Of a stretch of DNA of 64,000 bases, positions 1-64,000 are shown in pieces (position 1 is the first letter of the stretch; every line of letters begins with the position of its first letter). Both the position numbers and the translations under genes were made by a program. The stretch comes from Gymnodinialimonas ceratoperidinii (lineage in GTDB: Bacteria > Pseudomonadota > Alphaproteobacteria > Rhodobacterales > Rhodobacteraceae), in assembly GCF_019297855.1 (NCBI RefSeq), contig NZ_CP079194.1, positions 607,501-671,500 on the forward strand, given 5' to 3'. The notes beneath the pieces are model-generated. The model saw only the letters and a list, made by a program, of their open reading frames with translations, was not told the origin of the DNA and did not search any database.

Positions 1-641
<641 letters not shown>

Positions 642-745
642 GATCCAGTGATAGACAGGAAACTGTCCGACCTGATCTCCAAGCATCACCAACACCATAG
701 TGTCTTAATTGGGATAGTAAGCGCCTCAAAACGCTGGCTGATGGT

Positions 746-889
746 TTGTTTCTTTCTTGGTTTGGTGGTCATAGCGCGAGCAAAACACCCGGCTCCATTC
801 CGAACCCGGCCGTTAAGTGCCGTTGCGCCGATGGTACTGCATCTTAAGGTGTGGGAGAGTAGGTCACCGCCAAACCTAGTAAGAAACAA
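746..889 (+). other. Precursor stem bracketing 5S rRNA
   Basis: The bases at 746-765 and 870-889 are complementary at 18 of 20 positions and enclose 5S. The inner part is helix I of mature 5S; the outer part extends it by about 13 pairs. This is the shape expected of an rRNA processing stalk cut by RNase III or RNase E. The role is inferred from position and pairing only. Confidence 0.55.
759..877 (+). rRNA. rrf: 5S ribosomal RNA
   Basis: A 5S rRNA of about 118 nt. It begins GTTTGGTGGTCATAGCG and ends with CCGCCAAACC, which pairs with the 5' end to form helix I. The internal CCGAACCCGG loop and GGGAGAGTAGG segment are conserved 5S features. It follows 23S by about 117 nt on the same strand, as expected for a bacterial rrn operon. 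The ends are estimated from helix I and may be off by one or two bases. Confidence 0.95.
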
Positions 890-958
890 ACATATCTCTC
901 TAACGATAGATCCTCCAGTTATATAGCAAGCCCCTGAGGCACCTGGAGTAGGCAACTT

Positions 959-1744
959 ATGCCGCAAATTCCCGATTTTCAGTTCGATCCGCCGCAAGGT
1001 CAGCCGTTTCCGACGGTCACCCGCCGACCATTTGACGAGCCCTTGGCGGATTTCCAGGTCTTTGGGGAGAGAAATTCCGGTACCAACTTCGTCGAGCAGC
1101 TCGTCGAACGGAATTTCGACCTCGAGCGCGTCCAGCTATACGGCTGGAAGCACGGTTTCCCCGTCTCCATGGGCTACCACAGGCGCTCTCTCATCCTCTT
1201 CGTGTACCGCGATCCCATCGATTGGACCGTGAGCATGTTCAACACGCCCCATGCTCCCCACCCCGATGTGAAGCTGGACAGTTTTTCCGAGTTCATCCGC
1301 AGCGAATGGGCGATCTTCAACCGTCGCAATTCGCGCCGGGTCTGGCGACAGCGCTGGAATGCCACGAGCCGAGGTGAGCTCGACTTCATGGAGAACACCT
1401 TCGACAGACACCCCGAGACCGGAAAGCGGTTCCGCAACGTGATGGAGATGCGGCGCAGCAAACTGGTTGCGGGCCTGTCGTTCCGTAACCGGATCTGCAA
1501 CCTGATAATCGCCTCCTACGAGGATATCCGCACGAACAAGGAGCCGTTCCTCGACTACCTGAGCGCCCAGTTCGACATACCGCGAAGCGATACCTTCGAC
1601 CCGATCGAAGACAAGGTGAGCCCTGATGTTCGCGCGAAGAAAACCTTCAAACGCGCAGATATTTCGCCGGAAGACTTCGCCTATCTGGCCGCCGAACTGG
1701 ACGCGGATGTCGAAGCACAGCTCGGTTACGCGATCACACCGTGA
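959..1744 (+). CDS. Sulfotransferase-like P-loop protein
   Basis: This 261-residue protein probably transfers a sulfuryl group from PAPS. A P-loop-like 5'-phosphosulfate motif, GERNSGTNFVEQLV, begins near residue 36. A second motif, VYRDPIDWTVSMF (residues about 82-95), resembles the 3'-phosphate-binding element of sulfotransferases. The same GERNSGTN pattern occurs in poorly characterised bacterial glycan or lipid sulfotransferase relatives, and the acceptor cannot be predicted. No signal peptide or membrane segment is seen. The gene sits between 5S rRNA and tRNA-fMet, an unusual place for a protein gene, and no clear ribosome-binding site precedes the ATG. Family assignment is fairly firm; substrate is unknown. 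Confidence 0.7.
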   Translation: MPQIPDFQFDPPQGQPFPTVTRRPFDEPLADFQVFGERNSGTNFVEQLVERNFDLERVQLYGWKHGFPVSMGYHRRSLILFVYRDPIDWTVSMFNTPHAPHPDVKLDSFSEFIRSEWAIFNRRNSRRVWRQRWNATSRGELDFMENTFDRHPETGKRFRNVMEMRRSKLVAGLSFRNRICNLIIASYEDIRTNKEPFLDYLSAQFDIPRSDTFDPIEDKVSPDVRAKKTFKRADISPEDFAYLAAELDADVEAQLGYAITP

Positions 1745-1822
1745 TTTTACCAGATAGCGGCACCTTTTCCGCCCGACCCCCTTGCGACTCAGCCGCGAGA
1801 GGGATACCCACCACCCTGTTGG

Positions 1823-1899
<77 letters not shown>

Positions 1900-1907
1900 G
1901 CGCAAAA

Positions 1908-1931
1908 GGCCTCCCTCGTGGGAGGTTTTTT
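1908..1931 (+). terminator. Rho-independent terminator of the rrn operon
   Basis: The hairpin CCTCCC-TCGT-GGGAGG at 1910-1925 is followed by six T at 1926-1931. It starts about ten bases after the tRNA CCA. Flanking CGCAAAA and TTTTTTGCG can extend the stem. It is a textbook intrinsic terminator closing the rRNA/tRNA transcript. Confidence 0.9.
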
Positions 1932-2005
1932 GCGTTATTGCTTCGTTAATATAGCTCAAGCCGATGGGGACGGGACACCAAGTCCCGCCCTCTCCGTCGA
2001 TCTCT

Positions 2006-3523
2006 TCACCCGCCGATGGATTTGGCCGATGCCATTCCCGGCGCGTCTGATTTCCCGCCCAGTTTTTCGCGGACGCCTGCTTCGATCCTGTCGCCGGTCT
2101 CCGGGTCGATGTTGCGCCAGTAGTCGAAGGCGCGTTGCAGGACCTTCTCGCTTACCCCGTCACAGAGGTGGCCGACGACGTTGTCGACCAGTCGAGAGCG
2201 GGCGGCGTCGTCCATGACGTCTCGCACCAACGCGCCGGCCTGGCTCCAGTCGTCATCATCTTCGCGGAGCGTGTAGGCTTGCCGCACCATGTCGCCGTCG
2301 GCGTGCCAGAGACCGGCTTCGGGGCCGGGTTCGGGCTGGGCTGCGGGGCCGCCGTAGGAATTCGGCGCATAGACGGGATCCGCAATCTTCTCGGTCCGGC
2401 CCGCCCCGTCCTTGGAGTAGCTGTGCACCGGGCTTTTGGCGCTGTTCACCGGGATCTGCTTGTAATTCACCCCGAGCCGGGCGCGGTGGGCGTCGGAATA
2501 GGAGAACCCGCGCGCCAGAAGCATCTTGTCCGGCGACAGGCCGATGCCCGGCACCATGTTGTTCGGCTCGAATGCGGCCTGCTCGATCTCGGTGTGGAAG
2601 TCCGTCGGGTTCCGGTCGAGGGTCAGCTTGCCGACCTCGATCAGGGGGTAGTCGTCATGCGGCCAGACCTTGGTGAGATCGAAGGGATTGATCCGATATG
2701 TCTTGGCTTCCTCATAGGGCATGATCTGCCACTTCAGGGTCCAGCTCGGATAATTGCCGTCGCTGATCGCGTTGAACAGGTCACGGCGGTGGTAGTCGCC
2801 GTCCTGACCGGCCAGCTTGTCGGCCTCGTCCTGGCTCAGATAGGCGTTGCCGTCGCCCTGATCGGTGTGGAAGTGGAACTTCACCCAGAACTTCTCGCCC
2901 CCGGCGTTGACCAGCGAGTAGGTGTGGCTGGAGTAGCCGTTCATCTCGCGCCATGTCCTCGGGATGCCCCGATCACCCATCAGGTAGGTCACCTGGTGCG
3001 CGCTCTCGGGGGAGAGGGTCCAGAAATCCCACTGCATGTCATGGTCGCGCAGGTTGTTGTCGGCGCGGCGCTTCTGGCTGCGGATGAAGTGCTGGAACTT
3101 CATCGGATCGCGCACGAAGAAGATCGGCGTGTTGTTTCCGACCATGTCGAAGTTGCCGTCCTCGGTGTACATCTTGATGGAGAAGCCGCGCGGGTCGCGC
3201 CAGGTGTCGGGGCTGCCGCGCTCTCCGGCGACGGTCGAGAACCGCATCACCACGTCGCAGCTTGCGCCGGGCTGGAAGATCTTCGCCTTGGTGTATCGCG
3301 ACACGTCCTGTGTCGTCTCGAACCGCCCGAAGGCGCCGGAGCCCTTCGCGTGCGGCTGCCGCTCGGGGATCCGCTCGCGGTTGAAATTCGCCATCTGTTC
3401 AAGGAGATAGTGATCGTTCAATACGATCGGCCCATCGGGGCCAACCGTGAGGGAATGCTCATCGCTGCGGACCCGGATGCCCGCGTCGGTCGTGGTCGGG
3501 GGAACGTCTTTCTTATCGGCCAT
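2006..3523 (-). CDS. katA: Monofunctional heme catalase, small-subunit type
   Basis: This enzyme splits hydrogen peroxide into water and oxygen, probably in the cytoplasm. At 505 residues it matches small-subunit catalases and lacks the C-terminal flavodoxin-like domain of large ones. The distal His is in ERQPHAKG (H58), the distal Asn in MVGNNTP (residues 130-131), and the proximal heme Tyr in [13 protein letters not shown] (Y342). The family signature [20 protein letters not shown] spans 94-113. No signal peptide is present. The gene stands alone, with a 170-base gap to the divergent MgtC-like gene. No OxyR site was recognised. The start ATG follows a purine-rich stretch (AGGAGAGG, read on the minus strand) at good spacing. 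Confidence 0.95.
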
Positions 3524-3637
3524 GATTGCCTCTCCTGTGGGGTGTATGGGTATAACCGAACCCGTCTGCGGAAGTTCCTCTGGCAGCGGGGCGATGCGAC
3601 TTGAATGAGAGGCCGGAACGCTTCACCAATTCCGGTG

Positions 3638-3649
3638 TTGATTAATCAA
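3638..3649. promoter_or_regulatory. 12-bp perfect palindrome upstream of the MgtC-like gene
   Basis: TTGATTAATCAA lies 44 bases before the MgtC-like start codon, in the catalase/MgtC divergent gap. It resembles an FNR/Anr half-site pair, but the halves are 2 bases apart rather than 4, so it is not a standard FNR box. It may be an operator for another regulator; the role is unknown. Confidence 0.3.
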
Positions 3650-3692
3650 GCGGCTGCCGGCGGTCGCGAACACGGGAGCTGCGGGACATTCG

Positions 3693-4208
3693 ATGTGGGA
3701 AGCACTGCTGACTGAATTCACCTTATCGGCGAGCTTGCCGATCTCGGTTATCGTGGTCCGGACCTTGGCGACCGTTGCATTCTGCGGGCTGGTCGGATTG
3801 GAGCGGGAGTCCTCGCGCCGTGCCGCCGGGCTGCGGACGCATATGCTCATCGGCCTCGCGGCTTGCATCTACTGCCTTCTGACGCTGACGCTGATCTACC
3901 GCGCCGATGAATTCGGCGACACCGTCCAGATGGATCCTCTCAGGCTCATCGAAGCGGTCACCGGCGGCGTGGCGTTCCTCGCGGCCGGGCTGATCGTGTT
4001 CTCCCAAGGCAAGGTGCGCGGCCTGACCACGGGGGCGAGCATGTGGGTCGCCGCCGCCATCGGCGTCGCCTGCGGTCTTGGTGAATGGGTCATCGCGGCC
4101 ACGACCACGGTGCTGACCCTGACGATCATCGCCCTGATCCGGCAGGTGGAAAAGCAGGTCGGCACCTACGAGCAAGACGGCAACTACGAAGAAGATGACG
4201 TCAAATAA
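3693..4208 (+). CDS. MgtC/SapB family membrane protein
   Basis: This 171-residue inner-membrane protein belongs to the MgtC/SapB family. It has the family's conserved GLERE...RRAAGLRTHMLIGLAA block (residues about 34-56) and the GGVAFLAAGLIVFSQGKVRGLTTGASMWVAAAIGVACG block (about 90-125). Four to five hydrophobic segments are visible and the C-terminal tail is acidic (YEQDGNYEEDDVK). Some relatives inhibit ATP synthase under low magnesium, others have no known role. It lacks the C-terminal ACT-like domain of Salmonella MgtC and is closer to the short SapB-type form. It converges on the oxidase operon, leaving only 12 bases between stop codons. Confidence 0.85.
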   Translation: MWEALLTEFTLSASLPISVIVVRTLATVAFCGLVGLERESSRRAAGLRTHMLIGLAACIYCLLTLTLIYRADEFGDTVQMDPLRLIEAVTGGVAFLAAGLIVFSQGKVRGLTTGASMWVAAAIGVACGLGEWVIAATTTVLTLTIIALIRQVEKQVGTYEQDGNYEEDDVK

Positions 4209-4220
4209 CGCCCGCCAAAG

Positions 4221-4541
4221 TCACCCGCAGATCGACAGAAGTGCTACCGGGAAGAGCGACCAGATCGTCGCGACCAACCCGGTCCAGCCCGTGGCACGGC
4301 TGACGAACCCGACGAAGCGTGAACCGACGGCGGCCCGTGTCCGGCAAAGCCAGGCCAGAACCCCACATTGGAGCGCGATCGCAAGCCCATAGGCCGCGAT
4401 CAATATCACGCGCGGCAGCGGCAGGCCGGCAATGCTCCCTGTCACGTCATGCCCGCAAAGCAGGCCCTGAAGCCCGTAAACGGCGCTGAAAGCCGCAAGC
4501 CACAGCAGCGGCGCGAGCATGATGCGCACCACGTCCCTCAT
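4221..4541 (-). CDS. Small membrane protein closing the oxidase operon
   Basis: This 106-residue protein has about three hydrophobic segments (near residues 5-25, 38-62 and 80-104). I do not recognise a family. Its ATG overlaps the stop of the oxidase I/III fusion as ATGA, so it is almost certainly co-transcribed and translationally coupled. Position and size suggest a small accessory subunit or assembly partner of the oxidase, comparable to subunit IV of other heme-copper oxidases, but no motif proves this. The ATGA start is preferred over a longer upstream frame, which would lie antiparallel within the fusion gene. Confidence 0.7.
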   Translation of the reverse strand: MRDVVRIMLAPLLWLAAFSAVYGLQGLLCGHDVTGSIAGLPLPRVILIAAYGLAIALQCGVLAWLCRTRAAVGSRFVGFVSRATGWTGLVATIWSLFPVALLSICG

Positions 4542-7021
4542 GGCGAGAGCCCGGACAGATGAGCCGCCAGAAGGACGATGCTGCCGGTAAATCCGGCGTA
4601 ATCGGTCCAGAGGCAGGTGATGGAGAACACCGACCGGCGTGTGCGGGAGGTGAAGCCGCGACGGACCTGCGCGGCCGTGAAGACCACCATCAGCGCGGCG
4701 AGCGCGGCGTGAAACAGCCCGTATCCCCCAAGCACCAGCAACGTGGCGCCATAGGCGTGCTCGGTCGGCGCGGGGGCGCGCAGCATCAGGGACGCGCAGC
4801 CGTAGGCGAGGGCGAGCGTCCCCGCGAGCGCCAGCGCCAGCCCCATCGACGGAGCCGCGCCCCTTCGGTTCTGCCGCATGGCGAGGCGCATGCCCAGAGA
4901 GCCTGCTGCGACCCCGACAAGGCCAAGGATCAACGCGCCCCAGGACGGTGTGAGCCATTCCGGCGGCGGCCACCCGGGCGCGACGGTCCAGAGGAAGGCG
5001 AAGCCGAACAGCAGCGAGCCGAAGAAGGTCGCATTCGCCGTCAGCAGGAAGGCGCTGCCCCACCACCCCGGTCCGCGCTCCACGGCGGCCGCGTGTGGCA
5101 CCTCCAATCCGCAGCCGATCGGTTGCGGCACCGGGTCTTCCTGCATGCCCAGGCCCCAGACCCATCGCCATGCGAGCGCCGCGACGCCGACCAGCGCGAG
5201 CGGCACGGTCCAGTAGAATTTCAGCAGGAGCGAGAGGAAGAACAGCCCCGTTATCGCCGCCATCACGATCGGCAGCCGGGTGTTGGCCGGATAGACCACG
5301 AGCATCTCGGGGCGACCGCTGGCGATATCGACCGTCAGCGTCTCGCGCCGGCCATCTCGGGGCGTGCCGAGGTAGCCGCCGCCGGTCGCCAGATGCAGCG
5401 GCAGGCCCGGATCATTCTCCAGCGGAGCGCGGCTGGTGACATGGGGCAGGCTCGCGAAGTTGTAGGCCGGGGCAGGGGTCATCATCGCCCATTCCAGCGA
5501 CGGCGCCTTCCATGGATTGCGGCGCCCCCGCCCCGCGCTGAGCGCATGGAGCAGCACATCCAGCAGGATCATCGCGATCCCGAAGGCGAGGATGAAGCTT
5601 CCCACCGAGGAGATCAGGTTGATCGCGGTCCAGCCGTCCTCGGGGGTGTAGGTTGAAATGCGCCGCCGTTGTCCGAGAAGGCCGACCCAATGCATCGCAA
5701 GGAAGGTGACGTGAAAGCCCACGAAAACCAGCGCGAAGGCGATCTCGCCCAGGCGGAAGAAGCGCCGCCGCCCGGTGAAATGCGGCAGCCAGTAGTAGAT
5801 GCCCGCAAAGATCGGGAAGACGAAGCCGCCAAACAGCACGTAATGCAGATGCGCGGTGATGAAGGCGGTGTCATGGGCCTGCCAGTCGAAGGGCACAACC
5901 GCGACCATGACGCCCGTCAGCCCGCCGATGACGAAGGTCACAAAGAAGCCGAGGATATGCAGCATCGGCAGATGCAGCTCGGGGCGGCCTCTCCACATCG
6001 TCCCGATCCAGGCGAATATCTGCACCCCGGTCGGCACCGCCACGAGGGTGGAGGCCGCCGAGAAGAACGCGAGGCCCATGTGCGGAATGCCCGTGGTGAA
6101 CATGTGGTGCACCCAGAGGCCGAAGGACAGGAACGCCAGCGCAACCGCCGCAGCGACGATCCAGCCGTAACCAAGGAGTGTCGTACGACACATCACCGGC
6201 AGCACGGTTGAGATCACGCCCGCCGCCGGAAGGAAGATGATGTAGACCTCGGGATGGCCGAACAGCCAGAAAAGATGCTGCCACAAAAGGCTGTCTCCGC
6301 CCATGTCTGCTTGGAAAAACGGCAGGCCGAAGGCGCGCTCCACCTCGAGCAGGACGGAGCCGAGGATCAGGGGCGGGAAGCCTGTCAGGATCATCAGCGC
6401 TGTAATCAGGGCGTACCAGCCGAAGATCGGCATCTTGTCGAGCGACATACCCGGCGCGCGGTATTTCAGGATCGAGACGGTGATCTCGACGGCGGCGGCG
6501 ATGGCCGAGATCTCCACGAAAGTGATGCCGATGAGCCAGAAATCGGTGTTGATGCCGGGCGAATGGATCGCGTCGCTCAGCGGCGGATACATGAACCAGC
6601 CGCTGTCAGGCGCGATGCCGAAAAGCATCGACACGAGCAGCATGGTGCCGCCGAAAGCATAGCACCAGTAGCCGTAGGCGGTGAGCCTCGGGAATGCGAG
6701 ATCGCGGGTGCCGAGGATTTTCGGCAGCAGGTAGATCGCCAGACCCTCGAAGGTGGGAATGGCGAAGAGGAACATCATCACCACGCCGTGCATGGTGAAG
6801 ATCTGGTTGTAGATCTCAGGGCCCGCGAAGGCGGAATGAGGCGTCGCCAGCTGGGCGCGGATCAGCATTGCGAGCAGGCCGCCGACGAGGAAGAAGAAGA
6901 ACGCCGTGACAAGGAACATGCGCCCCAGATCGTTGTGGTTCACGGTCGAGAACCAGCCGCGAAAGCCCGGCTCCGACGCCCAGATCGCGCTCAGCCTGCG
7001 GTGCCGTTCCAGCGCGTTCAT
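4538..7021 (-). CDS. Heme-copper oxidase subunit I + III fusion
   Basis: This 827-residue protein is the catalytic subunit of a respiratory oxygen reductase with subunit III fused to its C-terminus. Low-spin heme ligands are H78 (MHGVVMMF) and H393. Copper-B ligands are H256 in GHPEVY and the pair H305/H306 in WVHHMFTTG. H391 in HLHYVLFGG binds the oxygen-reducing heme. Y260 is the Tyr cross-linked to His, and E258 marks an A1-type proton channel. Residues beyond about 570 match subunit III, with several further membrane segments. The start is the ATG overlapping the subunit II stop (ATGA), ten codons inside a longer frame. The partner subunit II lacks copper-A, so quinol rather than cytochrome c is the likely donor. 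Confidence 0.93.
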   Translation of the reverse strand: MNALERHRRLSAIWASEPGFRGWFSTVNHNDLGRMFLVTAFFFFLVGGLLAMLIRAQLATPHSAFAGPEIYNQIFTMHGVVMMFLFAIPTFEGLAIYLLPKILGTRDLAFPRLTAYGYWCYAFGGTMLLVSMLFGIAPDSGWFMYPPLSDAIHSPGINTDFWLIGITFVEISAIAAAVEITVSILKYRAPGMSLDKMPIFGWYALITALMILTGFPPLILGSVLLEVERAFGLPFFQADMGGDSLLWQHLFWLFGHPEVYIIFLPAAGVISTVLPVMCRTTLLGYGWIVAAAVALAFLSFGLWVHHMFTTGIPHMGLAFFSAASTLVAVPTGVQIFAWIGTMWRGRPELHLPMLHILGFFVTFVIGGLTGVMVAVVPFDWQAHDTAFITAHLHYVLFGGFVFPIFAGIYYWLPHFTGRRRFFRLGEIAFALVFVGFHVTFLAMHWVGLLGQRRRISTYTPEDGWTAINLISSVGSFILAFGIAMILLDVLLHALSAGRGRRNPWKAPSLEWAMMTPAPAYNFASLPHVTSRAPLENDPGLPLHLATGGGYLGTPRDGRRETLTVDIASGRPEMLVVYPANTRLPIVMAAITGLFFLSLLLKFYWTVPLALVGVAALAWRWVWGLGMQEDPVPQPIGCGLEVPHAAAVERGPGWWGSAFLLTANATFFGSLLFGFAFLWTVAPGWPPPEWLTPSWGALILGLVGVAAGSLGMRLAMRQNRRGAAPSMGLALALAGTLALAYGCASLMLRAPAPTEHAYGATLLVLGGYGLFHAALAALMVVFTAAQVRRGFTSRTRRSVFSITCLWTDYAGFTGSIVLLAAHLSGLSP

Positions 7022-7668
7022 GGCGTCTCTCCCTGCAGGAAGGCGGCCCAATCATCGGGGGAATGGGCGATGACCTCGAAGGTGAAATCGTCGTAGCCGG
7101 CGCCGCTGAACTCGGCGCTGACACCGGCATAGGTGCCGGGGCTGTCGGCCTCGAGCCTCAGGACATTGGTGTGGCCGGGGATCGCGTCCAGCTTGCCTGC
7201 CAGACGCGGCACCCAGAAGCTGTGGATCACGTCGGCGGTCGTGATGGCCACATCGATGGGCTGCCCCGCCGGAATATGCAGGACGTTCTCGGTCACGATG
7301 TCCGGCGCGGCGTCGTAGGTGAAGGTCCAGCGCCAGCGCTCGGCCTGCGCGCTGACCCGCAGGGTGTCGGCACCGTCGCGCGGGAACAGGCTCTCTCCCA
7401 CGACCAGCCCGTAGGCCAGCAATGCCGCGAGCACCGCCATCGGGAAGCTCAGGCCGAGGCCGATGATCCAGAGCCTCTCTTGCCGCGGCCTCTCTCCTGC
7501 CTTGTGCGCGCGCCGGAACGGCAGGGCCACCAGCGTCAGCACCAGCAGGAAGATCAGCCCCGCGCCCGAGAGCATCACCCACCAGAGCGTCGCGATCCGC
7601 CGCGCCGCCGGCCCTGCCGGGTCGACAGTTGAAAGCAGGCCCTCGCAGCCTGTAAGCAGGACGAGCAT
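7018..7668 (-). CDS. Oxidase subunit II lacking the copper-A site (lipoprotein)
   Basis: The protein has a lipobox (LLTGC), two membrane helices (about 28-50 and 67-92) and a periplasmic cupredoxin domain. In copper-A oxidases the metal loop is C-S-E-x-C-G-x-x-H-x-x-M; here the aligned segment is VSAEFSGAGYDDF (183-195), so both Cys, the His and the Met are all replaced. The segment resembles E. coli CyoA (SASYSGPGF), which accepts electrons from ubiquinol. IHSFWVP is retained. The start is uncertain. The first plausible ATG gives only seven residues before the lipid Cys, while the frame upstream encodes a good signal sequence (LRRHLVALPRFALTALMLVLL) but has no ATG, GTG or TTG until an ATG at 7803, inside the divergent gene. 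Confidence 0.85.
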   Translation of the reverse strand: MLVLLTGCEGLLSTVDPAGPAARRIATLWWVMLSGAGLIFLLVLTLVALPFRRAHKAGERPRQERLWIIGLGLSFPMAVLAALLAYGLVVGESLFPRDGADTLRVSAQAERWRWTFTYDAAPDIVTENVLHIPAGQPIDVAITTADVIHSFWVPRLAGKLDAIPGHTNVLRLEADSPGTYAGVSAEFSGAGYDDFTFEVIAHSPDDWAAFLQGETP

Positions 7669-7704
7669 CAAGGCAGTCAGGGCGAACCGCGGGAGGGCGA
7701 CGAG

Positions 7705-8220
7705 ATGACGGCGGAGGACACCAGCGACGAGGCGGAAGACCTGATCGACCCGATCAGCGAGTTGCCCGGCTTCGATGAAACGGAATCGCGCATCGCCGTC
7801 CATGGCCACCCGATCCACGCGATGAGCGTGGCCTTCCCCGTGGCGCTGACCTTCTGCGTGCTGGGGGCCGATGCGCTCTACTGGTGGACGGGCGACAGTT
7901 TCTGGGCGCGGGCCGCGCTCTGGGCGGCGGGCACCGGGTTCCTGTTCGGCATGTTGGCCGGCGTCTCGGGCACGGCCGAGTTGTTGCTGGTCCCCGGTAT
8001 CCGCTCCCGCGCGCCCGCCTGGACCCACTTCATCATCGCGGTCACGCTGCTGTCGCTTCTGGGTGCCAACTGGGGCTACCGGCTCTATGGCTACGAGACG
8101 GCGGTGCTGCCCTACGGCATCCTGCTCTCCGGGCTCTGCGTCGTGGTGGTGGGGTTCACGGGTTGGCATGGCGGCAAGCTCGTCTTCGACTATCGGCTGG
8201 GTACGTCGAAAGGGAGCTGA
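7705..8220 (+). CDS. DUF2231-like integral membrane protein
   Basis: This 171-residue protein begins with an acidic soluble stretch, then the HGHPIHAMSVAFPVALTFCVLGADALYW block (about 34-61) typical of DUF2231 proteins, followed by three more hydrophobic segments. DUF2231 members are predicted to be heme- or redox-associated membrane proteins; biochemical proof is scarce. A strong ribosome-binding site (GGGAGGG) lies six bases before the ATG. It is the only plus-strand gene in the oxidase locus. Its 5' end faces the subunit II start and its 3' end overlaps the CopD-like gene by 31 bases. Confidence 0.75.
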   Translation: MTAEDTSDEAEDLIDPISELPGFDETESRIAVHGHPIHAMSVAFPVALTFCVLGADALYWWTGDSFWARAALWAAGTGFLFGMLAGVSGTAELLLVPGIRSRAPAWTHFIIAVTLLSLLGANWGYRLYGYETAVLPYGILLSGLCVVVVGFTGWHGGKLVFDYRLGTSKGS

Positions 8221-8702
8221 CCCCCTCGCGGCGCCAGAAGCCAATCGGGCATGACGATCCAGTCCAGCGCGGGCTTGCCGAGAACGAGGGTCAGGATCAC
8301 CACCATCGGAATGAGCGCGGCCATGGCCGGCAGGTAGGGCCGGGGCGGGGTGTGGTACTCGGGGTCTTCGGCGGTCTTCGCGATGATGTGCCCGACCCAG
8401 ACATGGGCTGCGACCAGCAACGCCACGAAAAACAGCTTGGCGAAAAGCCACGGCACGAAGGCCTCGCGCAGGAAGATCAGCCATGTGCCTGCGATCACCG
8501 CTACCACGGCGGCGGGCGTGGCCCAGAGCGTATAGGTCAGATGCGTGGCGCGCCGGATCATCCGGTAGTCATCCGCCAGAACGTCCGGCGCGTGCCGGGA
8601 AAGCATCATCGGCAGGGCCAGCAACCCGCCGCACCACAGGATCAGGGCGGCGATATGGATGATCTTCAGGATCGGGATGAGCGCGAAAAGCCAGTCTAGC
8701 AC
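8190..8702 (-). CDS. CopD-like membrane protein
   Basis: This 170-residue membrane protein has four to five hydrophobic segments. The opening LKIIHIAALILWCGGLLALPMML and a later LFFVALLVAAHVWVGHII resemble the CopD domain family, where a His in helix 1 and histidines further on may bind copper or heme. I start it at the GTG that overlaps the CtaG-like stop, giving VLDWLFALIP; a longer frame would add 28 residues of unlikely composition. Together with the CtaG-like neighbour it probably helps deliver copper to the oxidase. The 3' end overlaps the convergent DUF2231 gene. Confidence 0.7.
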   Translation of the reverse strand: MLDWLFALIPILKIIHIAALILWCGGLLALPMMLSRHAPDVLADDYRMIRRATHLTYTLWATPAAVVAVIAGTWLIFLREAFVPWLFAKLFFVALLVAAHVWVGHIIAKTAEDPEYHTPPRPYLPAMAALIPMVVILTLVLGKPALDWIVMPDWLLAPRGGQLPFDVPSR

Positions 8703-9394
8703 GGCGCACCATCCACCATCCGCCGCCAATTGCGCCGCGTGAGCACTGCGGCGATCACGGCATAGGGCAGGCCCGCGGGCACCCACATGATCAGACCGCC
8801 CAACTGTTGATCACGCAGGGGCGTCAGGCCCCAGTCCAGCGGGGCCGCGCCATGGGCCGCGTAGAGCGCGGAGGGCGCGAAGGTCAGCACCGCGCCCAAC
8901 ATCCCCATCAGCGCGAAGCTGGCGACAATGTAGACGATCTGCTCCACCGGCGCGTCCCGAGCCCCAAGGACCGCGCGCCAGAACCAGAGCGCGCTGCCCA
9001 GAAGGCTGAGTTGCATCAGCCAATAGACCGCGACGTTCGACAGGGCGAGGTCATAGGCGGCCGGATGGTGCCACCCCCAGAGGATCACGTTCGCCAGCGC
9101 GAAAGGCAGGGCCACGCCCCCCGTGAAGCGCGGCAGGGCAGCCGCAAGCAGCGGGGCCGCGACGGCGACGAGCAGCACATGGTGCACGACCCGCGCCGAG
9201 AATAGCGCCGAGGAAAGCGCGCAGAGCGGAGAGACGAAGGCCACCACAAGCACCGCGACGCCGACAAGGCCGGGCGGGCTGCGGCGCAGGACTACCGTGA
9301 GGATCAGGAGCGCGCCCAGAAGCAGCGGATCAAGATTCCAGCTTGCCCAGATCTCTTGAGGCAGGGGAGGCGGTCCGCAGTAGATTTCGTCCAT
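8696..9394 (-). CDS. ctaG: CtaG-like oxidase assembly membrane protein
   Basis: This 232-residue, seven-helix-like membrane protein matches the caa3-type CtaG family (copper insertion or assembly of heme-copper oxidases). Diagnostic stretches are SARVVHHVLLVAVAAPLLA (about 67-85), WGWHHPAAYDLAL (about 106-118) and the C-terminal LRDQQLGGLIMWVPAGLPY. The paired histidines HH and WHHP are conserved and could bind copper. It heads the minus-strand oxidase locus and is followed by a CopD-like gene with overlapping stop and start. This family is unrelated to the Cox11-type CtaG of Paracoccus. Confidence 0.85.
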   Translation of the reverse strand: MDEIYCGPPPLPQEIWASWNLDPLLLGALLILTVVLRRSPPGLVGVAVLVVAFVSPLCALSSALFSARVVHHVLLVAVAAPLLAAALPRFTGGVALPFALANVILWGWHHPAAYDLALSNVAVYWLMQLSLLGSALWFWRAVLGARDAPVEQIVYIVASFALMGMLGAVLTFAPSALYAAHGAAPLDWGLTPLRDQQLGGLIMWVPAGLPYAVIAAVLTRRNWRRMVDGAPC

Positions 9395-9559
9395 TCAACG
9401 TGCTCCCCATGCGCGCCCATCCTCTCTGCGTCATTCCAACGCGAGATAAAACAGCTCGGCGTGAGTCAGGCTCGGTTCGGCGCGACTTCTCCTACAATTT
9501 CATACATATCCGGCCCGCCCCTCGCAACGGAGCTGGCAAAGCCCGCGGCGGCGCCGGGA

Positions 9560-10393
9560 TCAGGCAGCCTGCCGCAACCCGAGGATTTCGCGCGCCTGCG
9601 CGACGGTTGCGACCGGGCGCTCGTACTTGTCGCAGAGGTCGACGGCCCGTTGCACGAGGGCCGCATTCGAGGGCGCCAGCGTGTTGCGGTCGAGCCGGAT
9701 ATTATCCTCCAACCCCGCGCGCGTATGGCCCCCGCGCGAGATCGACCATTCGTTGACCGTCAATTGTGCAGGGCCGATGCCCGCAGCACACCATTGCGCG
9801 TCCGGCGCGAGGCGGTTCAGTGTTTCGATGTAGAAATCGAAGATGCGCTCGTCGGCGGGCATGGCGTTTTTCACGCCCATCACGAACTGCACGTAGAGCG
9901 GCCCCTTCAGCCGCCCATCCGCCTGCATCCGCGTGGCGTGCACGATGTGGCTGAGGTCGAAGGCCTCGATCTCGGGTTTCACATCATGGGTGATCATCTC
10001 GGACGCCAGCCAATCGACCAGCGCGGGCGGGTTCTCGTAGACGCGGGTGGGGAAGTTGTTGGAGCCGACAGAGAGCGAGGCCATGTCGGGCCGCAGCGAC
10101 AGCATGCCGCCCCGTTCCTCTCCCGCGCCCGAACGGCCACCGGTGGAGAGCTGCACGATCATGCCGGGGCAATGGGCCTCGATCCCCTCTTTCAGGCGCG
10201 CGAAACGCTCCGGGTCCGAGGTCGGTTTGCCCGCGTCGTCTCGTACGTGGCAATGGGCGATGCTGGCACCCGCCTCGAAGGCGGCATGGGTGCTTTCGAT
10301 CTGCTCGCTGATGGTGACGGGCACCGCCGGGTTATCGGCCTGGGTCGGCACGGAGCCGGTGATCGCGACACAGATGATGCAGGGGTTGGTCAT
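9560..10393 (-). CDS. BKACE-family beta-keto acid cleavage enzyme
   Basis: This 277-residue TIM-barrel enzyme belongs to the DUF849/BKACE family, whose members condense a beta-keto acid with acetyl-CoA and split it into acetoacetate and a new CoA ester. The zinc pair H47/H49 is seen in IAHCHVRD. The family blocks QLSTGG (about 80-85), VNEWSISRGGHTRAGLEDN and the ending AREILGL are present. It lies last in the pobA-pcaCHG operon. A good inference is that its substrate is 3-oxoadipate, giving succinyl-CoA and acetoacetate in place of the usual CoA transferase plus thiolase. Substrate choice is unproven; other BKACE enzymes act on 3-keto-5-aminohexanoate or dehydrocarnitine. Confidence 0.88.
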   Translation of the reverse strand: MTNPCIICVAITGSVPTQADNPAVPVTISEQIESTHAAFEAGASIAHCHVRDDAGKPTSDPERFARLKEGIEAHCPGMIVQLSTGGRSGAGEERGGMLSLRPDMASLSVGSNNFPTRVYENPPALVDWLASEMITHDVKPEIEAFDLSHIVHATRMQADGRLKGPLYVQFVMGVKNAMPADERIFDFYIETLNRLAPDAQWCAAGIGPAQLTVNEWSISRGGHTRAGLEDNIRLDRNTLAPSNAALVQRAVDLCDKYERPVATVAQAREILGLRQAA

Positions 10394-10463
10394 GGGTACC
10401 TCGTAGGTGACGCCCTTCAGCCTAGCGGACGAAGGGCGGCGACGCGATGGCGTTCTGGCGCGC

Positions 10464-11075
10464 TCAGATGTCGAAGAAGATCGTTTCTTGCGGGCCTTGC
10501 AGGTGAATGTCGAAGCGGTAGACGCCGTCGCCTTCAGGCTTCGCGAGCAGGGTGGGAATGCGGTTCTGATGCTCGATCCGCGTCAGGATCGGATCGGCGG
10601 CATTGGCCTCTGCCTCGTCCTCGAAATAGAGCCGCGTGTGCAGCCCGATGTTGATGCCGCGCGCCACGACCCAGACGGTGATGTGAGGCGCCTGCATCCG
10701 GCCATCGGGGAAGGGCACGGCGCCGGGCTTGACCGTCTCGAAGGTGAACTCGCCGGTCTCCATGTCCCCCGGAGACCGACCCCACCCGGTGAAGTTCGGG
10801 TCCGCCTCGCCACGGGTCTCGTTGGCCGAGGCGAAGAGGCCGGCGGCATCCGGTTGCCAGATCTCGATCATCGCGTCCCGGAGCGCCATGCCCATGCCGT
10901 CATAGACGGTGCCCTTGATAGTGATCTCGGTGCCCTTGACGGGTCCGGTCTTCAACGCGGTGCCAAGGTCGCCGCCGTAGATATCGATCCCGGCGAAGTT
11001 CGGGGTGCAGCCGATGTGGACATAGGGGCCTGCCGTCTGGCTTGGCGTTTCCTTCAGGTAATCAAGTCGCTGCAT
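10464..11075 (-). CDS. pcaG: Protocatechuate 3,4-dioxygenase alpha subunit
   Basis: The alpha subunit (203 residues) pairs with PcaH to cleave protocatechuate between its hydroxyls into 3-carboxy-cis,cis-muconate. It keeps the family's opening ETPSQTAGPYVHIG, the GTVYDGMG strand and IEIWQPDAAG. It lacks the Tyr/Tyr/His/His iron set, as expected of the structural subunit. I start it at the ATG giving MQRLDYLKE, which lies one base after the pcaH stop; a 16-residue longer frame would run into pcaH. The BKACE gene follows after 70 bases. Confidence 0.95.
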   Translation of the reverse strand: MQRLDYLKETPSQTAGPYVHIGCTPNFAGIDIYGGDLGTALKTGPVKGTEITIKGTVYDGMGMALRDAMIEIWQPDAAGLFASANETRGEADPNFTGWGRSPGDMETGEFTFETVKPGAVPFPDGRMQAPHITVWVVARGINIGLHTRLYFEDEAEANAADPILTRIEHQNRIPTLLAKPEGDGVYRFDIHLQGPQETIFFDI

Positions 11076-11076
11076 C

Positions 11077-11820
11077 TCAGAGCCCCTCCTTCCGGTTCTC
11101 GAAATATGTCTGGCGCCGGCCACGCAGCACCATGTCGAAACGATAGGCGCGGCTGTCCATCGGCACCGTCCGCTTCATGTCGAGAAGCGCGGTCAGGGCA
11201 TCCACGGCCTCCTGCGATTTCACCGCACCGAGGATCGGGCAGAGTTTGATGTGGGGATCGCCCTCGAAATACATCTGGGTGATCAGGCGCTGAGCAAAGC
11301 CGTGGCCGAAGATCGAGAAATGGATATGCGCCGGACGCCAGTCGTTCAGGCCGTTGGGCCAGGGGTACGGGCCGGGCATGATGGTGCGCAGCTCGTAAGA
11401 GCCGTCCTCGCCGGTGATCGTCCGCCCACAGCCGCCGAAATTCGGGTCCAGCGCGGCGAGGTAGCCTTCCTTCTTGTGGCGATAGCGTCCGCCTGCGTTG
11501 GCTTGCCAGAACTCCAGCAATGCGCCGGGAACGCCGCGGCCGAATTCGTCCAGCACCCGGCCGTGGAGGATGATCCGCGGCCCGATCGCGCTTTCGCCGG
11601 GCTGGGCGTAATTGTGGATCAGGTCGTTGTCGAGCGGGCCGAGCATGTCCTGCCCGAAGACCGGCGACGTCTCCTCGCTGAGCGTGGTTGGAAACGACAG
11701 GAGCGCCGCCTGAGGGCTGCGCTTCACGCTGGTCTTGTAGGCGGGCGTCAGGGCATCGGGCTGCCAATCGCGGTCGCGCGGAATGAAACCGCCCTGTTGC
11801 GGCGGGGTGCTGCGGCTCAT
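11077..11820 (-). CDS. pcaH: Protocatechuate 3,4-dioxygenase beta subunit
   Basis: The 247-residue beta subunit carries the non-heme Fe(III) of the ring-cleaving dioxygenase. The iron ligands are visible as Tyr in GPYPWPN, Tyr/His around the RPAHIHFSIFG stretch (two His) and the surrounding fold. LLEFWQANAGGRY is the typical intradiol signature region. Its ATG overlaps the pcaC stop by four bases, and pcaG follows after a single base, so the three genes are one translationally coupled unit. Confidence 0.96.
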   Translation of the reverse strand: MSRSTPPQQGGFIPRDRDWQPDALTPAYKTSVKRSPQAALLSFPTTLSEETSPVFGQDMLGPLDNDLIHNYAQPGESAIGPRIILHGRVLDEFGRGVPGALLEFWQANAGGRYRHKKEGYLAALDPNFGGCGRTITGEDGSYELRTIMPGPYPWPNGLNDWRPAHIHFSIFGHGFAQRLITQMYFEGDPHIKLCPILGAVKSQEAVDALTALLDMKRTVPMDSRAYRFDMVLRGRRQTYFENRKEGL

Positions 11821-12197
11821 AGGTCGACTCCCATCTCGGCGTAGGTCTGCTTGGCAAGCTTGATCGCGTGGTTGGCCTTGGGCACGCCCGCGTAGACGGC
11901 GACATGCATGAAGGCCTGCAACACGTCCTGCGGGCTGGCGCCGGTGTTGGCGGTGGCGCGGATATGCATGGGGATTTCCTCGAAATTACCGGTCGCGGCG
12001 AGCAGGCTGAGCGTCAGCATGGAGCGTTCCCGATGCGAGATCGTGTCATCCGCCCAGACCGTACCCCAGGCACCCTCGGTGATCATTTGCTGGAACGGCG
12101 CGTCGAAATCACTCTTGCCGGCCTCCGCGCGGTCGACATGGGCGTCGCCCAGAACCCGGCGGCGGGTCGCCATTCCCTGCGTGTGACGCTCAGACAT
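11817..12197 (-). CDS. pcaC: 4-carboxymuconolactone decarboxylase
   Basis: This 126-residue enzyme decarboxylates gamma-carboxymuconolactone to 3-oxoadipate enol-lactone. The segments WGTVWADDTISHRERSML, HIRATANTGASPQDVLQAFMHVAVYAGVPKANHA are hallmark PcaC sequence. It is a stand-alone PcaC, not the PcaCD fusion found in some bacteria, and no pcaD (enol-lactone hydrolase) or pcaB is in the window. It lies 22 bases after pobA and overlaps pcaH. Confidence 0.95.
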   Translation of the reverse strand: MSERHTQGMATRRRVLGDAHVDRAEAGKSDFDAPFQQMITEGAWGTVWADDTISHRERSMLTLSLLAATGNFEEIPMHIRATANTGASPQDVLQAFMHVAVYAGVPKANHAIKLAKQTYAEMGVDL

Positions 12198-12219
12198 GAA
12201 ACTTCCTTCTTGTATAATA

Positions 12220-13389
12220 TCAGTAGGGCAGGCCGACGTAATTTTCAGCCATGGATTTCTGCGCCGCCTCGTTGCCGCGCAGGAACTCGATCTCGGCCTG
12301 CTGCATCTTCAGGTCAAACGGCGACTGGTCGGGATAGGTGTGCATCAGGGACGAGAACCACCAGCTGAAGCGTTCGGCCTTCCAGACCCGCGCGAGCGCC
12401 TTGGCGGAATAGCTGTCGATGCCTGCGGTGCTGTCATTCTCGTAGAAATCGCGCAGCCCGTTGTAGAGGTAGTGCACATCCGAGGCGGCGGTATTCAGGC
12501 CCTTGGCACCGGTCGGCGGCACGATATGGGCCGCGTCACCGCAGAGGAACAGGCGCCCCCACCGCATCGGCTCGGTCACAAAAGAGCGCAGCGGGGCGAT
12601 GGATTTCTCGATGCTCGGCCCGGTCACCAGCTTGTCGGCAACCTCGGCGGGAATGCGGCGCTTCAGCTCGTCCCAGAAGGCCGCGTCGGTCCAGTCCTCG
12701 GGGCTGTCGGAGAGCGGGCACTGGATGTAGTAGCGGCTGAGGTTTTCGTTGCGCATCGAGCAGAGCGCGAAGCCGCGGGGCGAATTGGCGTAGATCAGCT
12801 CGTGGTTGACCGGCGGCGTCTCGGACAGGATGCCGAGCCAGCCGAAGGGATAGACCTTCTCGTATTCGCGGCGCACGTCGAGCGGGATCGTCTGCCGGCT
12901 GACCCCATGGAACCCGTCGCAGCCGGCCACGAAATCGCAGTCGATCTGCCGCGCCTCGCCGTCCACCTTGTAGGTCACGCGCGGCGCGTCGCTGTCGGCG
13001 CCCTCGATGACGACATTCTCGACGTTGAACTCGATCTGCCCCCCGGCCTTTTCGCGGGCGGCGTAAAGATCCTGCGTCACTTCGGTCTGGCCATAGACGA
13101 TGACGGGCGTGCCGGTATGCTTGCGGAAATCTACGCGGAACATCTCGTCCCCGTAGGAGACGAGCGTGCCGTCATGGGCAAACCCCTCGCGGTGCAGACG
13201 CTCGGCGCAACCGGCCTCTTCCAGCAGCGAGACGAGGCCCTGTTCCAGAACCCCTGCGCGGATGCGACCGAGGACGTACTCCTTGGTCTTGCGCTCCAGC
13301 ACGATGCTCTCGATGCCGCGCGTGTAGAGAAGCTGCGCCAGCAGAAGCCCCGAAGGCCCGCCGCCGATGATGGCAACCTGCGTTTTCAT
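12220..13389 (-). CDS. pobA: 4-hydroxybenzoate 3-monooxygenase
   Basis: This 389-residue FAD monooxygenase hydroxylates 4-hydroxybenzoate to protocatechuate with NAD(P)H and oxygen, feeding the pca genes behind it. The ADP-binding GGGPSGLLLAQLL starts at residue 9, the DG motif is VAGCDGFHGVSR, and the FAD/ribityl GD motif is LCGDAAHIVPPTGAKGLN. ERKTKEYVLGRIRAGVLEQG is a strongly conserved PobA segment. The length matches the family. It heads the minus-strand operon and is divergent from pcaQ across 94 bases. Confidence 0.96.
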   Translation of the reverse strand: MKTQVAIIGGGPSGLLLAQLLYTRGIESIVLERKTKEYVLGRIRAGVLEQGLVSLLEEAGCAERLHREGFAHDGTLVSYGDEMFRVDFRKHTGTPVIVYGQTEVTQDLYAAREKAGGQIEFNVENVVIEGADSDAPRVTYKVDGEARQIDCDFVAGCDGFHGVSRQTIPLDVRREYEKVYPFGWLGILSETPPVNHELIYANSPRGFALCSMRNENLSRYYIQCPLSDSPEDWTDAAFWDELKRRIPAEVADKLVTGPSIEKSIAPLRSFVTEPMRWGRLFLCGDAAHIVPPTGAKGLNTAASDVHYLYNGLRDFYENDSTAGIDSYSAKALARVWKAERFSWWFSSLMHTYPDQSPFDLKMQQAEIEFLRGNEAAQKSMAENYVGLPY

Positions 13390-13403
13390 GTCTGCCTCCC
13401 TCT

Positions 13404-13415
13404 CTTGCGCGCAAG
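13404..13415. promoter_or_regulatory. CTTGCGCGCAAG palindrome in the pobA-pcaQ gap
   Basis: This perfect 12-bp palindrome lies 15 bases upstream of the pobA start in the divergent gap. The position fits an operator for the divergent LysR-type PcaQ or for another aromatic regulator. The described rhizobial PcaQ site (ATAACC-N4-GGTTAA) was not found. Binding is only inferred. Confidence 0.3.
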
Positions 13416-13483
13416 CTTCTCATGTTGAGACCCGTAATAAAAATGAAGTAATGAGGAATTTGATTGCCCGAAATGGAAACAAT

Positions 13484-14389
13484 ATGGACCGACGTATCAA
13501 GTTCCGTCACCTCGACGCCTTCAGCGCCATCGCGCGGGAGCGCAGCTTCAAGGTCGCCGCGGCGCAACTGAACCTGACGCAGCCCGCCATCTCCAAGACC
13601 CTCAAGGAGCTGGAGTCGATCCTTGGCGTCGTCGTGATGGAGCGCAGCCGTTCCGGCGTGTCCCTGACCCCGGAGGGAGAGATCTTTCTCCAGTTCGCCG
13701 AACAGAGCACGGCGGCCCTGCGCCACGGCTTGCGCAGCATCCGCGCCACCGGCAGCGCGGCGGGCAAATTGAAGGTCGGCACCCTGCCAAGCGTCGCCTC
13801 CAGCCTCCTGCCCCGCGCCGCGCAGGAGTTCACCCGCGACAATCCCGATACGCTGCTGGAGGTCCACGAAGGGCCGCACCATGACCTGACGGCGCGGCTC
13901 CGATCGGGCGGGCTCGATCTTGTCGTGGGGCGATTGGGCCGGCACGAGACCATGGATGGGCTGGCCTTCCAGCAGCTCTATTCCGAGGAGGTGATCATCG
14001 TGGCGCGGCCCGGCAGCCCGGCCCTCGAGGTGCGTGATTTCGAAGGGTTGCGCGCCTTCCGCGTGCTCTATCCCCCGAGGGATTCCGCTATCCGTCCGCT
14101 CGTTGCGCGAATGCTGATTTCCGAAGGGGTGCCGCTTTACCACAACCGGATCGAGACGACCTCGCCCGCCTTCGGGCGCGCCGTGGTCTGCGACGACGAA
14201 AACGCGGTCTGGATCATCAGCCGGGGTGTCGTGGTAGGCGACCTGAACGCGGGCCGTCTGGAGAAATTGAACCTCGACATGAGCCGAACCGCCGGCGCCG
14301 TCGGGATCATGACCCGCGCGGGAGAGATCCCCACCCCGGCCGCCCGCGCCTTCGTGCGGGTGCTCTCGGCCCTGCCGCCTCCGGCCTGA
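13484..14389 (+). CDS. pcaQ: LysR-type regulator of protocatechuate catabolism
   Basis: This 301-residue LysR-type transcription factor probably activates the divergent pob/pca operon in response to a pathway intermediate. The N-terminal winged helix-turn-helix is typical of PcaQ/GbpR (IKFRHLDAFSAIARERS, AAAQLNLTQPAISKTLKELE). The substrate-binding-like domain spans about 95-295. The ATG giving MDRRIKF fits the family start; a longer frame begins inside the pobA start region. A gap of 237 bases to the creatinase gene follows, with no recognised feature. Confidence 0.88.
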   Translation: MDRRIKFRHLDAFSAIARERSFKVAAAQLNLTQPAISKTLKELESILGVVVMERSRSGVSLTPEGEIFLQFAEQSTAALRHGLRSIRATGSAAGKLKVGTLPSVASSLLPRAAQEFTRDNPDTLLEVHEGPHHDLTARLRSGGLDLVVGRLGRHETMDGLAFQQLYSEEVIIVARPGSPALEVRDFEGLRAFRVLYPPRDSAIRPLVARMLISEGVPLYHNRIETTSPAFGRAVVCDDENAVWIISRGVVVGDLNAGRLEKLNLDMSRTAGAVGIMTRAGEIPTPAARAFVRVLSALPPPA

Positions 14390-14626
14390 ACGGATACCCT
14401 GAAAGCACGCGTCGCGTTTCGCCCGTGCGATGACGGAAAGGGGCTGGCCCGACTCGCGAATTTCGTCCAAGAAAGCCACACGGGCCGGCGATGGCGTCGC
14501 CAGCACAAAGTGCACGTCCGTTTTCACCATCCTGAACGCCGGGATCTTGCTTTGTCGTTCGTGCGATGGAGGGGGATCACGACCCCTGTCCTCAGACCGC
14601 TCGGACGCTTGTTGGGAGTTGGTTTG

Positions 14627-15829
14627 ATGGAACGTCCACAACACTACCGTTTTCACCAGGGTGAAAAGACCCTGCCGTTCGAGGATGCCGAATACGAAGG
14701 GCGTCTGGCGAAGCTGCGCGCCCATATGGCCGGCGAGGGCATCGACGCCTGCGTGCTGACCTCCATGCACAACGTCGCCTACTACTCGGGCTTTCTCTAT
14801 TGCTCCTTCGGGCGGCCCTACGCCCAAGTCGTCACCGCGACCGAGACCGTGACCTTCAGCGCCGGCATCGACGCGGCGCAGCCCTGGCGGCGCGGCTACG
14901 GCGACAACATCACCTACACCGACTGGCAGCGGAACAACTACTGGCGCGCGATCCTCTCGGTCACCGGCTCGGGCAAGGTCATCGGCTTCGAGGGCGATCA
15001 CCTGTCGATCACCCAGATGGCGCTCTTGAACGAATTCCTCAGCCCCTCCGCCACGAAGGACATCGCCCCGGCCACCATGCGCCTGCGGATGCACAAGTCC
15101 GAGGCCGAGATCGCGCTGATCCGCGCCGGGGCCAACACCGCCGACGTGGGCGGCTACGCCATTCGTGATGCGATCCGCGTCGGCGCGCGCGAGGTGGACA
15201 TCGCCATGGCCGGCCGCGACGCGATGGAGCTGGAGATCGCCCGCCGCTTCCCCGACAGCGAGATCCGCGACAGCTGGGTCTGGTTCCAGTCCGGCATCAA
15301 CACCGACGGCGCCCACAACCCCGTCACCACCCGCAAGCTGGAGTGCGGCGATATCCTCTCGCTCAACACCTTCCCGATGATCTCGGGCTACTACACGGCG
15401 TTAGAACGCACGCTATTCGTGGAGGAGGTCGACGACGCGAGCCTGAAAATCTGGGAAGCCAACGTCGGCGCGCACGAGCTCGGGATCAGCCTGCTCAAGC
15501 CCGGCGCCACCTGTGCCGAGATCACCCACAAGATCAACGGCTTCTTCGCCGACCGCGACCTGCTGCAATACCGCACCTTCGGCTATGGCCACTCCTTCGG
15601 CGTCCTGTCCCACTACTACGGGCGCGAGGCGGGGCTGGAACTGCGCGAGGATATCGACACGGTGCTGGAACCCGGCATGGTGATCTCGATGGAGCCGATG
15701 CTCACCATCCCCGAGGGCCAGCCCGGCGCCGGTGGCTACCGCGAGCACGACATCCTCGTCATCACCGAGGACGGCAACGAGAACATCACCGGTTTCCCCT
15801 ACGGCCCCGAGCATAACGTCGTAGGCTGA
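14627..15829 (+). CDS. Creatinase (creatine amidinohydrolase)
   Basis: This 400-residue enzyme hydrolyses creatine to sarcosine and urea. It is closely similar along its whole length to Pseudomonas creatinase, sharing stretches such as NVAYYSGFLYCSFGRPYA, WFQSGINTDGAHNPVTTRK, YRTFGYGHSFG and SHYYGREAGLELREDIDTV. The catalytic His is in DGAHN. It has the M24 pita-bread fold without the metal-ligand set, as creatinases do. GGGAG lies nine bases before the ATG. No sarcosine oxidase or urease genes are in the window, so later steps must be encoded elsewhere. The convergent GlxA-type regulator is the likely controller. Confidence 0.95.
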   Translation: MERPQHYRFHQGEKTLPFEDAEYEGRLAKLRAHMAGEGIDACVLTSMHNVAYYSGFLYCSFGRPYAQVVTATETVTFSAGIDAAQPWRRGYGDNITYTDWQRNNYWRAILSVTGSGKVIGFEGDHLSITQMALLNEFLSPSATKDIAPATMRLRMHKSEAEIALIRAGANTADVGGYAIRDAIRVGAREVDIAMAGRDAMELEIARRFPDSEIRDSWVWFQSGINTDGAHNPVTTRKLECGDILSLNTFPMISGYYTALERTLFVEEVDDASLKIWEANVGAHELGISLLKPGATCAEITHKINGFFADRDLLQYRTFGYGHSFGVLSHYYGREAGLELREDIDTVLEPGMVISMEPMLTIPEGQPGAGGYREHDILVITEDGNENITGFPYGPEHNVVG

Positions 15830-15830
15830 C

Positions 15831-15865
15831 AAAAAGGTGGCTGACGGCAATCATCGCCGTCAGCC
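15831..15865 (-). terminator. Hairpin terminator between creatinase and the AraC regulator
   Basis: A perfect 10-bp stem (GGCTGACGGC/GCCGTCAGCC, 7-base loop) lies between the convergent genes. Read on the minus strand the stem is followed by ACCTTTTT, so it works best for the regulator gene. It may also slow transcription from the creatinase side. Confidence 0.75.
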
Positions 15866-15875
15866 GCTCCCCATG

Positions 15876-16898
15876 CTACCGGCCCTTGCGCGTGCCATAG
15901 GGCGTCTGCCCGTAGCGCGCCTTGTATTGCCGCGAAAAGACCAGCGCCGAGCTGAAGCCCGTGGCGGCCGCAATCTCGTTGATGCTGCGATCGGTCTCCA
16001 CCAGCAGTGACCGCCCCCGCTCCAGCCGGATGTTGGTGTAGGTCTTGGCCGGGCTTTCGCCGAGGTATTTGCGGAAATGACGCTCCAATTGGCGGCGCGA
16101 CACATTGGCCGAAGCGGCCAGCTCGCTCAACGTCAGCGGTTCCTCGATGTTGAGGTACATCTGCTGGATCACCCCCACCAGTTTCGGATTGCGCGACGCG
16201 ACCGCCGTGGCGATGGAGGAGCGTTGCGGGCGGTCCCCGCTCAGGTCAGGGTCGTTCAGGCACATGTCGGCCACGAGGATCGCGAAATCCTCGCCGTAGT
16301 CGCGGGTGATCTGGGCCAGCATCATCTCGGTCGCAGCCGAGCCGCCACCGCAGGTCAGCAGGTCACCATCCTCCTCGAACCGGTTCTTCGTGGGCTCCAG
16401 CTCCGGGAAGCTCTCGATGAAGCCGGGCTGGTTTTCCCAGTGCAGCGTGAAGGTCCGCCCGGAAAGAAGCCCCGCGCGCGCCAGCGTCGCGGCGCCGGTG
16501 CAAATGCCGCCGTGCCGCGCGCCGAACCGCGCGCGCTTGCGGATGATCGCAAGGGTGCGGTCGCTGGCGGCATCGGTCCAGTTGTTGCCTGAGCAGACGA
16601 ACAGGGGCAGCGTGTCCGAGACATCGGCCAATGTGCCGTGGACGCCCACCGGCAAGGCCGAGGAGGAGGCGACCGGCGCGCCGTCTTCCGAGACAACATG
16701 CCAACCATAGAGCGGCTTCTGGGCGAGTTGATTGGCGATCCGCAGCGGATCAATGGCCGAGCTGAAGGCCAGTAGCGTGAATTGACGCAACAGAAGGAAG
16801 CCGAACCAGCGCGTCGGATGAGGCTCCTTGATGGCACTGGCAAATGCGCCCGCAGGGATCACCGCGCCATCGCCCGAAGGGGTATCCCGCAGGCTCAT
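15876..16898 (-). CDS. GlxA-type AraC-family transcriptional regulator
   Basis: This 340-residue regulator has an N-terminal DJ-1/PfpI-like (amidotransferase-like) sensor domain (about 30-195) and a C-terminal AraC double helix-turn-helix (about 240-335: LTLSELAASANVSRRQLERHFRKYLGESPAKTY and INEIAAATGFSSALVFSRQYKARYGQTPYG). GICTGAATLARAGLL is the nucleophile-elbow-like region with Cys. Relatives control carnitine, dimethylglycine, sarcosine and creatine use, so control of the adjacent creatinase is a reasonable inference. The ATG giving MSLRDTPSG is chosen; the frame is open 41 codons further upstream but that part has unlikely composition. Confidence 0.85.
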   Translation of the reverse strand: MSLRDTPSGDGAVIPAGAFASAIKEPHPTRWFGFLLLRQFTLLAFSSAIDPLRIANQLAQKPLYGWHVVSEDGAPVASSSALPVGVHGTLADVSDTLPLFVCSGNNWTDAASDRTLAIIRKRARFGARHGGICTGAATLARAGLLSGRTFTLHWENQPGFIESFPELEPTKNRFEEDGDLLTCGGGSAATEMMLAQITRDYGEDFAILVADMCLNDPDLSGDRPQRSSIATAVASRNPKLVGVIQQMYLNIEEPLTLSELAASANVSRRQLERHFRKYLGESPAKTYTNIRLERGRSLLVETDRSINEIAAATGFSSALVFSRQYKARYGQTPYGTRKGR

Positions 16899-17024
16899 GG
16901 CGCGGCCTCGCCGAGAGCCGTACCAACGGTCAAGCCGCGCACAGTATTGCCCCATCGGTTGTCGAGTGTCGCTGTCATCCCCGGACAATCCTATCCCGCG
17001 GGACGTTCCGCAAGGTGACACACG

Positions 17025-17058
17025 AAAAGAGGCGCCAGATCTTTCGATCCAGCGCCTC
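17025..17058 (-). terminator. Rho-independent terminator of the binding-protein gene
   Basis: On the minus strand GAGGCGC and GCGCCTC form the outer stem, GATC/GATC an inner stem with a GAAA loop, and TTTT follows. It begins about 27 bases after the stop of the solute-binding protein gene. Confidence 0.8.
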
Positions 17059-17084
17059 CGGTCACTCAGGAGAGAGCGTTTCGC

Positions 17085-18644
17085 TTAGCTGTCAGCCAAT
17101 GTCGCGTTGAAAAGGTAGACCTTCTCGTCGGGACGCGGATCCCAGTCGACGCGGTTGCTCACGCCGTAGAAGTCCGGCTGGAAGTAGAGGTGCAGCCAGG
17201 GGCCGTCGTCGTAGAAGACCTGCAGCATCTCGTCGATGATCTCGCGCTGCTCTTCCTCGGACTCCGCGTTGCGGATGTCTTCCCAACGGTCGAACCAGCG
17301 GGGGTCATCCCAATGGGTGTAGTTGGTGCCCGAGTCGACCGCCGCGAGGTCGGTCATGTCGTAGAGCGGGCTCCACAGTGCGCCACCGGAACCGATGAAG
17401 TACAGCGGACCTGCGTTACGCTCACGGATGATCGGGATGTAGACGCTGGACCATTCCATGATCTGCAGATCGACATCCAGACCCACGTCACCCAACATCT
17501 GGGCGATGGCCTGCACGACGTTGGCATCGTTCAGGTAGCGGCCCTGACCAGCCTGGAAGGCGATGGAGAAGCGGGTGCCATCGTCGCCACGGGGCCAACC
17601 GGCCTCGTCCAGCAGGCGCTCGGCTTCTTCCGGATCGTAGGGATAGGGCTCGAGGTCCTGGTTCGCGTTGGGCGGGTTCACGATGCCGGTCATCCGCTCA
17701 CACTCGAAGTTCAACAGCTGCGAGCAGATCGCCGGAACGTTGATCGCGTACTGAAGCGCACGGCGCACGGCGGGATCCTGAATCGCGTCACCGCCGGGCT
17801 GTTCGGCCATGGCGTCGGACAGGTTGAAGCCCACGTACATGCGGCGCGTACCCTGGATCGGGGTCACTTCGGCAACGCCGGAGTTGTTGATCACGTCCAT
17901 CTGGTCGGGCGCCACGTTGGTGATGATGTCGACGTTGCCGGCCATCAGTTCCGCCGCGCGGGTGGAGGCTTCGGGGATGATCCGCCAGATGATGCGCTCG
18001 AAGCCCACGTCGGCTCCTTCCACGGCTTCCATCACGACTTCAGAGCCACGACGCCATTCGACCAGTTCGTAGGCGCCGGACCCAACGGGGTTGCTGGCCG
18101 CCTCGTCGAGGGTCATCGCCTCGTAGCTGTCCTTGCAGTGGATGAAGACCTCGGCGATCAGGCCGAACGCGATCGGGTTCGGTGCCCCAAGGTTGATCTG
18201 CACGCGTAGGTCATCCAGCGCTTCGGCGCTCTGGAAATCGATCGAGCTGAAGACGAAGCCGGGCGTGTTGCCGGTGAAGGCGTTTTCCGGATCGGCGGCG
18301 CGGTTGAACGAATAGGCGGCATCCTCGGCGGTGAGAGGCTCACCATCGTGGCAGGTCAGACCCTCGTTCAGGGTGTAGACATAGGCCATGCCGTCCTCGG
18401 AGATCTCGAGGTTGTTGGCCAGGTCGGGCTGCGCCTGACCTTCGCCGTCCATCGTGAACAGCGTTCCGAAGATGTGACGGGCAATGTTGGAGTTGTCCCG
18501 CGACGAAATCGGGGCCGGGTCGAGCGTGGTGATATCCGCGCTCAGACCGACAACAATCGTGTTCTCGTCGGGCGCGGCGTGGGCCCCCGCCACAAGGGCA
18601 AGGCTTGCAGCACCTGCGGCAAGCATCGTGTGTAGTCTTGGCAT
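17085..18644 (-). CDS. ABC transporter periplasmic peptide-type binding protein
   Basis: This 519-residue family 5 solute-binding protein is exported: a signal peptide of about 23 residues (MPRLHTMLAAGAASLALVAG...AHA) precedes the mature domain. Family features are ADITTLDPAPISSRDN near the N-terminus, GLTCHDGEPLTAEDAAYSFNRA (about 100-121), NPVGSGAYELVEW and AVRRALQYAINVPAI. Such proteins bind di- or oligopeptides, opines, nickel or other amides. The ATPase and permease genes lie nearby across the GntR gene. The ATG at the signal peptide is preferred over a frame 32 codons longer. The ligand is unknown. Confidence 0.92.
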   Translation of the reverse strand: MPRLHTMLAAGAASLALVAGAHAAPDENTIVVGLSADITTLDPAPISSRDNSNIARHIFGTLFTMDGEGQAQPDLANNLEISEDGMAYVYTLNEGLTCHDGEPLTAEDAAYSFNRAADPENAFTGNTPGFVFSSIDFQSAEALDDLRVQINLGAPNPIAFGLIAEVFIHCKDSYEAMTLDEAASNPVGSGAYELVEWRRGSEVVMEAVEGADVGFERIIWRIIPEASTRAAELMAGNVDIITNVAPDQMDVINNSGVAEVTPIQGTRRMYVGFNLSDAMAEQPGGDAIQDPAVRRALQYAINVPAICSQLLNFECERMTGIVNPPNANQDLEPYPYDPEEAERLLDEAGWPRGDDGTRFSIAFQAGQGRYLNDANVVQAIAQMLGDVGLDVDLQIMEWSSVYIPIIRERNAGPLYFIGSGGALWSPLYDMTDLAAVDSGTNYTHWDDPRWFDRWEDIRNAESEEEQREIIDEMLQVFYDDGPWLHLYFQPDFYGVSNRVDWDPRPDEKVYLFNATLADS

Positions 18645-18716
18645 TCGCTTTCCTTTCACCTGTTGGGTGGTCTTCTTTGGACTGTGTTCTTTATTGTCGC
18701 GTCGTCTTTTCAGTCC

Positions 18717-18731
18717 GGGTTGTCGCAACCC
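18717..18731. promoter_or_regulatory. GGGTTG-TCG-CAACCC inverted repeat before the binding-protein gene
   Basis: A perfect 6-bp inverted repeat around TCG lies in the 135-base gap between the GntR gene and the binding-protein start. Its core GTTGTCGCAAC resembles the TTGTCGACAA element elsewhere in the locus. It could be a weaker GntR operator or an RNA hairpin; no T-run follows, so it is not a terminator. Confidence 0.35.
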
Positions 18732-18779
18732 CGAAGGCATCCATGCGGCGGCAGGCGCGTTATGTCTGGTCTTCGGCGG

Positions 18780-19475
18780 TCACAATGCTTCGACAATGGA
18801 CGCCGGATCAAAGGCGGCCAGAATGCGGGTGTGGTCAGAGATCAGCTCGATCGCGCGGGCCGCGTCGCCATCGGCGAGGGCCTGAACGATCGGCGGGTGG
18901 TTGCTGGCAACTTCGAGGAGGTTGCGTTCGTCACGGTTGCGCAGCGCCATGATCTGGTGAATGCGCAGGTAAAGGTTCTTCCACGACGCCAGCAGAAGGT
19001 CATGGTCGGCCAAACGGATCAGCGCGTGGTGGAACGCCTCGTCGGCAGCCACGAGGGCGGGGAAGTCATCGGCTTCAGCGGCCGCGATCATCTGGTCGCA
19101 ATGGGTGCGCAGATCGTCGAGCGGTGCGCCGATCTCGAGGATGCGGGTCACGGCCATGACCTCGAAAGCCTCACGCAGGCTGTAGGTCTCTTCCACCTCG
19201 CGGGCGGTCAGCGGCTTCACGCGCTTGCCCTTGTAGGCGATGGTCTCGACCAACCCGTCGTTCTCGAGGATCTGGATCGCCTCGCGGATCGGCGCGCGCG
19301 AGACGTTCATCTGCTCGGCCAGCGCCGTTTCGACCAGCCCGGTCCCCGGCTTGAGCCGCCCGTCCAGAATCGCGTTGCGGAGCCGGTCGGCCACCTGCAC
19401 GCGCAGCGGCACGTTCTCGATCGGCTGCATGTCGGGGGGGAGGGGATCGGCGAAGGCCGACTTCACGTTCTTCAT
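18780..19475 (-). CDS. GntR-family (FCD) transcriptional regulator
   Basis: This 231-residue regulator has an N-terminal winged helix-turn-helix (about 18-85; LRVQVADRLRNAILDGRLKPG, ALAEQMNVSRAPIREAIQILENDGLV) and an all-helical FCD ligand domain (about 95-220). FCD domains bind a metal through Asp and three His; EAFHHAL and SDHTRI are consistent with this. The start is the ATG giving MKNVKSAF because AAAGGA lies at good spacing before it; another ATG lies seven codons upstream. It lies between the importer ATPase and binding-protein genes, so it probably senses the transported compound or a breakdown product. A shared palindrome suggests it also controls the 28-52 kb island. Confidence 0.9.
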   Translation of the reverse strand: MKNVKSAFADPLPPDMQPIENVPLRVQVADRLRNAILDGRLKPGTGLVETALAEQMNVSRAPIREAIQILENDGLVETIAYKGKRVKPLTAREVEETYSLREAFEVMAVTRILEIGAPLDDLRTHCDQMIAAAEADDFPALVAADEAFHHALIRLADHDLLLASWKNLYLRIHQIMALRNRDERNLLEVASNHPPIVQALADGDAARAIELISDHTRILAAFDPASIVEAL

Positions 19476-19804
19476 TGGAAAATTCCTTTGTTGCATACGC
19501 GCTGTGACCGCCGGGACTGTCGGATAGGCTGATCGCCCCAGACATGCCCTGCAGGAAATTGGCGATACTTAAAGGAAGGTAGGTGGGGTGTCGCAAGATT
19601 AAACGGCATTGCCAGCGTCGATTGCATACAACCCGTGACAATTCGGGTGTCTGTAGCGTGTCGCCTGCAAGTTGTGTGTTGTCGACAATCCATAAGTGGA
19701 CAATGCGGCAGCGTTTGGCGACTTGTCAAGGATTCATGCCATTCCATGCGGGGTTCGTGAAATCGCGCCGGAAAAAGTGGCAATCACCTCTCCGGCGCGG
19801 GGTC
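19476..19804. other. Intergenic region upstream of the GntR gene
   Basis: This gap of 329 bases holds no gene. It contains a possible minus-strand promoter for the GntR gene (TTGCGA at 19596-19591, 17-base spacer, TTTAAG at 19573-19568), the TGTCGACAATCCATAA element at 19680-19695, and a 9-bp inverted repeat (CGCGCCGGA/TCCGGCGCG) at 19764-19799 just after the OppF-like stop. The last may stop or stabilise the ATPase transcript, but no clean T-run follows. Confidence 0.5.
19679..19696 (+). promoter_or_regulatory. Putative GntR operator, copy A
   Basis: TTGTCGACAA is a perfect palindrome here, continuing as TGTCGACAATCCATAA. That 16-mer matches the element at 21993-22008 at 15 of 16 positions. 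Its position upstream of the GntR gene fits autoregulation. The -10-like CATAAG on the plus strand is weak, and no plus-strand gene follows. Confidence 0.5.
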
Positions 19805-20773
19805 TCAGGTCGTGTGAATACAGGCACTTGCGTGCCCTTCGCCCACCGGAACCAGAGGCGGCACCACCTTGGCGCATTCCGGAGTGGCCAGAGGGCAGCG
19901 GGTGCGGAATACGCAACCGCTCGGCGGATTGATCGGGCTGGGGATGTCACCCTTCAGAATCACCCGGTCGCGCCGTTTGCCGGGCGTCGGGACTGGCACC
20001 GCCGAGAGCAGCGCCTGCGTGTAGGGGTGGTTCGGCCGTGCATAAAGATCCGCGACCGAGGCGATCTCCATCACCCGGCCAAGGTACATGACGATGACCC
20101 GGTCGCAGATATGTTCCACGACGCCCAGATCGTGGGCAATGAAGAGCATCGTCAGGTTCAGGTCGGTCTTCAGGTCTTCCAGCAGGTTGATCACCTGCGC
20201 CTGGATCGACACGTCGAGCGCCGAGACGGGTTCATCCGCCACGATGAAGTCCGGCTCCACCGCGAGCGCGCGGGCGATGCCGATGCGCTGACGCTGACCG
20301 CCGGAGAATTCATGGGGGAAGCGATCCAGATGATCGCGCGACAGCCCGACCTTCTCCAGCAGCGCGGTAGCCCGATCCTCATGGTCCGAGGCCGAGCCGA
20401 TGCGATGCAGCCGCAGGGGATGCGTCAGGATCTCGCGCACCTTGGAGCGCGGATTGAGGCTCGCGTAGGGGTCCTGAAAGATGATCTGCATCTTCTTGCG
20501 ATAGGCCCGCATGTCGCGGCCGTTCAGCCCCATGACGTCGACGCCATTGAACTTCACGTTCCCGCTCGTGGCCTCTTCCAGCCGCAGCAGCGTCCGGCCC
20601 ACGGTGGTCTTGCCCGAGCCGCTCTCGCCCACCAGCCCCACGACCTCGCCGGGGTTGATCGAGAACGAGATGTCATCGACCGCTTTCACGTTGTTCACCA
20701 CGCGCTGCAGGACGCCGCCGTGGATCGGGAAATATTTGTGCAGGTTTTCGACTTGAAGCAGCGGGGTCGTCAT
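19805..20773 (-). CDS. Peptide-type ABC importer ATPase (OppF/DppF-like)
   Basis: This 322-residue ATPase energises the importer. Walker A is GESGSGKTT, the signature is [16 protein letters not shown], Walker B is [12 protein letters not shown] and the switch His is in IAHDLG. The C-terminal oligopeptide/dipeptide domain with spaced Cys (CVFRTRC...C) is present, typical of OppF/DppF. Its ATG overlaps the stop of the OppD-like gene as ATGA. Residues [14 protein letters not shown] mark the ABC start. Confidence 0.94.
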
Positions 20774-21804
20774 GATGCCTGCCTTTCGCTGAGATTGAGC
20801 TCCTGCCACCGGACGCAGCGGATGAGGTGACCGTCTGCGGCGACTTCCAGCGGCGGCTCCGCGGCGGTGCAACGCTCGGTCGCGAAGGCGCAACGGGGGT
20901 GGAAGCGGCAGCCTTGCGGCAGATTGGTGAGCGCGGGAACGGTGCCGGGGATCGCCTCCAGCCGGGTCTTGTTGATCGACGAGCCGAGCCGCGGGATCGA
21001 GTTCATCAACCCGGCCGTGTAGGGCATCCGCGGGTTCGCGAAGATATCCTCCACCGAGGCCGTTTCGACCACCTGCGCCGCGTACATCACCACGACGCGG
21101 TCGGCGACTTCGGCCACCACGCCGAGGTCGTGGGTGATGAAGATGATCGCCATGCCGAGCTTCTTCTGGAGGTCTTCCATCAGCTCCAGCATCTGCGCCT
21201 GAATCGTCACGTCGAGCGCGGTCGTCGGCTCGTCCGCGATCAGGATGCGCGGCTCGCAGGCCAGTGCCATGGCGATCATCGCCCGCTGCCGCATCCCGCC
21301 CGACATCTCGTGCGGATAGTTGTCGACCCGGCGCGTGGGCTCGGGAATGCCGACGAGGTCCAGCATCTCGATCGCCCGCGCCCGCGCCTTGGCGGCGGAG
21401 AGCTTCTCATGGCGGATCACCATCTCAGAGATCTGCTGGCCGATGGTATGCACCGGATTGAGGCTCGTCATCGGCTCCTGGAAGATCATGCCGATCTCCT
21501 TGCCGCGAATGTCGCGCATCTCCGCGTCGCTCAGGTCGGTGATCTCACGACCGTGCAGCTTGATGCTGCCGCCGGAAATGCGGCCCACGTCCTTGGGCAG
21601 CAGGCCCATGATCGACAGGCTCGTCACCGATTTGCCCGACCCGCTTTCACCGACAATCGCCAGCGTTTCCCCGGCGTGGACATCGAAACTGACGCCATCC
21701 ACGGCGCAGACCGACAGCGATTTGCTCAGGTCGAAGGTCGTCTGCAGATCGCGCACCTGCAACAGCGGCGTGCCTGCGGGCGGGGCGGTATCGTCATGCA
21801 ACAT
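20770..21804 (-). CDS. Peptide-type ABC importer ATPase (OppD/DppD-like)
   Basis: This 344-residue ATPase pairs with the OppF-like protein. Walker A is GESGSGKSV, the signature [16 protein letters not shown], Walker [13 protein letters not shown] and the switch His ITHDLG. The C-terminal peptide-transporter domain ([19 protein letters not shown]) is present. GGM in place of GGQ in the signature is common in OppD. The ATG giving MLHDDTAPP is chosen; ten extra codons upstream are possible. It begins the minus-strand importer genes, opposite the permease genes. Confidence 0.94.
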
Positions 21805-21979
21805 GGCTGTAGCTTCCGTTCTTGCGGTGCGCACAGACGACGCGGGAAATCACCCGCGGTCCGGTGCGCTTCGTCGTTTTTTTCATCACCGGTGCCCCTT
21901 CGTTAAGCGCGTCTTTCACGGTGGCGCTTTGTCATTCGTTTCCCGATTTGCGCGCTTGACGCTTCGATATCTGCGTGCT

Positions 21980-22009
21980 TTGATTGTTCTACTGTCGACA
22001 ATCTATAAT
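21980..22009 (+). promoter_or_regulatory. Permease promoter with GntR-type operator, copy B
   Basis: A consensus -10 (TATAAT, 22004-22009) is preceded by TTGATT at 21980-21985 with an 18-base spacer. The element TGTCGACAATCTATAA spans 21993-22008, so the palindrome sits between -35 and -10 and a bound repressor would block polymerase. GATTGT (21982-21987) and ACAATC (21998-22003) form an outer inverted repeat. Confidence 0.6.
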
Positions 22010-22030
22010 CCACTTTGGGAGAACATTGAA

Positions 22031-22114
22031 ATGATTGTCAAGCTTCCCGACCCGGCGATCTTGCGAAAGCTGAAGTTCGCTTCGGAGTCGACAACACGTG
22101 TGTCGTTGCGATGA
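22031..22114 (+). CDS. Possible 27-residue leader peptide
   Basis: A short frame (MIVKLPDPAILRKLKFASE...) begins about 15-20 bases after the predicted transcription start, with GGGAGA eight bases before the ATG, and ends 63 bases before the permease GTG. It is basic and not obviously membrane-spanning. It could be a leader peptide or chance; there is no family match I recognise. Confidence 0.3.
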   Translation: MIVKLPDPAILRKLKFASESTTRVSLR

Positions 22115-22177
22115 ACGATTGGGCACTGATTGTATCTGAGCGCGCTGACGTGGCCGTAATAACAGGAGCGCGTTAAC

Positions 22178-23152
22178 GTGTGGACCTTTCTTGTAAGACG
22201 CTTGCTGCAAAGCGTTATCGTATTGATCGGCGTGACGCTGATCAGCTTCGTGTCGCTCCAGATCGGCGGCGACCCGACCTATTTGTACGTATCCGAGAAC
22301 GCGAGCGTCGAGGAAATCGAAGCCGCGCGGATCGCACTGGGATTCGACCGGCCGCTGCATGTTCAGTACCTCAGCTACATCTGGAACGTGCTGCAGGGTG
22401 ATTTCGGCAATTCGCTCAGCTACCGCCAACCCGCCATGGGCGTGGTGCTGGAGGCGATGCCCGCCACGATCGAGCTGACGATCTTCTCCCTCGTGCTGGC
22501 CATCGGCCTCTCGATTCCTCTGGGCATCTACGCCGCGCTCAACCGCGGCAAGCCGGTGGACGGCGGCATCATGACCGTCGCCATGCTGGGCCAGTCGATC
22601 CCGAACTTCTGGATGGGCATCATGATGTTCCTCTACTTCGGGCTCTACCTCGGCTGGTTCCCGATCTCGGGCCACGTGCCGTTTCTCGAACCGCTCTTTG
22701 CGGGCAACTTCGGCGAGGCGTTCCGCAACCTGCCGGGCTCCCTCCATCACATGGTGATGCCGGCCTTGGCAGTGGGGACCTACACGCTCGCCCGCAACGC
22801 GCGACTGGTGCGTTCGTCGATGTTGGAGGTGTTGCAACAGGATTACGTCCGCACCGCCCGGTCCAAGGGCATCTCCGAGAATCGCGTGGTCATGCACCAC
22901 GCCATGCGCAACGCATGGTTGCCGGTCGTCACCATGATCGGCCTCGAATTCGGCTTCCTTCTGGGCGGCGTCGTCGTGGTCGAGACGGTCTTCTCCTATC
23001 CCGGCATCGGTCGCCTCGTGTTCCTCGCGATCAACCAGCGCGACATTCCCGTCGTGCAGGCCTCGGTGATCCTGCTGGCCGTGCTGTTCATTCTACTCAA
23101 TCTGATCGTCGATCTGATCTACGCGCGACTTGATCCGCGCGTGAAGCTATAG
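22178..23152 (+). CDS. Peptide-type ABC importer permease (DppB/OppB-like)
   Basis: This 324-residue inner-membrane permease has six hydrophobic segments, the first at about residues 9-30 (LLQSVIVLIGVTLISFVSLQIGGDP). The EAA-like coupling loop is YVRTARSKGISENRVVMHHAMRNA (about 225-248). It starts at a GTG preceded by AGGAG at nine bases. It forms the pore with the DppC-like protein encoded 13 bases later. Confidence 0.94.
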   Translation: MWTFLVRRLLQSVIVLIGVTLISFVSLQIGGDPTYLYVSENASVEEIEAARIALGFDRPLHVQYLSYIWNVLQGDFGNSLSYRQPAMGVVLEAMPATIELTIFSLVLAIGLSIPLGIYAALNRGKPVDGGIMTVAMLGQSIPNFWMGIMMFLYFGLYLGWFPISGHVPFLEPLFAGNFGEAFRNLPGSLHHMVMPALAVGTYTLARNARLVRSSMLEVLQQDYVRTARSKGISENRVVMHHAMRNAWLPVVTMIGLEFGFLLGGVVVVETVFSYPGIGRLVFLAINQRDIPVVQASVILLAVLFILLNLIVDLIYARLDPRVKL

Positions 23153-23165
23153 GGGCGCCTGACAC

Positions 23166-24104
23166 ATGGCTGACACCACTCCACCACCCACCGCGTCCTC
23201 GACGCAGGCGATCAGCGGCATGGCGAGTTCCTACCGCCGCAAGGAGCTGCGCCGCGCGTTCCAGAGCATGCTCACCAGCCGCTGGGCGCTTGTCGGGATG
23301 TTCATCCTGCTGGTCGTGACCTTCATCGCGATCTTCGGGCCGTGGCTCGCGCCGTTCGACCCGAACCGGCAGAACATCATGATGCGCCTGCTGGAGCCGG
23401 GCTCGGCCGGGGCGGGCGACCTGACCTATTGGTTGGGTTCCGACCAGCTCGGGCGCGACGTGTTCTCGCGCCTGCTCTACGGCGCGCGGGTCTCGCTGCT
23501 CGTCGGGGTCGCGGCCATCGTGGTCGGCGGCGCGCTCGGCACCATCGCGGGGCTCGTTTCGGGCTATTATGGCGGCTGGATCGACGACGTGATCATGCGT
23601 CTGGGCGATATCCAGCTGGCGTTTCCCTTCATCCTGCTGGCGATCATGTTCCTTGTCGTTCTGGGGCCGGGGTTGATGAACATCATCCTCGTTCTCGGGA
23701 TCGGGCAATGGATCACCTACGCGCGAATCGTTCGGGCGCAGACCCTCAGCCTGCGTGAGAAGGAATACGTCGAGGCCGCCCGCGCCATGGGCGACAGCAC
23801 CTTCTCGATCCTGTTCAAGACGATCCTGCCCAACATCATCGCCCCGCTGACCGTCATCGCCTCGTTCAACGTGGCCGGCGTGATCCTGTCGGAAGCGGCG
23901 CTGTCCTTCCTCGGCCTCGGCGTTCCGCCCGAGGTGCCGACCTGGGGCAGCATGTTGTCGGAAAGCCGTGACCATCTGTTGTCGAACAAATGGTGGATGG
24001 CGGTCTTCCCCGGCCTCGCCATCGTGCTGACGGTGCTGGCCTTCAACATCATCGGCGACTGGCTGCGAGACTTCCTCGACCCGCGCCTGAAGGAAAACGG
24101 CTGA
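23166..24104 (+). CDS. Peptide-type ABC importer permease (DppC/OppC-like)
   Basis: This 312-residue permease has an N-terminal cytoplasmic tail of about 45 residues, then six membrane segments. The sequence LGSDQLGRDVFSRLLYGARVSL (about 92-113) is the OppC/DppC hallmark, and the EAA loop is YVEAARAMGDSTFSILFKTILPN. A terminator follows 30 bases after the stop, closing the permease transcript. Confidence 0.94.
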   Translation: MADTTPPPTASSTQAISGMASSYRRKELRRAFQSMLTSRWALVGMFILLVVTFIAIFGPWLAPFDPNRQNIMMRLLEPGSAGAGDLTYWLGSDQLGRDVFSRLLYGARVSLLVGVAAIVVGGALGTIAGLVSGYYGGWIDDVIMRLGDIQLAFPFILLAIMFLVVLGPGLMNIILVLGIGQWITYARIVRAQTLSLREKEYVEAARAMGDSTFSILFKTILPNIIAPLTVIASFNVAGVILSEAALSFLGLGVPPEVPTWGSMLSESRDHLLSNKWWMAVFPGLAIVLTVLAFNIIGDWLRDFLDPRLKENG

Positions 24105-24133
24105 CGCGTCAGCCCAACGAACCCCTGACCTGG

Positions 24134-24163
24134 CCCCGACCTCCCGTAGGTCGGGGTTTTTTT
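24134..24163 (+). terminator. Rho-independent terminator after the permease genes
   Basis: The stem CCCCGACCT/AGGTCGGGG (9 bp, 5-base loop) is followed by seven T. It closes the plus-strand permease transcript. Confidence 0.92.
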
Positions 24164-24432
24164 GTGCTTGGGACAGGACACAGGAGAAACGGCGGGGGCC
24201 GGCGCAGCTCAGGCTGATTCCCAGACGCAGCTCACGCGCCTGCGGCTCTCTGGTGCGGTATGTTATGTTTTTCAATGAGATAGAGGTCCTGCGCAAGCCT
24301 GAACGCCCTGCACACATCAGGCTCCCGCCCCCTCTTTTTCGAGGCACACAGGAGAGCCTTTTCCAATCAACGAGGGTTCAGGGAAAGGGCAGGGACCGGA
24401 CCGACAGACGCCGCGCCCGGTCCGTGTAATCG
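24164..24432. other. Intergenic region with no recognised gene
   Basis: The 269 bases between the permease terminator and the exporter stop hold no convincing reading frame. A 7-bp inverted repeat GGACCGG/CCGGTCC near 24391-24423 lies just after the exporter stop on the minus strand; without a T-run it is at best a weak terminator. Confidence 0.4.
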
Positions 24433-26319
24433 TCACGAGGATTGCGGATCGCTCGCCACCTCGGGCAGGTCGTCGAACGACCCGTAGTTCACGCTGTAGA
24501 GCTGCGAATAGAGCCCGCCGAGCGCCATCAGCTCTTCATGGTTGCCCTGCTCCAGCACCTCGCCCGCCTGCAACACGATGATCTTGTCCGCGTCTCGGAT
24601 CGTGGCCAGCCGGTGGGCGATCACAAGCCCCGTCCGACCCGTCAGCAACGTCACCAGAGCTTTCTGGATCAGCATCTCGGTATAGCTGTCGATGCTCGCC
24701 GTAGCCTCGTCCAGCACCAGGATGCGCGCATCGGCCACCAGCGCGCGGGCGAAGCTGACAAGCTGCCGCTGCCCAAGCGAGAGCGAGCCGCCCCGCTCCC
24801 CCATCTCGGTCTGATAACCCGCCGGAAGCTCCATGATGAAATCATGCGTGCCCACGGCCTTGGCGGCTGCCATGACGTCCTCGTCAGTGGCGTCGGTCTT
24901 GTTGTAGCGGATGTTCTCCATCAGCGTGCCGCTGAACAGGTAAGGCTCCTGCAACACCATGGCGATCTCGCGCCCGATGGAGGCCTGAGTAAGGTTGCGC
25001 ACGTCGTGGCCGTCGACCAGCACCTGGCCGCCCTGCACGTCGTAGAAGCGGTTCAGCAGTGACATGGCGCTGGACTTGCCCGAGCCGGTTGGCCCGACAA
25101 GGGCCACCGTCTCACCGGGGTTCACCTTGAAGCTGACGTTCTTCAGCACCGGCTCCGCCGGATTGTAGCCGAAGGTCACGTTGCGGAATTCCACCGCGCC
25201 CTCGGTTTCGTGCGGCAGGTCCACGGCGTCTTCCGCGTCCTTGATGTCCACCCGGACGTCGAGCACGTCGATCAGCCGCTGCCCCGAGGCCATGGCCCGC
25301 TGCATCACCGAATACTGCATGGTCAGCGAGCGGATCGGGTCGAAGAAGCGCTGGATGTAGAACAGGAAGGCGACCATGACGCCGACCTCCAGCGTCTCGC
25401 CGAGCACCATGGAGCCGCCGACGACCACGACCACCGCCATGGCGATGCCGGTCAGGCTGTCCACGATCGGCACCATGACCTGCGCGTATTTCGAGGCGGT
25501 GCGATGCGCCATCAAGGTCGCCTGCGCCTTGTCGCGATAGAGGCCGAAGTTCACGCCCTGCCGGTCCATGCTCTGCACCGTGCGGACGCCGTGGATCGCC
25601 TCGGCCAGCGCGCCGTTGGTGACCGAGTTGGCCTCATGGGCGGCCATGAAGGCGGCCCGGGCGCGGGGCAGCCAGATGATCCGCACGAGGAACAGCACCG
25701 GCAGCACGCAGAGCGTCAGAAGCCCCAGTTTCAGGTCGAGCCATAGCATTGAGGCGATGATCCCGAAGAGCAGCACGATGTCGCCCACCGATAGCACCGA
25801 GGTCTCGAGGAATTCCTGCATCGCGTTCACGTCGCCCTGCAGACGCGACATCAGGCGGCCCACCTCGGTCTTGTCCATGAAGCTGAGCGACACGTCCTGC
25901 AGGTGTCCGAACATGGCGGTGCGAATGTCGAAGAGCACGTTCTCGGCGGCCTTGCCGACCACGCTCTCCTGCACCCAGGCGGCGCCGTAGTTGAGGCCGA
26001 TGGCCACCGCGAAAGCGATGATCGCGTTGCGCAGGGCCGATTGGCCCGCGGCATCGGCGGTCAGCCCGTTATCGATGGCGTAGCTGATGATCAACGGGAT
26101 CACGATCTGGGTGCCGGTGAAGATCAGCACCGCCACCACGGCGATGATCAACTGCCGCCGGTAGGGCGAGACGAACTCCCAGATCCGCGCCACGATGTTG
26201 CGGTCGAAGACGCGGCCGAACATGTCTTCCTCGATCCGGTGCGAGCCCACGACCGCGCGGGGCGGGCGGCGGCCATTGTCGCGGACGTCGCCGCGTTCGA
26301 CTTCAAGTTCGTCGCTCAT
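24433..26319 (-). CDS. ABC exporter half-transporter with consensus ATPase site
   Basis: This 628-residue type IV exporter subunit has six membrane helices (about 45-330) and a C-terminal ATPase domain. Walker A is GPTGSGKSS, the signature LSLGQRQLVSFARAL, Walker B ILVLDEATASID with catalytic Glu, and the switch His is in VIAHRLATI. It overlaps the upstream exporter gene as ATGA, so the two probably form a heterodimer exporting a lipid, drug or peptide. It resembles MdlB/BmrA-type proteins; the substrate is unknown. Confidence 0.92.
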   Translation of the reverse strand: MSDELEVERGDVRDNGRRPPRAVVGSHRIEEDMFGRVFDRNIVARIWEFVSPYRRQLIIAVVAVLIFTGTQIVIPLIISYAIDNGLTADAAGQSALRNAIIAFAVAIGLNYGAAWVQESVVGKAAENVLFDIRTAMFGHLQDVSLSFMDKTEVGRLMSRLQGDVNAMQEFLETSVLSVGDIVLLFGIIASMLWLDLKLGLLTLCVLPVLFLVRIIWLPRARAAFMAAHEANSVTNGALAEAIHGVRTVQSMDRQGVNFGLYRDKAQATLMAHRTASKYAQVMVPIVDSLTGIAMAVVVVVGGSMVLGETLEVGVMVAFLFYIQRFFDPIRSLTMQYSVMQRAMASGQRLIDVLDVRVDIKDAEDAVDLPHETEGAVEFRNVTFGYNPAEPVLKNVSFKVNPGETVALVGPTGSGKSSAMSLLNRFYDVQGGQVLVDGHDVRNLTQASIGREIAMVLQEPYLFSGTLMENIRYNKTDATDEDVMAAAKAVGTHDFIMELPAGYQTEMGERGGSLSLGQRQLVSFARALVADARILVLDEATASIDSYTEMLIQKALVTLLTGRTGLVIAHRLATIRDADKIIVLQAGEVLEQGNHEELMALGGLYSQLYSVNYGSFDDLPEVASDPQSS

Positions 26320-28139
26320 TGCGCGGCCTCCTCGGGACGGTTTTGCAGGTCATGCAGGGCGCGGTAGCGGCCCCCCAGTTCCAGCAGTTCGGCGTGGTTG
26401 CCCTGCTCCACGATCCGGCCGTCCTCGATGAAGAGGATGCGGTCGGCATGCATCAGCGAGTTCAGGCGATGGGCCACGATGATCGTCACCCGCTCGTCGG
26501 CCTGCGCCTGAATGGTGGTGCGGATGCGCTGCTCGGTGCCGGCATCCACGGCGGCGGTGCTGTCGTCGAAGATCAGCACCGAGGGGCGCAGCATCAGCGT
26601 CCGGGCGATGGTCATCCGCTGCCGCTGCCCGCCCGAGAGCGACGCGCCCCGCTCGCCCACGATGGTCTCGTAACCGGCGGGCAGGGTGGCGATGAACTGG
26701 TGCAGCTGCGCCGAGGCGCTGGCGTCGGCGATCTTGGAGGGCGGCGCCCAGGGATCACCGTAGGCGATGTTGTTCTCGAGGCTGGTGGTGAACAGGAAGG
26801 CATCCTGCTGCACCGCCACGACCTCGTGCCGCAGCGAGGCGAGGGTCACGTCGCGGATGTCCTGCCCGTCGATGGTGATCGACCCGCCGGTGACGTCGTA
26901 GAAGCGCGGGATCAGGTGGGCGATGGTCGACTTGCCGCTGCCCGGCGGCCCGATGATGCCGATGGTTTCGCCACGGCGGGCCTCGAAGCTGATCCCCTCC
27001 AGCGTTGGCTTGGCCGCGCCGGGGTAGGTGAAGCCCACGTTGTCGAAGCGCAGCACGCCGTCGCTGACCTGCAGGTCCTGCGCGCCGGGCGCGTCGGTGA
27101 TCGCAAGGTCGAGGTCCAGCAGCGCGAAGACCCGCTCGCCGCAGGTGGCCGTCCGCGCGAAGGAGTTCACCAGCATTCCCAACTGCCGAACCGGCATTTG
27201 CAGGATCGTCATGAAGGTCAGGAACGAGGTCAGCGTGCCGACGGTGATGTCGCCCCGCATCACCTTGCCGCTGCCGATCCAGAGCACCAGCCCCATGGCG
27301 ACGAGGAAGGAGAAGGTCATCATCGAAGTATTGCGCACGCGGATATCGACGCGCTCATGGGCGAGGTCGAGCGCGTTCTCGGACGCGGAGCGGTACTTGC
27401 CCATCTCGTAGGGCTTGCCCGCAAAGGCGCGCACCACACGGATGCCGCCGAGGTTTTCCTCCATCACCCGGCTGAGGTCCGACAGGCGGTTTTGCAGCTC
27501 CAGCCAAGTGCCGCGCAGTTTCAGCTGCGTGACCGAGGAACGCCAGGCCACGAAGGGCACGAAGCTGAGCGCCAGCAGCCCGAGGGTGAGGTCGGTGGAC
27601 AGGAGCAGGTAGCCGCCGACGCCGATCAGGATGCTCAGAAGCAGGATGCGCACGAGGCCGGTGGAAAAGAACATCCGCACGCCCTCTAGGTCCAGCATCC
27701 CGAGGGTGATCAGGTCGCCCGAATGCATCCGGTCGTGGAAGCCGAAGCTCAGCCGCTGGATTTTTTCGTAATAGGCCAGCCGCAGCATGTAGCCGACGTG
27801 ATGGCCCACGCTTTCGCTGAAGTAGTTCTGGAACACGGTGAAGATGCCGCGCGTGACCCAGACGCCGAGCACCAGCCATGCGGTGGCCCAGAGCGCGGCG
27901 GTGGCGGCCTCGGCTCCGGAAGCGCCGCCGGACAGCAATAACTGCGTCTGGTCGACCGCCCGCCCCAGAAGCACCGGGACGAGAAGCTGCAACGTGGCGG
28001 CGATCACCGTGGAGATCAGCGCAATTGCGACCATCCAGGGCGTGCGCAACGCCAGCTTCGTGACTCTCTTGATCGTGTTGAACCCGCTCCGCCAACCGAC
28101 CGTGTCGGTTGGGCGCATGATCTCATCTGCGACTGCCAT
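26316..28139 (-). CDS. ABC exporter half-transporter with degenerate Walker B
   Basis: This 607-residue partner has six helices and an ATPase domain with Walker A GPPGSGKST, signature LSGGQRQRMTIARTL, and Walker B VLIFDDSTAAVD, in which the catalytic Glu is Asp. A half-transporter with this change paired with a consensus one is the pattern of heterodimeric exporters such as TM287/288 and BmrC/D. The ATG giving MAVADEIMR is chosen because AAGGG lies at good spacing; another ATG is three codons upstream. It starts 65 bases after the last gene of the minus-strand catabolic operon, so read-through from there is possible. Confidence 0.9.
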   Translation of the reverse strand: MAVADEIMRPTDTVGWRSGFNTIKRVTKLALRTPWMVAIALISTVIAATLQLLVPVLLGRAVDQTQLLLSGGASGAEAATAALWATAWLVLGVWVTRGIFTVFQNYFSESVGHHVGYMLRLAYYEKIQRLSFGFHDRMHSGDLITLGMLDLEGVRMFFSTGLVRILLLSILIGVGGYLLLSTDLTLGLLALSFVPFVAWRSSVTQLKLRGTWLELQNRLSDLSRVMEENLGGIRVVRAFAGKPYEMGKYRSASENALDLAHERVDIRVRNTSMMTFSFLVAMGLVLWIGSGKVMRGDITVGTLTSFLTFMTILQMPVRQLGMLVNSFARTATCGERVFALLDLDLAITDAPGAQDLQVSDGVLRFDNVGFTYPGAAKPTLEGISFEARRGETIGIIGPPGSGKSTIAHLIPRFYDVTGGSITIDGQDIRDVTLASLRHEVVAVQQDAFLFTTSLENNIAYGDPWAPPSKIADASASAQLHQFIATLPAGYETIVGERGASLSGGQRQRMTIARTLMLRPSVLIFDDSTAAVDAGTEQRIRTTIQAQADERVTIIVAHRLNSLMHADRILFIEDGRIVEQGNHAELLELGGRYRALHDLQNRPEEAAQ

Positions 28140-28203
28140 CGGTGCCATCCCTTACGTGTCAGGGACAGGCGCCGAGGCCTGTCCCGCTATGGGTTCTGGG
28201 GTG

Positions 28204-29592
28204 TCATTTCCCCAAGCCAGGGGTCACGAAACGACCGCCGCCTTGCGTGCCCGTAACCGAGCCGTCTTGGAAAACGGTAGTACCCGCCAGAATCGTCTGC
28301 ACGACGCGCCCTTGCAGGCAGCGGCCGTAGAACAGATGCGCAACTTCGCGTGCATGAGTGTGCATCGTCTCGGGGCTGAACGTCGTTTGGGCCGCGAGAT
28401 CGATAATCGTCACATCTGCGGCGCTCCCCGGTAGAAGTGCCCCTTTGTGCGGGTAAAGTCCATATCGCCGCGCACCATTTGCACAGATCAGGTCGTGGGC
28501 GCGCTTCAGGGAAAGGCGCCCCTGCGATACCGCGTCGAGCATGGCGGGCAGGATGAACTCGATCCCCGGCACGCCGGGAGGGGCGCCGGGAAAGTCGCCC
28601 TCGGCGGCCTGCTTCTCGGCCTTGGCGAAGGGGGCGTGGTCGGTGGTGACGTAGTTGATCACCCCGTCCTCGATCGCCTGCCACAGCGCGTCCTGATCCG
28701 CCTTGGTGCGGATCGGCGGGTTCACCTTGGCGTAGATGCCGGCCTTGGCGACGTCCTCTTCGGTGGCGAAGAGGTATTGCGGGCAGGTCTCGGCGGTGAA
28801 ATCCGAGGTGCCGGCGAAGGCGCGCAGCACCTCGACCGTCTCGGCGCTGGTGACATGGGCGATGTGGAGCTTGGCCTGCGCGGTGATGTTCATCGCCAGA
28901 AGCTTGGCCACGGCCACCGATTCACAGATCGCCGGGCGCGACGCGCCATGGGTCATCGCATCGGCGGGATCGAGCGCCTTGGCCTTCTCCTCGTAATGCG
29001 CCAGCAGGGCGGCGCTTTCGGCATGGACCACGATCGGCAGCCCGGTGTCGGACAGCAGCTGCAACGCGCGCATCTGGTCGGCCTCGTCGGGGAAGGCCAG
29101 GCCCTCGAACTCGTCGGCACGGCCGGCGGGCGAGGGGGTGGTGAAGATCTTCCAGGCGATATTGCCCAGGTCCATCATCTTGTCGCGGCTGGCCTCGGTC
29201 AGATCACCGGGCGCGGCGTAGAGCGCGAAGTCGATGACGGCGTTCTCGGCGAAATGATCGCGCCGCCGGGCCAGCTCTTCCGGGGTGGAGCAGCAGGGCT
29301 TGGAGATCGGCATCTCGAACAGCGTGGTGACGCCGCCGGCCGCCGCGGCACGGGTCTCTGACAGCACGGTGCCGCGCTCGGGGTAGGCCGGCGCGCGCAC
29401 GTGGAAGTGGATGTCGACGATGCCGGGCAGCACGGTCTTGCCGCCCGCATCGATGGTTTCGGCCGCGTCCGGGGCGGTGCCGGGGGCATAGACCCCCGCC
29501 ACCTTGCCGTCGGACAGGCCGAGATCGACCCGGTGCAGGCCGTCAGGCAGCAGAACCTCGCCGCCCGTGATCAGCGTGTCCAGCGCGCTCAT
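28204..29592 (-). CDS. Allantoinase/dihydropyrimidinase-like cyclic amidohydrolase
   Basis: This 462-residue amidohydrolase opens cyclic amides or ureides. The metal site is complete: DIHFHVRAP (His-x-His), the Lys to be carboxylated in NIAWKIFTTP, His in IVVHAES, His in LHIAHVTS and Asp in TTDHAPF. The overall pattern is closer to allantoinase and dihydroorotase-like enzymes than to true hydantoinase. It is the last gene of the minus-strand operon, with ATG overlapping the stop of the TIM-barrel-like gene. With Ldh2-, PuuE- and AllA-like proteins nearby it suggests a ureide or cyclic-amide intermediate. The true substrate is unknown. Confidence 0.88.
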   Translation of the reverse strand: MSALDTLITGGEVLLPDGLHRVDLGLSDGKVAGVYAPGTAPDAAETIDAGGKTVLPGIVDIHFHVRAPAYPERGTVLSETRAAAAGGVTTLFEMPISKPCCSTPEELARRRDHFAENAVIDFALYAAPGDLTEASRDKMMDLGNIAWKIFTTPSPAGRADEFEGLAFPDEADQMRALQLLSDTGLPIVVHAESAALLAHYEEKAKALDPADAMTHGASRPAICESVAVAKLLAMNITAQAKLHIAHVTSAETVEVLRAFAGTSDFTAETCPQYLFATEEDVAKAGIYAKVNPPIRTKADQDALWQAIEDGVINYVTTDHAPFAKAEKQAAEGDFPGAPPGVPGIEFILPAMLDAVSQGRLSLKRAHDLICANGARRYGLYPHKGALLPGSAADVTIIDLAAQTTFSPETMHTHAREVAHLFYGRCLQGRVVQTILAGTTVFQDGSVTGTQGGGRFVTPGLGK

Positions 29593-31019
29593 TTCAGGCC
29601 CAACTCGGTTAGGGCCTTGGCCACGCCGTCCAGGTTGGTGAGATGCATGGAGGCATAGTTCGGCGACAGCACGACGCCGTGCCCGCCCGCGCGGTAGGTC
29701 GCCATGACCGAGCGATAGGCGATGTCGGGCGTGCATTTGGCCTGATCGGCCCGGACGCGGGGCGCGTCGATGCCGAGGCCCATGAAGACCTTCGCCTTGT
29801 CGTGGACGCCCTTCAGCGCCTCGGCGCATTGGCCGTAGACGTAGGTATCGGGGTCGAGACCGTCCTGGATCACCGTGTCGATGCCCGAGCCTTGAATGCC
29901 GAGGATTCCGTCGAGGATCTTCATCGCCACTTCCGGATCGAAATCGCGCAGGATGGTCTTGTGGAAGAAGCCGAATTCCTTGTGCCAGATCTCGCCGGAC
30001 TGGTGCTGGTAGGTGATCGGCTTGACCCAATCGGCATAGCGCGTCTGCTCTTCCCACGGCCATTGGGCGCGGCGGAACAGGTTGAAATGGTTGCGGTTCC
30101 AGACGTTGAGCCCGAAGGGCAGGTTCGGCTTGCACCATTTCACGAGGCCATAGAGCTCGCGGTCGAGGTCCTTGTTGCGCTCCAGCCAGAACCGCTCCCA
30201 GATCAGGAACTCGGGGTTTTCCAGCAGCACGCGGATGAAGGTGATGAAGGCGCCGTCGTCGAACTCCTTGCCGCCGAGCGCATCCTGCATGAAGTCGTAC
30301 ATCTTAATGCAGGCACGGCGACAGGCTTCCACGTCGATGCCCCGCGCCACGGCCTCGGCACGGGCGGCTTCCGAGAAGTCGCCGGGGGCCTGACCCTGCA
30401 TCATCTGGTCGAGCGGCGAGTTGCGCTCGTTGCACCACATGATGCCGTCGATGTCGTAATTGCGCACCTGGTCCTCGATGATCGCATGCATCCAGTTGCG
30501 GTAGTCGGGGTTCGAGGTCGAGGGCTCGTCCTTGCGGACGCCGAAAACGTCGACCTCCATGCAGGAGGCGAGGTTCGGGATCTCGATGTTGTTGACCGAG
30601 CCATGACCCGCGTATTTGAAGAAGGGCTCCATCAGCTCGACGTAGACCTTCATGTCGCGTTTGTGGGCCTCGGGGATGACGAGGTCGAGAATGTCGATCC
30701 CCTCCATTTCCTTGTCGGTGGCGCGGAAGTCCTTGATCAGCGTCTTGGAGTAATAGCGCGGATCGGGGTTGTAGTAGGCGCCGCCCTTCATGGTGAAGGG
30801 CTCGGGGACGCCGTGGTCGGGCCAGCCGTCCAGCTCGTGCGCGATGGAGCGGCCGGTTTTCAGGCCAAGCCAGCTTACCGTGCCGAGCATCAGGACGTTG
30901 ACGCCGACACGATCCTTGAGGGTGTCGAGCACGGTGTCGACGCCCTCGTCGATGAAGCTGATCGGGCTGACTTGGATGCCGACGAATTTCTCGTCCGGGT
31001 TCGGGGTCATGTTACTCAT
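29589..31019 (-). CDS. TIM-barrel-like protein of unknown function
   Basis: This 476-residue cytoplasmic protein has no signal peptide. I do not recognise a named family. The opening KFVGIQVSPISFIDEGVDTVLDTLKDRVGVNVLML and later strands such as DIDGIMWCNERNSPLDQMM and LPFGLNVWNRNHFNLFRRAQW look like a TIM barrel of the glycoside-hydrolase-like superfamily, with candidate acidic residues in VYVELMEPF, WCNERNS and VIQDGLD. The gene overlaps both neighbours by ATGA, so it is a core member of the operon. Its context is amide and amino-acid chemistry rather than sugars, which makes an unusual hydrolase or isomerase possible. Confidence 0.75.
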   Translation of the reverse strand: MSNMTPNPDEKFVGIQVSPISFIDEGVDTVLDTLKDRVGVNVLMLGTVSWLGLKTGRSIAHELDGWPDHGVPEPFTMKGGAYYNPDPRYYSKTLIKDFRATDKEMEGIDILDLVIPEAHKRDMKVYVELMEPFFKYAGHGSVNNIEIPNLASCMEVDVFGVRKDEPSTSNPDYRNWMHAIIEDQVRNYDIDGIMWCNERNSPLDQMMQGQAPGDFSEAARAEAVARGIDVEACRRACIKMYDFMQDALGGKEFDDGAFITFIRVLLENPEFLIWERFWLERNKDLDRELYGLVKWCKPNLPFGLNVWNRNHFNLFRRAQWPWEEQTRYADWVKPITYQHQSGEIWHKEFGFFHKTILRDFDPEVAMKILDGILGIQGSGIDTVIQDGLDPDTYVYGQCAEALKGVHDKAKVFMGLGIDAPRVRADQAKCTPDIAYRSVMATYRAGGHGVVLSPNYASMHLTNLDGVAKALTELGLK

Positions 31020-32200
31020 GCGATGGCCTTCTTGTTGGCAGTGATGAAGCCTTGGATGCGCTGCATCGCCTCCTGAATGACGGGGAGCGGCTGCAGGTAG
31101 CTGATGCGAATGAAATCGCTGTCGGGTTCGCCGAACATGTCGCCGGGGAAGACCATGACACCGGTCTCGCGCAGCAGGTTCTCGCAGAAGGGCTTGGCCT
31201 TCATGCCGGTGCTGGAGATGTTGGTGTAGATGTAAAAGGCCCCGCCCGGTGCGCCGTAGGACAGGCCTGCCTCGGTCAGCGCGCCCATCAGGTAGTCACG
31301 CCGTTCGGCATAGTCGCGGAACGTCGCCTCCATCTCGTCCTGCGGGCCGGTCAGCGCGGCCAGCGCGGCGTGCTGCGACACCGTGCAGGTGTTGATCGAA
31401 AGCGTGTGGCGCGGTTCGGTCAGCTTTTCCACGAAGTCCGCCGGGGCGGCCATGTAGCCGACGCGCCAGCCCGTCATCGCGTAGGTCTTGGAGAACCCGT
31501 TAAGCGTGATCGTGCGTTCCTTCATGCCGGGCAGGGTCGCCAGCGACAGGTGCTCGTGACCCGGGTAGATCAGCTTGGCGTAGATCTCGTCGGCGATGAC
31601 AAGGATGTCATGCTTGATCGCCAGATCGGCGATCTTGCGGATCACCTCGGGCGGGGTCACGGCGCCGGTGGGGTTGTTGGGCGAGACCATCACGAACATC
31701 CGCGTCTTGTCGGTGATCCGCTTCTCAATCTCGTCCACGTCCAGCGCGAAATCGTCCTTCTGGAAGGTCGGCACCGGCACCGGCACGCCGCCGCAGAGGT
31801 GCACGGCGGTGTCGTAGGTGGTGAAGCGCGGCGAGGTGATCAGCACCTCGTCGCCCTCCTGCACGAGGCCCAACATGCACAGCATGATGCTTTCCTGAAC
31901 GCCGGCGGTGACGATGATTTCGTCCGCGTCGTAGTCCAGCCCGTATTCGGCCTTGAGGTTGTCGCAGATCGCCTGACGCAGGGGCGGCAGGCCGGTGGGG
32001 CCGGTGTAATGGTGCTGGTTGTCGTCCAGCGCGGCCTTGGCGGCCTCCACGATATGGGCCGGGGTGTGGAAGTCGGGATCACCGCGCCCGAGCGCGATGA
32101 CATTGTCGAGGCCGGAGGCGATCTCCAGCATCTTGGTGCGGAAGGAGCCGTCTTCCTCGACGATCCGGGGGGCGGTGCGTTGCAGCAGTAGCGAAGTCAT
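31016..32200 (-). CDS. Class I/II pyridoxal-phosphate aminotransferase
   Basis: This 394-residue fold-type I aminotransferase has the PLP Lys in NGFSKTYAMTGWRVGY (about 240), the SPNNPTGAV loop and the Asp of IADEIYAKL. It belongs to the aspartate/aromatic aminotransferase group and would move an amino group between an operon intermediate and 2-oxoglutarate or pyruvate. It is clearly paralogous to the aminotransferase encoded on the opposite arm of the island. Both ends overlap neighbours by four bases. Confidence 0.92.
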   Translation of the reverse strand: MTSLLLQRTAPRIVEEDGSFRTKMLEIASGLDNVIALGRGDPDFHTPAHIVEAAKAALDDNQHHYTGPTGLPPLRQAICDNLKAEYGLDYDADEIIVTAGVQESIMLCMLGLVQEGDEVLITSPRFTTYDTAVHLCGGVPVPVPTFQKDDFALDVDEIEKRITDKTRMFVMVSPNNPTGAVTPPEVIRKIADLAIKHDILVIADEIYAKLIYPGHEHLSLATLPGMKERTITLNGFSKTYAMTGWRVGYMAAPADFVEKLTEPRHTLSINTCTVSQHAALAALTGPQDEMEATFRDYAERRDYLMGALTEAGLSYGAPGGAFYIYTNISSTGMKAKPFCENLLRETGVMVFPGDMFGEPDSDFIRISYLQPLPVIQEAMQRIQGFITANKKAIA

Positions 32201-33426
32201 CCGTGCATCCTTTTGCCGTCGATGAAGGTCATGTCGACTTTTTCCAGTGCGGTAAGGTCCTGATCGGGCTTGCCGTCGACCACGATCATGTCGGCCAGCT
32301 TCCCGGCCTCCAGCGTGCCGAGCGTGTCGCCCATGCCGTTGAGAACGGCCGCGCGCGCGGTGATCGCACGCAGGGCATCGAGGTTGTCGGGGCAGACGCC
32401 CACTTCCACCATGAAGCCCAGTTCCGGCACGATGCGGTCATGCTCCACCGCCGGGCTGCCGGCGTCGGTGCCGAAGACGATCGGCACGCCGGCCTTGGCC
32501 GCACGCACCAGCCCGTCGAAGCGGGACTTGTCGGCCACGGCGCGCTTGCGCTCTTCGATCTTCCACTCGGGAATGCCGAAATCGCGGGCGATCTTCTCGT
32601 TGGCCTGGATCACCAGCGCCGAGAAGGTGGTGACGATGGGCAGCTTCTTGTCGAGCAAAAGCTGGATTGTCTCGTCGGTCATCGAGCCACCATGCTCGAT
32701 GCAGTCGATGCCCGCCTCGGCCACGCGCGCGATGCAGTCGTTGTAGGTCGCATGGGCCGTGATCGGCAGCTTGTTGCGGTGGGCCTCGTCGATGACGGCG
32801 TGCAGTTCCTCGTCGGTGAACTCCAGCGTGTCGTGGCAGGCCATGATCTTGATCAGGTCGGCCCCGCCCTTCACCTGATCGCGCACGGCGCGGCGCATCT
32901 CGTCGGCGCCCGAAGCCTCGCGGCAGACCCAATAGGTGTGGCCGCCGGTCTGGATGATGCTTTCACCCGACACCAGAAGGCGCGGTCCGGGGAAGATGCC
33001 CTGGGCCACGGCCTGCTTGGTGAAGAGGTTGGCGTTATGCACGCCCAGGTCGCGGACCAGCGTGATGCCGGCGCGCAGGCTCTTGATCATGTTGCCGGCC
33101 GCCTTGTAGGCGCGGATTTCCGGCGCGTCGTACATGCTCTGCTGGCTGAGTTCGTGAATGCCGTCCCACGACAGGTGCGCGTGGCTGTTCATCATGCCCG
33201 GCATCAGGGTCTTGCCCTCGGTGTCGAGGGTCTCGACGCCCTCGGGCGCCTCGGCGCGGGGGCCCACGGCGGCGATCTTGCCGTCCTTCACATGGACGAA
33301 ACCATCCTCGATGATCTCGTCACCGACGCAGGTGATGACGCGACCGAGGTAGACGCAATCCTTGGCCTCGGCCTCGAACATCGGTTTGGTTATCTTCTGG
33401 TAATGCCAAGCGGCTGGTTCGGGCAT
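32197..33426 (-). CDS. Metal-dependent amidohydrolase (imidazolonepropionase/Xaa-Pro dipeptidase-like)
   Basis: This 409-residue amidohydrolase has MMNSHAHLSWDG (His-x-His), GGADLIKIMACHD (carboxylated Lys), ITAHATYND and CIEHGGSM (two His) and FGTDAGSP (Asp), a full binuclear metal site. The GADLIKIMA block is typical of the subgroup that includes imidazolonepropionase-like enzymes and zinc prolidases acting on Xaa-Pro or Xaa-Arg/Lys dipeptides. No signal peptide is present. It overlaps the aminotransferase by four bases and follows the M24 gene by 11 bases. A peptide or amide substrate fits the context. Confidence 0.88.
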   Translation of the reverse strand: MPEPAAWHYQKITKPMFEAEAKDCVYLGRVITCVGDEIIEDGFVHVKDGKIAAVGPRAEAPEGVETLDTEGKTLMPGMMNSHAHLSWDGIHELSQQSMYDAPEIRAYKAAGNMIKSLRAGITLVRDLGVHNANLFTKQAVAQGIFPGPRLLVSGESIIQTGGHTYWVCREASGADEMRRAVRDQVKGGADLIKIMACHDTLEFTDEELHAVIDEAHRNKLPITAHATYNDCIARVAEAGIDCIEHGGSMTDETIQLLLDKKLPIVTTFSALVIQANEKIARDFGIPEWKIEERKRAVADKSRFDGLVRAAKAGVPIVFGTDAGSPAVEHDRIVPELGFMVEVGVCPDNLDALRAITARAAVLNGMGDTLGTLEAGKLADMIVVDGKPDQDLTALEKVDMTFIDGKRMHG

Positions 33427-33437
33427 CTCTAAGCTCC

Positions 33438-34595
33438 TCAGATTGCGATGACGCGGGCGTCGATCGGGGTGGTAGCCTGGAACCGCGAGGGGATATCGAC
33501 CCCGTCGGCGGTCACGACCATCGTGTTGATCGTGCGGTATCCATCGATGCCGGGGCGGTAGACGCCCGGCTCGTTGGAGAAAATCATGTGGGTTTCGATC
33601 CTTGTGTCGTCGCCGGGTGCGAGCCAGGGGGCTTCGTGCCCCTCCAGCCCCATGCCGTGGCCGATCCGGTGGCGGATCGTGTCGCCAAGCCCGGCGTCGC
33701 GCAGGGCGTCGAGCGCGGCGTCATTGGCCTGCGTGCAGGTGGTGCGCGCGGCGAGCGCTGCGACGCCCGCGTCGTTGCAGGCCTCCATCGCCGCCATGAT
33801 CCGACGCTGCTCGGGGCTGATCTCGCCCACGATCAGCGTGACGCCGCTTTCGGCGTGATAGCCGCCGAGGCTGCCGCCGATCCCGGCGATCAGGGTCTCG
33901 CCGGCCTGCGGCACCCGTTCGAGAACGGCGCCATGGGGCAGGGCCGCGCGGGGGCCGGAATGGACCGAGGCGGTGATGCCCATCGGGGTGCCGGCGAAGG
34001 CTTCCTTGTGCTTGGCAAAGAGCGCGCCGCGGGCGTGGGCCATGGCGTCGGCCATCAAGTCGGCCTCGGTGCCGCCCTGGGAAATGATATCGCCGGCCGC
34101 CGCGTGCAGGCGGCTGAGGAAGAGGTCTGCGAAGCTGGCGGCTTCCACCGTCAGCGCGATCTCTTCGGGCTCTTTCACCGCGCGCACCGGCATGGCGTGG
34201 TCGGTCAGGTCGAGCCGCGCCAGCTTCTCGCGCGCCGCGTCCAGAAGGGCGGCGTCCAGCAGGTCGATGGCGATGGATTTGCGCCCGATCTGGTCGAGCA
34301 TCCAGAGAACGGCGGGCACCTCTCCGGGGAATTCGTCGTAGAACCGCAGGTCACGGATGCCCGTGCCCTCGGCATTCTCGCGCTCCAGCGCGGGCAACAT
34401 CAGGATCGGGTCGCCCTCGACCGGGACCCAGACGCCCATCGGCCGCTCGTTGGCCGAGAGGAACAAGCCCGTTGCATAGGCCAGGTTGGGCGCGCGCAGA
34501 AGCAGCAGGCCGTCGAGGCCCGCCGCCTGTGCCCGCGCGCGCAGACGGTCGCGCGCGCGGTCGAAGAAGGTGCTGTCCAGCGGCCGCAGGCTCAC
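33438..34595 (-). CDS. Creatinase-like M24 protein with degenerate metal site
   Basis: This 385-residue pita-bread protein has an N-terminal creatinase/prolidase domain (about 15-145) and a C-terminal M24 domain. The M24 metal ligands are Asp, Asp, His, Glu, Glu; here the first Asp is Gly (before GGYHAESG), the second is Glu, His is kept (IGHGMGLEGHEAPW), the first Glu is kept (IFSNEPGVY) and the last is replaced (DGYRTINTM). The same positions are altered in creatinase. It is therefore probably a metal-independent hydrolase of an amide or guanidino bond rather than an aminopeptidase. It overlaps the Ldh2 gene by four bases. Confidence 0.83.
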   Translation of the reverse strand: MSLRPLDSTFFDRARDRLRARAQAAGLDGLLLLRAPNLAYATGLFLSANERPMGVWVPVEGDPILMLPALERENAEGTGIRDLRFYDEFPGEVPAVLWMLDQIGRKSIAIDLLDAALLDAAREKLARLDLTDHAMPVRAVKEPEEIALTVEAASFADLFLSRLHAAAGDIISQGGTEADLMADAMAHARGALFAKHKEAFAGTPMGITASVHSGPRAALPHGAVLERVPQAGETLIAGIGGSLGGYHAESGVTLIVGEISPEQRRIMAAMEACNDAGVAALAARTTCTQANDAALDALRDAGLGDTIRHRIGHGMGLEGHEAPWLAPGDDTRIETHMIFSNEPGVYRPGIDGYRTINTMVVTADGVDIPSRFQATTPIDARVIAI

Positions 34596-35698
34596 AGGAA
34601 GTCACCGGTGTAGGGGCCAAGCTCGTCGATCGAGGTCGTCAGACCCAACTCGCGACCCAATTCCTTCATGTCGGCCAGCACCACGTTGTCGATCGGCACG
34701 CCGTTCTCGGATTTCGCCGCCGTCCGGCGGGCCTCCTGCTCGCCGGGGACCATGATCTCGTCGACGCCGGGACGCTTGGCGCGGGTCTTGGCCATCTGGA
34801 CGAACTCGCCCATCCGCTCGGCGTATTCGGCCGGGTCCATGAACCACGAGATGTCGATCGCCTGGAAGTAGTGCGAGACGTCCAGCTTCTTCGGATCGGA
34901 GTAGGGCTTCAGCCCGAAGCCGCCGCCCGAGAGCACGCCGGTCAGCGCCTCGGTCATGAAGGCGAGGCCGTAGCCCTTGTGCCCGCCGATCGCCAGAAGC
35001 GGCCCCTTCAGCGCGGCGGCCGGATCGTCGGTTTCCTCGCCGTCGGGGGTGATCGCCCAGTCCTTGGGCATCTTGCGACCCTCGCGGATCAACCAGTTCA
35101 TCATGCCCTTGCCCGCCGTCGTCAGCGCGATGTCGAGCACGGTGGGGAAGCCTTGATCCGACGGCGCGGCGATGGACCAGGGGTTGGTGCCGGTCACGCC
35201 CTCGCGCCCGCCCCAAGGGGCCATCTCGGGGCCCGCGTTGGTGAAGGCCATGCCGATGCAGCCATGCTCCAGTGCCTGGCAGGCATGCACGGCGCTGGAG
35301 CCGTAATGGGTGGAGTTGCGCACGATGACGGTGCCGATGCCGCCTTCCTTGGCCTTCTTGATCGCCAGCGACATCGCCTTGGAGGCCGCCACGGTGCCGA
35401 TGCCGTTATGGGCATCGACCAGCGCCAGCGCCGGGCCCTCCTTGACGATGGACCAATCGGCGCGGGGGTCGACCTCGCCGTTGCCGATGCGCTCGTGGTA
35501 GCGGCGCAGGCGGGCGACGCCCTGTCCCTGCCCGGGATGGAAGCGCAGTTCCGAGAAGATCAGCGCGTCGGCGAAGATGCCGGCGTCGCCCTCGGTCAGG
35601 CCGAGCGCCTCAAAGCCTTCGGAGACGAAGGCGCGCAGCTGGTCGCGGTCGACGTTGGTCATCTTGATGACGCGGGCGGGGGTCTGTTCGGTGGTCAT
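34592..35698 (-). CDS. Ldh2-family NAD(P)-dependent dehydrogenase
   Basis: This 368-residue dehydrogenase belongs to the malate/L-lactate/ureidoglycolate dehydrogenase family, which does not use a Rossmann fold. Conserved features are HYGSSAVHACQALEHGCIGMAFTNAGPEMAPWGG (active-site His and nucleotide loop), GTNPWSIAAP and GGHKGYGLAFMTEALTGVLSGGG. The family includes AllD (ureidoglycolate dehydrogenase), notable here because AllA-like and allantoinase-like proteins are encoded nearby. It oxidises a 2-hydroxy acid or reduces a 2-keto acid or imine. Both ends overlap neighbours by four bases. Confidence 0.9.
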   Translation of the reverse strand: MTTEQTPARVIKMTNVDRDQLRAFVSEGFEALGLTEGDAGIFADALIFSELRFHPGQGQGVARLRRYHERIGNGEVDPRADWSIVKEGPALALVDAHNGIGTVAASKAMSLAIKKAKEGGIGTVIVRNSTHYGSSAVHACQALEHGCIGMAFTNAGPEMAPWGGREGVTGTNPWSIAAPSDQGFPTVLDIALTTAGKGMMNWLIREGRKMPKDWAITPDGEETDDPAAALKGPLLAIGGHKGYGLAFMTEALTGVLSGGGFGLKPYSDPKKLDVSHYFQAIDISWFMDPAEYAERMGEFVQMAKTRAKRPGVDEIMVPGEQEARRTAAKSENGVPIDNVVLADMKELGRELGLTTSIDELGPYTGDFL

Positions 35699-36573
35699 GC
35701 GGAAAGCTCCAGAATGTCGGCGATGTTGGTGCCCGGCGCGTCGAAGCTGCCGAGCTGGCCTGCGGGGGCGGTCATCACCACGGTCATGCCGGGGCCGTAG
35801 CCGGCGCGCGGGCCGTCGGTCTGGCCGACGATGCCGATGGACATGGCGCCGCGCAGATAGCCGTGGTTGTAGCGGCTGTCGGTGTCCTGAATGGCGACCA
35901 CGTCGCCGAGGCGCAGCTTGTCGAGGCCATGCTCGGCCAGCGCCGCGCGATCGGTGGACTGGATGTGCAGCGAGCCGCCCTCGGAGGTCAGGCCCGCGCC
36001 CGCGCCGACGAAATGCGGCGGCACCGTGGCCACCACGCCGACCTTCAGAACACCGTCCTCAAGCTTCTTGGGCAGCGCATCGAAGAGCGAGGTCGAAAGG
36101 GATTTGATCGCCACGTCCGGGCAATCGTCGACGGTGAGGCCGACGCCCTCGGCTTTGACGAGGATCTGGTCGTCGACGGCGATCTTGCGGCGGGTTTCCA
36201 CATCGAAATGGATGATCACCTGATCGGAGAAGCGCCCGGATTTGCCCGTCACCACGCCGCGCGCACCCTTGGCGGCGCCGCTGGTGATCAGCGCCTCGTT
36301 GCCGACGCAGGCAAAGACGTTGAGGCCGCGGTTCTTGTTCGCGTCCCGGTGCGAGATCGAGACCGAGGGATGGATGCAGTCGCCCGCCCACCCGAAGGCG
36401 CTGTCGCCCACGGTGACGTTGTAGACGATGCCGCCAAAGGTCGGCCAGAGGAAGGCCTTGCCATCGGCGTCGAGGCGGTAGGGCTCGGCCGGGAGGCCGG
36501 AGAGGGAGGGGTTCGCGACCTGCCCCATGACGGAGACGGTGACGATATCGGCGGCGTTGGTTTGGATGCTCAT
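35695..36573 (-). CDS. DUF4438 protein, copy 1
   Basis: This 292-residue protein matches the DUF4438 family, known from structural genomics of Thermotoga but without an assigned reaction. Conserved blocks are GGIVYNVTVGDSAFGWAGDCIHPSVSI (about 47-73), CVGNEALITSGAAKGARGVVTGKSG (about 90-114) and LRLGDVVAIQDTDSRYNHGYLRGAMSIGIVGQ. No signal peptide or helix is seen. The next gene upstream is a paralog, one base away, so the two may form a hetero-oligomer. An enzymatic role in the island is likely but unknown. Confidence 0.85.
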   Translation of the reverse strand: MSIQTNAADIVTVSVMGQVANPSLSGLPAEPYRLDADGKAFLWPTFGGIVYNVTVGDSAFGWAGDCIHPSVSISHRDANKNRGLNVFACVGNEALITSGAAKGARGVVTGKSGRFSDQVIIHFDVETRRKIAVDDQILVKAEGVGLTVDDCPDVAIKSLSTSLFDALPKKLEDGVLKVGVVATVPPHFVGAGAGLTSEGGSLHIQSTDRAALAEHGLDKLRLGDVVAIQDTDSRYNHGYLRGAMSIGIVGQTDGPRAGYGPGMTVVMTAPAGQLGSFDAPGTNIADILELSA

Positions 36574-36574
36574 G

Positions 36575-37438
36575 TCAGGCTCCGATGTTCAGAAGGTCAG
36601 CGATGTTGGCGGAGGCATCGACGGTGAAATCGATCTCGCCATCGCGCGCGGTCATCAGGGTGAGAATGCCGGGACCATGCCCCGTCATGATGCTGTCGCC
36701 GTGGATGCACAGGCAGATTGAAACCGCATCCTTGCGGTAGGAGCGGCCCCAGTGGTGATCGGCGTGGCGGATCGCGATCAGATCGCCCAGACGCATCTGG
36801 TCGATTCCCAGTTCCGCCATCAACGCGCGGTCGCCCGACATCAGGTCCTGGTCGACATATTCGGAGTTCAGCTCGGCGCCCGATCCCATGATGCGGATCG
36901 GCAGCTCCATGGCGACTTTCACCTGCAGGCGGCCGTCTTTCTCGGTGACGCCCATCGCGTGGAACAGCTTGGGGCTCATCTTCTTGAGCGCGACGCCGGG
37001 ATAATCCGTGAGCGCAAAGCCTTGGCCTTTCGTCATGACCTGAATGCGGTCGCCGGGGGCCATGACCTCATGCGCCTCGGGCGAGAACTGCACGAGGATA
37101 CGGGCGTGTTCGCCCACCACGATGCCCCGTTCGCCCGCAGCCATGCCCGAGGTCACGACCGCGTCGTTGCCGATGCAGTTGAGGTAGTGGAGCGCATGGT
37201 GACGGCCCGAGTCGCCCTCGTCATCGATCGAGACGCCGGGCTCCACATGGTCGCCCGCCCACCCGAAGGCGCGGTCGCCGCACATCACGTTATAAGTAAT
37301 GCCGAACATCCCCGGAAGCACGGTTGCCTTGCCATCGGGATAGGGAATGTACTGGCCCGGACGGACCGCTGGCGTGGTGATGACACCTGACACGGCCATC
37401 TCGACCAGGGCGTCTTCATTGGTTCTCAAACTCGGCAT
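36575..37438 (-). CDS. DUF4438 protein, copy 2, first gene of the minus-strand operon
   Basis: This 287-residue paralog shares the DUF4438 blocks: FGITYNVMCGDRAFGWAGDHVEPGVSI, CIGNDAVVTSGMAAGERGIVVGEHA and MRLGDLIAIRHADHHWGRSYRKDAVSICLC. It differs from copy 1 by an HH pair in the last block. The ATG giving MPSLRTNEDA is chosen because it lies 76 bases after a convincing promoter start point; a frame 47 codons longer would begin upstream of that promoter. It leads an eight-gene operon running to 28204. Confidence 0.85.
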   Translation of the reverse strand: MPSLRTNEDALVEMAVSGVITTPAVRPGQYIPYPDGKATVLPGMFGITYNVMCGDRAFGWAGDHVEPGVSIDDEGDSGRHHALHYLNCIGNDAVVTSGMAAGERGIVVGEHARILVQFSPEAHEVMAPGDRIQVMTKGQGFALTDYPGVALKKMSPKLFHAMGVTEKDGRLQVKVAMELPIRIMGSGAELNSEYVDQDLMSGDRALMAELGIDQMRLGDLIAIRHADHHWGRSYRKDAVSICLCIHGDSIMTGHGPGILTLMTARDGEIDFTVDASANIADLLNIGA

Positions 37439-37520
37439 TTCGCGGCACGTCCTTTGCGGGCAGGGGCAGTGAAACAGAAAGCAATGTTTTGGTTTGACTC
37501 CTGATGCCTTCCTTGCCATC

Positions 37521-37549
37521 AGTATATTGTCGACATTGCGCTTGTACAA
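37521..37549 (-). promoter_or_regulatory. Promoter of the minus-strand island operon with operator copy C
   Basis: On the minus strand TTGTAC (37549-37544), a 17-base spacer and TATACT (37526-37521) form a good sigma70-type promoter. The palindromic element TGTCGACAAT (37535-37526) ends at the -10, so a bound regulator would compete with polymerase. The plus-strand operon starts 108 bases away and could be controlled from the same site; no clear plus-strand promoter was recognised. Confidence 0.6.
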
Positions 37550-37656
37550 ATGGGATACACGAGCGAAATGGATAGTCAAGCACCCTGCGTCGAACCCGAT
37601 GGTTTGCTGAAACCACGGCGTTCCGCACGAAACACTAGCGCGGAGAACGCCTACAG

Positions 37657-39183
37657 ATGAGTTATGCAGAGTTGATCGAAACCACCGGCCGGGTGAACGA
37701 TTTCCTGAATGCGGGATCGGTTCTTTCCTGGGACGCGCGCACCATGATGCCCAAGGGCGGCGCCGAGAGCCGCTCCAAGCAGTTGGCGACCCTTGCAGTC
37801 GCGGCGCGGGATCTGCTGTGCTCGGATGAAATGAAGCGCGCCCTCGACGGCGCGGCCCGCGAAACCGCCGGCAAGGATGAAGAATCGCCTGAGGCGCGCA
37901 TCGTGGCGCAGGTCCGCGAGGCCATCGACTACCACGAGCGCATTCCCGCGGAGCTGCTGCGCCGCAAGACGGAGTTGGGCTCCGCCGCCCACGAGGTCTG
38001 GGCCGAGGCGCGCGAGAAGGCCGACTTCTCCATCTTCGCGCCCGCGCTGACCACCATGGTCGACATCAACCGCGAGATGGCCGAGGCGCTCGGCTACGAA
38101 GAACACCCCTACGACGCGCTGATGTACCGCTTCGAGCCGGGCACCACACAGGCCGGGCTCACGACCCTGTTCGCGCGCCTGCGCGAGGGGATGATCCCGC
38201 TGATCCGCGCCATTGCCGAGGCCGACAAGCCGCGCTCGGACTTCCTGTTCCGCGATTATCCGGTCGACGGCCAGATGGCCTTCGCCCTGAAAATGGCCGA
38301 GAAGATCGGCTACGATCTGGACCGCGGGCGGCTCGACACGACGGTACATCCCTTCGAAGTCTCCTTCACCCGCAACGACGTGCGGATCACCACCCGCGTC
38401 AACAAGAACTACATGCCGATGTCGCTGTTCGGCGCACTGCACGAGGCGGGCCACGCGATGTACGAGCAGGGCGTCGATCCCGCCTATACCCGCACGCCGC
38501 TGGCGACCGACCTGATCAGCCTCTACGCTGTGGGCGGCGTCAGCTTCGGCGCCCATGAGAGCCAGTCGCGCCTGTGGGAGAACCACGTGGGCCGCTCGCG
38601 CGCTTTCTGGAAGAACCACATGGACGACATCCGCGCGGCCTATCCCGGCACGCTCGACGATGTGTCGGAGGAGGAGTTCTACCTCGCCATCAACCGCTCC
38701 GAGCCCTCCTTCATCCGTGTCGAGGCGGACGAGCTGACCTACGACTTCCACGTCATGGTCCGCTGCGAGCTGGAAGCCAAGATGATCGACGGCTCGTTGG
38801 AAGTGGCTGACCTGCCGGAAGCCTGGAACGCCGCGATGAAAGAGTATCTCGGCGTCGATGTGCCCGACGACGCGAACGGCGTCTTGCAGGATGTGCATTG
38901 GTCCTCGGGCCAGATCGGCACCTTCTGCAACTACACCATCGGCAACATCATGGCCGCGCAGCTTTTCGATACCGCGACCAGCAAGAAACCCGAAATCCAG
39001 ACCGCGCTCGACAACGCCGATTACACGCCGCTGCGCAACTGGCTGACCGAGAACGTCGCGCAGCACGGCCGCCGTTTCTCGCGCGATGAGCTGCTGGAGA
39101 AGGCCACCGGACGCACGCTCGATCCGGAGCCGTATATCGCTCACCTCACCAAGAAATATTCCGACATCTACGCGCTGAACTAA
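37657..39183 (+). CDS. M32 metallocarboxypeptidase (Taq carboxypeptidase family)
   Basis: This 508-residue zinc carboxypeptidase trims C-terminal residues from peptides in the cytoplasm. The HExxH motif is HEAGH (about residues 268-272), followed by the third zinc ligand and the family block GAHESQSRLWENHVGRSRAFW. IRVEADELTYDFHVMVRCELE and HWSSGQIGTFCNYTIGN are also hallmark M32 sequence. The length matches. It leads the plus-strand operon, 218 bases from the divergent DUF4438 operon. Confidence 0.95.
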   Translation: MSYAELIETTGRVNDFLNAGSVLSWDARTMMPKGGAESRSKQLATLAVAARDLLCSDEMKRALDGAARETAGKDEESPEARIVAQVREAIDYHERIPAELLRRKTELGSAAHEVWAEAREKADFSIFAPALTTMVDINREMAEALGYEEHPYDALMYRFEPGTTQAGLTTLFARLREGMIPLIRAIAEADKPRSDFLFRDYPVDGQMAFALKMAEKIGYDLDRGRLDTTVHPFEVSFTRNDVRITTRVNKNYMPMSLFGALHEAGHAMYEQGVDPAYTRTPLATDLISLYAVGGVSFGAHESQSRLWENHVGRSRAFWKNHMDDIRAAYPGTLDDVSEEEFYLAINRSEPSFIRVEADELTYDFHVMVRCELEAKMIDGSLEVADLPEAWNAAMKEYLGVDVPDDANGVLQDVHWSSGQIGTFCNYTIGNIMAAQLFDTATSKKPEIQTALDNADYTPLRNWLTENVAQHGRRFSRDELLEKATGRTLDPEPYIAHLTKKYSDIYALN

Positions 39184-39199
39184 GGCGGAAGGAAAAGAC

Positions 39200-40399
39200 A
39201 TGACCCACGAAATCTCCCCCCGCCTCGCCAATCGTGTGAAGCTTTCCGACGGTGCGCTGATCACCAAGATGCTCGACATTGCCGAAGGGCTGGACGACGT
39301 GATCAAGCTTGGCCGTGGCGACCCCGACCTCGACACGCCCGAGCACATCATCAAGGCGGGCCAGGACGCGCTGGCCAACGGTGCCACCCATTACACGCAT
39401 CCCCTGGGCATCCAGCCGTTGCGCGAGGCCATTGCCGACAACATCCGCAGCTATGGCGGTGCCGATTACGCGGCTGACGAGATCATGGTCACGCCGGGCG
39501 GTCAGCAGGGCATGTTCATCATCGCGCTGTCTCTGCTGAACCCCGGTGACGAGATCATCGTGCCGTGCCCCGGCTACAACCCCTACAGCCAGGCCGCCGA
39601 GATGGCCGACGCCACGGTCGTTCCGATCCCGATGACGATGGAGACGAACTTCACCCTCACCGCCGAGATGGTGGAGGCGCATATCACGCCGAAATCCAAG
39701 ATCCTCGTGCTGATCAACCCCAACAACCCCACCGGCTCCGTCACCCCGCCCGACGAAGTGCGCAAGATCGCCGAGCTGGCCAAGAAGCACGACCTGATCG
39801 TGATCTCCGACGAGATTTACGCGCGGCTGACGTTTGGCAACAACACGGTGCTGCCGGTCGCCTCGCTGCCCGGCATGAAGGAGCGCACGATCACGCTTTC
39901 GGGCTTTTCCAAAGCCTATGCGATGACCGGTTGGCGGATCGGCTACCTTGCCGGGCCGCGCGATCTGATCATGCCGATGTCCGAGGTGAACCACGCCTTC
40001 GCGATTTCCACCGCCGCCGTGTCGCAGCATGGCGCGCTGGCCGCGATGACCGGCTCGCAGCAGTGTGTCGAGGACATGCGCCAGACCTATGACGCGCGCC
40101 GCGCCGCGATCTGCAAGGGTCTCGACGCCATCGGCATGAGCTACGCCGAGCCGCAGGGGGCCTTCTACGTCTATGCCAACGTCGCCTCGCTCGGGCTCGG
40201 CATCACCGCCGGCGCCTTCTGCGAACGGCTTTTGGCCGAGGGCCGGGTGATGATGTACCCGGGCACGATCTACGGCGATCACACCGACGACTTCGTGCGC
40301 ATGTCGATGACCCAACCCGTCGACCGCATCGAGGTCGCAATGAAACGCATGGCGAGCGTCGTGGAAAGCTTCCGCGCCGATCAACGCCAGCCCGCTTGA
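39200..40399 (+). CDS. Class I/II pyridoxal-phosphate aminotransferase
   Basis: This 399-residue aminotransferase has the PLP Lys in SGFSKAYAMTGWRIGYLAGP, the NPNNPTGSVTPP loop and Asp in ISDEIYARL. It is a paralog of the aminotransferase on the minus arm, sharing the opening LGRGDPD...TP.HI and the block LPGMKERTITL. Together they could handle two different keto-acid intermediates or form opposite steps. It follows the M32 gene by 16 bases with an AAGGA ribosome site. Confidence 0.92.
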   Translation: MTHEISPRLANRVKLSDGALITKMLDIAEGLDDVIKLGRGDPDLDTPEHIIKAGQDALANGATHYTHPLGIQPLREAIADNIRSYGGADYAADEIMVTPGGQQGMFIIALSLLNPGDEIIVPCPGYNPYSQAAEMADATVVPIPMTMETNFTLTAEMVEAHITPKSKILVLINPNNPTGSVTPPDEVRKIAELAKKHDLIVISDEIYARLTFGNNTVLPVASLPGMKERTITLSGFSKAYAMTGWRIGYLAGPRDLIMPMSEVNHAFAISTAAVSQHGALAAMTGSQQCVEDMRQTYDARRAAICKGLDAIGMSYAEPQGAFYVYANVASLGLGITAGAFCERLLAEGRVMMYPGTIYGDHTDDFVRMSMTQPVDRIEVAMKRMASVVESFRADQRQPA

Positions 40400-40416
40400 A
40401 CCGAAGGACAACAGAG

Positions 40417-40908
40417 ATGAATGTGAAATCCGACAACCCGAACGTCAAAAGTATCAAGCACATGGCCTTTGCGGTCAGCGATGCCGAGAAGGCGCTGGAG
40501 GCCTACGCCAAGTTCCTCCACGTGCCCGCCGACACTGAGATCACCCACTTCCCCAAGTCCGGCAACAAGGTCGCGCTCTTCTATCTGGGCGGGATCGAGT
40601 ACCAGCTTTGTCAGTCCACTGAGGCCGGCGGGCGTTTCGATGCCTGGATCAAGGAACGCGGCGCCGAGGGGTTGCACCACATCTGCTACGAGGTCGACGA
40701 CATCGACGCGGCGCTCGCCCATGCGCAGGAGCAGGGCGCGTCGCTGCGCGAATGCAAGGCGTGCAAGAAGTTCGGCTCTCACGCCCACCCCGAGGGTTGG
40801 GTCGCCTTCCTCGACAATGACGCGGGCGGCATCGAGATCGAGTTCATGCAGGTCTACACGCCCGAACAGCTGGCGGCCTACGAGAAATCGGGAGCGGAAG
40901 CGGTATGA
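40417..40908 (+). CDS. VOC/glyoxalase-fold protein
   Basis: This 163-residue vicinal-oxygen-chelate protein has two beta-alpha-beta-beta-beta modules. Metal ligand candidates are His in IKHMAFAVSD, Glu or Gln in LGGIEYQLCQ, His in LHHICYEVDD and Glu in GGIEIEFMQVY. The pattern is nearest to methylmalonyl-CoA epimerase and related epimerases, suggesting epimerisation next to a carbonyl. The ATG with AAGGA eight bases before it is preferred over one seven codons upstream that overlaps the aminotransferase. Its stop overlaps the next start. Confidence 0.82.
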   Translation: MNVKSDNPNVKSIKHMAFAVSDAEKALEAYAKFLHVPADTEITHFPKSGNKVALFYLGGIEYQLCQSTEAGGRFDAWIKERGAEGLHHICYEVDDIDAALAHAQEQGASLRECKACKKFGSHAHPEGWVAFLDNDAGGIEIEFMQVYTPEQLAAYEKSGAEAV

Positions 40909-41903
40909 GCACCTACAAGAATGACACCCTGACCGTCGGCACCGCCACGGCGAAACCCGGTGAAGTCGTGCGCGGCGGCATCCCCACGGTCGATCTGGCC
41001 GGTGGCGTGAAGGTCGAGATCCCCGTCGTCGTAATCAACGGCGCCGAGGCCGGCCCGACCTTCTGGGTCAACGCCGCGATCCATGGTGACGAGCCGGAAG
41101 GCCCGCTGGCCTGCGCCCTCGCGGTCAAGCAGATCGACCCCGCCAAACTGAGCGGCGCGGTGGTGCTGGTGCCTTGCGTCAACCCGCTGGCCTTCTCGGC
41201 GGCCGAGCGCGGCAACCCGCTCGACACCTTCGCCTACGACATGAACCGGATCTATCCCGGCAAGGCCAACGGCTACTTCAGCGACCGCATCGCCAATGCC
41301 CATTGGGAGGCGATGAAGGACGTGGCCGACCTTGAGATCTCCATCCACTCCGGCGGCGCGCATTCCTTCCTCGACAAGGCGATCTTCGTGGACGAGCGTC
41401 CCGAGAGCGTCGAACTGGCGAAGGCCATGGGCGAAGGTTGGGGCTGCATCATGTCCAACTTCACCAAGTCCGGCAGCCCGATGGCCGCGATGAACAACGC
41501 CGGCAAGGTCGGTATCACCGTGGAGTTGGGCGGGCGCTCCTACACCTCGCCCGAGCGGTTCCGCTACGTCGGTGAAGAGCTGGCGAAGTCGATCGTCAAC
41601 ATCTGCTACCATTACGACATGCTCGACGGCACGGCGACCTATCCGGACGACGCCACCAAGGGCCAGCAGGAGGCGTTGCTTGCCCCCGCGTCGGGGATCT
41701 TCCTGCCCGAGCCGGGCGTCGACTTCCTGACGATGATGAAGAAGGGCGACACCATTGCCCGGATCATCAACATCTTCGGTGACGAGGTGGGTGAACTGAA
41801 AGCCCCCGCAGACGGCATGTTCTTCGGCCTGCGCGCCCTGCCCAACGTGAACCAGGGCGATTGGTGCTGCTTCTTCAACAAGGTGGAGGGTCCCCGTGAC
41901 TGA
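40905..41903 (+). CDS. Succinylglutamate desuccinylase/aspartoacylase-family zinc hydrolase
   Basis: This 332-residue zinc-dependent deacylase or carboxypeptidase-like enzyme is of the AstE/AspA type. The zinc motif is NAAIHGDEPEG (His, Glu), the third ligand His is in ISIHSGG, and the catalytic Glu is in GITVELGG. A C-terminal barrel-like region (ASGIFLPEPGVDFLTMMKKGDTIARI) matches family members. It probably removes an acyl or aminoacyl group from an amide. ATGA overlaps the VOC gene stop; the PuuE-like gene follows after 27 bases. Confidence 0.88.
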   Translation: MSTYKNDTLTVGTATAKPGEVVRGGIPTVDLAGGVKVEIPVVVINGAEAGPTFWVNAAIHGDEPEGPLACALAVKQIDPAKLSGAVVLVPCVNPLAFSAAERGNPLDTFAYDMNRIYPGKANGYFSDRIANAHWEAMKDVADLEISIHSGGAHSFLDKAIFVDERPESVELAKAMGEGWGCIMSNFTKSGSPMAAMNNAGKVGITVELGGRSYTSPERFRYVGEELAKSIVNICYHYDMLDGTATYPDDATKGQQEALLAPASGIFLPEPGVDFLTMMKKGDTIARIINIFGDEVGELKAPADGMFFGLRALPNVNQGDWCCFFNKVEGPRD

Positions 41904-41930
41904 GCCGGGGCAAGCCACCGAGGTGGCCTC

Positions 41931-42842
41931 ATGAGCCGCCCGCGCGATCTTGCCGGATATGGGGCGCATCCGCCCGATATCCGATGGCCGAACGGTGCGG
42001 GTCTGGCGGTGAACTTCGTCCTCAACGTCGAGGAGGGGTCCGAGTATTCCGTCGGCGACGGTGACGGCCGCTCCGAAAGCGCGCTCTGCGAGGTTCGTGC
42101 CTCCCGCGTGCCGGTGGGCGACCGCGACCTCGCGGCGGAGTCGATGTACGAATACGGCAGCCGCGTGGGCTTCTGGCGGATACATGACCTGTTCCGCTCC
42201 CGCGAGGTGCCGCTGACGATCTTCGCCGCGGCGCTGGCACTGGAGCGGACCCCCGACATCGCCGCCGCGATCGCCGCAACCGATTGGGACATCTGCGCCC
42301 ACGGCTACCGCTGGATCGAGGCCTATCACCTGACGCCGAAGGCTGAAGCCAAGCAGATCGCCATGGCCCATGAGAGCCTTCTGAAGACGGTGGGACGCGC
42401 GCCCAAGGGCTTTTATTGTCGCTACTCCGCCTCTGCCGTGACGCGGGGGCTCGTGGCCTCACACGGCGGATTTTCCTACGACAGCGACGCCTATAACGAC
42501 GATCTCCCCTACTGGACCGTCGCCAACGGCAACCCGCATCTGGTGGTGCCCTACACGATGGTCACCAACGACGCGAAATTCCTGTCGGGCGATGTCTTCT
42601 CGGGCCGTGAGTTCGGCGATTTCCTGATCGACAGCTTCGATGTCCTCCGCGCCGAGGCGCAGGTCACACCACGCATGATGTCTATCGGGCTGCATAGCCG
42701 GATCATCGGCCATCCGGGGCGTCTGGCGGGCCTGATCCGCTTCATGGATCACCTTGCCGAACACGATGACGTCTGGGTGTGTGGCCGCGATCAGATCGCT
42801 GCGTTCTGGCACGAGAACGTGCCGCCGGGGAAGATCGTATGA
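41931..42842 (+). CDS. PuuE-like polysaccharide deacetylase-fold amidohydrolase
   Basis: This 303-residue protein resembles the metal-independent allantoinase PuuE. It has the family opening RDLAGYGAHPPDIRWPNGAGLAVNFVLNVEEGSEYS, then ICAHGYRWIEAY and the late block MMSIGLHSRIIGHPGRLAGL. These are typical of PuuE and related hydrolases of ureido or imide bonds (chitooligosaccharide deacetylase fold). Downstream lies an AllA-like gene, with ATGA overlap, a pairing known from ureide catabolism. Whether allantoin itself is the substrate is uncertain because no urate pathway genes are seen. Confidence 0.87.
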   Translation: MSRPRDLAGYGAHPPDIRWPNGAGLAVNFVLNVEEGSEYSVGDGDGRSESALCEVRASRVPVGDRDLAAESMYEYGSRVGFWRIHDLFRSREVPLTIFAAALALERTPDIAAAIAATDWDICAHGYRWIEAYHLTPKAEAKQIAMAHESLLKTVGRAPKGFYCRYSASAVTRGLVASHGGFSYDSDAYNDDLPYWTVANGNPHLVVPYTMVTNDAKFLSGDVFSGREFGDFLIDSFDVLRAEAQVTPRMMSIGLHSRIIGHPGRLAGLIRFMDHLAEHDDVWVCGRDQIAAFWHENVPPGKIV

Positions 42843-43327
42843 CCACGAAGCTTACCATACCCCTGCTCGCGCCGGACCCCGCTGCTTTCGCCCCCTACGG
42901 GCAGTTCGTGGCCCCGCCGGCGACCCCGGGCGAGCGGCGTTTCTACAGCGAGGTGCTTGATCGGCGTCCCGCGGGGTCGGTGCCGGTGCTGCACACCAAT
43001 CACGTGCTGCCCCAGACCCTGCCGCTCGACGTCACCCGGATCGAGAGGCACGCCCATGCGGCGCAATGCTTCATCCCTCTCGACGTGGCGCGTTACGTGG
43101 TGATGGTCATGCCCTCTGCCGCTGACGGCTCGCCCCTGCCGGAACAGGCTCTGGCGATGTTGATGCCCGGCACCATGGGCGTCGTCTTCAATCCCGGCGT
43201 CTGGCACCTCGGTGCGACCGTTCTGGATAAGGCGGCGTCTTTCACTGTGCTGATGTGGCGGGGCGGCGCCCAGGCCGACGACCAGTTCCTGACCATTCCA
43301 CCCGTGACCCTCGCGGCCCCATCCTGA
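42839..43327 (+). CDS. Ureidoglycolate lyase (AllA)-like cupin
   Basis: This 162-residue cupin resembles ureidoglycolate lyase, which releases glyoxylate and urea from ureidoglycolate. Key blocks are ERHAHAAQCFIPLDVARYVVMVMP and FNPGVWHLGATVL, including the paired metal or active-site histidines. The start ATG overlaps the PuuE-like stop, so a longer frame is rejected. With PuuE- and Ldh2-like proteins it argues for a ureide-type intermediate. Confidence 0.85.
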   Translation: MTTKLTIPLLAPDPAAFAPYGQFVAPPATPGERRFYSEVLDRRPAGSVPVLHTNHVLPQTLPLDVTRIERHAHAAQCFIPLDVARYVVMVMPSAADGSPLPEQALAMLMPGTMGVVFNPGVWHLGATVLDKAASFTVLMWRGGAQADDQFLTIPPVTLAAPS

Positions 43328-43366
43328 ACACCCGCGCCTTCGCGCGCGTCCTGAAAGAGCACGCCC

Positions 43367-44269
43367 ATGACCAACCGTCAGATCGAATTGTTTGTCCCCG
43401 CCATCACGCCGTTCAAACCCGACCTCAGCATTGATACCGAGCGCTTCGTGGCCCACGCGCGCGCGCTGATGGCGGCAGGCGCCCACGGCCTTGCGCCCTT
43501 CGGCACGACCAGCGAGGCGAACTCGCTTTCGGTGGCCGAGCGGATGGCGGCGCTTGAAGCGCTGATCGATGCCGGCATCGACCCGGGACAGCTGATCCCC
43601 GGCACCGGCTGCTGCAACGCCGAGGATACGATCACGCTCTCCTCCCATGCCACGCGGATGGGCTGCCGCGGCGTCCTGATGCTGCCGCCGTTCTACTACA
43701 AGGGTGTCTCGGACGACGGCGTGTTCGACGCTTTCGCACAGGTTATCGACGCCGTCGGCCCGAACCTTTGCGTCTATCTCTACCACATCCCGCAGATGTC
43801 CGGCGTGCCGATCACCCTGCCGCTGATCGAGCGTCTGATCGCGCGTTATGGCGGCCAGATCGCGGGCCTCAAGGACAGCTCGGGCAAATGGGAGAATACC
43901 AAGGCGGTCATCAAGGCCTTCCCCCAGATCGACACCTATTCGGCATCGGAATCGATGATTCCGCAGAACGTCGCGACGGGCGGGGCGGGGTGCATTTCGG
44001 CAAGCCTCAACGTGAACCCGCGCGGCATTCGCGCGCTGCTCGACGGGTTGAACGGCCCCGATCAGGCGGCGCTTCACGAACAGGTCAGCGCGGTGCGCAG
44101 CATCTTCGAGGGGCTTCCGCTGATCCCCGCGATCAAGGCCGCCGTGGCGGAGCAGAACAACGATCCGGAATATGCGCGGGTCCGTCCGCCCTTCGTCGCG
44201 ATGGGCGATGAACACAAGGATGCCGTGGCCGAGGCCGTCCGCATCGCCGGCCCTCAGGGTGCTGCGTGA
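43367..44269 (+). CDS. DapA/NanA-family Schiff-base aldolase
   Basis: This 300-residue TIM-barrel aldolase or hydratase-lyase belongs to the dihydrodipicolinate synthase superfamily. The Schiff-base Lys is in IAGLKDSSGKW (about 167), the catalytic Tyr in CVYLYHIPQMSG (about 139), and GTTSEANSLS replaces the DapA GTTGE loop. Such enzymes split or join pyruvate-type keto acids. Its location in a catabolic operon argues for cleavage of a 4-hydroxy-2-keto acid rather than lysine synthesis. Confidence 0.88.
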   Translation: MTNRQIELFVPAITPFKPDLSIDTERFVAHARALMAAGAHGLAPFGTTSEANSLSVAERMAALEALIDAGIDPGQLIPGTGCCNAEDTITLSSHATRMGCRGVLMLPPFYYKGVSDDGVFDAFAQVIDAVGPNLCVYLYHIPQMSGVPITLPLIERLIARYGGQIAGLKDSSGKWENTKAVIKAFPQIDTYSASESMIPQNVATGGAGCISASLNVNPRGIRALLDGLNGPDQAALHEQVSAVRSIFEGLPLIPAIKAAVAEQNNDPEYARVRPPFVAMGDEHKDAVAEAVRIAGPQGAA

Positions 44270-45201
44270 GCGACGGGCCGATCCTTGTGACCGGGGCAGG
44301 CGGGTTCGTCTGCTCCGAGGTTGCCTTGGCGTTGCACCGGGCGGGCCACGATGTCGTCGCGCTGGATCAGCGCTTTGACGCGGCCACGACCGAGCGGCTT
44401 CGCGCCCTCAACCGGATCGAGGGCGATCTGCCCGAGGCTCTGGCGCGTGGTCCGGAGACCGTTGCTGCCGTAATCCACGGTGCGGCGATCACGGCCTCGC
44501 CTGAGCGTCTGGGACTTTCGCAGGCAGGTCACATCCGCCGCAATACCGACCTTCTGACAGCCACGCTGGACCACACGCGCAGCACTGGTGCCAAGCGCTT
44601 CCTCTTCGTCAGCTCCATGGGCGTCTTCGAACCCGATGATAGCCCGACGCCCGGCGGCAAGGTGACCGAGGCGACGCGGCCCACGGCCACCTGCGCCTAT
44701 TGCGCGGCGAAGCACGCGGGCGAACTGCTGACCCATGCGGCGGCGGAGCCGGGGTTCGAGACGGCCTCGCTGCGGCTCGGCAATATCGTGGGCCCGCATG
44801 AGGCGGTACGCGAAACGCGGCAGCATCTTTGTCTGGTCAACCGCATGATCGCCGAGGCCCGCGCCAGCGGCGTCATCACGGTGCAGACCCCCGACGCCCT
44901 GCGCGAATGGGCGTGGCTGCCGGATCAGGCCGATGGCATCGCGCGCCTTCTGACTTCGGATGATTTCTCCACCCATGCCGCTGTCCTGCATGCGGGCAGC
45001 CCGCCGGCCCTCAGCGATCTGGACCTTGCGCGCGCGATTGCCGAGCGGGTGCCGGGCACGACCGTCCGCCTTGCGCAGCCGCCCCACGCCGCGATCAGAC
45101 CGCCGATGGCGAGCGATCACGACAGCGCGCTCAACCGCACGCATTGGACCCCGATGGACGCGGCGCTCGACCAGTTGATTCCGATGGAGGCCACCCCATG
45201 A
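44266..45201 (+). CDS. NAD-dependent epimerase/dehydratase (extended SDR)
   Basis: This 311-residue extended short-chain dehydrogenase starts at a GTG overlapping the aldolase stop (GTGA). The Rossmann motif is TGAGGFVCSE (residues 9-18) and the catalytic pair is in CAYCAAKHAGE (Tyr-x-x-x-Lys). It resembles uronate dehydrogenases and nucleotide-sugar epimerases; the substrate is unknown. ATGA links it to the next gene. Confidence 0.86.
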   Translation: MSDGPILVTGAGGFVCSEVALALHRAGHDVVALDQRFDAATTERLRALNRIEGDLPEALARGPETVAAVIHGAAITASPERLGLSQAGHIRRNTDLLTATLDHTRSTGAKRFLFVSSMGVFEPDDSPTPGGKVTEATRPTATCAYCAAKHAGELLTHAAAEPGFETASLRLGNIVGPHEAVRETRQHLCLVNRMIAEARASGVITVQTPDALREWAWLPDQADGIARLLTSDDFSTHAAVLHAGSPPALSDLDLARAIAERVPGTTVRLAQPPHAAIRPPMASDHDSALNRTHWTPMDAALDQLIPMEATP

Positions 45202-46247
45202 GCACCACAGAGCCCTTGCGCATCATCGTTGTCGGCCTCGGCGCGCGGGCCCGGACATGGCTGAAAGTCGTCAGCGCGAACCCCGATCTTCGTATCGTGG
45301 CGCTTTGCGATCCGGACCCCGCCGCCCGCGCGCGCGCCGCCGAGCAGTTTCCCGACGTTCCCATCGGTGCTGGACTGCCTGATGTCGTGAGCACCGAGGC
45401 CGATGCCGTCCTGCTGGCCACCCCGCCCGGCGGGCGCGAAGAGCAGATCGAGACCGCCTGCAAGGCCGGCCTCGCGATCCTCGCCGAGAAGCCGCTCTCC
45501 GACAGTGTCACCACCGCCGCGCGCTTTGTTGAAATGGCGGAAAGCGCCGGCGTGCACCTCATCGTCGGCCTGAACTTCCGCTACCTCGCCGTGACGCAGG
45601 AAATGAAGCGCCTGCTGACCTCGGGCGCCATCGGCAAGCCTGAGTTCGGGCGCTTTATCTACGAGCGTTGGCGGGACGGGACGCAGGATTGGCTGAACTC
45701 CTATCCGCTGACGATGGACCACCCGATGCTGTGGGAGCAGTCGATTCACCACTTCGACCTGATGCGCTTCGTCTATGACGCCGAACCTGCCTACGTTCAG
45801 GCCCATACCTTCAACCCCTCGTGGACGATGTACGAGGGCGACACCAACGTCGCCGCCCTGATCGGCTTCGAGGGCGGCATGCATGTCACCTACCAGGGCA
45901 CCTGGCAGGCGGGCCATGATCCGATGAACTTCAAATGGCGCACTGACGGCTCGGAAGGCATCGTCGAGCAGCGCGCCATGTTCGGAGACCTCGCCTGGGC
46001 CAAGCGGATGGACCCCGAGCTGACCCCGGTCGACCTGCCGCCCCACGAGGCGTGGATCACCGATGCGGCCGCCCTTCTGCGGAGCTTCGTGGCCACCGTG
46101 CGGGGCACCTCGGCGCCCGAATGCACCGGGCGCGATCACCTGCAATCCCTGTTCATGTTGCAAGCTTGCATCCTTGCCTCAGACCGCCGCGCGACCGTCA
46201 CCATTGACGAGATCCGCGCTCTAACCACTCCGGAGGAGACCCCATGA
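45198..46247 (+). CDS. Gfo/Idh/MocA-family oxidoreductase, copy 1
   Basis: This 349-residue NAD(P)-dependent oxidoreductase has an N-terminal Rossmann domain (IIVVGLGARARTWLKVV, near residue 9) and the EKPLSDSV motif whose Lys is catalytic. MLWEQSIHHFDLMRF is the second conserved region. Family members oxidise sugars, inositols or related polyols or reduce imines. The ATG is fixed by ATGA overlap with the epimerase stop; a second family member follows with the same overlap. Confidence 0.9.
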   Translation: MSTTEPLRIIVVGLGARARTWLKVVSANPDLRIVALCDPDPAARARAAEQFPDVPIGAGLPDVVSTEADAVLLATPPGGREEQIETACKAGLAILAEKPLSDSVTTAARFVEMAESAGVHLIVGLNFRYLAVTQEMKRLLTSGAIGKPEFGRFIYERWRDGTQDWLNSYPLTMDHPMLWEQSIHHFDLMRFVYDAEPAYVQAHTFNPSWTMYEGDTNVAALIGFEGGMHVTYQGTWQAGHDPMNFKWRTDGSEGIVEQRAMFGDLAWAKRMDPELTPVDLPPHEAWITDAAALLRSFVATVRGTSAPECTGRDHLQSLFMLQACILASDRRATVTIDEIRALTTPEETP

Positions 46248-47326
46248 TCAATGTCGGCATCATCGGCGCGAGCTTTGCGCGCGACGCCTATCTACCCGCT
46301 TTCGCCCATATCGACGACGCAAAGGTCGTGGCGCTGGCCTCGGGCCGGATCGAAAGCGCCCGCGCGGCGGCGGAACCCCACGGGATCGAGGCGGTCTACG
46401 ACGATTGGGAGAAGATGCTCGACTCCCATGACCTCGACCTCGTCTGCATCGCCACGCCCACGGTGATGCACGCGCCGATGGCGTTGAAGGCCATCGCCAA
46501 GGGCGCCCATGTGCTCTGCGAGAAGCCCACCGCGATGAACGCGGGCGAGGCGCGGGAGATGCTGGACGCGGCGCGCAAGGCCAACCGGCTGCACATGATC
46601 GACCACGAGCTGCGCTTCAACCCGACGCGCGCGCGCATTGCCGAGCTGATCCACGGCGGCGAATTGGGCGAGATCCGCCACGTCAACATCACCAACATCG
46701 GCGCGTCCTGGGCCGACCCGGCCTCGCGCCCCAAGGGCGACTGGTGGTCCGACGCCTCGATGGGCGGCGGCCGTATGGGTGCCAACGGGTCGCATCAGGT
46801 CGACATGCTGCGCTGGTGGTTGGGCGAGCCTGCCGCCGTCATCGGCCAGGCGCTGACCATCGTGCCGGACCGCATCTGCAAGAACACTGGCGAGCCATGG
46901 ACCGCGACCTCGGATGACCTCTCGCACATGACGCTGGAGATGCAGTCCGGCGCGCTGGCGCAGGTCTTCATGAGCGGCGTGGCAGCGGCCAACATGGGCA
47001 ACGAGACGCAGGTGTTCGGCTCCAAGGGCACGATCACCCTCTCGAACTCGGACGAGAAGCTCTACTTCGCCAAGGCGGGCGAAAGCTTCAAGGATATCAG
47101 CGTGGATGATCCGAACGCGCGCCTTGACGGGATCAACAAGGGCATCTGGAACGTCTCGGTTCTGGGCGCCCTGCGCGAGCTTTGCGGCGCGATCACCGAA
47201 GGCCGCGAGTTGCAGCGCGGTGCGAGCTTCGTGGACGGTCTGCGCAACCAGATGGTGGTGGACGCGGTCTTCGCTTCGACGGCCAGCCGGAAGTGGGAAG
47301 ACCTCGACATGGCGAGCGCCTCCTGA
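46244..47326 (+). CDS. Gfo/Idh/MocA-family oxidoreductase, copy 2
   Basis: This 360-residue paralog has the Rossmann motif GIIGASFARDAYLPAF, the catalytic Lys in CEKPTAMN and NGSHQVDMLRWWLGEP. It differs enough from copy 1 to suggest another substrate. Its stop shares a base with the next start (TGATG). Together with copy 1, the epimerase and the SDR it forms a set of four NAD-dependent enzymes in a row. Confidence 0.9.
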   Translation: MINVGIIGASFARDAYLPAFAHIDDAKVVALASGRIESARAAAEPHGIEAVYDDWEKMLDSHDLDLVCIATPTVMHAPMALKAIAKGAHVLCEKPTAMNAGEAREMLDAARKANRLHMIDHELRFNPTRARIAELIHGGELGEIRHVNITNIGASWADPASRPKGDWWSDASMGGGRMGANGSHQVDMLRWWLGEPAAVIGQALTIVPDRICKNTGEPWTATSDDLSHMTLEMQSGALAQVFMSGVAAANMGNETQVFGSKGTITLSNSDEKLYFAKAGESFKDISVDDPNARLDGINKGIWNVSVLGALRELCGAITEGRELQRGASFVDGLRNQMVVDAVFASTASRKWEDLDMASAS

Positions 47327-48039
47327 TGCCGGCGCTCTCTGATCAACACGTGCTGATCACCGGGGCCGCGCAGGGCCTCGGCGCGGCCATCGCGCGGGTC
47401 TTCGCGGGGCAGGGGGCGCGGCTCACCCTGATGGATGTGGACGCCGACGGGCTGGCAGCCGTCAACGACCAGCTTGGCGGGGGCGCGACGTTCATCCCCG
47501 TCGACCTCGCCGATGCCGAGGCCACCGCCCGCGCGATCGAGGCGCTGCCGGCCCCGGTCGACACGGTGATCCACAACGCTGCCATCCTGCGCCCGGAACC
47601 GCTGGAGGATGTCAGCCTCGATACATGGAGTGCGACCATGAACGTCGGCATTCAGGCCGCGTTCCTTCTGGCGAAGGCCGCCTGGCCCGCGATGAAGCAG
47701 AACGGCGGCGGAGCGCTGGTCTTCGTGTCGTCGCAATCGGGCATCAAGGGCTTCGTCGACGAAACCGCCTATTGCGCCGCCAAGCATGCGCTGGAGGGCT
47801 TCTCCAAATGCCTCGCCATGGAAGGCGAGGCCCACGGCATCATCAGCTGCACGGTCACCCCCGGCAAGCCGATGCACACGCCGATGTCCGAGCGCAACTA
47901 TCCGCCCGAGTTGAAGGCCCAATGGATCGAGCCCGAACGGCTCGCCCCCGCCTTCGCCCATATCGCCACCAGCCGGGACACGGCGCTGTCGGGCCAGCGT
48001 CTGAACGCTTGGGACTTGTCACAGGAGCATCCCCTATGA
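47326..48039 (+). CDS. Short-chain dehydrogenase/reductase
   Basis: This 237-residue classical SDR has TGAAQGLG (cofactor, residues 12-19), the NAAIL motif, Ser in VSSQSG and YCAAK (Tyr and Lys). The start ATG overlaps the previous stop as TGATG, and its own stop overlaps the M20 start as ATGA. It oxidises an alcohol or reduces a ketone; the substrate is unknown. Confidence 0.9.
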   Translation: MPALSDQHVLITGAAQGLGAAIARVFAGQGARLTLMDVDADGLAAVNDQLGGGATFIPVDLADAEATARAIEALPAPVDTVIHNAAILRPEPLEDVSLDTWSATMNVGIQAAFLLAKAAWPAMKQNGGGALVFVSSQSGIKGFVDETAYCAAKHALEGFSKCLAMEGEAHGIISCTVTPGKPMHTPMSERNYPPELKAQWIEPERLAPAFAHIATSRDTALSGQRLNAWDLSQEHPL

Positions 48040-49397
48040 GCGACATGAAAGAGATCTACGACTACATCGACGCCCACGCCGATGAATTCATCGCGGACCT
48101 GCAGGAATTCGTGCAGCAGCCTTCGATTTCCGCGCAGGACATCGGGTTGCGCGACTGCGCGGCGCTGATCCGCGACCAGATGCATCGCGACGGTCTGCCA
48201 GCCGAGTTCCACGAGCTGGAGGAGGGGCCGCCTGTCGTCTATGGCGAGGTTCCCTCGAAGTCGAAGAAGACGCTGCTGTGCTACTCCCACTACGACGTGC
48301 AGCCGCCCGAGCCCATCGAGGCGTGGAGCCACGGCGGCCCCTGGTCCGGCGCGGTGGTCGATGGCGTGCTCTACGGGCGCGGCGCCACCGACAACAAGTC
48401 CGGCGTGCTGGCCTTTAACAAGGCCGCCAAGGCCTTCCTCGCCGTCCGTGGTGAGGTGCCCGTGGGCCTGAAACTGCTGATCGAAGGGGAGGAGGAGATC
48501 GGGTCTCCGAACCTCGGCCCCTGGGCCAAGAAGAACGCGAAGATGCTGGAGGCCGACGGGATGCATTGCCTCGACGGCTCTCTCGAGGTGGGGGTGGAGG
48601 TGCCCGACGTCTCGCTCGGCCTGAAGTCCATCCTCTTCGTCGAGCTGGTCGCCCGGGGTCCCCGCACCGATGTCCACTCGCTCAACGCGCCGCTGGTGCC
48701 GAACCCGGTCTGGGACCTCGTCCATGCGCTGGCGACGATCATGGATCGCAACAAGAACATCCTGATTCCCGACTGGGCCGAGGGCATCTACGAGCCCAAC
48801 GAAGAGGATATGGGCTATCTGGAGGACAAGGCCGCCCGGATCGACTTCGACAAGCTGCGCGCCGAGGTGGGCGTCGATGAATTCGCGCTCGGCCGCGACG
48901 GGGTCGATGCCATCAAGGCCCGGACCTACGAGCCGACGGCCAACATCCAGGGCATCACCGGGGGCTACACCGGCAAGGGCACCAAGACGATCGTGCCCGC
49001 CGAGGCCCGCGTGCGGATGGATTTCCGGCTGATCCCCAACATCTCGCCCGAGAAGGCGATGGCGAAGCTGAAGGCGCATCTGAAGGCGCAGGGCTTCGAC
49101 AACATCGAGGTGAAGGGCGAGCCGCGCGTCGAAGAGCCCTACAAGATCTCGGCCCGCGAGGACATCAGCCAGTCGATCATCGCCGCCGCCCACGAGGTCT
49201 ATGGTGAGCCGCCGATCGTCAACGGTGTCTCGGCGGAGGGGGCGATCCTCAAGCACGTCTGGATTCCCTGCGTGCTGACCGGCTTCGCCAACCCCGGCTG
49301 CAACCTCCATGCCCCCGACGAGAACATCCACGTCGACAAGTACATCCAGGGCATCAAGTACGCCGCTGCGATCATGGAGCATTTCGGCCGCAGCTGA
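48036..49397 (+). CDS. M20-family metallodipeptidase
   Basis: This 453-residue zinc peptidase has the M20 set: His in CYSHYDVQP (about 84-92), Asp in GRGATDNKSG (bridging), catalytic Glu pair in EGEEEIGS and a late His in NLHAPDE. The Lap dimerisation domain lies in between (about 190-340). It resembles carnosinase-type dipeptidases rather than AllC allantoate amidohydrolase. No signal peptide is seen, so it acts on imported peptides. Confidence 0.92.
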   Translation: MSDMKEIYDYIDAHADEFIADLQEFVQQPSISAQDIGLRDCAALIRDQMHRDGLPAEFHELEEGPPVVYGEVPSKSKKTLLCYSHYDVQPPEPIEAWSHGGPWSGAVVDGVLYGRGATDNKSGVLAFNKAAKAFLAVRGEVPVGLKLLIEGEEEIGSPNLGPWAKKNAKMLEADGMHCLDGSLEVGVEVPDVSLGLKSILFVELVARGPRTDVHSLNAPLVPNPVWDLVHALATIMDRNKNILIPDWAEGIYEPNEEDMGYLEDKAARIDFDKLRAEVGVDEFALGRDGVDAIKARTYEPTANIQGITGGYTGKGTKTIVPAEARVRMDFRLIPNISPEKAMAKLKAHLKAQGFDNIEVKGEPRVEEPYKISAREDISQSIIAAAHEVYGEPPIVNGVSAEGAILKHVWIPCVLTGFANPGCNLHAPDENIHVDKYIQGIKYAAAIMEHFGRS

Positions 49398-49469
49398 CGC
49401 CCCTGCGGCCCGCCGCAACTCAAGACACGCGCGGCCCCGCCGCGACAAAGATCCGTGAAAGGACCCGCC

Positions 49470-51146
49470 ATGACCGTCAAGATCCCCTTCGACACCTACC
49501 ACGACTACGAGGCGATGACTGCGCATCTCCATGCGCTGGCCGACGCCTATCCCAAGCTCTGCACCCTGACCTCCATCGCCAAGAGCTTTCAGGGCCGCGA
49601 CGTCTGGTTCATGACCATCACCAACCCCGATACCGGCCCGATCCTCGAGAAGCCCGGCTTCTACATCGACGCCCAGATCCACGCCGAGGAACATGCCACC
49701 AGCGCCACCGCGCTCTATGCCTGCGCCTACCTGCTCAACAATTACGGCACCGACGAGGAAGTCACCCGTCTGGTCGACAGCCAGGTCTTCTACATCATTC
49801 CGCGGATCAACCCCGACGGCGCCGAATACGCGATGACCGCGCCCTACCATCCCTGGTGCGGTAACGGCCGTTGCCTACCGGGCGAGGACCGGCTCGAGGG
49901 GCTGATCCCGCAGGACATCGACGGTGACGGCTACATCGTGCAGATGCGCGTACCCGATCCCAAGGGCGAGTGGAAATGCGACGAGAAGAACCCCGACATC
50001 ATGGTCCAGCGCGAGCCGGGCGAAGAGGGGGGCGAATACTACCGCCTCTACCCCGAGGGCATGATCCGCAACTACGACGGCGTCCACGTGCATATCGAGA
50101 TGCAGCAGGACGGCAACATGAACCGGAACTTCCCCACCAACTGGACGCCGCAGGAATACGGCGCCGGGCAGTATCCGTTCTCCGAGCCGGAAACGGCGGG
50201 CATGCGTCAGGTGATCCTCGATCATCCCAACATCACCGGCATGTGCGCCTATCACACCCATGGTGGCATCATCCTGCGGCCCTCGATGCTGCAGATGGAC
50301 AGCGAGATGAGCCCGCCGGACCTCTCGCTCTACAAGGCTCTGGGCGAGGTCGGTGAGAAGCTGACCGGCTATCCTACGATCTCGGTCTACGAGGAGTTCA
50401 CGCCGGACAAATCCAAGGCCCGCCACGGCACCCTGACCGACTGGACCTACGAGGAAATGGGGATCATCTCCTTCGGCACCGAGCTCTGGGATCTGGAGCG
50501 CACCGCAGGCGTGCCCAAGGAAGGCTACTACAACCTCGGGCCGCGCGATGCCGAGACGCAGCGGCTGGTGCACGATTGGGTAGTGGAGAACGTGGGCGAT
50601 CACGGCTTCCGCCCGTGGAAGAGCTTCGATCACCCGCAGCTTGGTCCCATCGAGGTTGGCGGCATGGTCTACATCTGGAGCTACCGCAACCCGCCCGGCA
50701 AACTTCTAGAAGAAATGTGCCACAACAACGTGCTGTTCAACCTCCGCCACGCCGCCGCCGCGCCGCGGATCGAGATTGACACGGTGGAGGTCGAGGCCCT
50801 CGGCGGTGATCTGCACAAGGTCACGGCGGTGGTCTCCAACCACGGCTACCTGCCTACGAACCTCTCGGACGTGGCGATCCAGAACAAGGTCGCCAAGCCG
50901 GTGACGGTGACACTCGATTGCGAGAACGCGGAGCTGACGATGAACCCCGAGCATGTGAAGCTCGGCAACCTCGCCGGTCGCAACGAACGCCGCTATGCTT
51001 ATTCCAACTGGGGTCAGCAATGGTCTCCGGTGACGAAGAAGGTGGAATGGCTGGTCCGCTCGAAGGGCGCCGACGCCAAGGTCACGGTGACCGCCGCGTC
51101 CGAGAAGGGCGGCACCGACCGCAGCAGCGTCGCCCTCGGCGCCTGA
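49470..51146 (+). CDS. M14-family zinc carboxypeptidase
   Basis: This 558-residue protein has an M14 carboxypeptidase domain (about 10-390) and a C-terminal beta-rich domain. Zinc ligands are His and Glu in DAQIHAEEHATS and His in CAYHTHGG; the catalytic Glu is in FGTELWDLE. An insert with NGRCLPGEDRLEGLIPQDIDGDGYI is Asp-rich and could bind calcium. No signal peptide is visible, unlike many secreted M14 enzymes, which points to a cytoplasmic job on imported peptides. The ATG with GAAAGGA before it is chosen. Confidence 0.92.
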   Translation: MTVKIPFDTYHDYEAMTAHLHALADAYPKLCTLTSIAKSFQGRDVWFMTITNPDTGPILEKPGFYIDAQIHAEEHATSATALYACAYLLNNYGTDEEVTRLVDSQVFYIIPRINPDGAEYAMTAPYHPWCGNGRCLPGEDRLEGLIPQDIDGDGYIVQMRVPDPKGEWKCDEKNPDIMVQREPGEEGGEYYRLYPEGMIRNYDGVHVHIEMQQDGNMNRNFPTNWTPQEYGAGQYPFSEPETAGMRQVILDHPNITGMCAYHTHGGIILRPSMLQMDSEMSPPDLSLYKALGEVGEKLTGYPTISVYEEFTPDKSKARHGTLTDWTYEEMGIISFGTELWDLERTAGVPKEGYYNLGPRDAETQRLVHDWVVENVGDHGFRPWKSFDHPQLGPIEVGGMVYIWSYRNPPGKLLEEMCHNNVLFNLRHAAAAPRIEIDTVEVEALGGDLHKVTAVVSNHGYLPTNLSDVAIQNKVAKPVTVTLDCENAELTMNPEHVKLGNLAGRNERRYAYSNWGQQWSPVTKKVEWLVRSKGADAKVTVTAASEKGGTDRSSVALGA

Positions 51147-51153
51147 TACCGGG

Positions 51154-51175
51154 CGGCGGCCTTTGCGGGCCGCCG
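51154..51175 (+). terminator. Strong hairpin after the M14 gene
   Basis: CGGCGGCC and GGCCGCCG pair perfectly around TTTGCG, eight bases after the stop. No T-run follows, so it may protect the 3' end of the upstream message or weaken read-through rather than terminate fully. Confidence 0.5.
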
Positions 51176-51252
51176 TCCCCGATACGCCCATCGGGGGCCA
51201 CGGGCACTCCCGGCACCGCGCTGCATGACGATATCGCAAGAGGGAGAGCACC

Positions 51253-52272
51253 ATGGCCTATGCGCGCACCTTCGATGGCCCCGATTTCGCGCCGGACTTA
51301 GCCGCGCTCTTCCGCCATCAATTGGCCGCCTGTGCCCTTGCGCCGGACGAGCTTTGCCTCTGCGTCACCGACACCGCGTGGTCACCCACCTACGCCAGCG
51401 CCTGCATGGGGGCCGCGCGGGCGCTTGGGGCGGAGGCGGTGCAGGTCACCTTCGCCTGGGACAGCCCGCCCGATGCTCGTGCGCTGGCCGCGCTCTGCGA
51501 GGCGGCGGACCTGATCGTCTACATGTGCGGCCATGCGCTCCATTATCGGCCTGAAATCAAGGCCGCCCTCGACCGAGGCGCGCGGGTCCTCTGTTGCATG
51601 GAGCCGCCCAATGTCCTCGACCGTCTTCGCTTCGATCCCGACGTTCGGTCTGCCGCGCGCGCCGGGGCAAAACGGCTCGACGCGGCCCGAGAAATCCGCA
51701 TCACCTCGCCCGCGGGCACTGATCTGCGGATGGACAAGACCGGCCGCGCGGGGCTTGCCGTCTACGGTGCGGCGGATCGGGCCGGAAAGCTCGACTTCTG
51801 GGGCATCGGCGCGGTGCAAGCGGCACAGCTTGAAGGCACGACCGAGGGGCGTCTGGTGCTCGATGTCGGCGACAGCATCTTCCAGCTCGCCCGCTACGTG
51901 GAGGCGCCGGTCTCGATCCAATTCGAGGCGGGTCGGGTCACCGCGCTGGACGGCGGCCTTGACGCCAGACTGATCCGCGATGTGCTGGACGCCGCAGGCG
52001 ACGCGGGGGCGTGGAACGCCGGCCACATGGGGTGGGGCGTCGACCCCCGCGCGCTCTGGACGCAACCGATGACCCAGGCGCCCAACGCCGGGGGCGGCGG
52101 CGCGGACGTCGAAAGCTTTGCCGGCGCGGTTCAGGTGCAACTGGGCAGCAACGACGACGTCGCCTTTGGCGGCCGCAACCGAAGCCGCGCCCATCTGGGC
52201 CTCTGCTTGCGAGGCGCAAGCCTGTTCCTTGATGGGGCCCCCATGGTGGTGGACGGAGCCGTGATTTCGTAA
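51253..52272 (+). CDS. NicX/M29-like metal-dependent protein
   Basis: This 339-residue protein resembles 2,5-dihydroxypyridine dioxygenase NicX, which shares the M29 aminopeptidase fold. Shared blocks are CCMEPPNVLDRL, LVLDVGDSIFQLARY, GHMGWGVDPRALW and AHLGLCLRGASLFLD. In NicX the iron is held by two His and an Asp; the first His (GHMGW) and second His (AHLG) are kept but the Asp two residues later is Gly. Activity may therefore differ. It lies at the end of the plus arm, separated by a hairpin and 106 bases, with its own GAGGGAGAG ribosome site. Confidence 0.72.
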   Translation: MAYARTFDGPDFAPDLAALFRHQLAACALAPDELCLCVTDTAWSPTYASACMGAARALGAEAVQVTFAWDSPPDARALAALCEAADLIVYMCGHALHYRPEIKAALDRGARVLCCMEPPNVLDRLRFDPDVRSAARAGAKRLDAAREIRITSPAGTDLRMDKTGRAGLAVYGAADRAGKLDFWGIGAVQAAQLEGTTEGRLVLDVGDSIFQLARYVEAPVSIQFEAGRVTALDGGLDARLIRDVLDAAGDAGAWNAGHMGWGVDPRALWTQPMTQAPNAGGGGADVESFAGAVQVQLGSNDDVAFGGRNRSRAHLGLCLRGASLFLDGAPMVVDGAVIS

Positions 52273-52330
52273 AAAAGCAAGCTGTGGCAAGGCGATGCGG
52301 CCAAAGCGGGGTTGTCGCGCTGCTGGCAAG

Positions 52331-52390
52331 TCTGTAAGCAAAGGAAACGGAAGTTCGCAGGTATCTGCGGTTACAGAAAGCAACGTTTCC
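52331..52390. promoter_or_regulatory. Cluster of inverted repeats before the LysR gene
   Basis: Three perfect inverted repeats crowd the gap: TCTGTAA/TTACAGA (52331-52337 and 52371-52377), CGCAG-GTAT-CTGCG (52356-52369) and GGAAACG/CGTTTCC (52343-52349 and 52384-52390). The inner CGCAG repeat fits a LysR-type site, and the last arm ends one base before the GTG start, so autoregulation is likely. Confidence 0.45.
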
Positions 52391-52391
52391 A

Positions 52392-53285
52392 GTGACCATC
52401 CGCCTTCTCAGAACGCTCGTAGCCGTCGCCGACGCGAAAACCTTCAGTGCTGCGGCTGATGCGGTGAATGTCACCCATGCTGCCGTCAGCCAGCAGATGC
52501 GCACCTTGGAGGCAGACATGGGCGTCGCGCTGTTCGACCGCAGCACCCGCACGCCCGAGCTCACCCCGATCGCCCACCGCATCGTCGCCAAGGCACGGGT
52601 GTTGCTGGCCGATTACGACAACCTCCTGCCCTCGGTGCTGGACGAGGACGGGTTGAGCGGCGACGTCCGCCTCGGCGCGTTGGGTACCACCCTGACCGGG
52701 CTGACGCCCCGGGCCATGGCCGTCCTGAAAGAGCGCTATCCAACGATCGGCCTGCACATCCGTCCGGGGCTCACCGGCGATCTGCTCGCGGACGTGGAAC
52801 GCGGCACCCTCGACGCCGCCATCGTCACCAAGCCCCATCTCATGCCCCTGCGCGTCCAGTTCCGGACGCTTGCCCATGAGCCGCTGCAACTCATCGCCCC
52901 CGCGGATGAGCCGAGCGACGACCCTTTCGAGCTCTTGCAAAAGCGCCCGTTCATCCGCTTCAACCGCTCTGCCGTCCTCGGCGCGCTGATCGAGAACTGG
53001 ATCGTCTCCAAACGTCTCCGGGTCTCCGAAGCGATGGAGCTCAACAGCGCCGAGGCGATCTCCTCCATGGTGCAGGCGGGGCTTGGCGTGTCGATCGTGC
53101 CCGACCTCGCGGTGCGCCCCCGGGATGGCATCGACGTGAAGCGCCTGCCGCTCGGCCCAGACGCCCCGGCGCGGATCCTCGGCCTTGCCTACCCCACCGA
53201 CCAGATCAAGACGCGGGTGATTGAAGAGGTGTTCGACGCCCTCACCAGCGTCATCCCTGCCGCACAGAGAGCCGACCAACCATGA
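52392..53285 (+). CDS. LysR-family transcriptional regulator
   Basis: This 297-residue regulator has an N-terminal helix-turn-helix (LRTLVAVADAKTFSAAADAVNVTHAAVSQQMRTLEADMG, about 5-43) and a periplasmic-binding-like effector domain (about 90-290). It starts at GTG directly behind an inverted-repeat cluster. Its stop overlaps the TauE/SafE start as ATGA, so it is co-transcribed with the exporter and may regulate it, or the divergent respiratory genes beyond. The effector is unknown. Confidence 0.9.
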   Translation: MTIRLLRTLVAVADAKTFSAAADAVNVTHAAVSQQMRTLEADMGVALFDRSTRTPELTPIAHRIVAKARVLLADYDNLLPSVLDEDGLSGDVRLGALGTTLTGLTPRAMAVLKERYPTIGLHIRPGLTGDLLADVERGTLDAAIVTKPHLMPLRVQFRTLAHEPLQLIAPADEPSDDPFELLQKRPFIRFNRSAVLGALIENWIVSKRLRVSEAMELNSAEAISSMVQAGLGVSIVPDLAVRPRDGIDVKRLPLGPDAPARILGLAYPTDQIKTRVIEEVFDALTSVIPAAQRADQP

Positions 53286-54022
53286 CAGCCGAGATCATCG
53301 TCTACCTCCTCCTTGGCGCCGCCGCAGGGGGGTTCATCAACGGGCTGTCAGGCACCGGAACCGCGCTTTTCGCGCTCGGCTTCTACCTCGTGGTGCTGGA
53401 CCCGGTCACGGCCGTGGCCATCGTCGCCTTGATGTCGATCGTTGCGGGGCTTCAGGGGGCATGGGTCGTGCGGCACGCGATCCTCGCTCAGCCGCACCGA
53501 TTGATGCGCTTCCTGCTGCCGGGCCTTCTGGGCGTGCCCTTCGGGGTCTGGCTGCTGAACGGCCTCGACGCCTCGGTGCTGCGGTTGGGGGTGGCGGGGT
53601 TCCTGATCCTCTACGGTGGCTATTTCGCAGTGCGCCGTTCGCTCCCGGCCTTCTCGCGGCCCACGCCGATCATGGATTGCATCATCGGCGGCGTGGGCGG
53701 CGTCCTCGGTGGCGCGGCGGGCATGTCCGGCGCGTTGCCCTCGATGTGGATGTCGCTGCGCCCCTGGACCAAGTTCGAGACCCGCGCCGTCCTACAGCCC
53801 TTCAACATCGTGATGCTCTCGACGACGGTGGTCCTGCTGTTCCTGCGCGGTGCCTTCGACGACGCCGGCCCGGCGCTGCTCATCACCATTCCGGCGGGCC
53901 TGATCGCGGCCCAGGTTGGCATCGCCGTCTTCCGCCGCCTCAGCGACACAGCCTTCCGGTGGGTGCTGATCCTGCTGACGCTCGCCATGGGCATCGGCGT
54001 CGGCCTGACCGAGCTGCTCTGA
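53282..54022 (+). CDS. TauE/SafE-family membrane transporter
   Basis: This 246-residue membrane protein has about eight hydrophobic segments and the two family repeats, GAAAGGFINGLSGTGTALFALGFYL and GGVGGVLGGAAGMSGALPSMW. TauE/SafE members are proposed to export sulfite, sulfoacetate or other organic anions. Its stop lies 27 bases from the stop of the convergent fumarase beta gene. The cargo is unknown. Confidence 0.9.
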   Translation: MTAEIIVYLLLGAAAGGFINGLSGTGTALFALGFYLVVLDPVTAVAIVALMSIVAGLQGAWVVRHAILAQPHRLMRFLLPGLLGVPFGVWLLNGLDASVLRLGVAGFLILYGGYFAVRRSLPAFSRPTPIMDCIIGGVGGVLGGAAGMSGALPSMWMSLRPWTKFETRAVLQPFNIVMLSTTVVLLFLRGAFDDAGPALLITIPAGLIAAQVGIAVFRRLSDTAFRWVLILLTLAMGIGVGLTELL

Positions 54023-54049
54023 AGCGCCCGGCGGGCCGACGCCGCCGGC

Positions 54050-54715
54050 TTAGATCACCTCGTCGGTGCGGTCATCGCTCTCGCCATACCGCTTGAGGGT
54101 CGCGGGCCGCGTGCCCTCGTAGACACGCGCCACGTTCTCCGCGATCTTCGCGTTCTCACGCTCGAACAGGCAGTCACCGTTCATGTCGGAGGCCACGATG
54201 AAGGGCCCCATCTTGTTGCACTTCAGAACCCACATGGCCTGCGCCAGCCCGAGCTCTTCGTTCCAATGCACGGCCTCGACGTTCTCCACCCCGCGTCCAA
54301 GGAGCGCGCCGGTGCCGTAGCCCACGGTGGAGAGGTAGACCGCCCCGTTGGGCACGAAATATTCCTTGTAGTCCTTCGAGGTCATCCCCCCCTTGCCGAC
54401 GATCAGCTTCGCGCCGGTCTTGGCCATCCACTCCGGCAGCCACTTGGCAAAGCGGAACGAGGCGGTGGCCGTCACTGCGCCCATGTCGAAGGAGCCGTCG
54501 GCGTTGATCCGCGCGGCGGGCGAGCAATGGAAATTCGCCGCCGATTGCGCCGGCAACTCCATCGGGATGTTCGCCCGCTCTTCCAGCGCGCGCATGTAGA
54601 CGCCCTCCCGCGCCGTGTACATCAGCCCCGAGAGGTAGACGACATCGCCCAACCGCAGCGCGGCGATGTCCTCGTCCGAGGGGGTCGTGGAAAGGATGAT
54701 CTCGCGCGGGCTCAT
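54050..54715 (-). CDS. Class I fumarase/tartrate dehydratase beta subunit
   Basis: This 221-residue beta subunit pairs with the alpha subunit encoded upstream to hydrate fumarate or dehydrate a related hydroxy diacid. Conserved parts are LRLGDVVYLSGLMYTARE, AVTATASFRFAKWLPEWM, LIVGKGGMTSKDYKEYF and VEAVHWNEELGLAQAMWV. The ATG giving MSPREIIL is typical; longer frames have unlikely composition. Fumarase and L-tartrate dehydratase cannot be separated from sequence, but the neighbouring fumarate reductase-like genes favour fumarate. Confidence 0.9.
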   Translation of the reverse strand: MSPREIILSTTPSDEDIAALRLGDVVYLSGLMYTAREGVYMRALEERANIPMELPAQSAANFHCSPAARINADGSFDMGAVTATASFRFAKWLPEWMAKTGAKLIVGKGGMTSKDYKEYFVPNGAVYLSTVGYGTGALLGRGVENVEAVHWNEELGLAQAMWVLKCNKMGPFIVASDMNGDCLFERENAKIAENVARVYEGTRPATLKRYGESDDRTDEVI

Positions 54716-54770
54716 CGGATGCCTCCTGCACTCGGGGTGGGGTGGATTGACTTGCAGATGTTCGAAGCGC

Positions 54771-55742
54771 TCATTCCGCCGCCTCCAGCATCGGTTCCCA
54801 CTCCACCGTCTCGCGGCGCTGGTAATCGGTGAACCAGTCGGGATCGGTCCGATGTTCCACCCGCCCGTCCGCATGAATCCGAGCCACCGCGCGGCGCGAG
54901 GACAGGCAGAAGGCATGGACGCTCATCGGCATGCCGCCGGTGTGGCAGTAGCCCACCTCGATGTTGCAATCGATCACCATGTTCTTGCCGACGAACCCCA
55001 TGGCGCCCATGCCGATGGAATTGCCGAGCTCCTTGAACTCATCCTCCAGCTCGGCAATCCGCGGGTCCGAGTTGCGCGAACCCACAACCCGCAGGGTCGA
55101 GGCGCGCTTGCCGAGCGTCATGCAGATATCCTTCGATCCGCCAAGCCCGATGCCGATGATCGCCGGCTGACACGCCAGCCCGCGCTTGCCGAAGGCCATC
55201 AGGCTGTCGAGGTAAAACCGCTTGATCCCCTCGATTCCGTCCGAGGGAAACAGCATCCGGTAATCGGTGCCGAAGAGACCGCCCTTGTGTACCGTGATCA
55301 GGTCGACCCAATCCGCGCTCTCACCTGGTGCGGCCGGCTCGAACCCGTATTCGATCTCCGGCGCGCCGATGCCGACGTTGTTGTTGTGGTCCGTCCGCCA
55401 CAGCGGATGCACCCGGTTCGGCCGCAAGGGCACGCCGTTCGTGGCGCTCGCCGTGGCGCGGCGCAGCGCCGCCTCCAGCGCCACCATGCCGCCTTCGACA
55501 CTGGCGTCATTGCCCATCTTCACGAACCAACGCGGCACGCCGGTGTCGCCACACATCGCGCGACGATCCTCCTTGGCCGCCTCGTAATTCTCCAACATCG
55601 CCTTCAAGACGAAGGACGACAGATCACCGTCCTCGGTCTTCGCGGCTTCCTGCAACCCGTCGAGGTAATCCTGCGGGATTTCGATCGCCGCCTTGTCCAT
55701 CAAGGTCTCGGCCGTCTTCTCTATCAGTTTGATTGGGATCAC
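54771..55742 (-). CDS. Class I fumarase/tartrate dehydratase alpha subunit
   Basis: This 323-residue subunit carries an oxygen-sensitive [4Fe-4S] cluster. The three cluster Cys are in AMCGDTGVPR (about 64), LACQPAIIGIGLGG (about 192) and VGYCHTGGMPM (about 273). NNVGIGAPEIEYGF and HKGGLFGTDYRMLFPSDG are family blocks. It lies between the flavoprotein and the beta subunit genes on the same strand, so fumarate made by the Sdh/Frd-like complex can go straight to malate. Confidence 0.92.
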   Translation of the reverse strand: MIPIKLIEKTAETLMDKAAIEIPQDYLDGLQEAAKTEDGDLSSFVLKAMLENYEAAKEDRRAMCGDTGVPRWFVKMGNDASVEGGMVALEAALRRATASATNGVPLRPNRVHPLWRTDHNNNVGIGAPEIEYGFEPAAPGESADWVDLITVHKGGLFGTDYRMLFPSDGIEGIKRFYLDSLMAFGKRGLACQPAIIGIGLGGSKDICMTLGKRASTLRVVGSRNSDPRIAELEDEFKELGNSIGMGAMGFVGKNMVIDCNIEVGYCHTGGMPMSVHAFCLSSRRAVARIHADGRVEHRTDPDWFTDYQRRETVEWEPMLEAAE

Positions 55743-55816
55743 GCGCCCGCTCCTTCATCTTGGCCATACAACTCCAGGGGGTCCGGGGGATTGGTCCCCC
55801 GGTTCCACCGCCTGCG

Positions 55817-57574
55817 CTATTGCGCCGCCACCAATGTTTCTGGCGCGCCCTCGGGCAGCACCGTCTCTCCGGGCCGCACGATGGTGAACTGCACCGGTTC
55901 CTCGGTCACCTGCACCACGCCGCTTTCCAGCCGCGCCACGGTGAAGGCACTGTCTTCCATCGCACCCGGCTCCGGGTAATCCTCGCGGAAATGCGCCCCG
56001 CGCGAATTCTCGCGGGTGATCCCCGCCTTGGTGATCACCTCCGATATATCACAGAGCGAGCGCAGGTTCAGCCAATCGTGCCAGGTCAGGTTGAACGCCA
56101 AATTGCTGCCGTCCACGCCCACGTCCATCAACGCGTCCGAGACCTCGGCGATGCCCGTGAGCCCGCGCTTCATCCCGGCCTCGGTCCGCATCACGCCGAC
56201 CTCTTCCCACATCAGGTCCTGCAACTGCTTGCGCAGCGGCAGCACGAGATCGGGCTTTTTCGTCAGCGGATAAATCGCCCGCTCCAGCTCCGCGGCAAGT
56301 ACAGCCTCGTCCGGCTCTCGCAGGGTGAAGCCCGCCACGTCGCGGCCCATCGTGTCGCCGGCGATGCCGCCGTAGACCGTGGAGTTCGCCACACCATTGC
56401 CGCCGAGCCGGTTCGAGCCGTGGGCCCCGCCCGCGTCCTCGCCAGCGACGTAGAGCCCCTCCATCGCGGTGCGCGTGTCGACGTCGACCACCACGCCGCC
56501 CATGAAGTAATGGGCCGTCGGCACCACCTCCACCTTGCCGGCGGCCAGATCGAAGCCGCTGTCGGCACAGCGTTTCACCATGCCCTTGAACTTCTGCGCC
56601 ACCCACTCCGGGCCGAGGTGGCTCATCGAGATGAAGACCCCCTCCTGCTCCGGATTGTTGTTCTTGCGCATCTCGGCGTAGATCCCGCGCGAAACGACGT
56701 CCCGCGTCGCGCGCTCTCCCTTGCCGTCATAATCGAACATGAACCGCGCGCCGGAATGGTTGATCAGCTGACCGCCCGCGCCGCGCAGGCCTTCCTCCAG
56801 CACCGTGCCGGTCATCCGCGTATGATCGCCCGCGAGCAGGCCCGTCGGATGGAACTGCACCATCTCCATGTCGCGCAGCGGCAGGCCCGCGCGCAGCGCC
56901 ATGGCGAGGCCGTCCATCGTCTTGTCGCCCGAGGGGGTGTGATACTTGTACATGGTCGGCCCGCCGCCGGTGCCCATCATCACCGTCTTGGCGCGCACGA
57001 GGCGGAACTTGCCGGTCCGCATGTCGATCATCAGAACGCCCGCCAGCGCGGAGCCGTCCTTGGTGGGGATCAACCCGACCGCGCGGTGCTCCTGCAGCTT
57101 CTCCACCCCGCTGGCGAGAACCTTTTCCATGAGCCGGTTGATGATCTCGATGCCCGTCAGGTCGCCCTTGTGCACGGTGCGGTCCGCCGTTTGTCCGGCA
57201 AAGGCCTTCTGGTGCAGGGAGCCGTCCTTGTTGCGGTCGAAGAAGCAGCCGACTTCGTTCTCCAGCTCGCGGATGCGGACCACGGCCTGCTCGCAGAGCC
57301 GCCAGGCCATGTCCTGGTTCGGCAGCCACTTGCCGCCGTTGATCGTGTCCATGAAGTGCCGCTCGACCGTATCGCCGCCGCCGAGAGCCACGTTGTAGCC
57401 GCCCTGCACCATGCGCGTGCAGCCGCATTTGCCGATCAGCCCCTTCACCGCGATGGTGATCTTCGTGCCCTCGGGCGCGGTCTGCTTGGCATGCAGCGCC
57501 GCGAAGAGCCCCGCGCCGCCGGTGCCGAGGATCAGGATGTCGGTGTCGTGACGCTCGATGTCTTGGATGCGCAT
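55817..57574 (-). CDS. Succinate dehydrogenase/fumarate reductase-like flavoprotein
   Basis: This 585-residue flavoprotein interconverts succinate (or a related diacid) and fumarate. FAD is bound by ILILGTGGAGLFAALHA (13-29). Substrate residues are intact: FHPTGL, the Arg of EEGLRGAGG, HYFMGG and Arg in AHGSNRLGGNG. At the covalent-FAD position, where SdhA/FrdA have the His of RSHT, this protein reads CGCTRMVQGG, with Cys replacing His. The ATG overlaps the membrane subunit stop (ATGA). It may be a paralog of the housekeeping SdhA. Confidence 0.92.
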   Translation of the reverse strand: MRIQDIERHDTDILILGTGGAGLFAALHAKQTAPEGTKITIAVKGLIGKCGCTRMVQGGYNVALGGGDTVERHFMDTINGGKWLPNQDMAWRLCEQAVVRIRELENEVGCFFDRNKDGSLHQKAFAGQTADRTVHKGDLTGIEIINRLMEKVLASGVEKLQEHRAVGLIPTKDGSALAGVLMIDMRTGKFRLVRAKTVMMGTGGGPTMYKYHTPSGDKTMDGLAMALRAGLPLRDMEMVQFHPTGLLAGDHTRMTGTVLEEGLRGAGGQLINHSGARFMFDYDGKGERATRDVVSRGIYAEMRKNNNPEQEGVFISMSHLGPEWVAQKFKGMVKRCADSGFDLAAGKVEVVPTAHYFMGGVVVDVDTRTAMEGLYVAGEDAGGAHGSNRLGGNGVANSTVYGGIAGDTMGRDVAGFTLREPDEAVLAAELERAIYPLTKKPDLVLPLRKQLQDLMWEEVGVMRTEAGMKRGLTGIAEVSDALMDVGVDGSNLAFNLTWHDWLNLRSLCDISEVITKAGITRENSRGAHFREDYPEPGAMEDSAFTVARLESGVVQVTEEPVQFTIVRPGETVLPEGAPETLVAAQ

Positions 57575-57918
57575 CAGATGGCCTGCATGAAAAAGAGGGT
57601 TGCGATCAGGAACGACAGAGCCGCCGCGCCGGCGGCGAGCGTTTTCTGCGGGCCGCTCCACGGCAGGAACTCCATCGCCATCAGGCGCAGGCCGCCGAAC
57701 ATGTGCACGGCCAACAGGAAGACGAGGCCGAACTCCGCCACCTTGGCCGCATTGACGCTGGTGGCCGCGGCGAAAGCATCGAAGCGCGCCGGGTTGATCA
57801 GGGCTTGCGCCATCACCCAGAAGTGTACCGGCAGGAACAGCGCCAGCGTGAGGCCCGAGAGCCGGTGAATGAGGAAGGCCACCCACAGGGGATGGGCGCG
57901 GTTGATCGCGGCTCTCAT
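57574..57918 (-). CDS. Succinate dehydrogenase/fumarate reductase-like membrane anchor 1
   Basis: This 114-residue protein has three hydrophobic segments. HRLSGLTLALFLPVHFWVM matches the SdhC/FrdC quinone and heme region (His, Arg, Ser), and LAVHMFGGLRLMAMEF supplies another likely heme His. The start and stop overlap both neighbours by four bases. With anchor 2 it holds the soluble subunits to the inner membrane. Confidence 0.85.
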   Translation of the reverse strand: MRAAINRAHPLWVAFLIHRLSGLTLALFLPVHFWVMAQALINPARFDAFAAATSVNAAKVAEFGLVFLLAVHMFGGLRLMAMEFLPWSGPQKTLAAGAAALSFLIATLFFMQAI

Positions 57919-58256
57919 AGCATGCCTCCGAAGGTCACGGCCCAGACCGCCCGCGCGCCCAGCGCCAGCAGTCCCGCGCCGATGCCCCACATCAGCAGCT
58001 CCAGCGCCGGGCCGCGCAGCCCGCCCCACTCGTGGGCGATGGTCCGCAACCCGATGGCGCCGTGGATCGCCACCGCGAGAACGAAGGTGCCGTAGAACAG
58101 GAACCACAGAACCGAGCCTTGTGTGCGGCCGAGGATTTCCGCCGCCGACAACCCGCCCTGGATGGCGTAGATCATCACCGCGAGGTGGCCGAGCACCAGC
58201 GGCGCCATCAGCAGCGCGGTGATCCGTTGCAGCATGTAGAGGCGAAGTGTCAGCAT
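57915..58256 (-). CDS. Succinate dehydrogenase/fumarate reductase-like membrane anchor 2
   Basis: This 113-residue protein has three hydrophobic segments. LQRITALLMAPLVLGHLAVMIYA and HGAIGLRTIAHEWGG contain His residues placed as heme or quinone ligands. It is four bases from the iron-sulfur subunit gene and overlaps anchor 1 by four bases. Confidence 0.85.
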   Translation of the reverse strand: MLTLRLYMLQRITALLMAPLVLGHLAVMIYAIQGGLSAAEILGRTQGSVLWFLFYGTFVLAVAIHGAIGLRTIAHEWGGLRGPALELLMWGIGAGLLALGARAVWAVTFGGML

Positions 58257-58259
58257 CCC

Positions 58260-58973
58260 TCAGCTCCCCTTGCGAAAGAAGTTGCGCGCGGTCTCGCGCT
58301 TCAGGCCGGCGATGGCCGACATCGGGTCCAGCTCGTTCGGGCAATAGGCGGTGCAGGAACCCATCGAGTGGCAGTTGTGGCAACCGCCGCTCCCCGAGAC
58401 CGCATCGAGGATCGCCGCGCGGCCCTCGTCCTTGGCGTCGTTCAGCAGCGTCCAGGCCCGTTGCAACGCGGCGGGGCCGAGGTAATCCGCGTTGCCCGCC
58501 ACCGTGTCGCATGAGGCGTAGCAGACCGAGCAGTTGATGCATTCGATCCCGGCATTCGCCTCCACCCGCGCTTCGCTCTCCTCGTCGATGGGGGCGATCG
58601 GATCGTCGCGGGTCAGCGTACCGTGGTGCACCCCTTCGGCGGCGACCCACTTGTCGAAGAAGGGGTCCATGTCGACGGCGAGATCCTTGATCACCGGCAG
58701 GTTGCGCAGCGGACCGATGGTGACCTCGTTGCCGTCCAGCACCTTGCTGATATGGGTCCGGCAGGTCCAGCGCGGCACCCCGTTGACCATCATCGCGCAG
58801 GAGCCGCACATGCCGACCCGGCAGGCAAAACGGTAGCTCAGCGTCGGGTCCGCGTTCTGCTGCACCCATGACACCACGTCGAGCACCGTCTGACTGTCAT
58901 AGGCGGGCACCTCGAAGACATCCGCGCCGTCCGGTCCGCGTTCGATGGTGACTTTCAGCACGTCTGTCGTCAT
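58260..58973 (-). CDS. Succinate dehydrogenase/fumarate reductase-like iron-sulfur subunit
   Basis: This 237-residue subunit passes electrons from the flavoprotein to quinone. Clusters are visible: [2Fe-2S] in FACRVGMCGSCAMMVNG and the Cys in WTCRTH, [4Fe-4S] in ECINCSVCYASC, and [3Fe-4S] plus the remaining Cys in CHSMGSCTAYCPNELDP. The ATG giving MTTDVLKV is chosen. It is first in the order B-C-D-A-fumarase alpha-fumarase beta, which differs from the common sdhCDAB order and points to a separate catabolic complex. Confidence 0.92.
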   Translation of the reverse strand: MTTDVLKVTIERGPDGADVFEVPAYDSQTVLDVVSWVQQNADPTLSYRFACRVGMCGSCAMMVNGVPRWTCRTHISKVLDGNEVTIGPLRNLPVIKDLAVDMDPFFDKWVAAEGVHHGTLTRDDPIAPIDEESEARVEANAGIECINCSVCYASCDTVAGNADYLGPAALQRAWTLLNDAKDEGRAAILDAVSGSGGCHNCHSMGSCTAYCPNELDPMSAIAGLKRETARNFFRKGS

Positions 58974-59009
58974 GGGGCTCGCGTCTTCCAATAGGGCTTG
59001 CTTTCTGCG

Positions 59010-59080
59010 CAATATATCAGACAAGTTTGCTTTATAAACGCGAAAGTTTGTTTATCTTTTTGTAAGAAAAGCTAACAGAA
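59010..59080. promoter_or_regulatory. AT-rich divergent promoter region with direct repeat
   Basis: This stretch between the iron-sulfur subunit and nitroreductase genes is far more AT-rich than its surroundings. It contains AAGTTTGCTTTAT (59023-59035) and AAGTTTGTTTAT (59044-59055), a direct repeat spaced 21 bases, about two helix turns. It is a likely regulator site controlling one or both divergent genes. Confidence 0.4.
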
Positions 59081-59097
59081 ATTGTCGGGAGAAATCC

Positions 59098-59910
59098 ATG
59101 TCGTCCACCCTGCACCAAACCCTCTCTGCGCGATACCCGGATGCGCCCCGCGCGGACCAACCGGAGGCCCGGGCGCTGGCGACCATGGCCGCACGCGGCT
59201 CCTGCCGCAGCTTCGCGGATAGGGCGGTGCCTGACGATCTGCTGCACACGCTCTGCGCCGTCGCGCTCGCCTCCCCCACCAAGAGTGACCTGCAACAGCG
59301 GGACATCATCCTGCTGAAATCGCCCGAGGTGCGGGCGGAGGTCTCGCGTCTTGTCAGCGGGCAGGCCTGGGTGGCCGGCGCGCCGACGGTGGCGATCTTC
59401 TGTGGCAACAATCGCCGCCAACGCCTGCTCCACGACTGGCACGACGTAGCCTTCGCCAATGATCACCTCGATGCGCTGGTCAACGCCACCGCCGACGCGG
59501 CCATCGCGCTCGGCGCTTTCGTCACCGCGGCGGAGGCCTCGGGCCTTGGCTGCTGCCCGATCAGCGCCGTCCGAAACGAGGCCCGCGCCATCGCGGACCT
59601 GCTGCATTTGCCTGATCACGTGTTTCCCTTCGCAGGTCTCGCGATCGGATACCCGGCAGAGACGCCCCCGATCACGCCGCGCTTGCCGCTTCAGGCGACC
59701 GTCCACACCGATCGCTACCGGGAGGACGGCCTGCGCGAGGCGGTTGAAACCTATGACACCCGGCGCAGCTACGGCACGCAGCGGTTTCCCGAGGTCTTCG
59801 GCACCTCCGACAGCTATGGCTGGTCCGAGGACAAGGTGCGCCAGTACAGCCAGCCCGAGCGGGCTGACTTTGGTGACTATATTCGCGCCATCGGCTTCAA
59901 GCTCGATTGA
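59098..59910 (+). CDS. Nitroreductase-family flavoprotein
   Basis: This 270-residue NfsA-like protein has the FMN-phosphate Arg in RGSCRSFAD (about 36-40) and the family stretches AVALASPTKSDLQQRDIIL and AAEASGLGCCPISAVRNE. It would reduce nitro compounds, quinones or related acceptors with NAD(P)H. The ATG is preceded by GGGAGA. It converges on the alcohol dehydrogenase gene with only eight bases between the stops. Confidence 0.9.
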   Translation: MSSTLHQTLSARYPDAPRADQPEARALATMAARGSCRSFADRAVPDDLLHTLCAVALASPTKSDLQQRDIILLKSPEVRAEVSRLVSGQAWVAGAPTVAIFCGNNRRQRLLHDWHDVAFANDHLDALVNATADAAIALGAFVTAAEASGLGCCPISAVRNEARAIADLLHLPDHVFPFAGLAIGYPAETPPITPRLPLQATVHTDRYREDGLREAVETYDTRRSYGTQRFPEVFGTSDSYGWSEDKVRQYSQPERADFGDYIRAIGFKLD

Positions 59911-59918
59911 AGCGCGCG

Positions 59919-60953
59919 CTAGTTTCGGAAGTCGGTGATCACGGCGGTGCCCGGCGCCGTCGGCCCGCCCATCGCGCGTAGCTCGGCGCTGGCGTCGGAC
60001 AGGGCGACTTCCCGCGCGAGCATCGGGCTGATGTCCACATCGCCGCGCTCGATCATCCCCAGGAGCGATGGGTACTTCCACGACGGCATGCCGCGTGTCC
60101 CGTAGAAGGCCAGCTGCTTGGCGTAGATCGCGCGCATGTTGACCTCCATCATGCCGTCGCCCGCGGGCATCCCGACATGCACGTGCCGCCCGAGCGTCGC
60201 GAGGCATTCGACCGAGGCGTTTGTTGTCGCAGCGATCCCCAAGGCCTCGACCGAGACCTGCGCGCCGCCACCGGTAATGTCGCGGATCGCCTCTGCGGCA
60301 TTCACCTTGGCGGCGTTCACCGTCGCATCGGCCCCATGGGCTTTCGCGTGTTCCAGCTTCTCGTCGACGATATCGACCACCACCACCTGCGCGCCGAGCA
60401 TCTTGGCCAGCAGCAGCGCCGAGAGGCCGATCCCGCCGGTGCCGTGAACAGCGACCCATTCACCCGCCCTGACCTGCGCGCGATCAGTCAGCGCATGCCA
60501 CGCCGTCGTCACCCGGCAGCCAAGACCCGCGGCCAGCGCTGGCGACAGGCTGTCGGGCAGATGGACGAGGTTGTGGCCGAAGGGCACCGCGACGTATTCG
60601 GCGTAAGCCCCCTGCGCGCCGAACCCCGGGACGATCTGGTTGGCGCAGGTGTTCGAGGCGCCGGTCTGGCAGGACGGGCACGACCCGCAGCCAAGGATGA
60701 AGGGCGCGATCAACCGGTCACCGACCTTGTGCTTGGACTGCGGACCGGTCTCCACCACCGTGCCGCAATATTCGTGTCCCATGATCGACCCGCGCGTGAC
60801 CTTCGGGTGGCCGCCGGTCCAGCCGTGATAGTCTGAACGGCAGACGCCACAGGCGGCAACCTCGAGCACCACCCCATCGTCGGGGCAGGTCGGATCCGCG
60901 ACCTCCTCCAGCGCCAGGTCTCCATGAAATTCTTCTACAATTGCTGCCCGCAT
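59919..60953 (-). CDS. Zinc-dependent alcohol dehydrogenase
   Basis: This 344-residue medium-chain dehydrogenase has catalytic zinc ligands in ACGVCRSDYHGW and GHEYCGTVVE, the structural zinc Cys set in CGSCPSCQTGASNTC, and the Rossmann motif HGTGGIGLSALLLAKMLGAQ. VVDIVDEKL has Asp at the cofactor site, favouring NAD. The ATG overlaps the MATE stop (ATGA). The substrate alcohol is unknown. Confidence 0.93.
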   Translation of the reverse strand: MRAAIVEEFHGDLALEEVADPTCPDDGVVLEVAACGVCRSDYHGWTGGHPKVTRGSIMGHEYCGTVVETGPQSKHKVGDRLIAPFILGCGSCPSCQTGASNTCANQIVPGFGAQGAYAEYVAVPFGHNLVHLPDSLSPALAAGLGCRVTTAWHALTDRAQVRAGEWVAVHGTGGIGLSALLLAKMLGAQVVVVDIVDEKLEHAKAHGADATVNAAKVNAAEAIRDITGGGAQVSVEALGIAATTNASVECLATLGRHVHVGMPAGDGMMEVNMRAIYAKQLAFYGTRGMPSWKYPSLLGMIERGDVDISPMLAREVALSDASAELRAMGGPTAPGTAVITDFRN

Positions 60954-62323
60954 CAGGTCGCTCCTATCAATCCGCCAATTTTTCTTTCCGCTACGTGTCG
61001 TGCCACGAGCAGCGCCATGATTGCGCCAGTCGCCGCCGCTGTCGAGGTGCCATACCAGACCCCGATGACCGGGGTGCCGAAATAGCCGACGTAAAGCCAG
61101 ACGAAGAAGGCCACGCCGAAAGCCTGCCGATAAAGGCTGATCCACAACGACCAGATCGGCCTCTTCGCCGCTTGCAGGAAGGAGGTGATCGAGAAGTGGA
61201 TGAGGTAGACGTAAAGCATGAATGACGCGACCCGCAGATAATCCCGCCCGACCGAAATGACAGCTGGATCATCGCTGAAGAAGGACACGGCATAGCCGCC
61301 GCCGAACCACAGGAAGGGCCATGCCGCCAGCGCGATCACCGCGCCCGCTTTCCAGCAGTAGAAAAGGGCCTCGCGCACCCGCTCCGGGTTCCGCGCCCCG
61401 AGATTCTGTGCCGCAATGGGCAGCAGCGCGCTCGACAGCCCCATGAGCGGGAGGATCACCAGTTGTTCCAGACGGATGCCGACCCCGAAGCCCGCCACCG
61501 CATGTTCGCCGAAGGATTTCAGGGCGAATTGCACCACGACGCCCGCGAGGATCATGATCAGGAAGGCGAAGCCCGAGGGGATGACCTGCTCGACGATCTC
61601 GCGATACCGCGGCCAATCAGGGACGAAATGACGCGGCTCCGTGGCGGTCATCGTGTCGAGGCGCACCACTTGCCGGATCAGATAGGCCATGACCCCGGTC
61701 TGGCTGATGACCGTCGATATCGCGAGCCCGGCAAAGCCCATGCCCCCGACAACGCCGGGAATGCCGAACATCAACAGCGGGTTGAGCGCGATGTTGGCGA
61801 AGAACGCGACCACCAGCGCCCGCCGCATGGAGCGCCCGTCGCCGTGTGCTTGCAGGATGCCGTTGCAGCCGAAAGCCACGAGGAAACCGGGCAGCGCTAG
61901 TGTCAGCAGCCGAAAATAGATGATACCGGCGTCCTGATAGTCACCGGGGGTGGAGACCGCACGCAGCAGCGCGGGGCCGTAGAACTGGCTGGCAATCCCG
62001 AGGACGACCGCGCCGAGCATGCCGAAGCTGATGCCCTGTGCGCTGTAGCGTCGCGCCATGCGCCGGTCACGCGCGCCCAGAGCGTTGCCCACCAGCGCGC
62101 CCATGGCGGCGGCCAGCCCCACGCCAAGTGCGATACTGAGAAACAGGATCTGGTAGCCGAGCGCGAGCCCCGCCTGCACGGCCGTGCCCACCAGCCCGGC
62201 GAAATAGACATCCACCACGTTGTAAAGCGTGTTGAACAGCATCCCCACCGCCGCGGGGATCGCCAGCGCCCAGAAGTGTTTTGGGATCGGACCGCGCGTC
62301 AGGTCCTGATCGATCACCGCCAC
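60953..62323 (-). CDS. MATE-family multidrug efflux transporter
   Basis: This 456-residue protein has about twelve membrane segments in two related halves, typical of MATE cation-coupled exporters. It opens with LTRGPIPKHFWALAIPAAVGMLFNTLYNVVDVYFAG and has the second-half region IVEQVIPSGFAFLIMI. It starts at a GTG directly after the stop of the AhpD-like gene (TGAGTG), and overlaps the dehydrogenase gene. The substrate is unknown. Confidence 0.92.
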   Translation of the reverse strand: MAVIDQDLTRGPIPKHFWALAIPAAVGMLFNTLYNVVDVYFAGLVGTAVQAGLALGYQILFLSIALGVGLAAAMGALVGNALGARDRRMARRYSAQGISFGMLGAVVLGIASQFYGPALLRAVSTPGDYQDAGIIYFRLLTLALPGFLVAFGCNGILQAHGDGRSMRRALVVAFFANIALNPLLMFGIPGVVGGMGFAGLAISTVISQTGVMAYLIRQVVRLDTMTATEPRHFVPDWPRYREIVEQVIPSGFAFLIMILAGVVVQFALKSFGEHAVAGFGVGIRLEQLVILPLMGLSSALLPIAAQNLGARNPERVREALFYCWKAGAVIALAAWPFLWFGGGYAVSFFSDDPAVISVGRDYLRVASFMLYVYLIHFSITSFLQAAKRPIWSLWISLYRQAFGVAFFVWLYVGYFGTPVIGVWYGTSTAAATGAIMALLVARHVAERKIGGLIGAT

Positions 62324-62902
62324 TCAGCTATCCGCGTAATAGCCGACGACGTCGCCGTCGGTGGTTACGCCAAGCCCGTTGAGCAGCCGGTTTGCGTAGC
62401 AGAAATAGCCCACGATCTGGTTGATCTCGAGGATCTCTCCATCGCTCCACCCGGCGTCGCGCAGGGCGGTCACATCGGGTTCCTGCATGGTGCCCGGATG
62501 CAGTGTCAGCTTCTTGGTGTAACGCAGCGCGGCAAGCTTCTGGCCCTCGAAGGCATCCTCCGGCTTGCGTGCGCGCAGGGCAAATTCGATCCGGTCCGCC
62601 TTTGCCGTGTCGCCGATCAGGTGGCGCGCGTTGGCCCAATGGTTGGCGAAAGAGTAGGGGCAGGAATTCAGGGTCGAGACGTAGGAGGCGATCACTTCCT
62701 GAAACCATTCGGGGATCGTGTTGCCATCGTCGTGCAGACAGGCCCGATACAGCGTCACATGGCCATCCATCGTCGCCGGTCGCAGGGAATGCACGCGCAT
62801 CACGTTGTCGACAGTGCCATGGGGCGTACGCGCCCGGTCCAGGGAAGCCCGCAGCCTTGCATCGGCCTTCTCGTCGGAAATCATCTCGATCCATGCTGAC
62901 AT
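62324..62902 (-). CDS. AhpD/carboxymuconolactone decarboxylase-fold protein
   Basis: This 192-residue protein is of the peroxidase-related AhpD-like group. EWFQEVIASYVSTLNSCPYSFANHWANARHL holds the usual active-site stretch, but the CxxC is CPYS, so the second Cys is Ser; the following His is kept. Peroxidase activity by a CxxC pair is therefore doubtful. It is the first gene of a three-gene minus-strand set with the MATE transporter and dehydrogenase. Confidence 0.82.
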   Translation of the reverse strand: MSAWIEMISDEKADARLRASLDRARTPHGTVDNVMRVHSLRPATMDGHVTLYRACLHDDGNTIPEWFQEVIASYVSTLNSCPYSFANHWANARHLIGDTAKADRIEFALRARKPEDAFEGQKLAALRYTKKLTLHPGTMQEPDVTALRDAGWSDGEILEINQIVGYFCYANRLLNGLGVTTDGDVVGYYADS

Positions 62903-63055
62903 GGCCTATCCTCCGCGCAGATTGATGAGAATGTGATCGCCCCCGGAAGTCGGTCGGCGGTGCGCTCACATCGAATGGGCCGACCCTAAAACGATCTCTT
63001 GAACAACGTCACTAGCTGCGATGGAATAAAACCCTAGATTGTTTGGCGAAAACGT

Positions 63056-63101
63056 CAGACGCTGTCCGAAGGGCAGAGATCAGATGCCGTCCGAAGGACA
63101 G
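63056..63101 (+). repeat. Two 21-bp direct repeats with internal dyads
   Basis: Copies at 63056-63076 and 63081-63101 match at 18 of 21 positions and start 25 bases apart. Each holds GTCCGAAGGNC, a small dyad around GAA (GTCC-GAA-GGAC is perfect in the second). They end 13 bases before the ABC ATPase start, so they may be paired operator sites or short leader hairpins. Confidence 0.55.
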
Positions 63102-63114
63102 GGGACCATCCGCA

Positions 63115-63861
63115 ATGAATGAGAAGACGCCGATTATCGAGGCGGTGCACCTCGACAAGTTCTACGGCGATTTTCATGCGTTGAAGGACATCAATCTGAC
63201 GGTCCATCAGGGCGAGAAGATGGTGGTTTGCGGCCCCTCGGGCTCGGGCAAATCCACCCTGATACGCTGTTTCAACGGGCTCGAGTTCCACGATTCCGGC
63301 ACCCTCGTGATCGACGGCGTGACCGTCCACGCCGATGCCAAGGAGATCCGGCAGTTGCGGCAGGATGTCGGGATGGTGTTCCAGCAGTTCAACCTGTTCC
63401 CCCACCTCACGGTTTTGGAGAACCTGACCATCGGTCCGATGAAGGTCCGGGGCCTGTCGCGCGCGCAGGCCGAGGCCACCGCGCGCCAATACCTCGACCG
63501 GGTGCACATCCCCGAGCAGGCCGACAAATATCCCTCGGCGCTTTCGGGCGGCCAGCAGCAGCGCGTGGCCATTGCCCGTTCACTTTGCATGGAAACCAAG
63601 ATCATGCTGTTTGACGAGCCGACCTCGGCCCTCGATCCCGAGATGATCAACGAGGTGCTCGATGTGATGGCCGAGCTGGTCGACACCGGCATGACGATGG
63701 TTGTCGTCACCCACGAGATGGGATTTGCCCGCAAGGTCGCAGACACGATGGTCTTCATGGAGGAGGGGCGGATCATTGAAACCTCCCCGCCCGAGCAGTT
63801 CTTCACCAACCCCAAGTCCGAACGCTGCCGCCTGTTTCTCGACCAGATCCTGGCCCACTGA
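63115..63861 (+). CDS. Polar amino-acid ABC importer ATPase
   Basis: This 248-residue ATPase is of the GlnQ/HisP type. Walker A is GPSGSGKST, the signature LSGGQQQRVAIARSL, Walker B IMLFDEPTSALD, the switch His VVTHEMGFAR. FQQFNLFPHLTVLENL is the usual Q-loop of this group. The ATG directly behind the repeat pair is chosen over one 24 codons upstream that would include the repeats. Its stop overlaps the start of a permease (TGATG). Confidence 0.94.
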   Translation: MNEKTPIIEAVHLDKFYGDFHALKDINLTVHQGEKMVVCGPSGSGKSTLIRCFNGLEFHDSGTLVIDGVTVHADAKEIRQLRQDVGMVFQQFNLFPHLTVLENLTIGPMKVRGLSRAQAEATARQYLDRVHIPEQADKYPSALSGGQQQRVAIARSLCMETKIMLFDEPTSALDPEMINEVLDVMAELVDTGMTMVVVTHEMGFARKVADTMVFMEEGRIIETSPPEQFFTNPKSERCRLFLDQILAH

Positions 63862-64000
63862 TGAGCCCGCTGGACCATAGCCCGCGCGGCGCCCCGCTGC
63901 CGCAGCGGTCGGCGGTACAACGGGTCTTCGGCTCGGTCGCCATGTCAGTCGCGATCTATGCGGCGGTCATGGCCGCGATCATCTACGGCTCTTACGTCGG
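63861..64000 (+). CDS. Probable amino-acid ABC importer permease, 5' part only
   Basis: The frame starts with ATG overlapping the ATPase stop and runs off the window after 46 codons. It encodes a polar tail (MSPLDHSPRGAPLPQ...) and the start of a hydrophobic segment (VAMSVAIYAAVMAAIIYGSYV). Position after a GlnQ-like ATPase makes a HisM/GlnP-type permease likely; the visible part is too short to prove it. Confidence 0.7.
   Translation, partial: MSPLDHSPRGAPLPQRSAVQRVFGSVAMSVAIYAAVMAAIIYGSYV

What the first reader, a model, noticed from the sequence alone, without database searches (positions are those of the whole stretch)
28204..52272. Divergent catabolic island joining peptidases with ureide-type enzymes: candidate undescribed pathway
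Two long operons of overlapping genes diverge from one promoter region. They combine four peptidase-type families (M32, M20, M14, AspA-like), a creatinase-like M24, two amidohydrolases, two DUF4438 proteins and a TIM-barrel protein of unknown role with relatives of four ureide-pathway enzymes (allantoinase-like, PuuE-like, AllA-like, Ldh2/AllD-like). Two aminotransferases, an aldolase and four NAD-dependent enzymes complete it. No known pathway that I can name uses this set. I infer import of a peptide or amide conjugate, stepwise hydrolysis, then deamination and cleavage to central metabolites.
Basis: inference. Interest (0 to 1): 0.85.

Follow-up and report, generated by a model that had tools for sequence, protein, structure and literature searches.

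The report
GntR-controlled sugar/peptide catabolic island
A block of about 27 genes with a predicted shared switch, found in bacteria of several phyla, looks like a complete import-and-breakdown system for an unidentified compound that may join amino acids to a sugar.

Summary
In detail: two operons diverge at 37439-37656 and encode the listed families, with corrected starts. The unit is larger: an Opp-type importer and an FCD-GntR regulator (17085-24104) belong to it. Whole or partial versions lie at 80 loci in alpha-proteobacteria, Chloroflexota and Trueperaceae; DUF4438 and the TIM barrel occur in the same 10 of 101 relatives. New here: the palindrome TTGTCGACAA, perfect or with one mismatch, lies in three promoter regions of the unit and upstream of DUF4438a in 51 of 79 loci. 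The TIM model resembles glycoside hydrolases; M24 lacks three of five metal ligands. The four 'ureide' proteins miss every NCBIfam ureide cut-off; PuuE and AllA are missing within the flanks of 21 of 21 long loci of two of the groups, so ureide chemistry is unlikely to be the core. Best reading: uptake and breakdown of a conjugate of amino acids with a sugar or sugar acid. Substrate, operator binding and the role of the DUF4438 pair remain unproven.

The parts
17085..18740 (-). OppA-type solute-binding protein (SBP_bac_5)
   Evidence: Pfam PF00496; its homologue cluster C10 is in 51 of 81 sets, 80 loci plus window
18780..19496 (-). FCD-type GntR regulator, candidate regulator of the unit
   Evidence: Pfam FCD + GntR; homologue of 28-66% identity in 36 of 80 loci
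19679..19688 (.). operator candidate TTGTCGACAA upstream of GntR, downstream of OppF
19805..20893 (-). OppF-type ATPase
   Evidence: Pfam ABC_tran + oligo_HPY
20770..21834 (-). OppD-type ATPase
   Evidence: Pfam ABC_tran + oligo_HPY
21992..22001 (.). operator candidate CTGTCGACAA between divergent OppD and OppB
   Evidence: a site lies in the same intergenic region in G014 (L126:3593)
22178..23152 (+). OppB-type permease
23166..24104 (+). OppC-type permease
24433..26319 (-). MsbA-like ABC exporter half 1, accessory, membership uncertain
   Evidence: close relatives in only some loci
26316..28148 (-). MsbA-like ABC exporter half 2, accessory, membership uncertain
28204..29592 (-). AmhA: hydantoinase/allantoinase-like amidohydrolase
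   Evidence: Pfam PF01979; best PDB L-hydantoinase 1gkr
29589..31019 (-). TIM: glycoside-hydrolase-like TIM barrel
   Evidence: AlphaFold model pLDDT 89.1; PDB neighbours Cwp19, PgaB C-term, GH42, GH164
31016..32200 (-). AT1: class I aminotransferase
32197..33426 (-). AmhB: amidohydrolase, nearest NCBIfam model an Xaa-Pro dipeptidase
33438..34595 (-). M24 'pita-bread' protein lacking three of five metal ligands
34592..35698 (-). Ldh2-family 2-hydroxyacid dehydrogenase
35695..36573 (-). DUF4438b
36575..37438 (-). DUF4438a
37439..37656 (.). divergent promoter region with operator candidate TTGTCGACAT at 37527-37536
37657..39183 (+). M32 carboxypeptidase, HEXXH motif present
39200..40399 (+). AT2: class I aminotransferase
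40396..40908 (+). VOC-fold protein, methylmalonyl-CoA-epimerase-like
40905..41903 (+). AstE/AspA-type deacylase, DoeB-like
41931..42842 (+). PuuE-like hydrolase
42779..43327 (+). AllA-like protein (start uncertain)
43367..44269 (+). DHDPS/NAL-family aldolase
44266..45201 (+). NAD-dependent epimerase/dehydratase
45198..46247 (+). GfoA: Gfo/Idh/MocA oxidoreductase
46244..47326 (+). GfoB: Gfo/Idh/MocA oxidoreductase
47329..48039 (+). SDR oxidoreductase (start uncertain)
48036..49397 (+). M20 dipeptidase-like
49455..51146 (+). M14 zinc carboxypeptidase
51253..52272 (+). 339-aa protein, no family match, membership uncertain

Best explanation
This is one coordinated catabolic unit. The FCD-type GntR protein (18780-19496) binds TTGTCGACAA-type palindromes at its own promoter, at the OppD/OppB promoter and at the central divergent promoter, and the substrate or an intermediate relieves it. 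The Opp transporter imports a conjugate that contains amide-linked amino acid(s) and a sugar or sugar acid. Hydrolases take it apart: M32, M14, M20 and AmhB cleave peptide or imide bonds; the metal-poor M24 protein and AmhA open amide, amidine or cyclic amide bonds; AspA, PuuE and AllA remove further acyl or amide groups in the full alpha-proteobacterial version; the TIM barrel cleaves the glycosidic bond. AT1/AT2 deaminate the released amino acids and Ldh2 interconverts 2-oxo and 2-hydroxy acids. GfoA/GfoB, the NAD epimerase, the SDR and the DHDPS-family aldolase oxidise and split the sugar part. The DUF4438 a+b pair is the signature component and probably acts on the sugar-acid branch. Shown by computation: gene content, conservation, co-occurrence, shared motif, fold of the TIM model, loss of metal ligands in M24. 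Inferred: operator binding, every reaction, substrate class, order of steps, DUF4438 role.
For: Co-inheritance: identical 10 of 101 relatives for DUF4438a and TIM; synteny in 64 loci of at least 18 kb out of 80; correlated distances. Regulation: TTGTCGACA 5 matches in the window against 0.44 expected (the palindrome at 19679 counts on both strands, and one match, 62805, lies in another ORF); TTGTCGACAWT at 4 places in the 3.62-Mb genome, 2 of them here; motif with 0 or 1 mismatch upstream of DUF4438a in 51 of 79 loci, including 13 of 15 Chloroflexota loci, in 9 of which a GntR gene starts within about 400 nt on the other side; at both promoters where the operon is interrupted (L055); and, with one mismatch, beside a second GntR on the separate contig that carries TIM, AmhB, AmhA, GfoA and GfoB in G350. 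Sugar side: TIM fold neighbours are glycoside hydrolases; Glu198 is invariant in 32 of 32 sequences at the end of strand 4; in the two of five distant TIM loci whose neighbours I scanned (L164, L165) a sugar-type ABC binding protein lies near; a distant DUF4438 pair (L176) lies with Gfo/Idh/MocA, 2-hydroxyacid dehydrogenase, SDR and KDPG-aldolase-family genes. Amino-acid side: peptidase and aminotransferase families; AmhB's best NCBIfam model is an Xaa-Pro dipeptidase (215 bits, cut-off 500) and M24's PDB matches are mostly proline dipeptidases and aminopeptidase P types; a TIM homologue lies in a Granulicella operon with an aminopeptidase P and a 4-hydroxyproline-epimerase-like gene.
Against: No substrate is known. 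None of the NCBIfam matches shown for the unit's proteins (at most 25 per protein) reaches its cut-off, so every reaction is inferred from family. The TIM alignment shows no conserved acid at the usual strand-7 position, so glycosidase activity is not assured, and a fold match shows no function. Opp-type importers also carry non-peptides; the binding protein's best PDB matches are mixed (YliB, nickel, heme, dipeptide, agrocinopine). In the phylum draw 9 of the 11 genomes with DUF4438 have no TIM match; those are single copies or distant pairs. Single DUF4438 genes lie beside SelB and beside a molybdenum hydroxylase, so DUF4438 is not tied to sugars everywhere. The 14 AG-type/marine loci have neither motif (best 3-4 mismatches) nor GntR in the stretch held. 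Five loci have a GntR homologue but no motif.
Confidence: 0.4

Rival explanations
1. The unit degrades proline- or hydroxyproline-containing (imino) peptides; the sugar-like enzymes handle hydroxyproline glycosides or act on hydroxy-acids rather than sugars.
For: AmhB's best NCBIfam model is an Xaa-Pro dipeptidase, M24's PDB matches are mostly proline dipeptidases and aminopeptidase P types; a 31% TIM homologue lies near aminopeptidase P, a peptidylprolyl isomerase and a 4-hydroxyproline-epimerase-like gene in Granulicella; the DHDPS family includes hydroxyproline-pathway deaminases (recalled).
Against: No proline racemase family match among the 30 proteins scanned; M24 lacks metal ligands that true prolidases need; AmhB's PDB matches are mixed, including arginine carboxypeptidase and ochratoxinase types; hydantoinase, PuuE and AllA types are not explained.
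Confidence: 0.2
2. A ureide/hydantoin or cyclic amide pathway, as the first reader leaned towards: ring opening by AmhA/PuuE, then removal of urea-like groups by the creatinase-like M24 and AllA.
For: AmhA, PuuE, AllA and Ldh2 families; M24 is metal-poor, as recalled for creatinase and ectoine hydrolase; L106 has a PuuE homologue directly after DUF4438b.
Against: None reaches an NCBIfam ureide cut-off; PuuE and AllA missing in 21 of 21 AG-type/marine and Chloroflexota loci of at least 18 kb (within 10-kb flanks); the glycosidase-like barrel, sugar-type dehydrogenases and peptidases are not needed for it.
Confidence: 0.15
3. Several neighbouring modules, each with its own transporter and substrate, brought under one regulator, rather than one pathway.
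For: In Microvirga the D4438-Ldh2, VOC-AspA-PuuE and TIM-AmhB-AT1-GfoA blocks each sit with Opp genes of their own; an Opp-TIM-AT1-GfoA block occurs without DUF4438 in the genome of G188.
Against: In the window and in the long AG-type/marine loci only one Opp set lies in the unit; distances of all blocks correlate; the same order recurs.
Confidence: 0.15

Closest known systems
Ectoine degradation cluster (doe/eut)
   Same: M24-type hydrolase plus AstE/AspA-type deacylase plus aminotransferase; AspA's best PDB matches are DoeB-type deacetylases
   Different: M24 scores 37 bits against a cut-off of 613 for DoeA and AspA 98 against 403 for DoeB; much larger set; AspA missing in several versions
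Ureide (allantoin) catabolism
   Same: Family resemblance of AmhA, PuuE, AllA, Ldh2
   Different: All below NCBIfam ureide cut-offs; the M20 protein matches dipeptidase models and no allantoate amidohydrolase model is among the 25 shown; PuuE and AllA not in every version
Hydroxyproline degradation operons
   Same: DHDPS-family enzyme; TIM homologue and aminopeptidase P in the Granulicella operon
   Different: No proline racemase/epimerase family match among the 30 proteins
Oxidative sugar catabolic clusters with Gfo/Idh/MocA dehydrogenases
   Same: Glycoside-hydrolase-like protein, Gfo dehydrogenases, epimerase, DHDPS-family aldolase, GntR regulator
   Different: Carries M32, M20, M14 and M24-family proteins, two aminotransferases and two amidohydrolases, and an Opp-type importer

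Membership tests
Allantoinase AllB (TIGR03178) | score at or above curated cut-off | tested here: not met
   AmhA 290.6 bits against 357.85
Allantoinase PuuE (TIGR03212) | score at or above curated cut-off | tested here: not met
   354.2 bits against 424.6
Ureidoglycolate lyase AllA | NCBIfam curated cut-off | tested here: not met
   best 62.9 against 160; Pfam PF04115 is met, 62.3 against 23, so superfamily only
Ureidoglycolate dehydrogenase AllD (TIGR03175) | score at or above curated cut-off | tested here: not met
   157.3 against 496.2
DUF4438 (PF14505 + PF20999) | both domains over cut-off | tested here: met
M24 metallopeptidase (dinuclear metal site) | five metal ligands conserved | tested here: not met
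   two Asp and the last Glu replaced in all 8 island sequences aligned; His and Glu kept (ligand identities recalled)
Ectoine hydrolase DoeA / deacetylase DoeB | score at or above curated cut-off | tested here: not met
   37.2 against 613; 98.2 against 402.7
GHL10 glycoside-hydrolase-like family (PF02638) | score at or above cut-off | tested here: not met
   21.8 bits against 27.9; some close homologues are labelled PF02638 in the protein database
Glycoside hydrolase | glycosidic bond cleavage | not testable with these tools
   fold of the model is consistent, activity unknown
FCD-type GntR regulator | GntR HTH plus FCD domain | tested here: met
   62.6 against 27 and 74.2 against 24.3

The most novel reading that the evidence does not exclude
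An undescribed catabolic system, spread across phyla with its own regulator and operator, feeds on a widely available conjugate of amino acids and a sugar. Its signature is a paired DUF4438 enzyme with new chemistry on the sugar-acid part, a metal-free M24 hydrolase and a new glycoside-hydrolase-like family.
Probability: 0.4. Interest if true: 0.78.

Novelty: new variant of a known kind. Interest (0 to 1): 0.6.

Why it matters
Versions of the same unit occur in Rhodobacteraceae, Rhizobiales, Trueperaceae and Chloroflexota, with the same motif upstream of DUF4438a in 51 of the 65 such loci assessed, and, without the motif, in low-GC alpha-proteobacterial records of the AG series (from memory: single-cell genomes from sea water) and a Pelagibacteraceae MAG (GC 0.29-0.32 in the six loci measured). 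If the reading is right, it marks a common, unidentified nutrient and gives a route to the function of DUF4438, whose structure (TM1086) was released in 2008 and for which two searches of the library found no function (listings only). The motif and OppA make the substrate question directly testable.

Tried and rejected
Diketopiperazine degradation was considered; one combined literature search found nothing and no gene tests it. Peptidoglycan (muropeptide) use was considered because Cwp19 heads the TIM fold matches; not taken as main reading because I saw none of the usual recycling families (recalled) among the scanned proteins, and a fold match shows no function. Mycosporine-like amino acids and glycated peptides remain possible substrates by chemistry only. 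Guanitoxin-type GntC: AT1 346.7 and AT2 317.4 bits against 415, not met.

The first neighbourhood table keeps weak paralogue matches to ABC1/ABC2; these were discarded below 60% identity. The class draw of 289 genomes found DUF4438 only in the window's own genome, so it gave rarity but no synteny.
Full report
What is there. The window is G000:C1:607501-671500 of a one-contig 3.62-Mb genome. The closest DUF4438a places in named records are Roseicyclus-type and other Rhodobacteraceae. The reported genes are present. The minus operon runs DUF4438a, DUF4438b, Ldh2, M24, AmhB, AT1, TIM, AmhA. The plus operon runs M32, AT2, VOC, AspA, PuuE, AllA, DHDPS, NAD epimerase, GfoA, GfoB, SDR, M20, M14 and an unassigned 339-aa protein. 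Corrected starts are in the observation check. An Opp importer and an FCD-GntR regulator lie at 17085-24104.

Is it a unit? A scan of one genome per species with DUF4438a gave 95 confirmed places; the best 80 were kept, 64 of them at least 18 kb long. Counts below are; groups were assigned by me from record titles, identity thresholds differ by gene, and flanks end at 10 kb, so absences of outer genes are lower bounds. In the 19 long loci nearest to the window, 19 of 19 have DUF4438a/b, Ldh2, M24, AmhB, AT1, TIM, AmhA, M32, AT2, VOC, AspA, PuuE, AllA, NAD epimerase and GfoA; DHDPS is in 15, GfoB in 12, SDR in 9, OppC in 9, OppB in 8, M20 in 3, M14 in 0. In 22 long loci of other alpha-proteobacteria DUF4438a/b are in 22, Ldh2 and AllA in 21, AmhB, AT1, TIM, AmhA, M32, AT2, VOC, AspA and PuuE in 19, NAD epimerase and GfoA in 18, M24 in 17, DHDPS in 12, and the outer genes in 2 or 3. 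In 11 long loci of the AG series and like marine alpha records, 11 of 11 have DUF4438a/b, Ldh2, M24, AmhB, AT1, TIM, AmhA, M32, AT2, VOC, GfoA, OppB and OppC, 10 have GfoB, the NAD epimerase matches only at 21-23% identity, and AspA, PuuE, AllA, DHDPS, SDR, M20 and M14 are in 0; the shorter locus L106 of this group does hold PuuE (45%). In 10 long Chloroflexota loci, 10 have DUF4438a/b, Ldh2, VOC, OppB and OppC; M24, AmhA, GfoA, M14, NAD epimerase and SDR are in 5, TIM and GfoB in 4, AmhB and AspA in 1, M32, PuuE, AllA and DHDPS in 0. DUF4438 is tandem in 79 of 80 loci.

Co-occurrence. DUF4438a and TIM occur in the same 10 of 101 relatives and are both missing from the other 91; within the genus they are in 8 of 13. 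In 289 genomes of the class DUF4438 was in 1, the window's own; TIM was in 5: the window's own, G188 (63%), a distant one in G287 (27%) and two marginal. In 251 genomes of the phylum of L079 DUF4438 was in 11 (5 with two matches) and TIM in 9 (6 above 350 bits); both were in 2, the two with the closest TIM relatives, one of them the centre genome itself. So 9 DUF4438 genomes there, with single copies or distant pairs, have no TIM. All 7 genomes that I chose because a locus with DUF4438 lies in them also hold TIM, in one case on another contig.

Transfer. The Tabrizicola MAG and Reyranella MAG versions are 94-97% identical in three proteins, while the Tabrizicola and Roseicyclus MAG versions are 62-69% identical. 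With the patchy distribution this argues for horizontal transfer of the whole unit, although misbinning of metagenome contigs cannot be excluded. Distance matrices of 17 proteins correlate with DUF4438a (r 0.60 for AT1, 0.67 for TIM, 0.82-0.94 for the rest; 30-78 loci each). Vertical descent alone would also give correlations.

Regulation. Aligning the divergent promoter of 19 loci and the window showed a conserved block with the palindrome. TTGTCGACA occurs at 19679, 21993, 37527 and 62805 in the window; the first three are intergenic, at GntR, OppD/OppB and DUF4438a/M32, and the last lies in another ORF (62324-62902). Expected number 0.44; no shuffle of 100 reached 5. In the whole genome TTGTCGACAWT has 4 places, 2 of them in the unit. 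Upstream of DUF4438a 29 of 79 loci have the perfect 10-mer and 22 have one mismatch; 28 have two to four, among them all 14 AG-type/marine loci (53 of 79 at or below 0.05 against shuffles of single bases). A GntR homologue (28-66% identity) was found within 36 of 80 loci, 31 of them with a motif and 5 without; 22 loci have a motif without a GntR in the stretch held, 21 of them from the group nearest to the window, where as in the window it may lie beyond 10 kb; 22 have neither. In G014, another genus, sites lie at the same three kinds of place. In L055, where the operon is interrupted, each half has a perfect site. In G350 the part on a second contig has its own GntR (42%) next to TTGTCTACAA. 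Binding itself is not shown.

Clues from partial versions. G188 has OppC, TIM, AT1, GfoA, OppD/F and an aldo-keto reductase in one stretch. Of five fetched loci with distant TIM homologues in the phylum of L079 (L164-L168), I scanned neighbours in two: both have a sugar-type binding protein; L165 also an amidohydrolase and an enolase-superfamily gene, L164 also a GHL6 protein. A distant DUF4438 pair (L176) lies with Gfo/Idh/MocA, 2-hydroxyacid dehydrogenase, SDR and a KDPG-aldolase-family gene; L177 and L178 share Gfo-like genes. Against a general sugar role, single DUF4438 genes lie beside SelB (L171) and a molybdenum hydroxylase (L172). The TIM homologue of Granulicella lies near a 4-hydroxyproline-epimerase-like gene (403.8 bits, cut-off 442), a DHDPS-family gene, an M1 peptidase and aminopeptidase P; Parabacteroides has two TIM homologues side by side next to TonB-receptor/SusD-type genes.

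Conclusion. The unit is real, coherent and larger than reported, with a candidate regulon that has travelled with it. The ureide reading is weakened, because PuuE and AllA are not in every version and no protein passes an NCBIfam ureide cut-off. The mixture of peptidases, aminotransferases and amidohydrolases with a glycoside-hydrolase-like barrel, sugar-type dehydrogenases and an aldolase is best explained by a substrate that joins amino acids to a sugar or sugar acid. That step is inference, and I put it at 0.4. I found no description of the unit in the library searched; most subscription papers are not in it.

Noticed in passing
14510-15829: A second, separate M24 protein (Pfam) that also lacks the metal ligands in the alignment and, from memory, looks like creatinase; beside it an AraC-type regulator with a DJ-1 domain (15876-17021). 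No NCBIfam match at 1e-30.
   Followed up: partly
12220-13389: 4-hydroxybenzoate 3-monooxygenase over its curated cut-off (685.4 against 538.7).
   Followed up: no
54050-55742: Two-gene tartrate dehydratase/fumarase-type hydro-lyase just beyond the island, after a LysR regulator and a TauE-type exporter.
   Followed up: no
1-1899: End of an rRNA operon (23S end, 5S) and tRNA-Met at the left edge of the window.
   Followed up: no
36575-37579: The 47-codon upstream extension of DUF4438a is conserved DNA but carries stop codons in G002 and G006, so it is more likely promoter than protein.
   Followed up: yes
L044:1-20891: Record titled Enemella evansiae (actinobacterium) carries a Rhodobacteraceae-like island (49-87% identity); one protein source names the same sequence Ponticoccus gilvus, so the label is probably wrong.
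   Followed up: partly
L107:7443-10476: Parabacteroides distasonis plasmid with two neighbouring TIM homologues of about 30% identity next to TonB/SusD-type genes and a glycerate kinase.
   Followed up: partly
51253-52272: 339-aa protein without Pfam or NCBIfam match; from memory its C-terminus recalls the NicX/M29 type, not tested.
   Followed up: no
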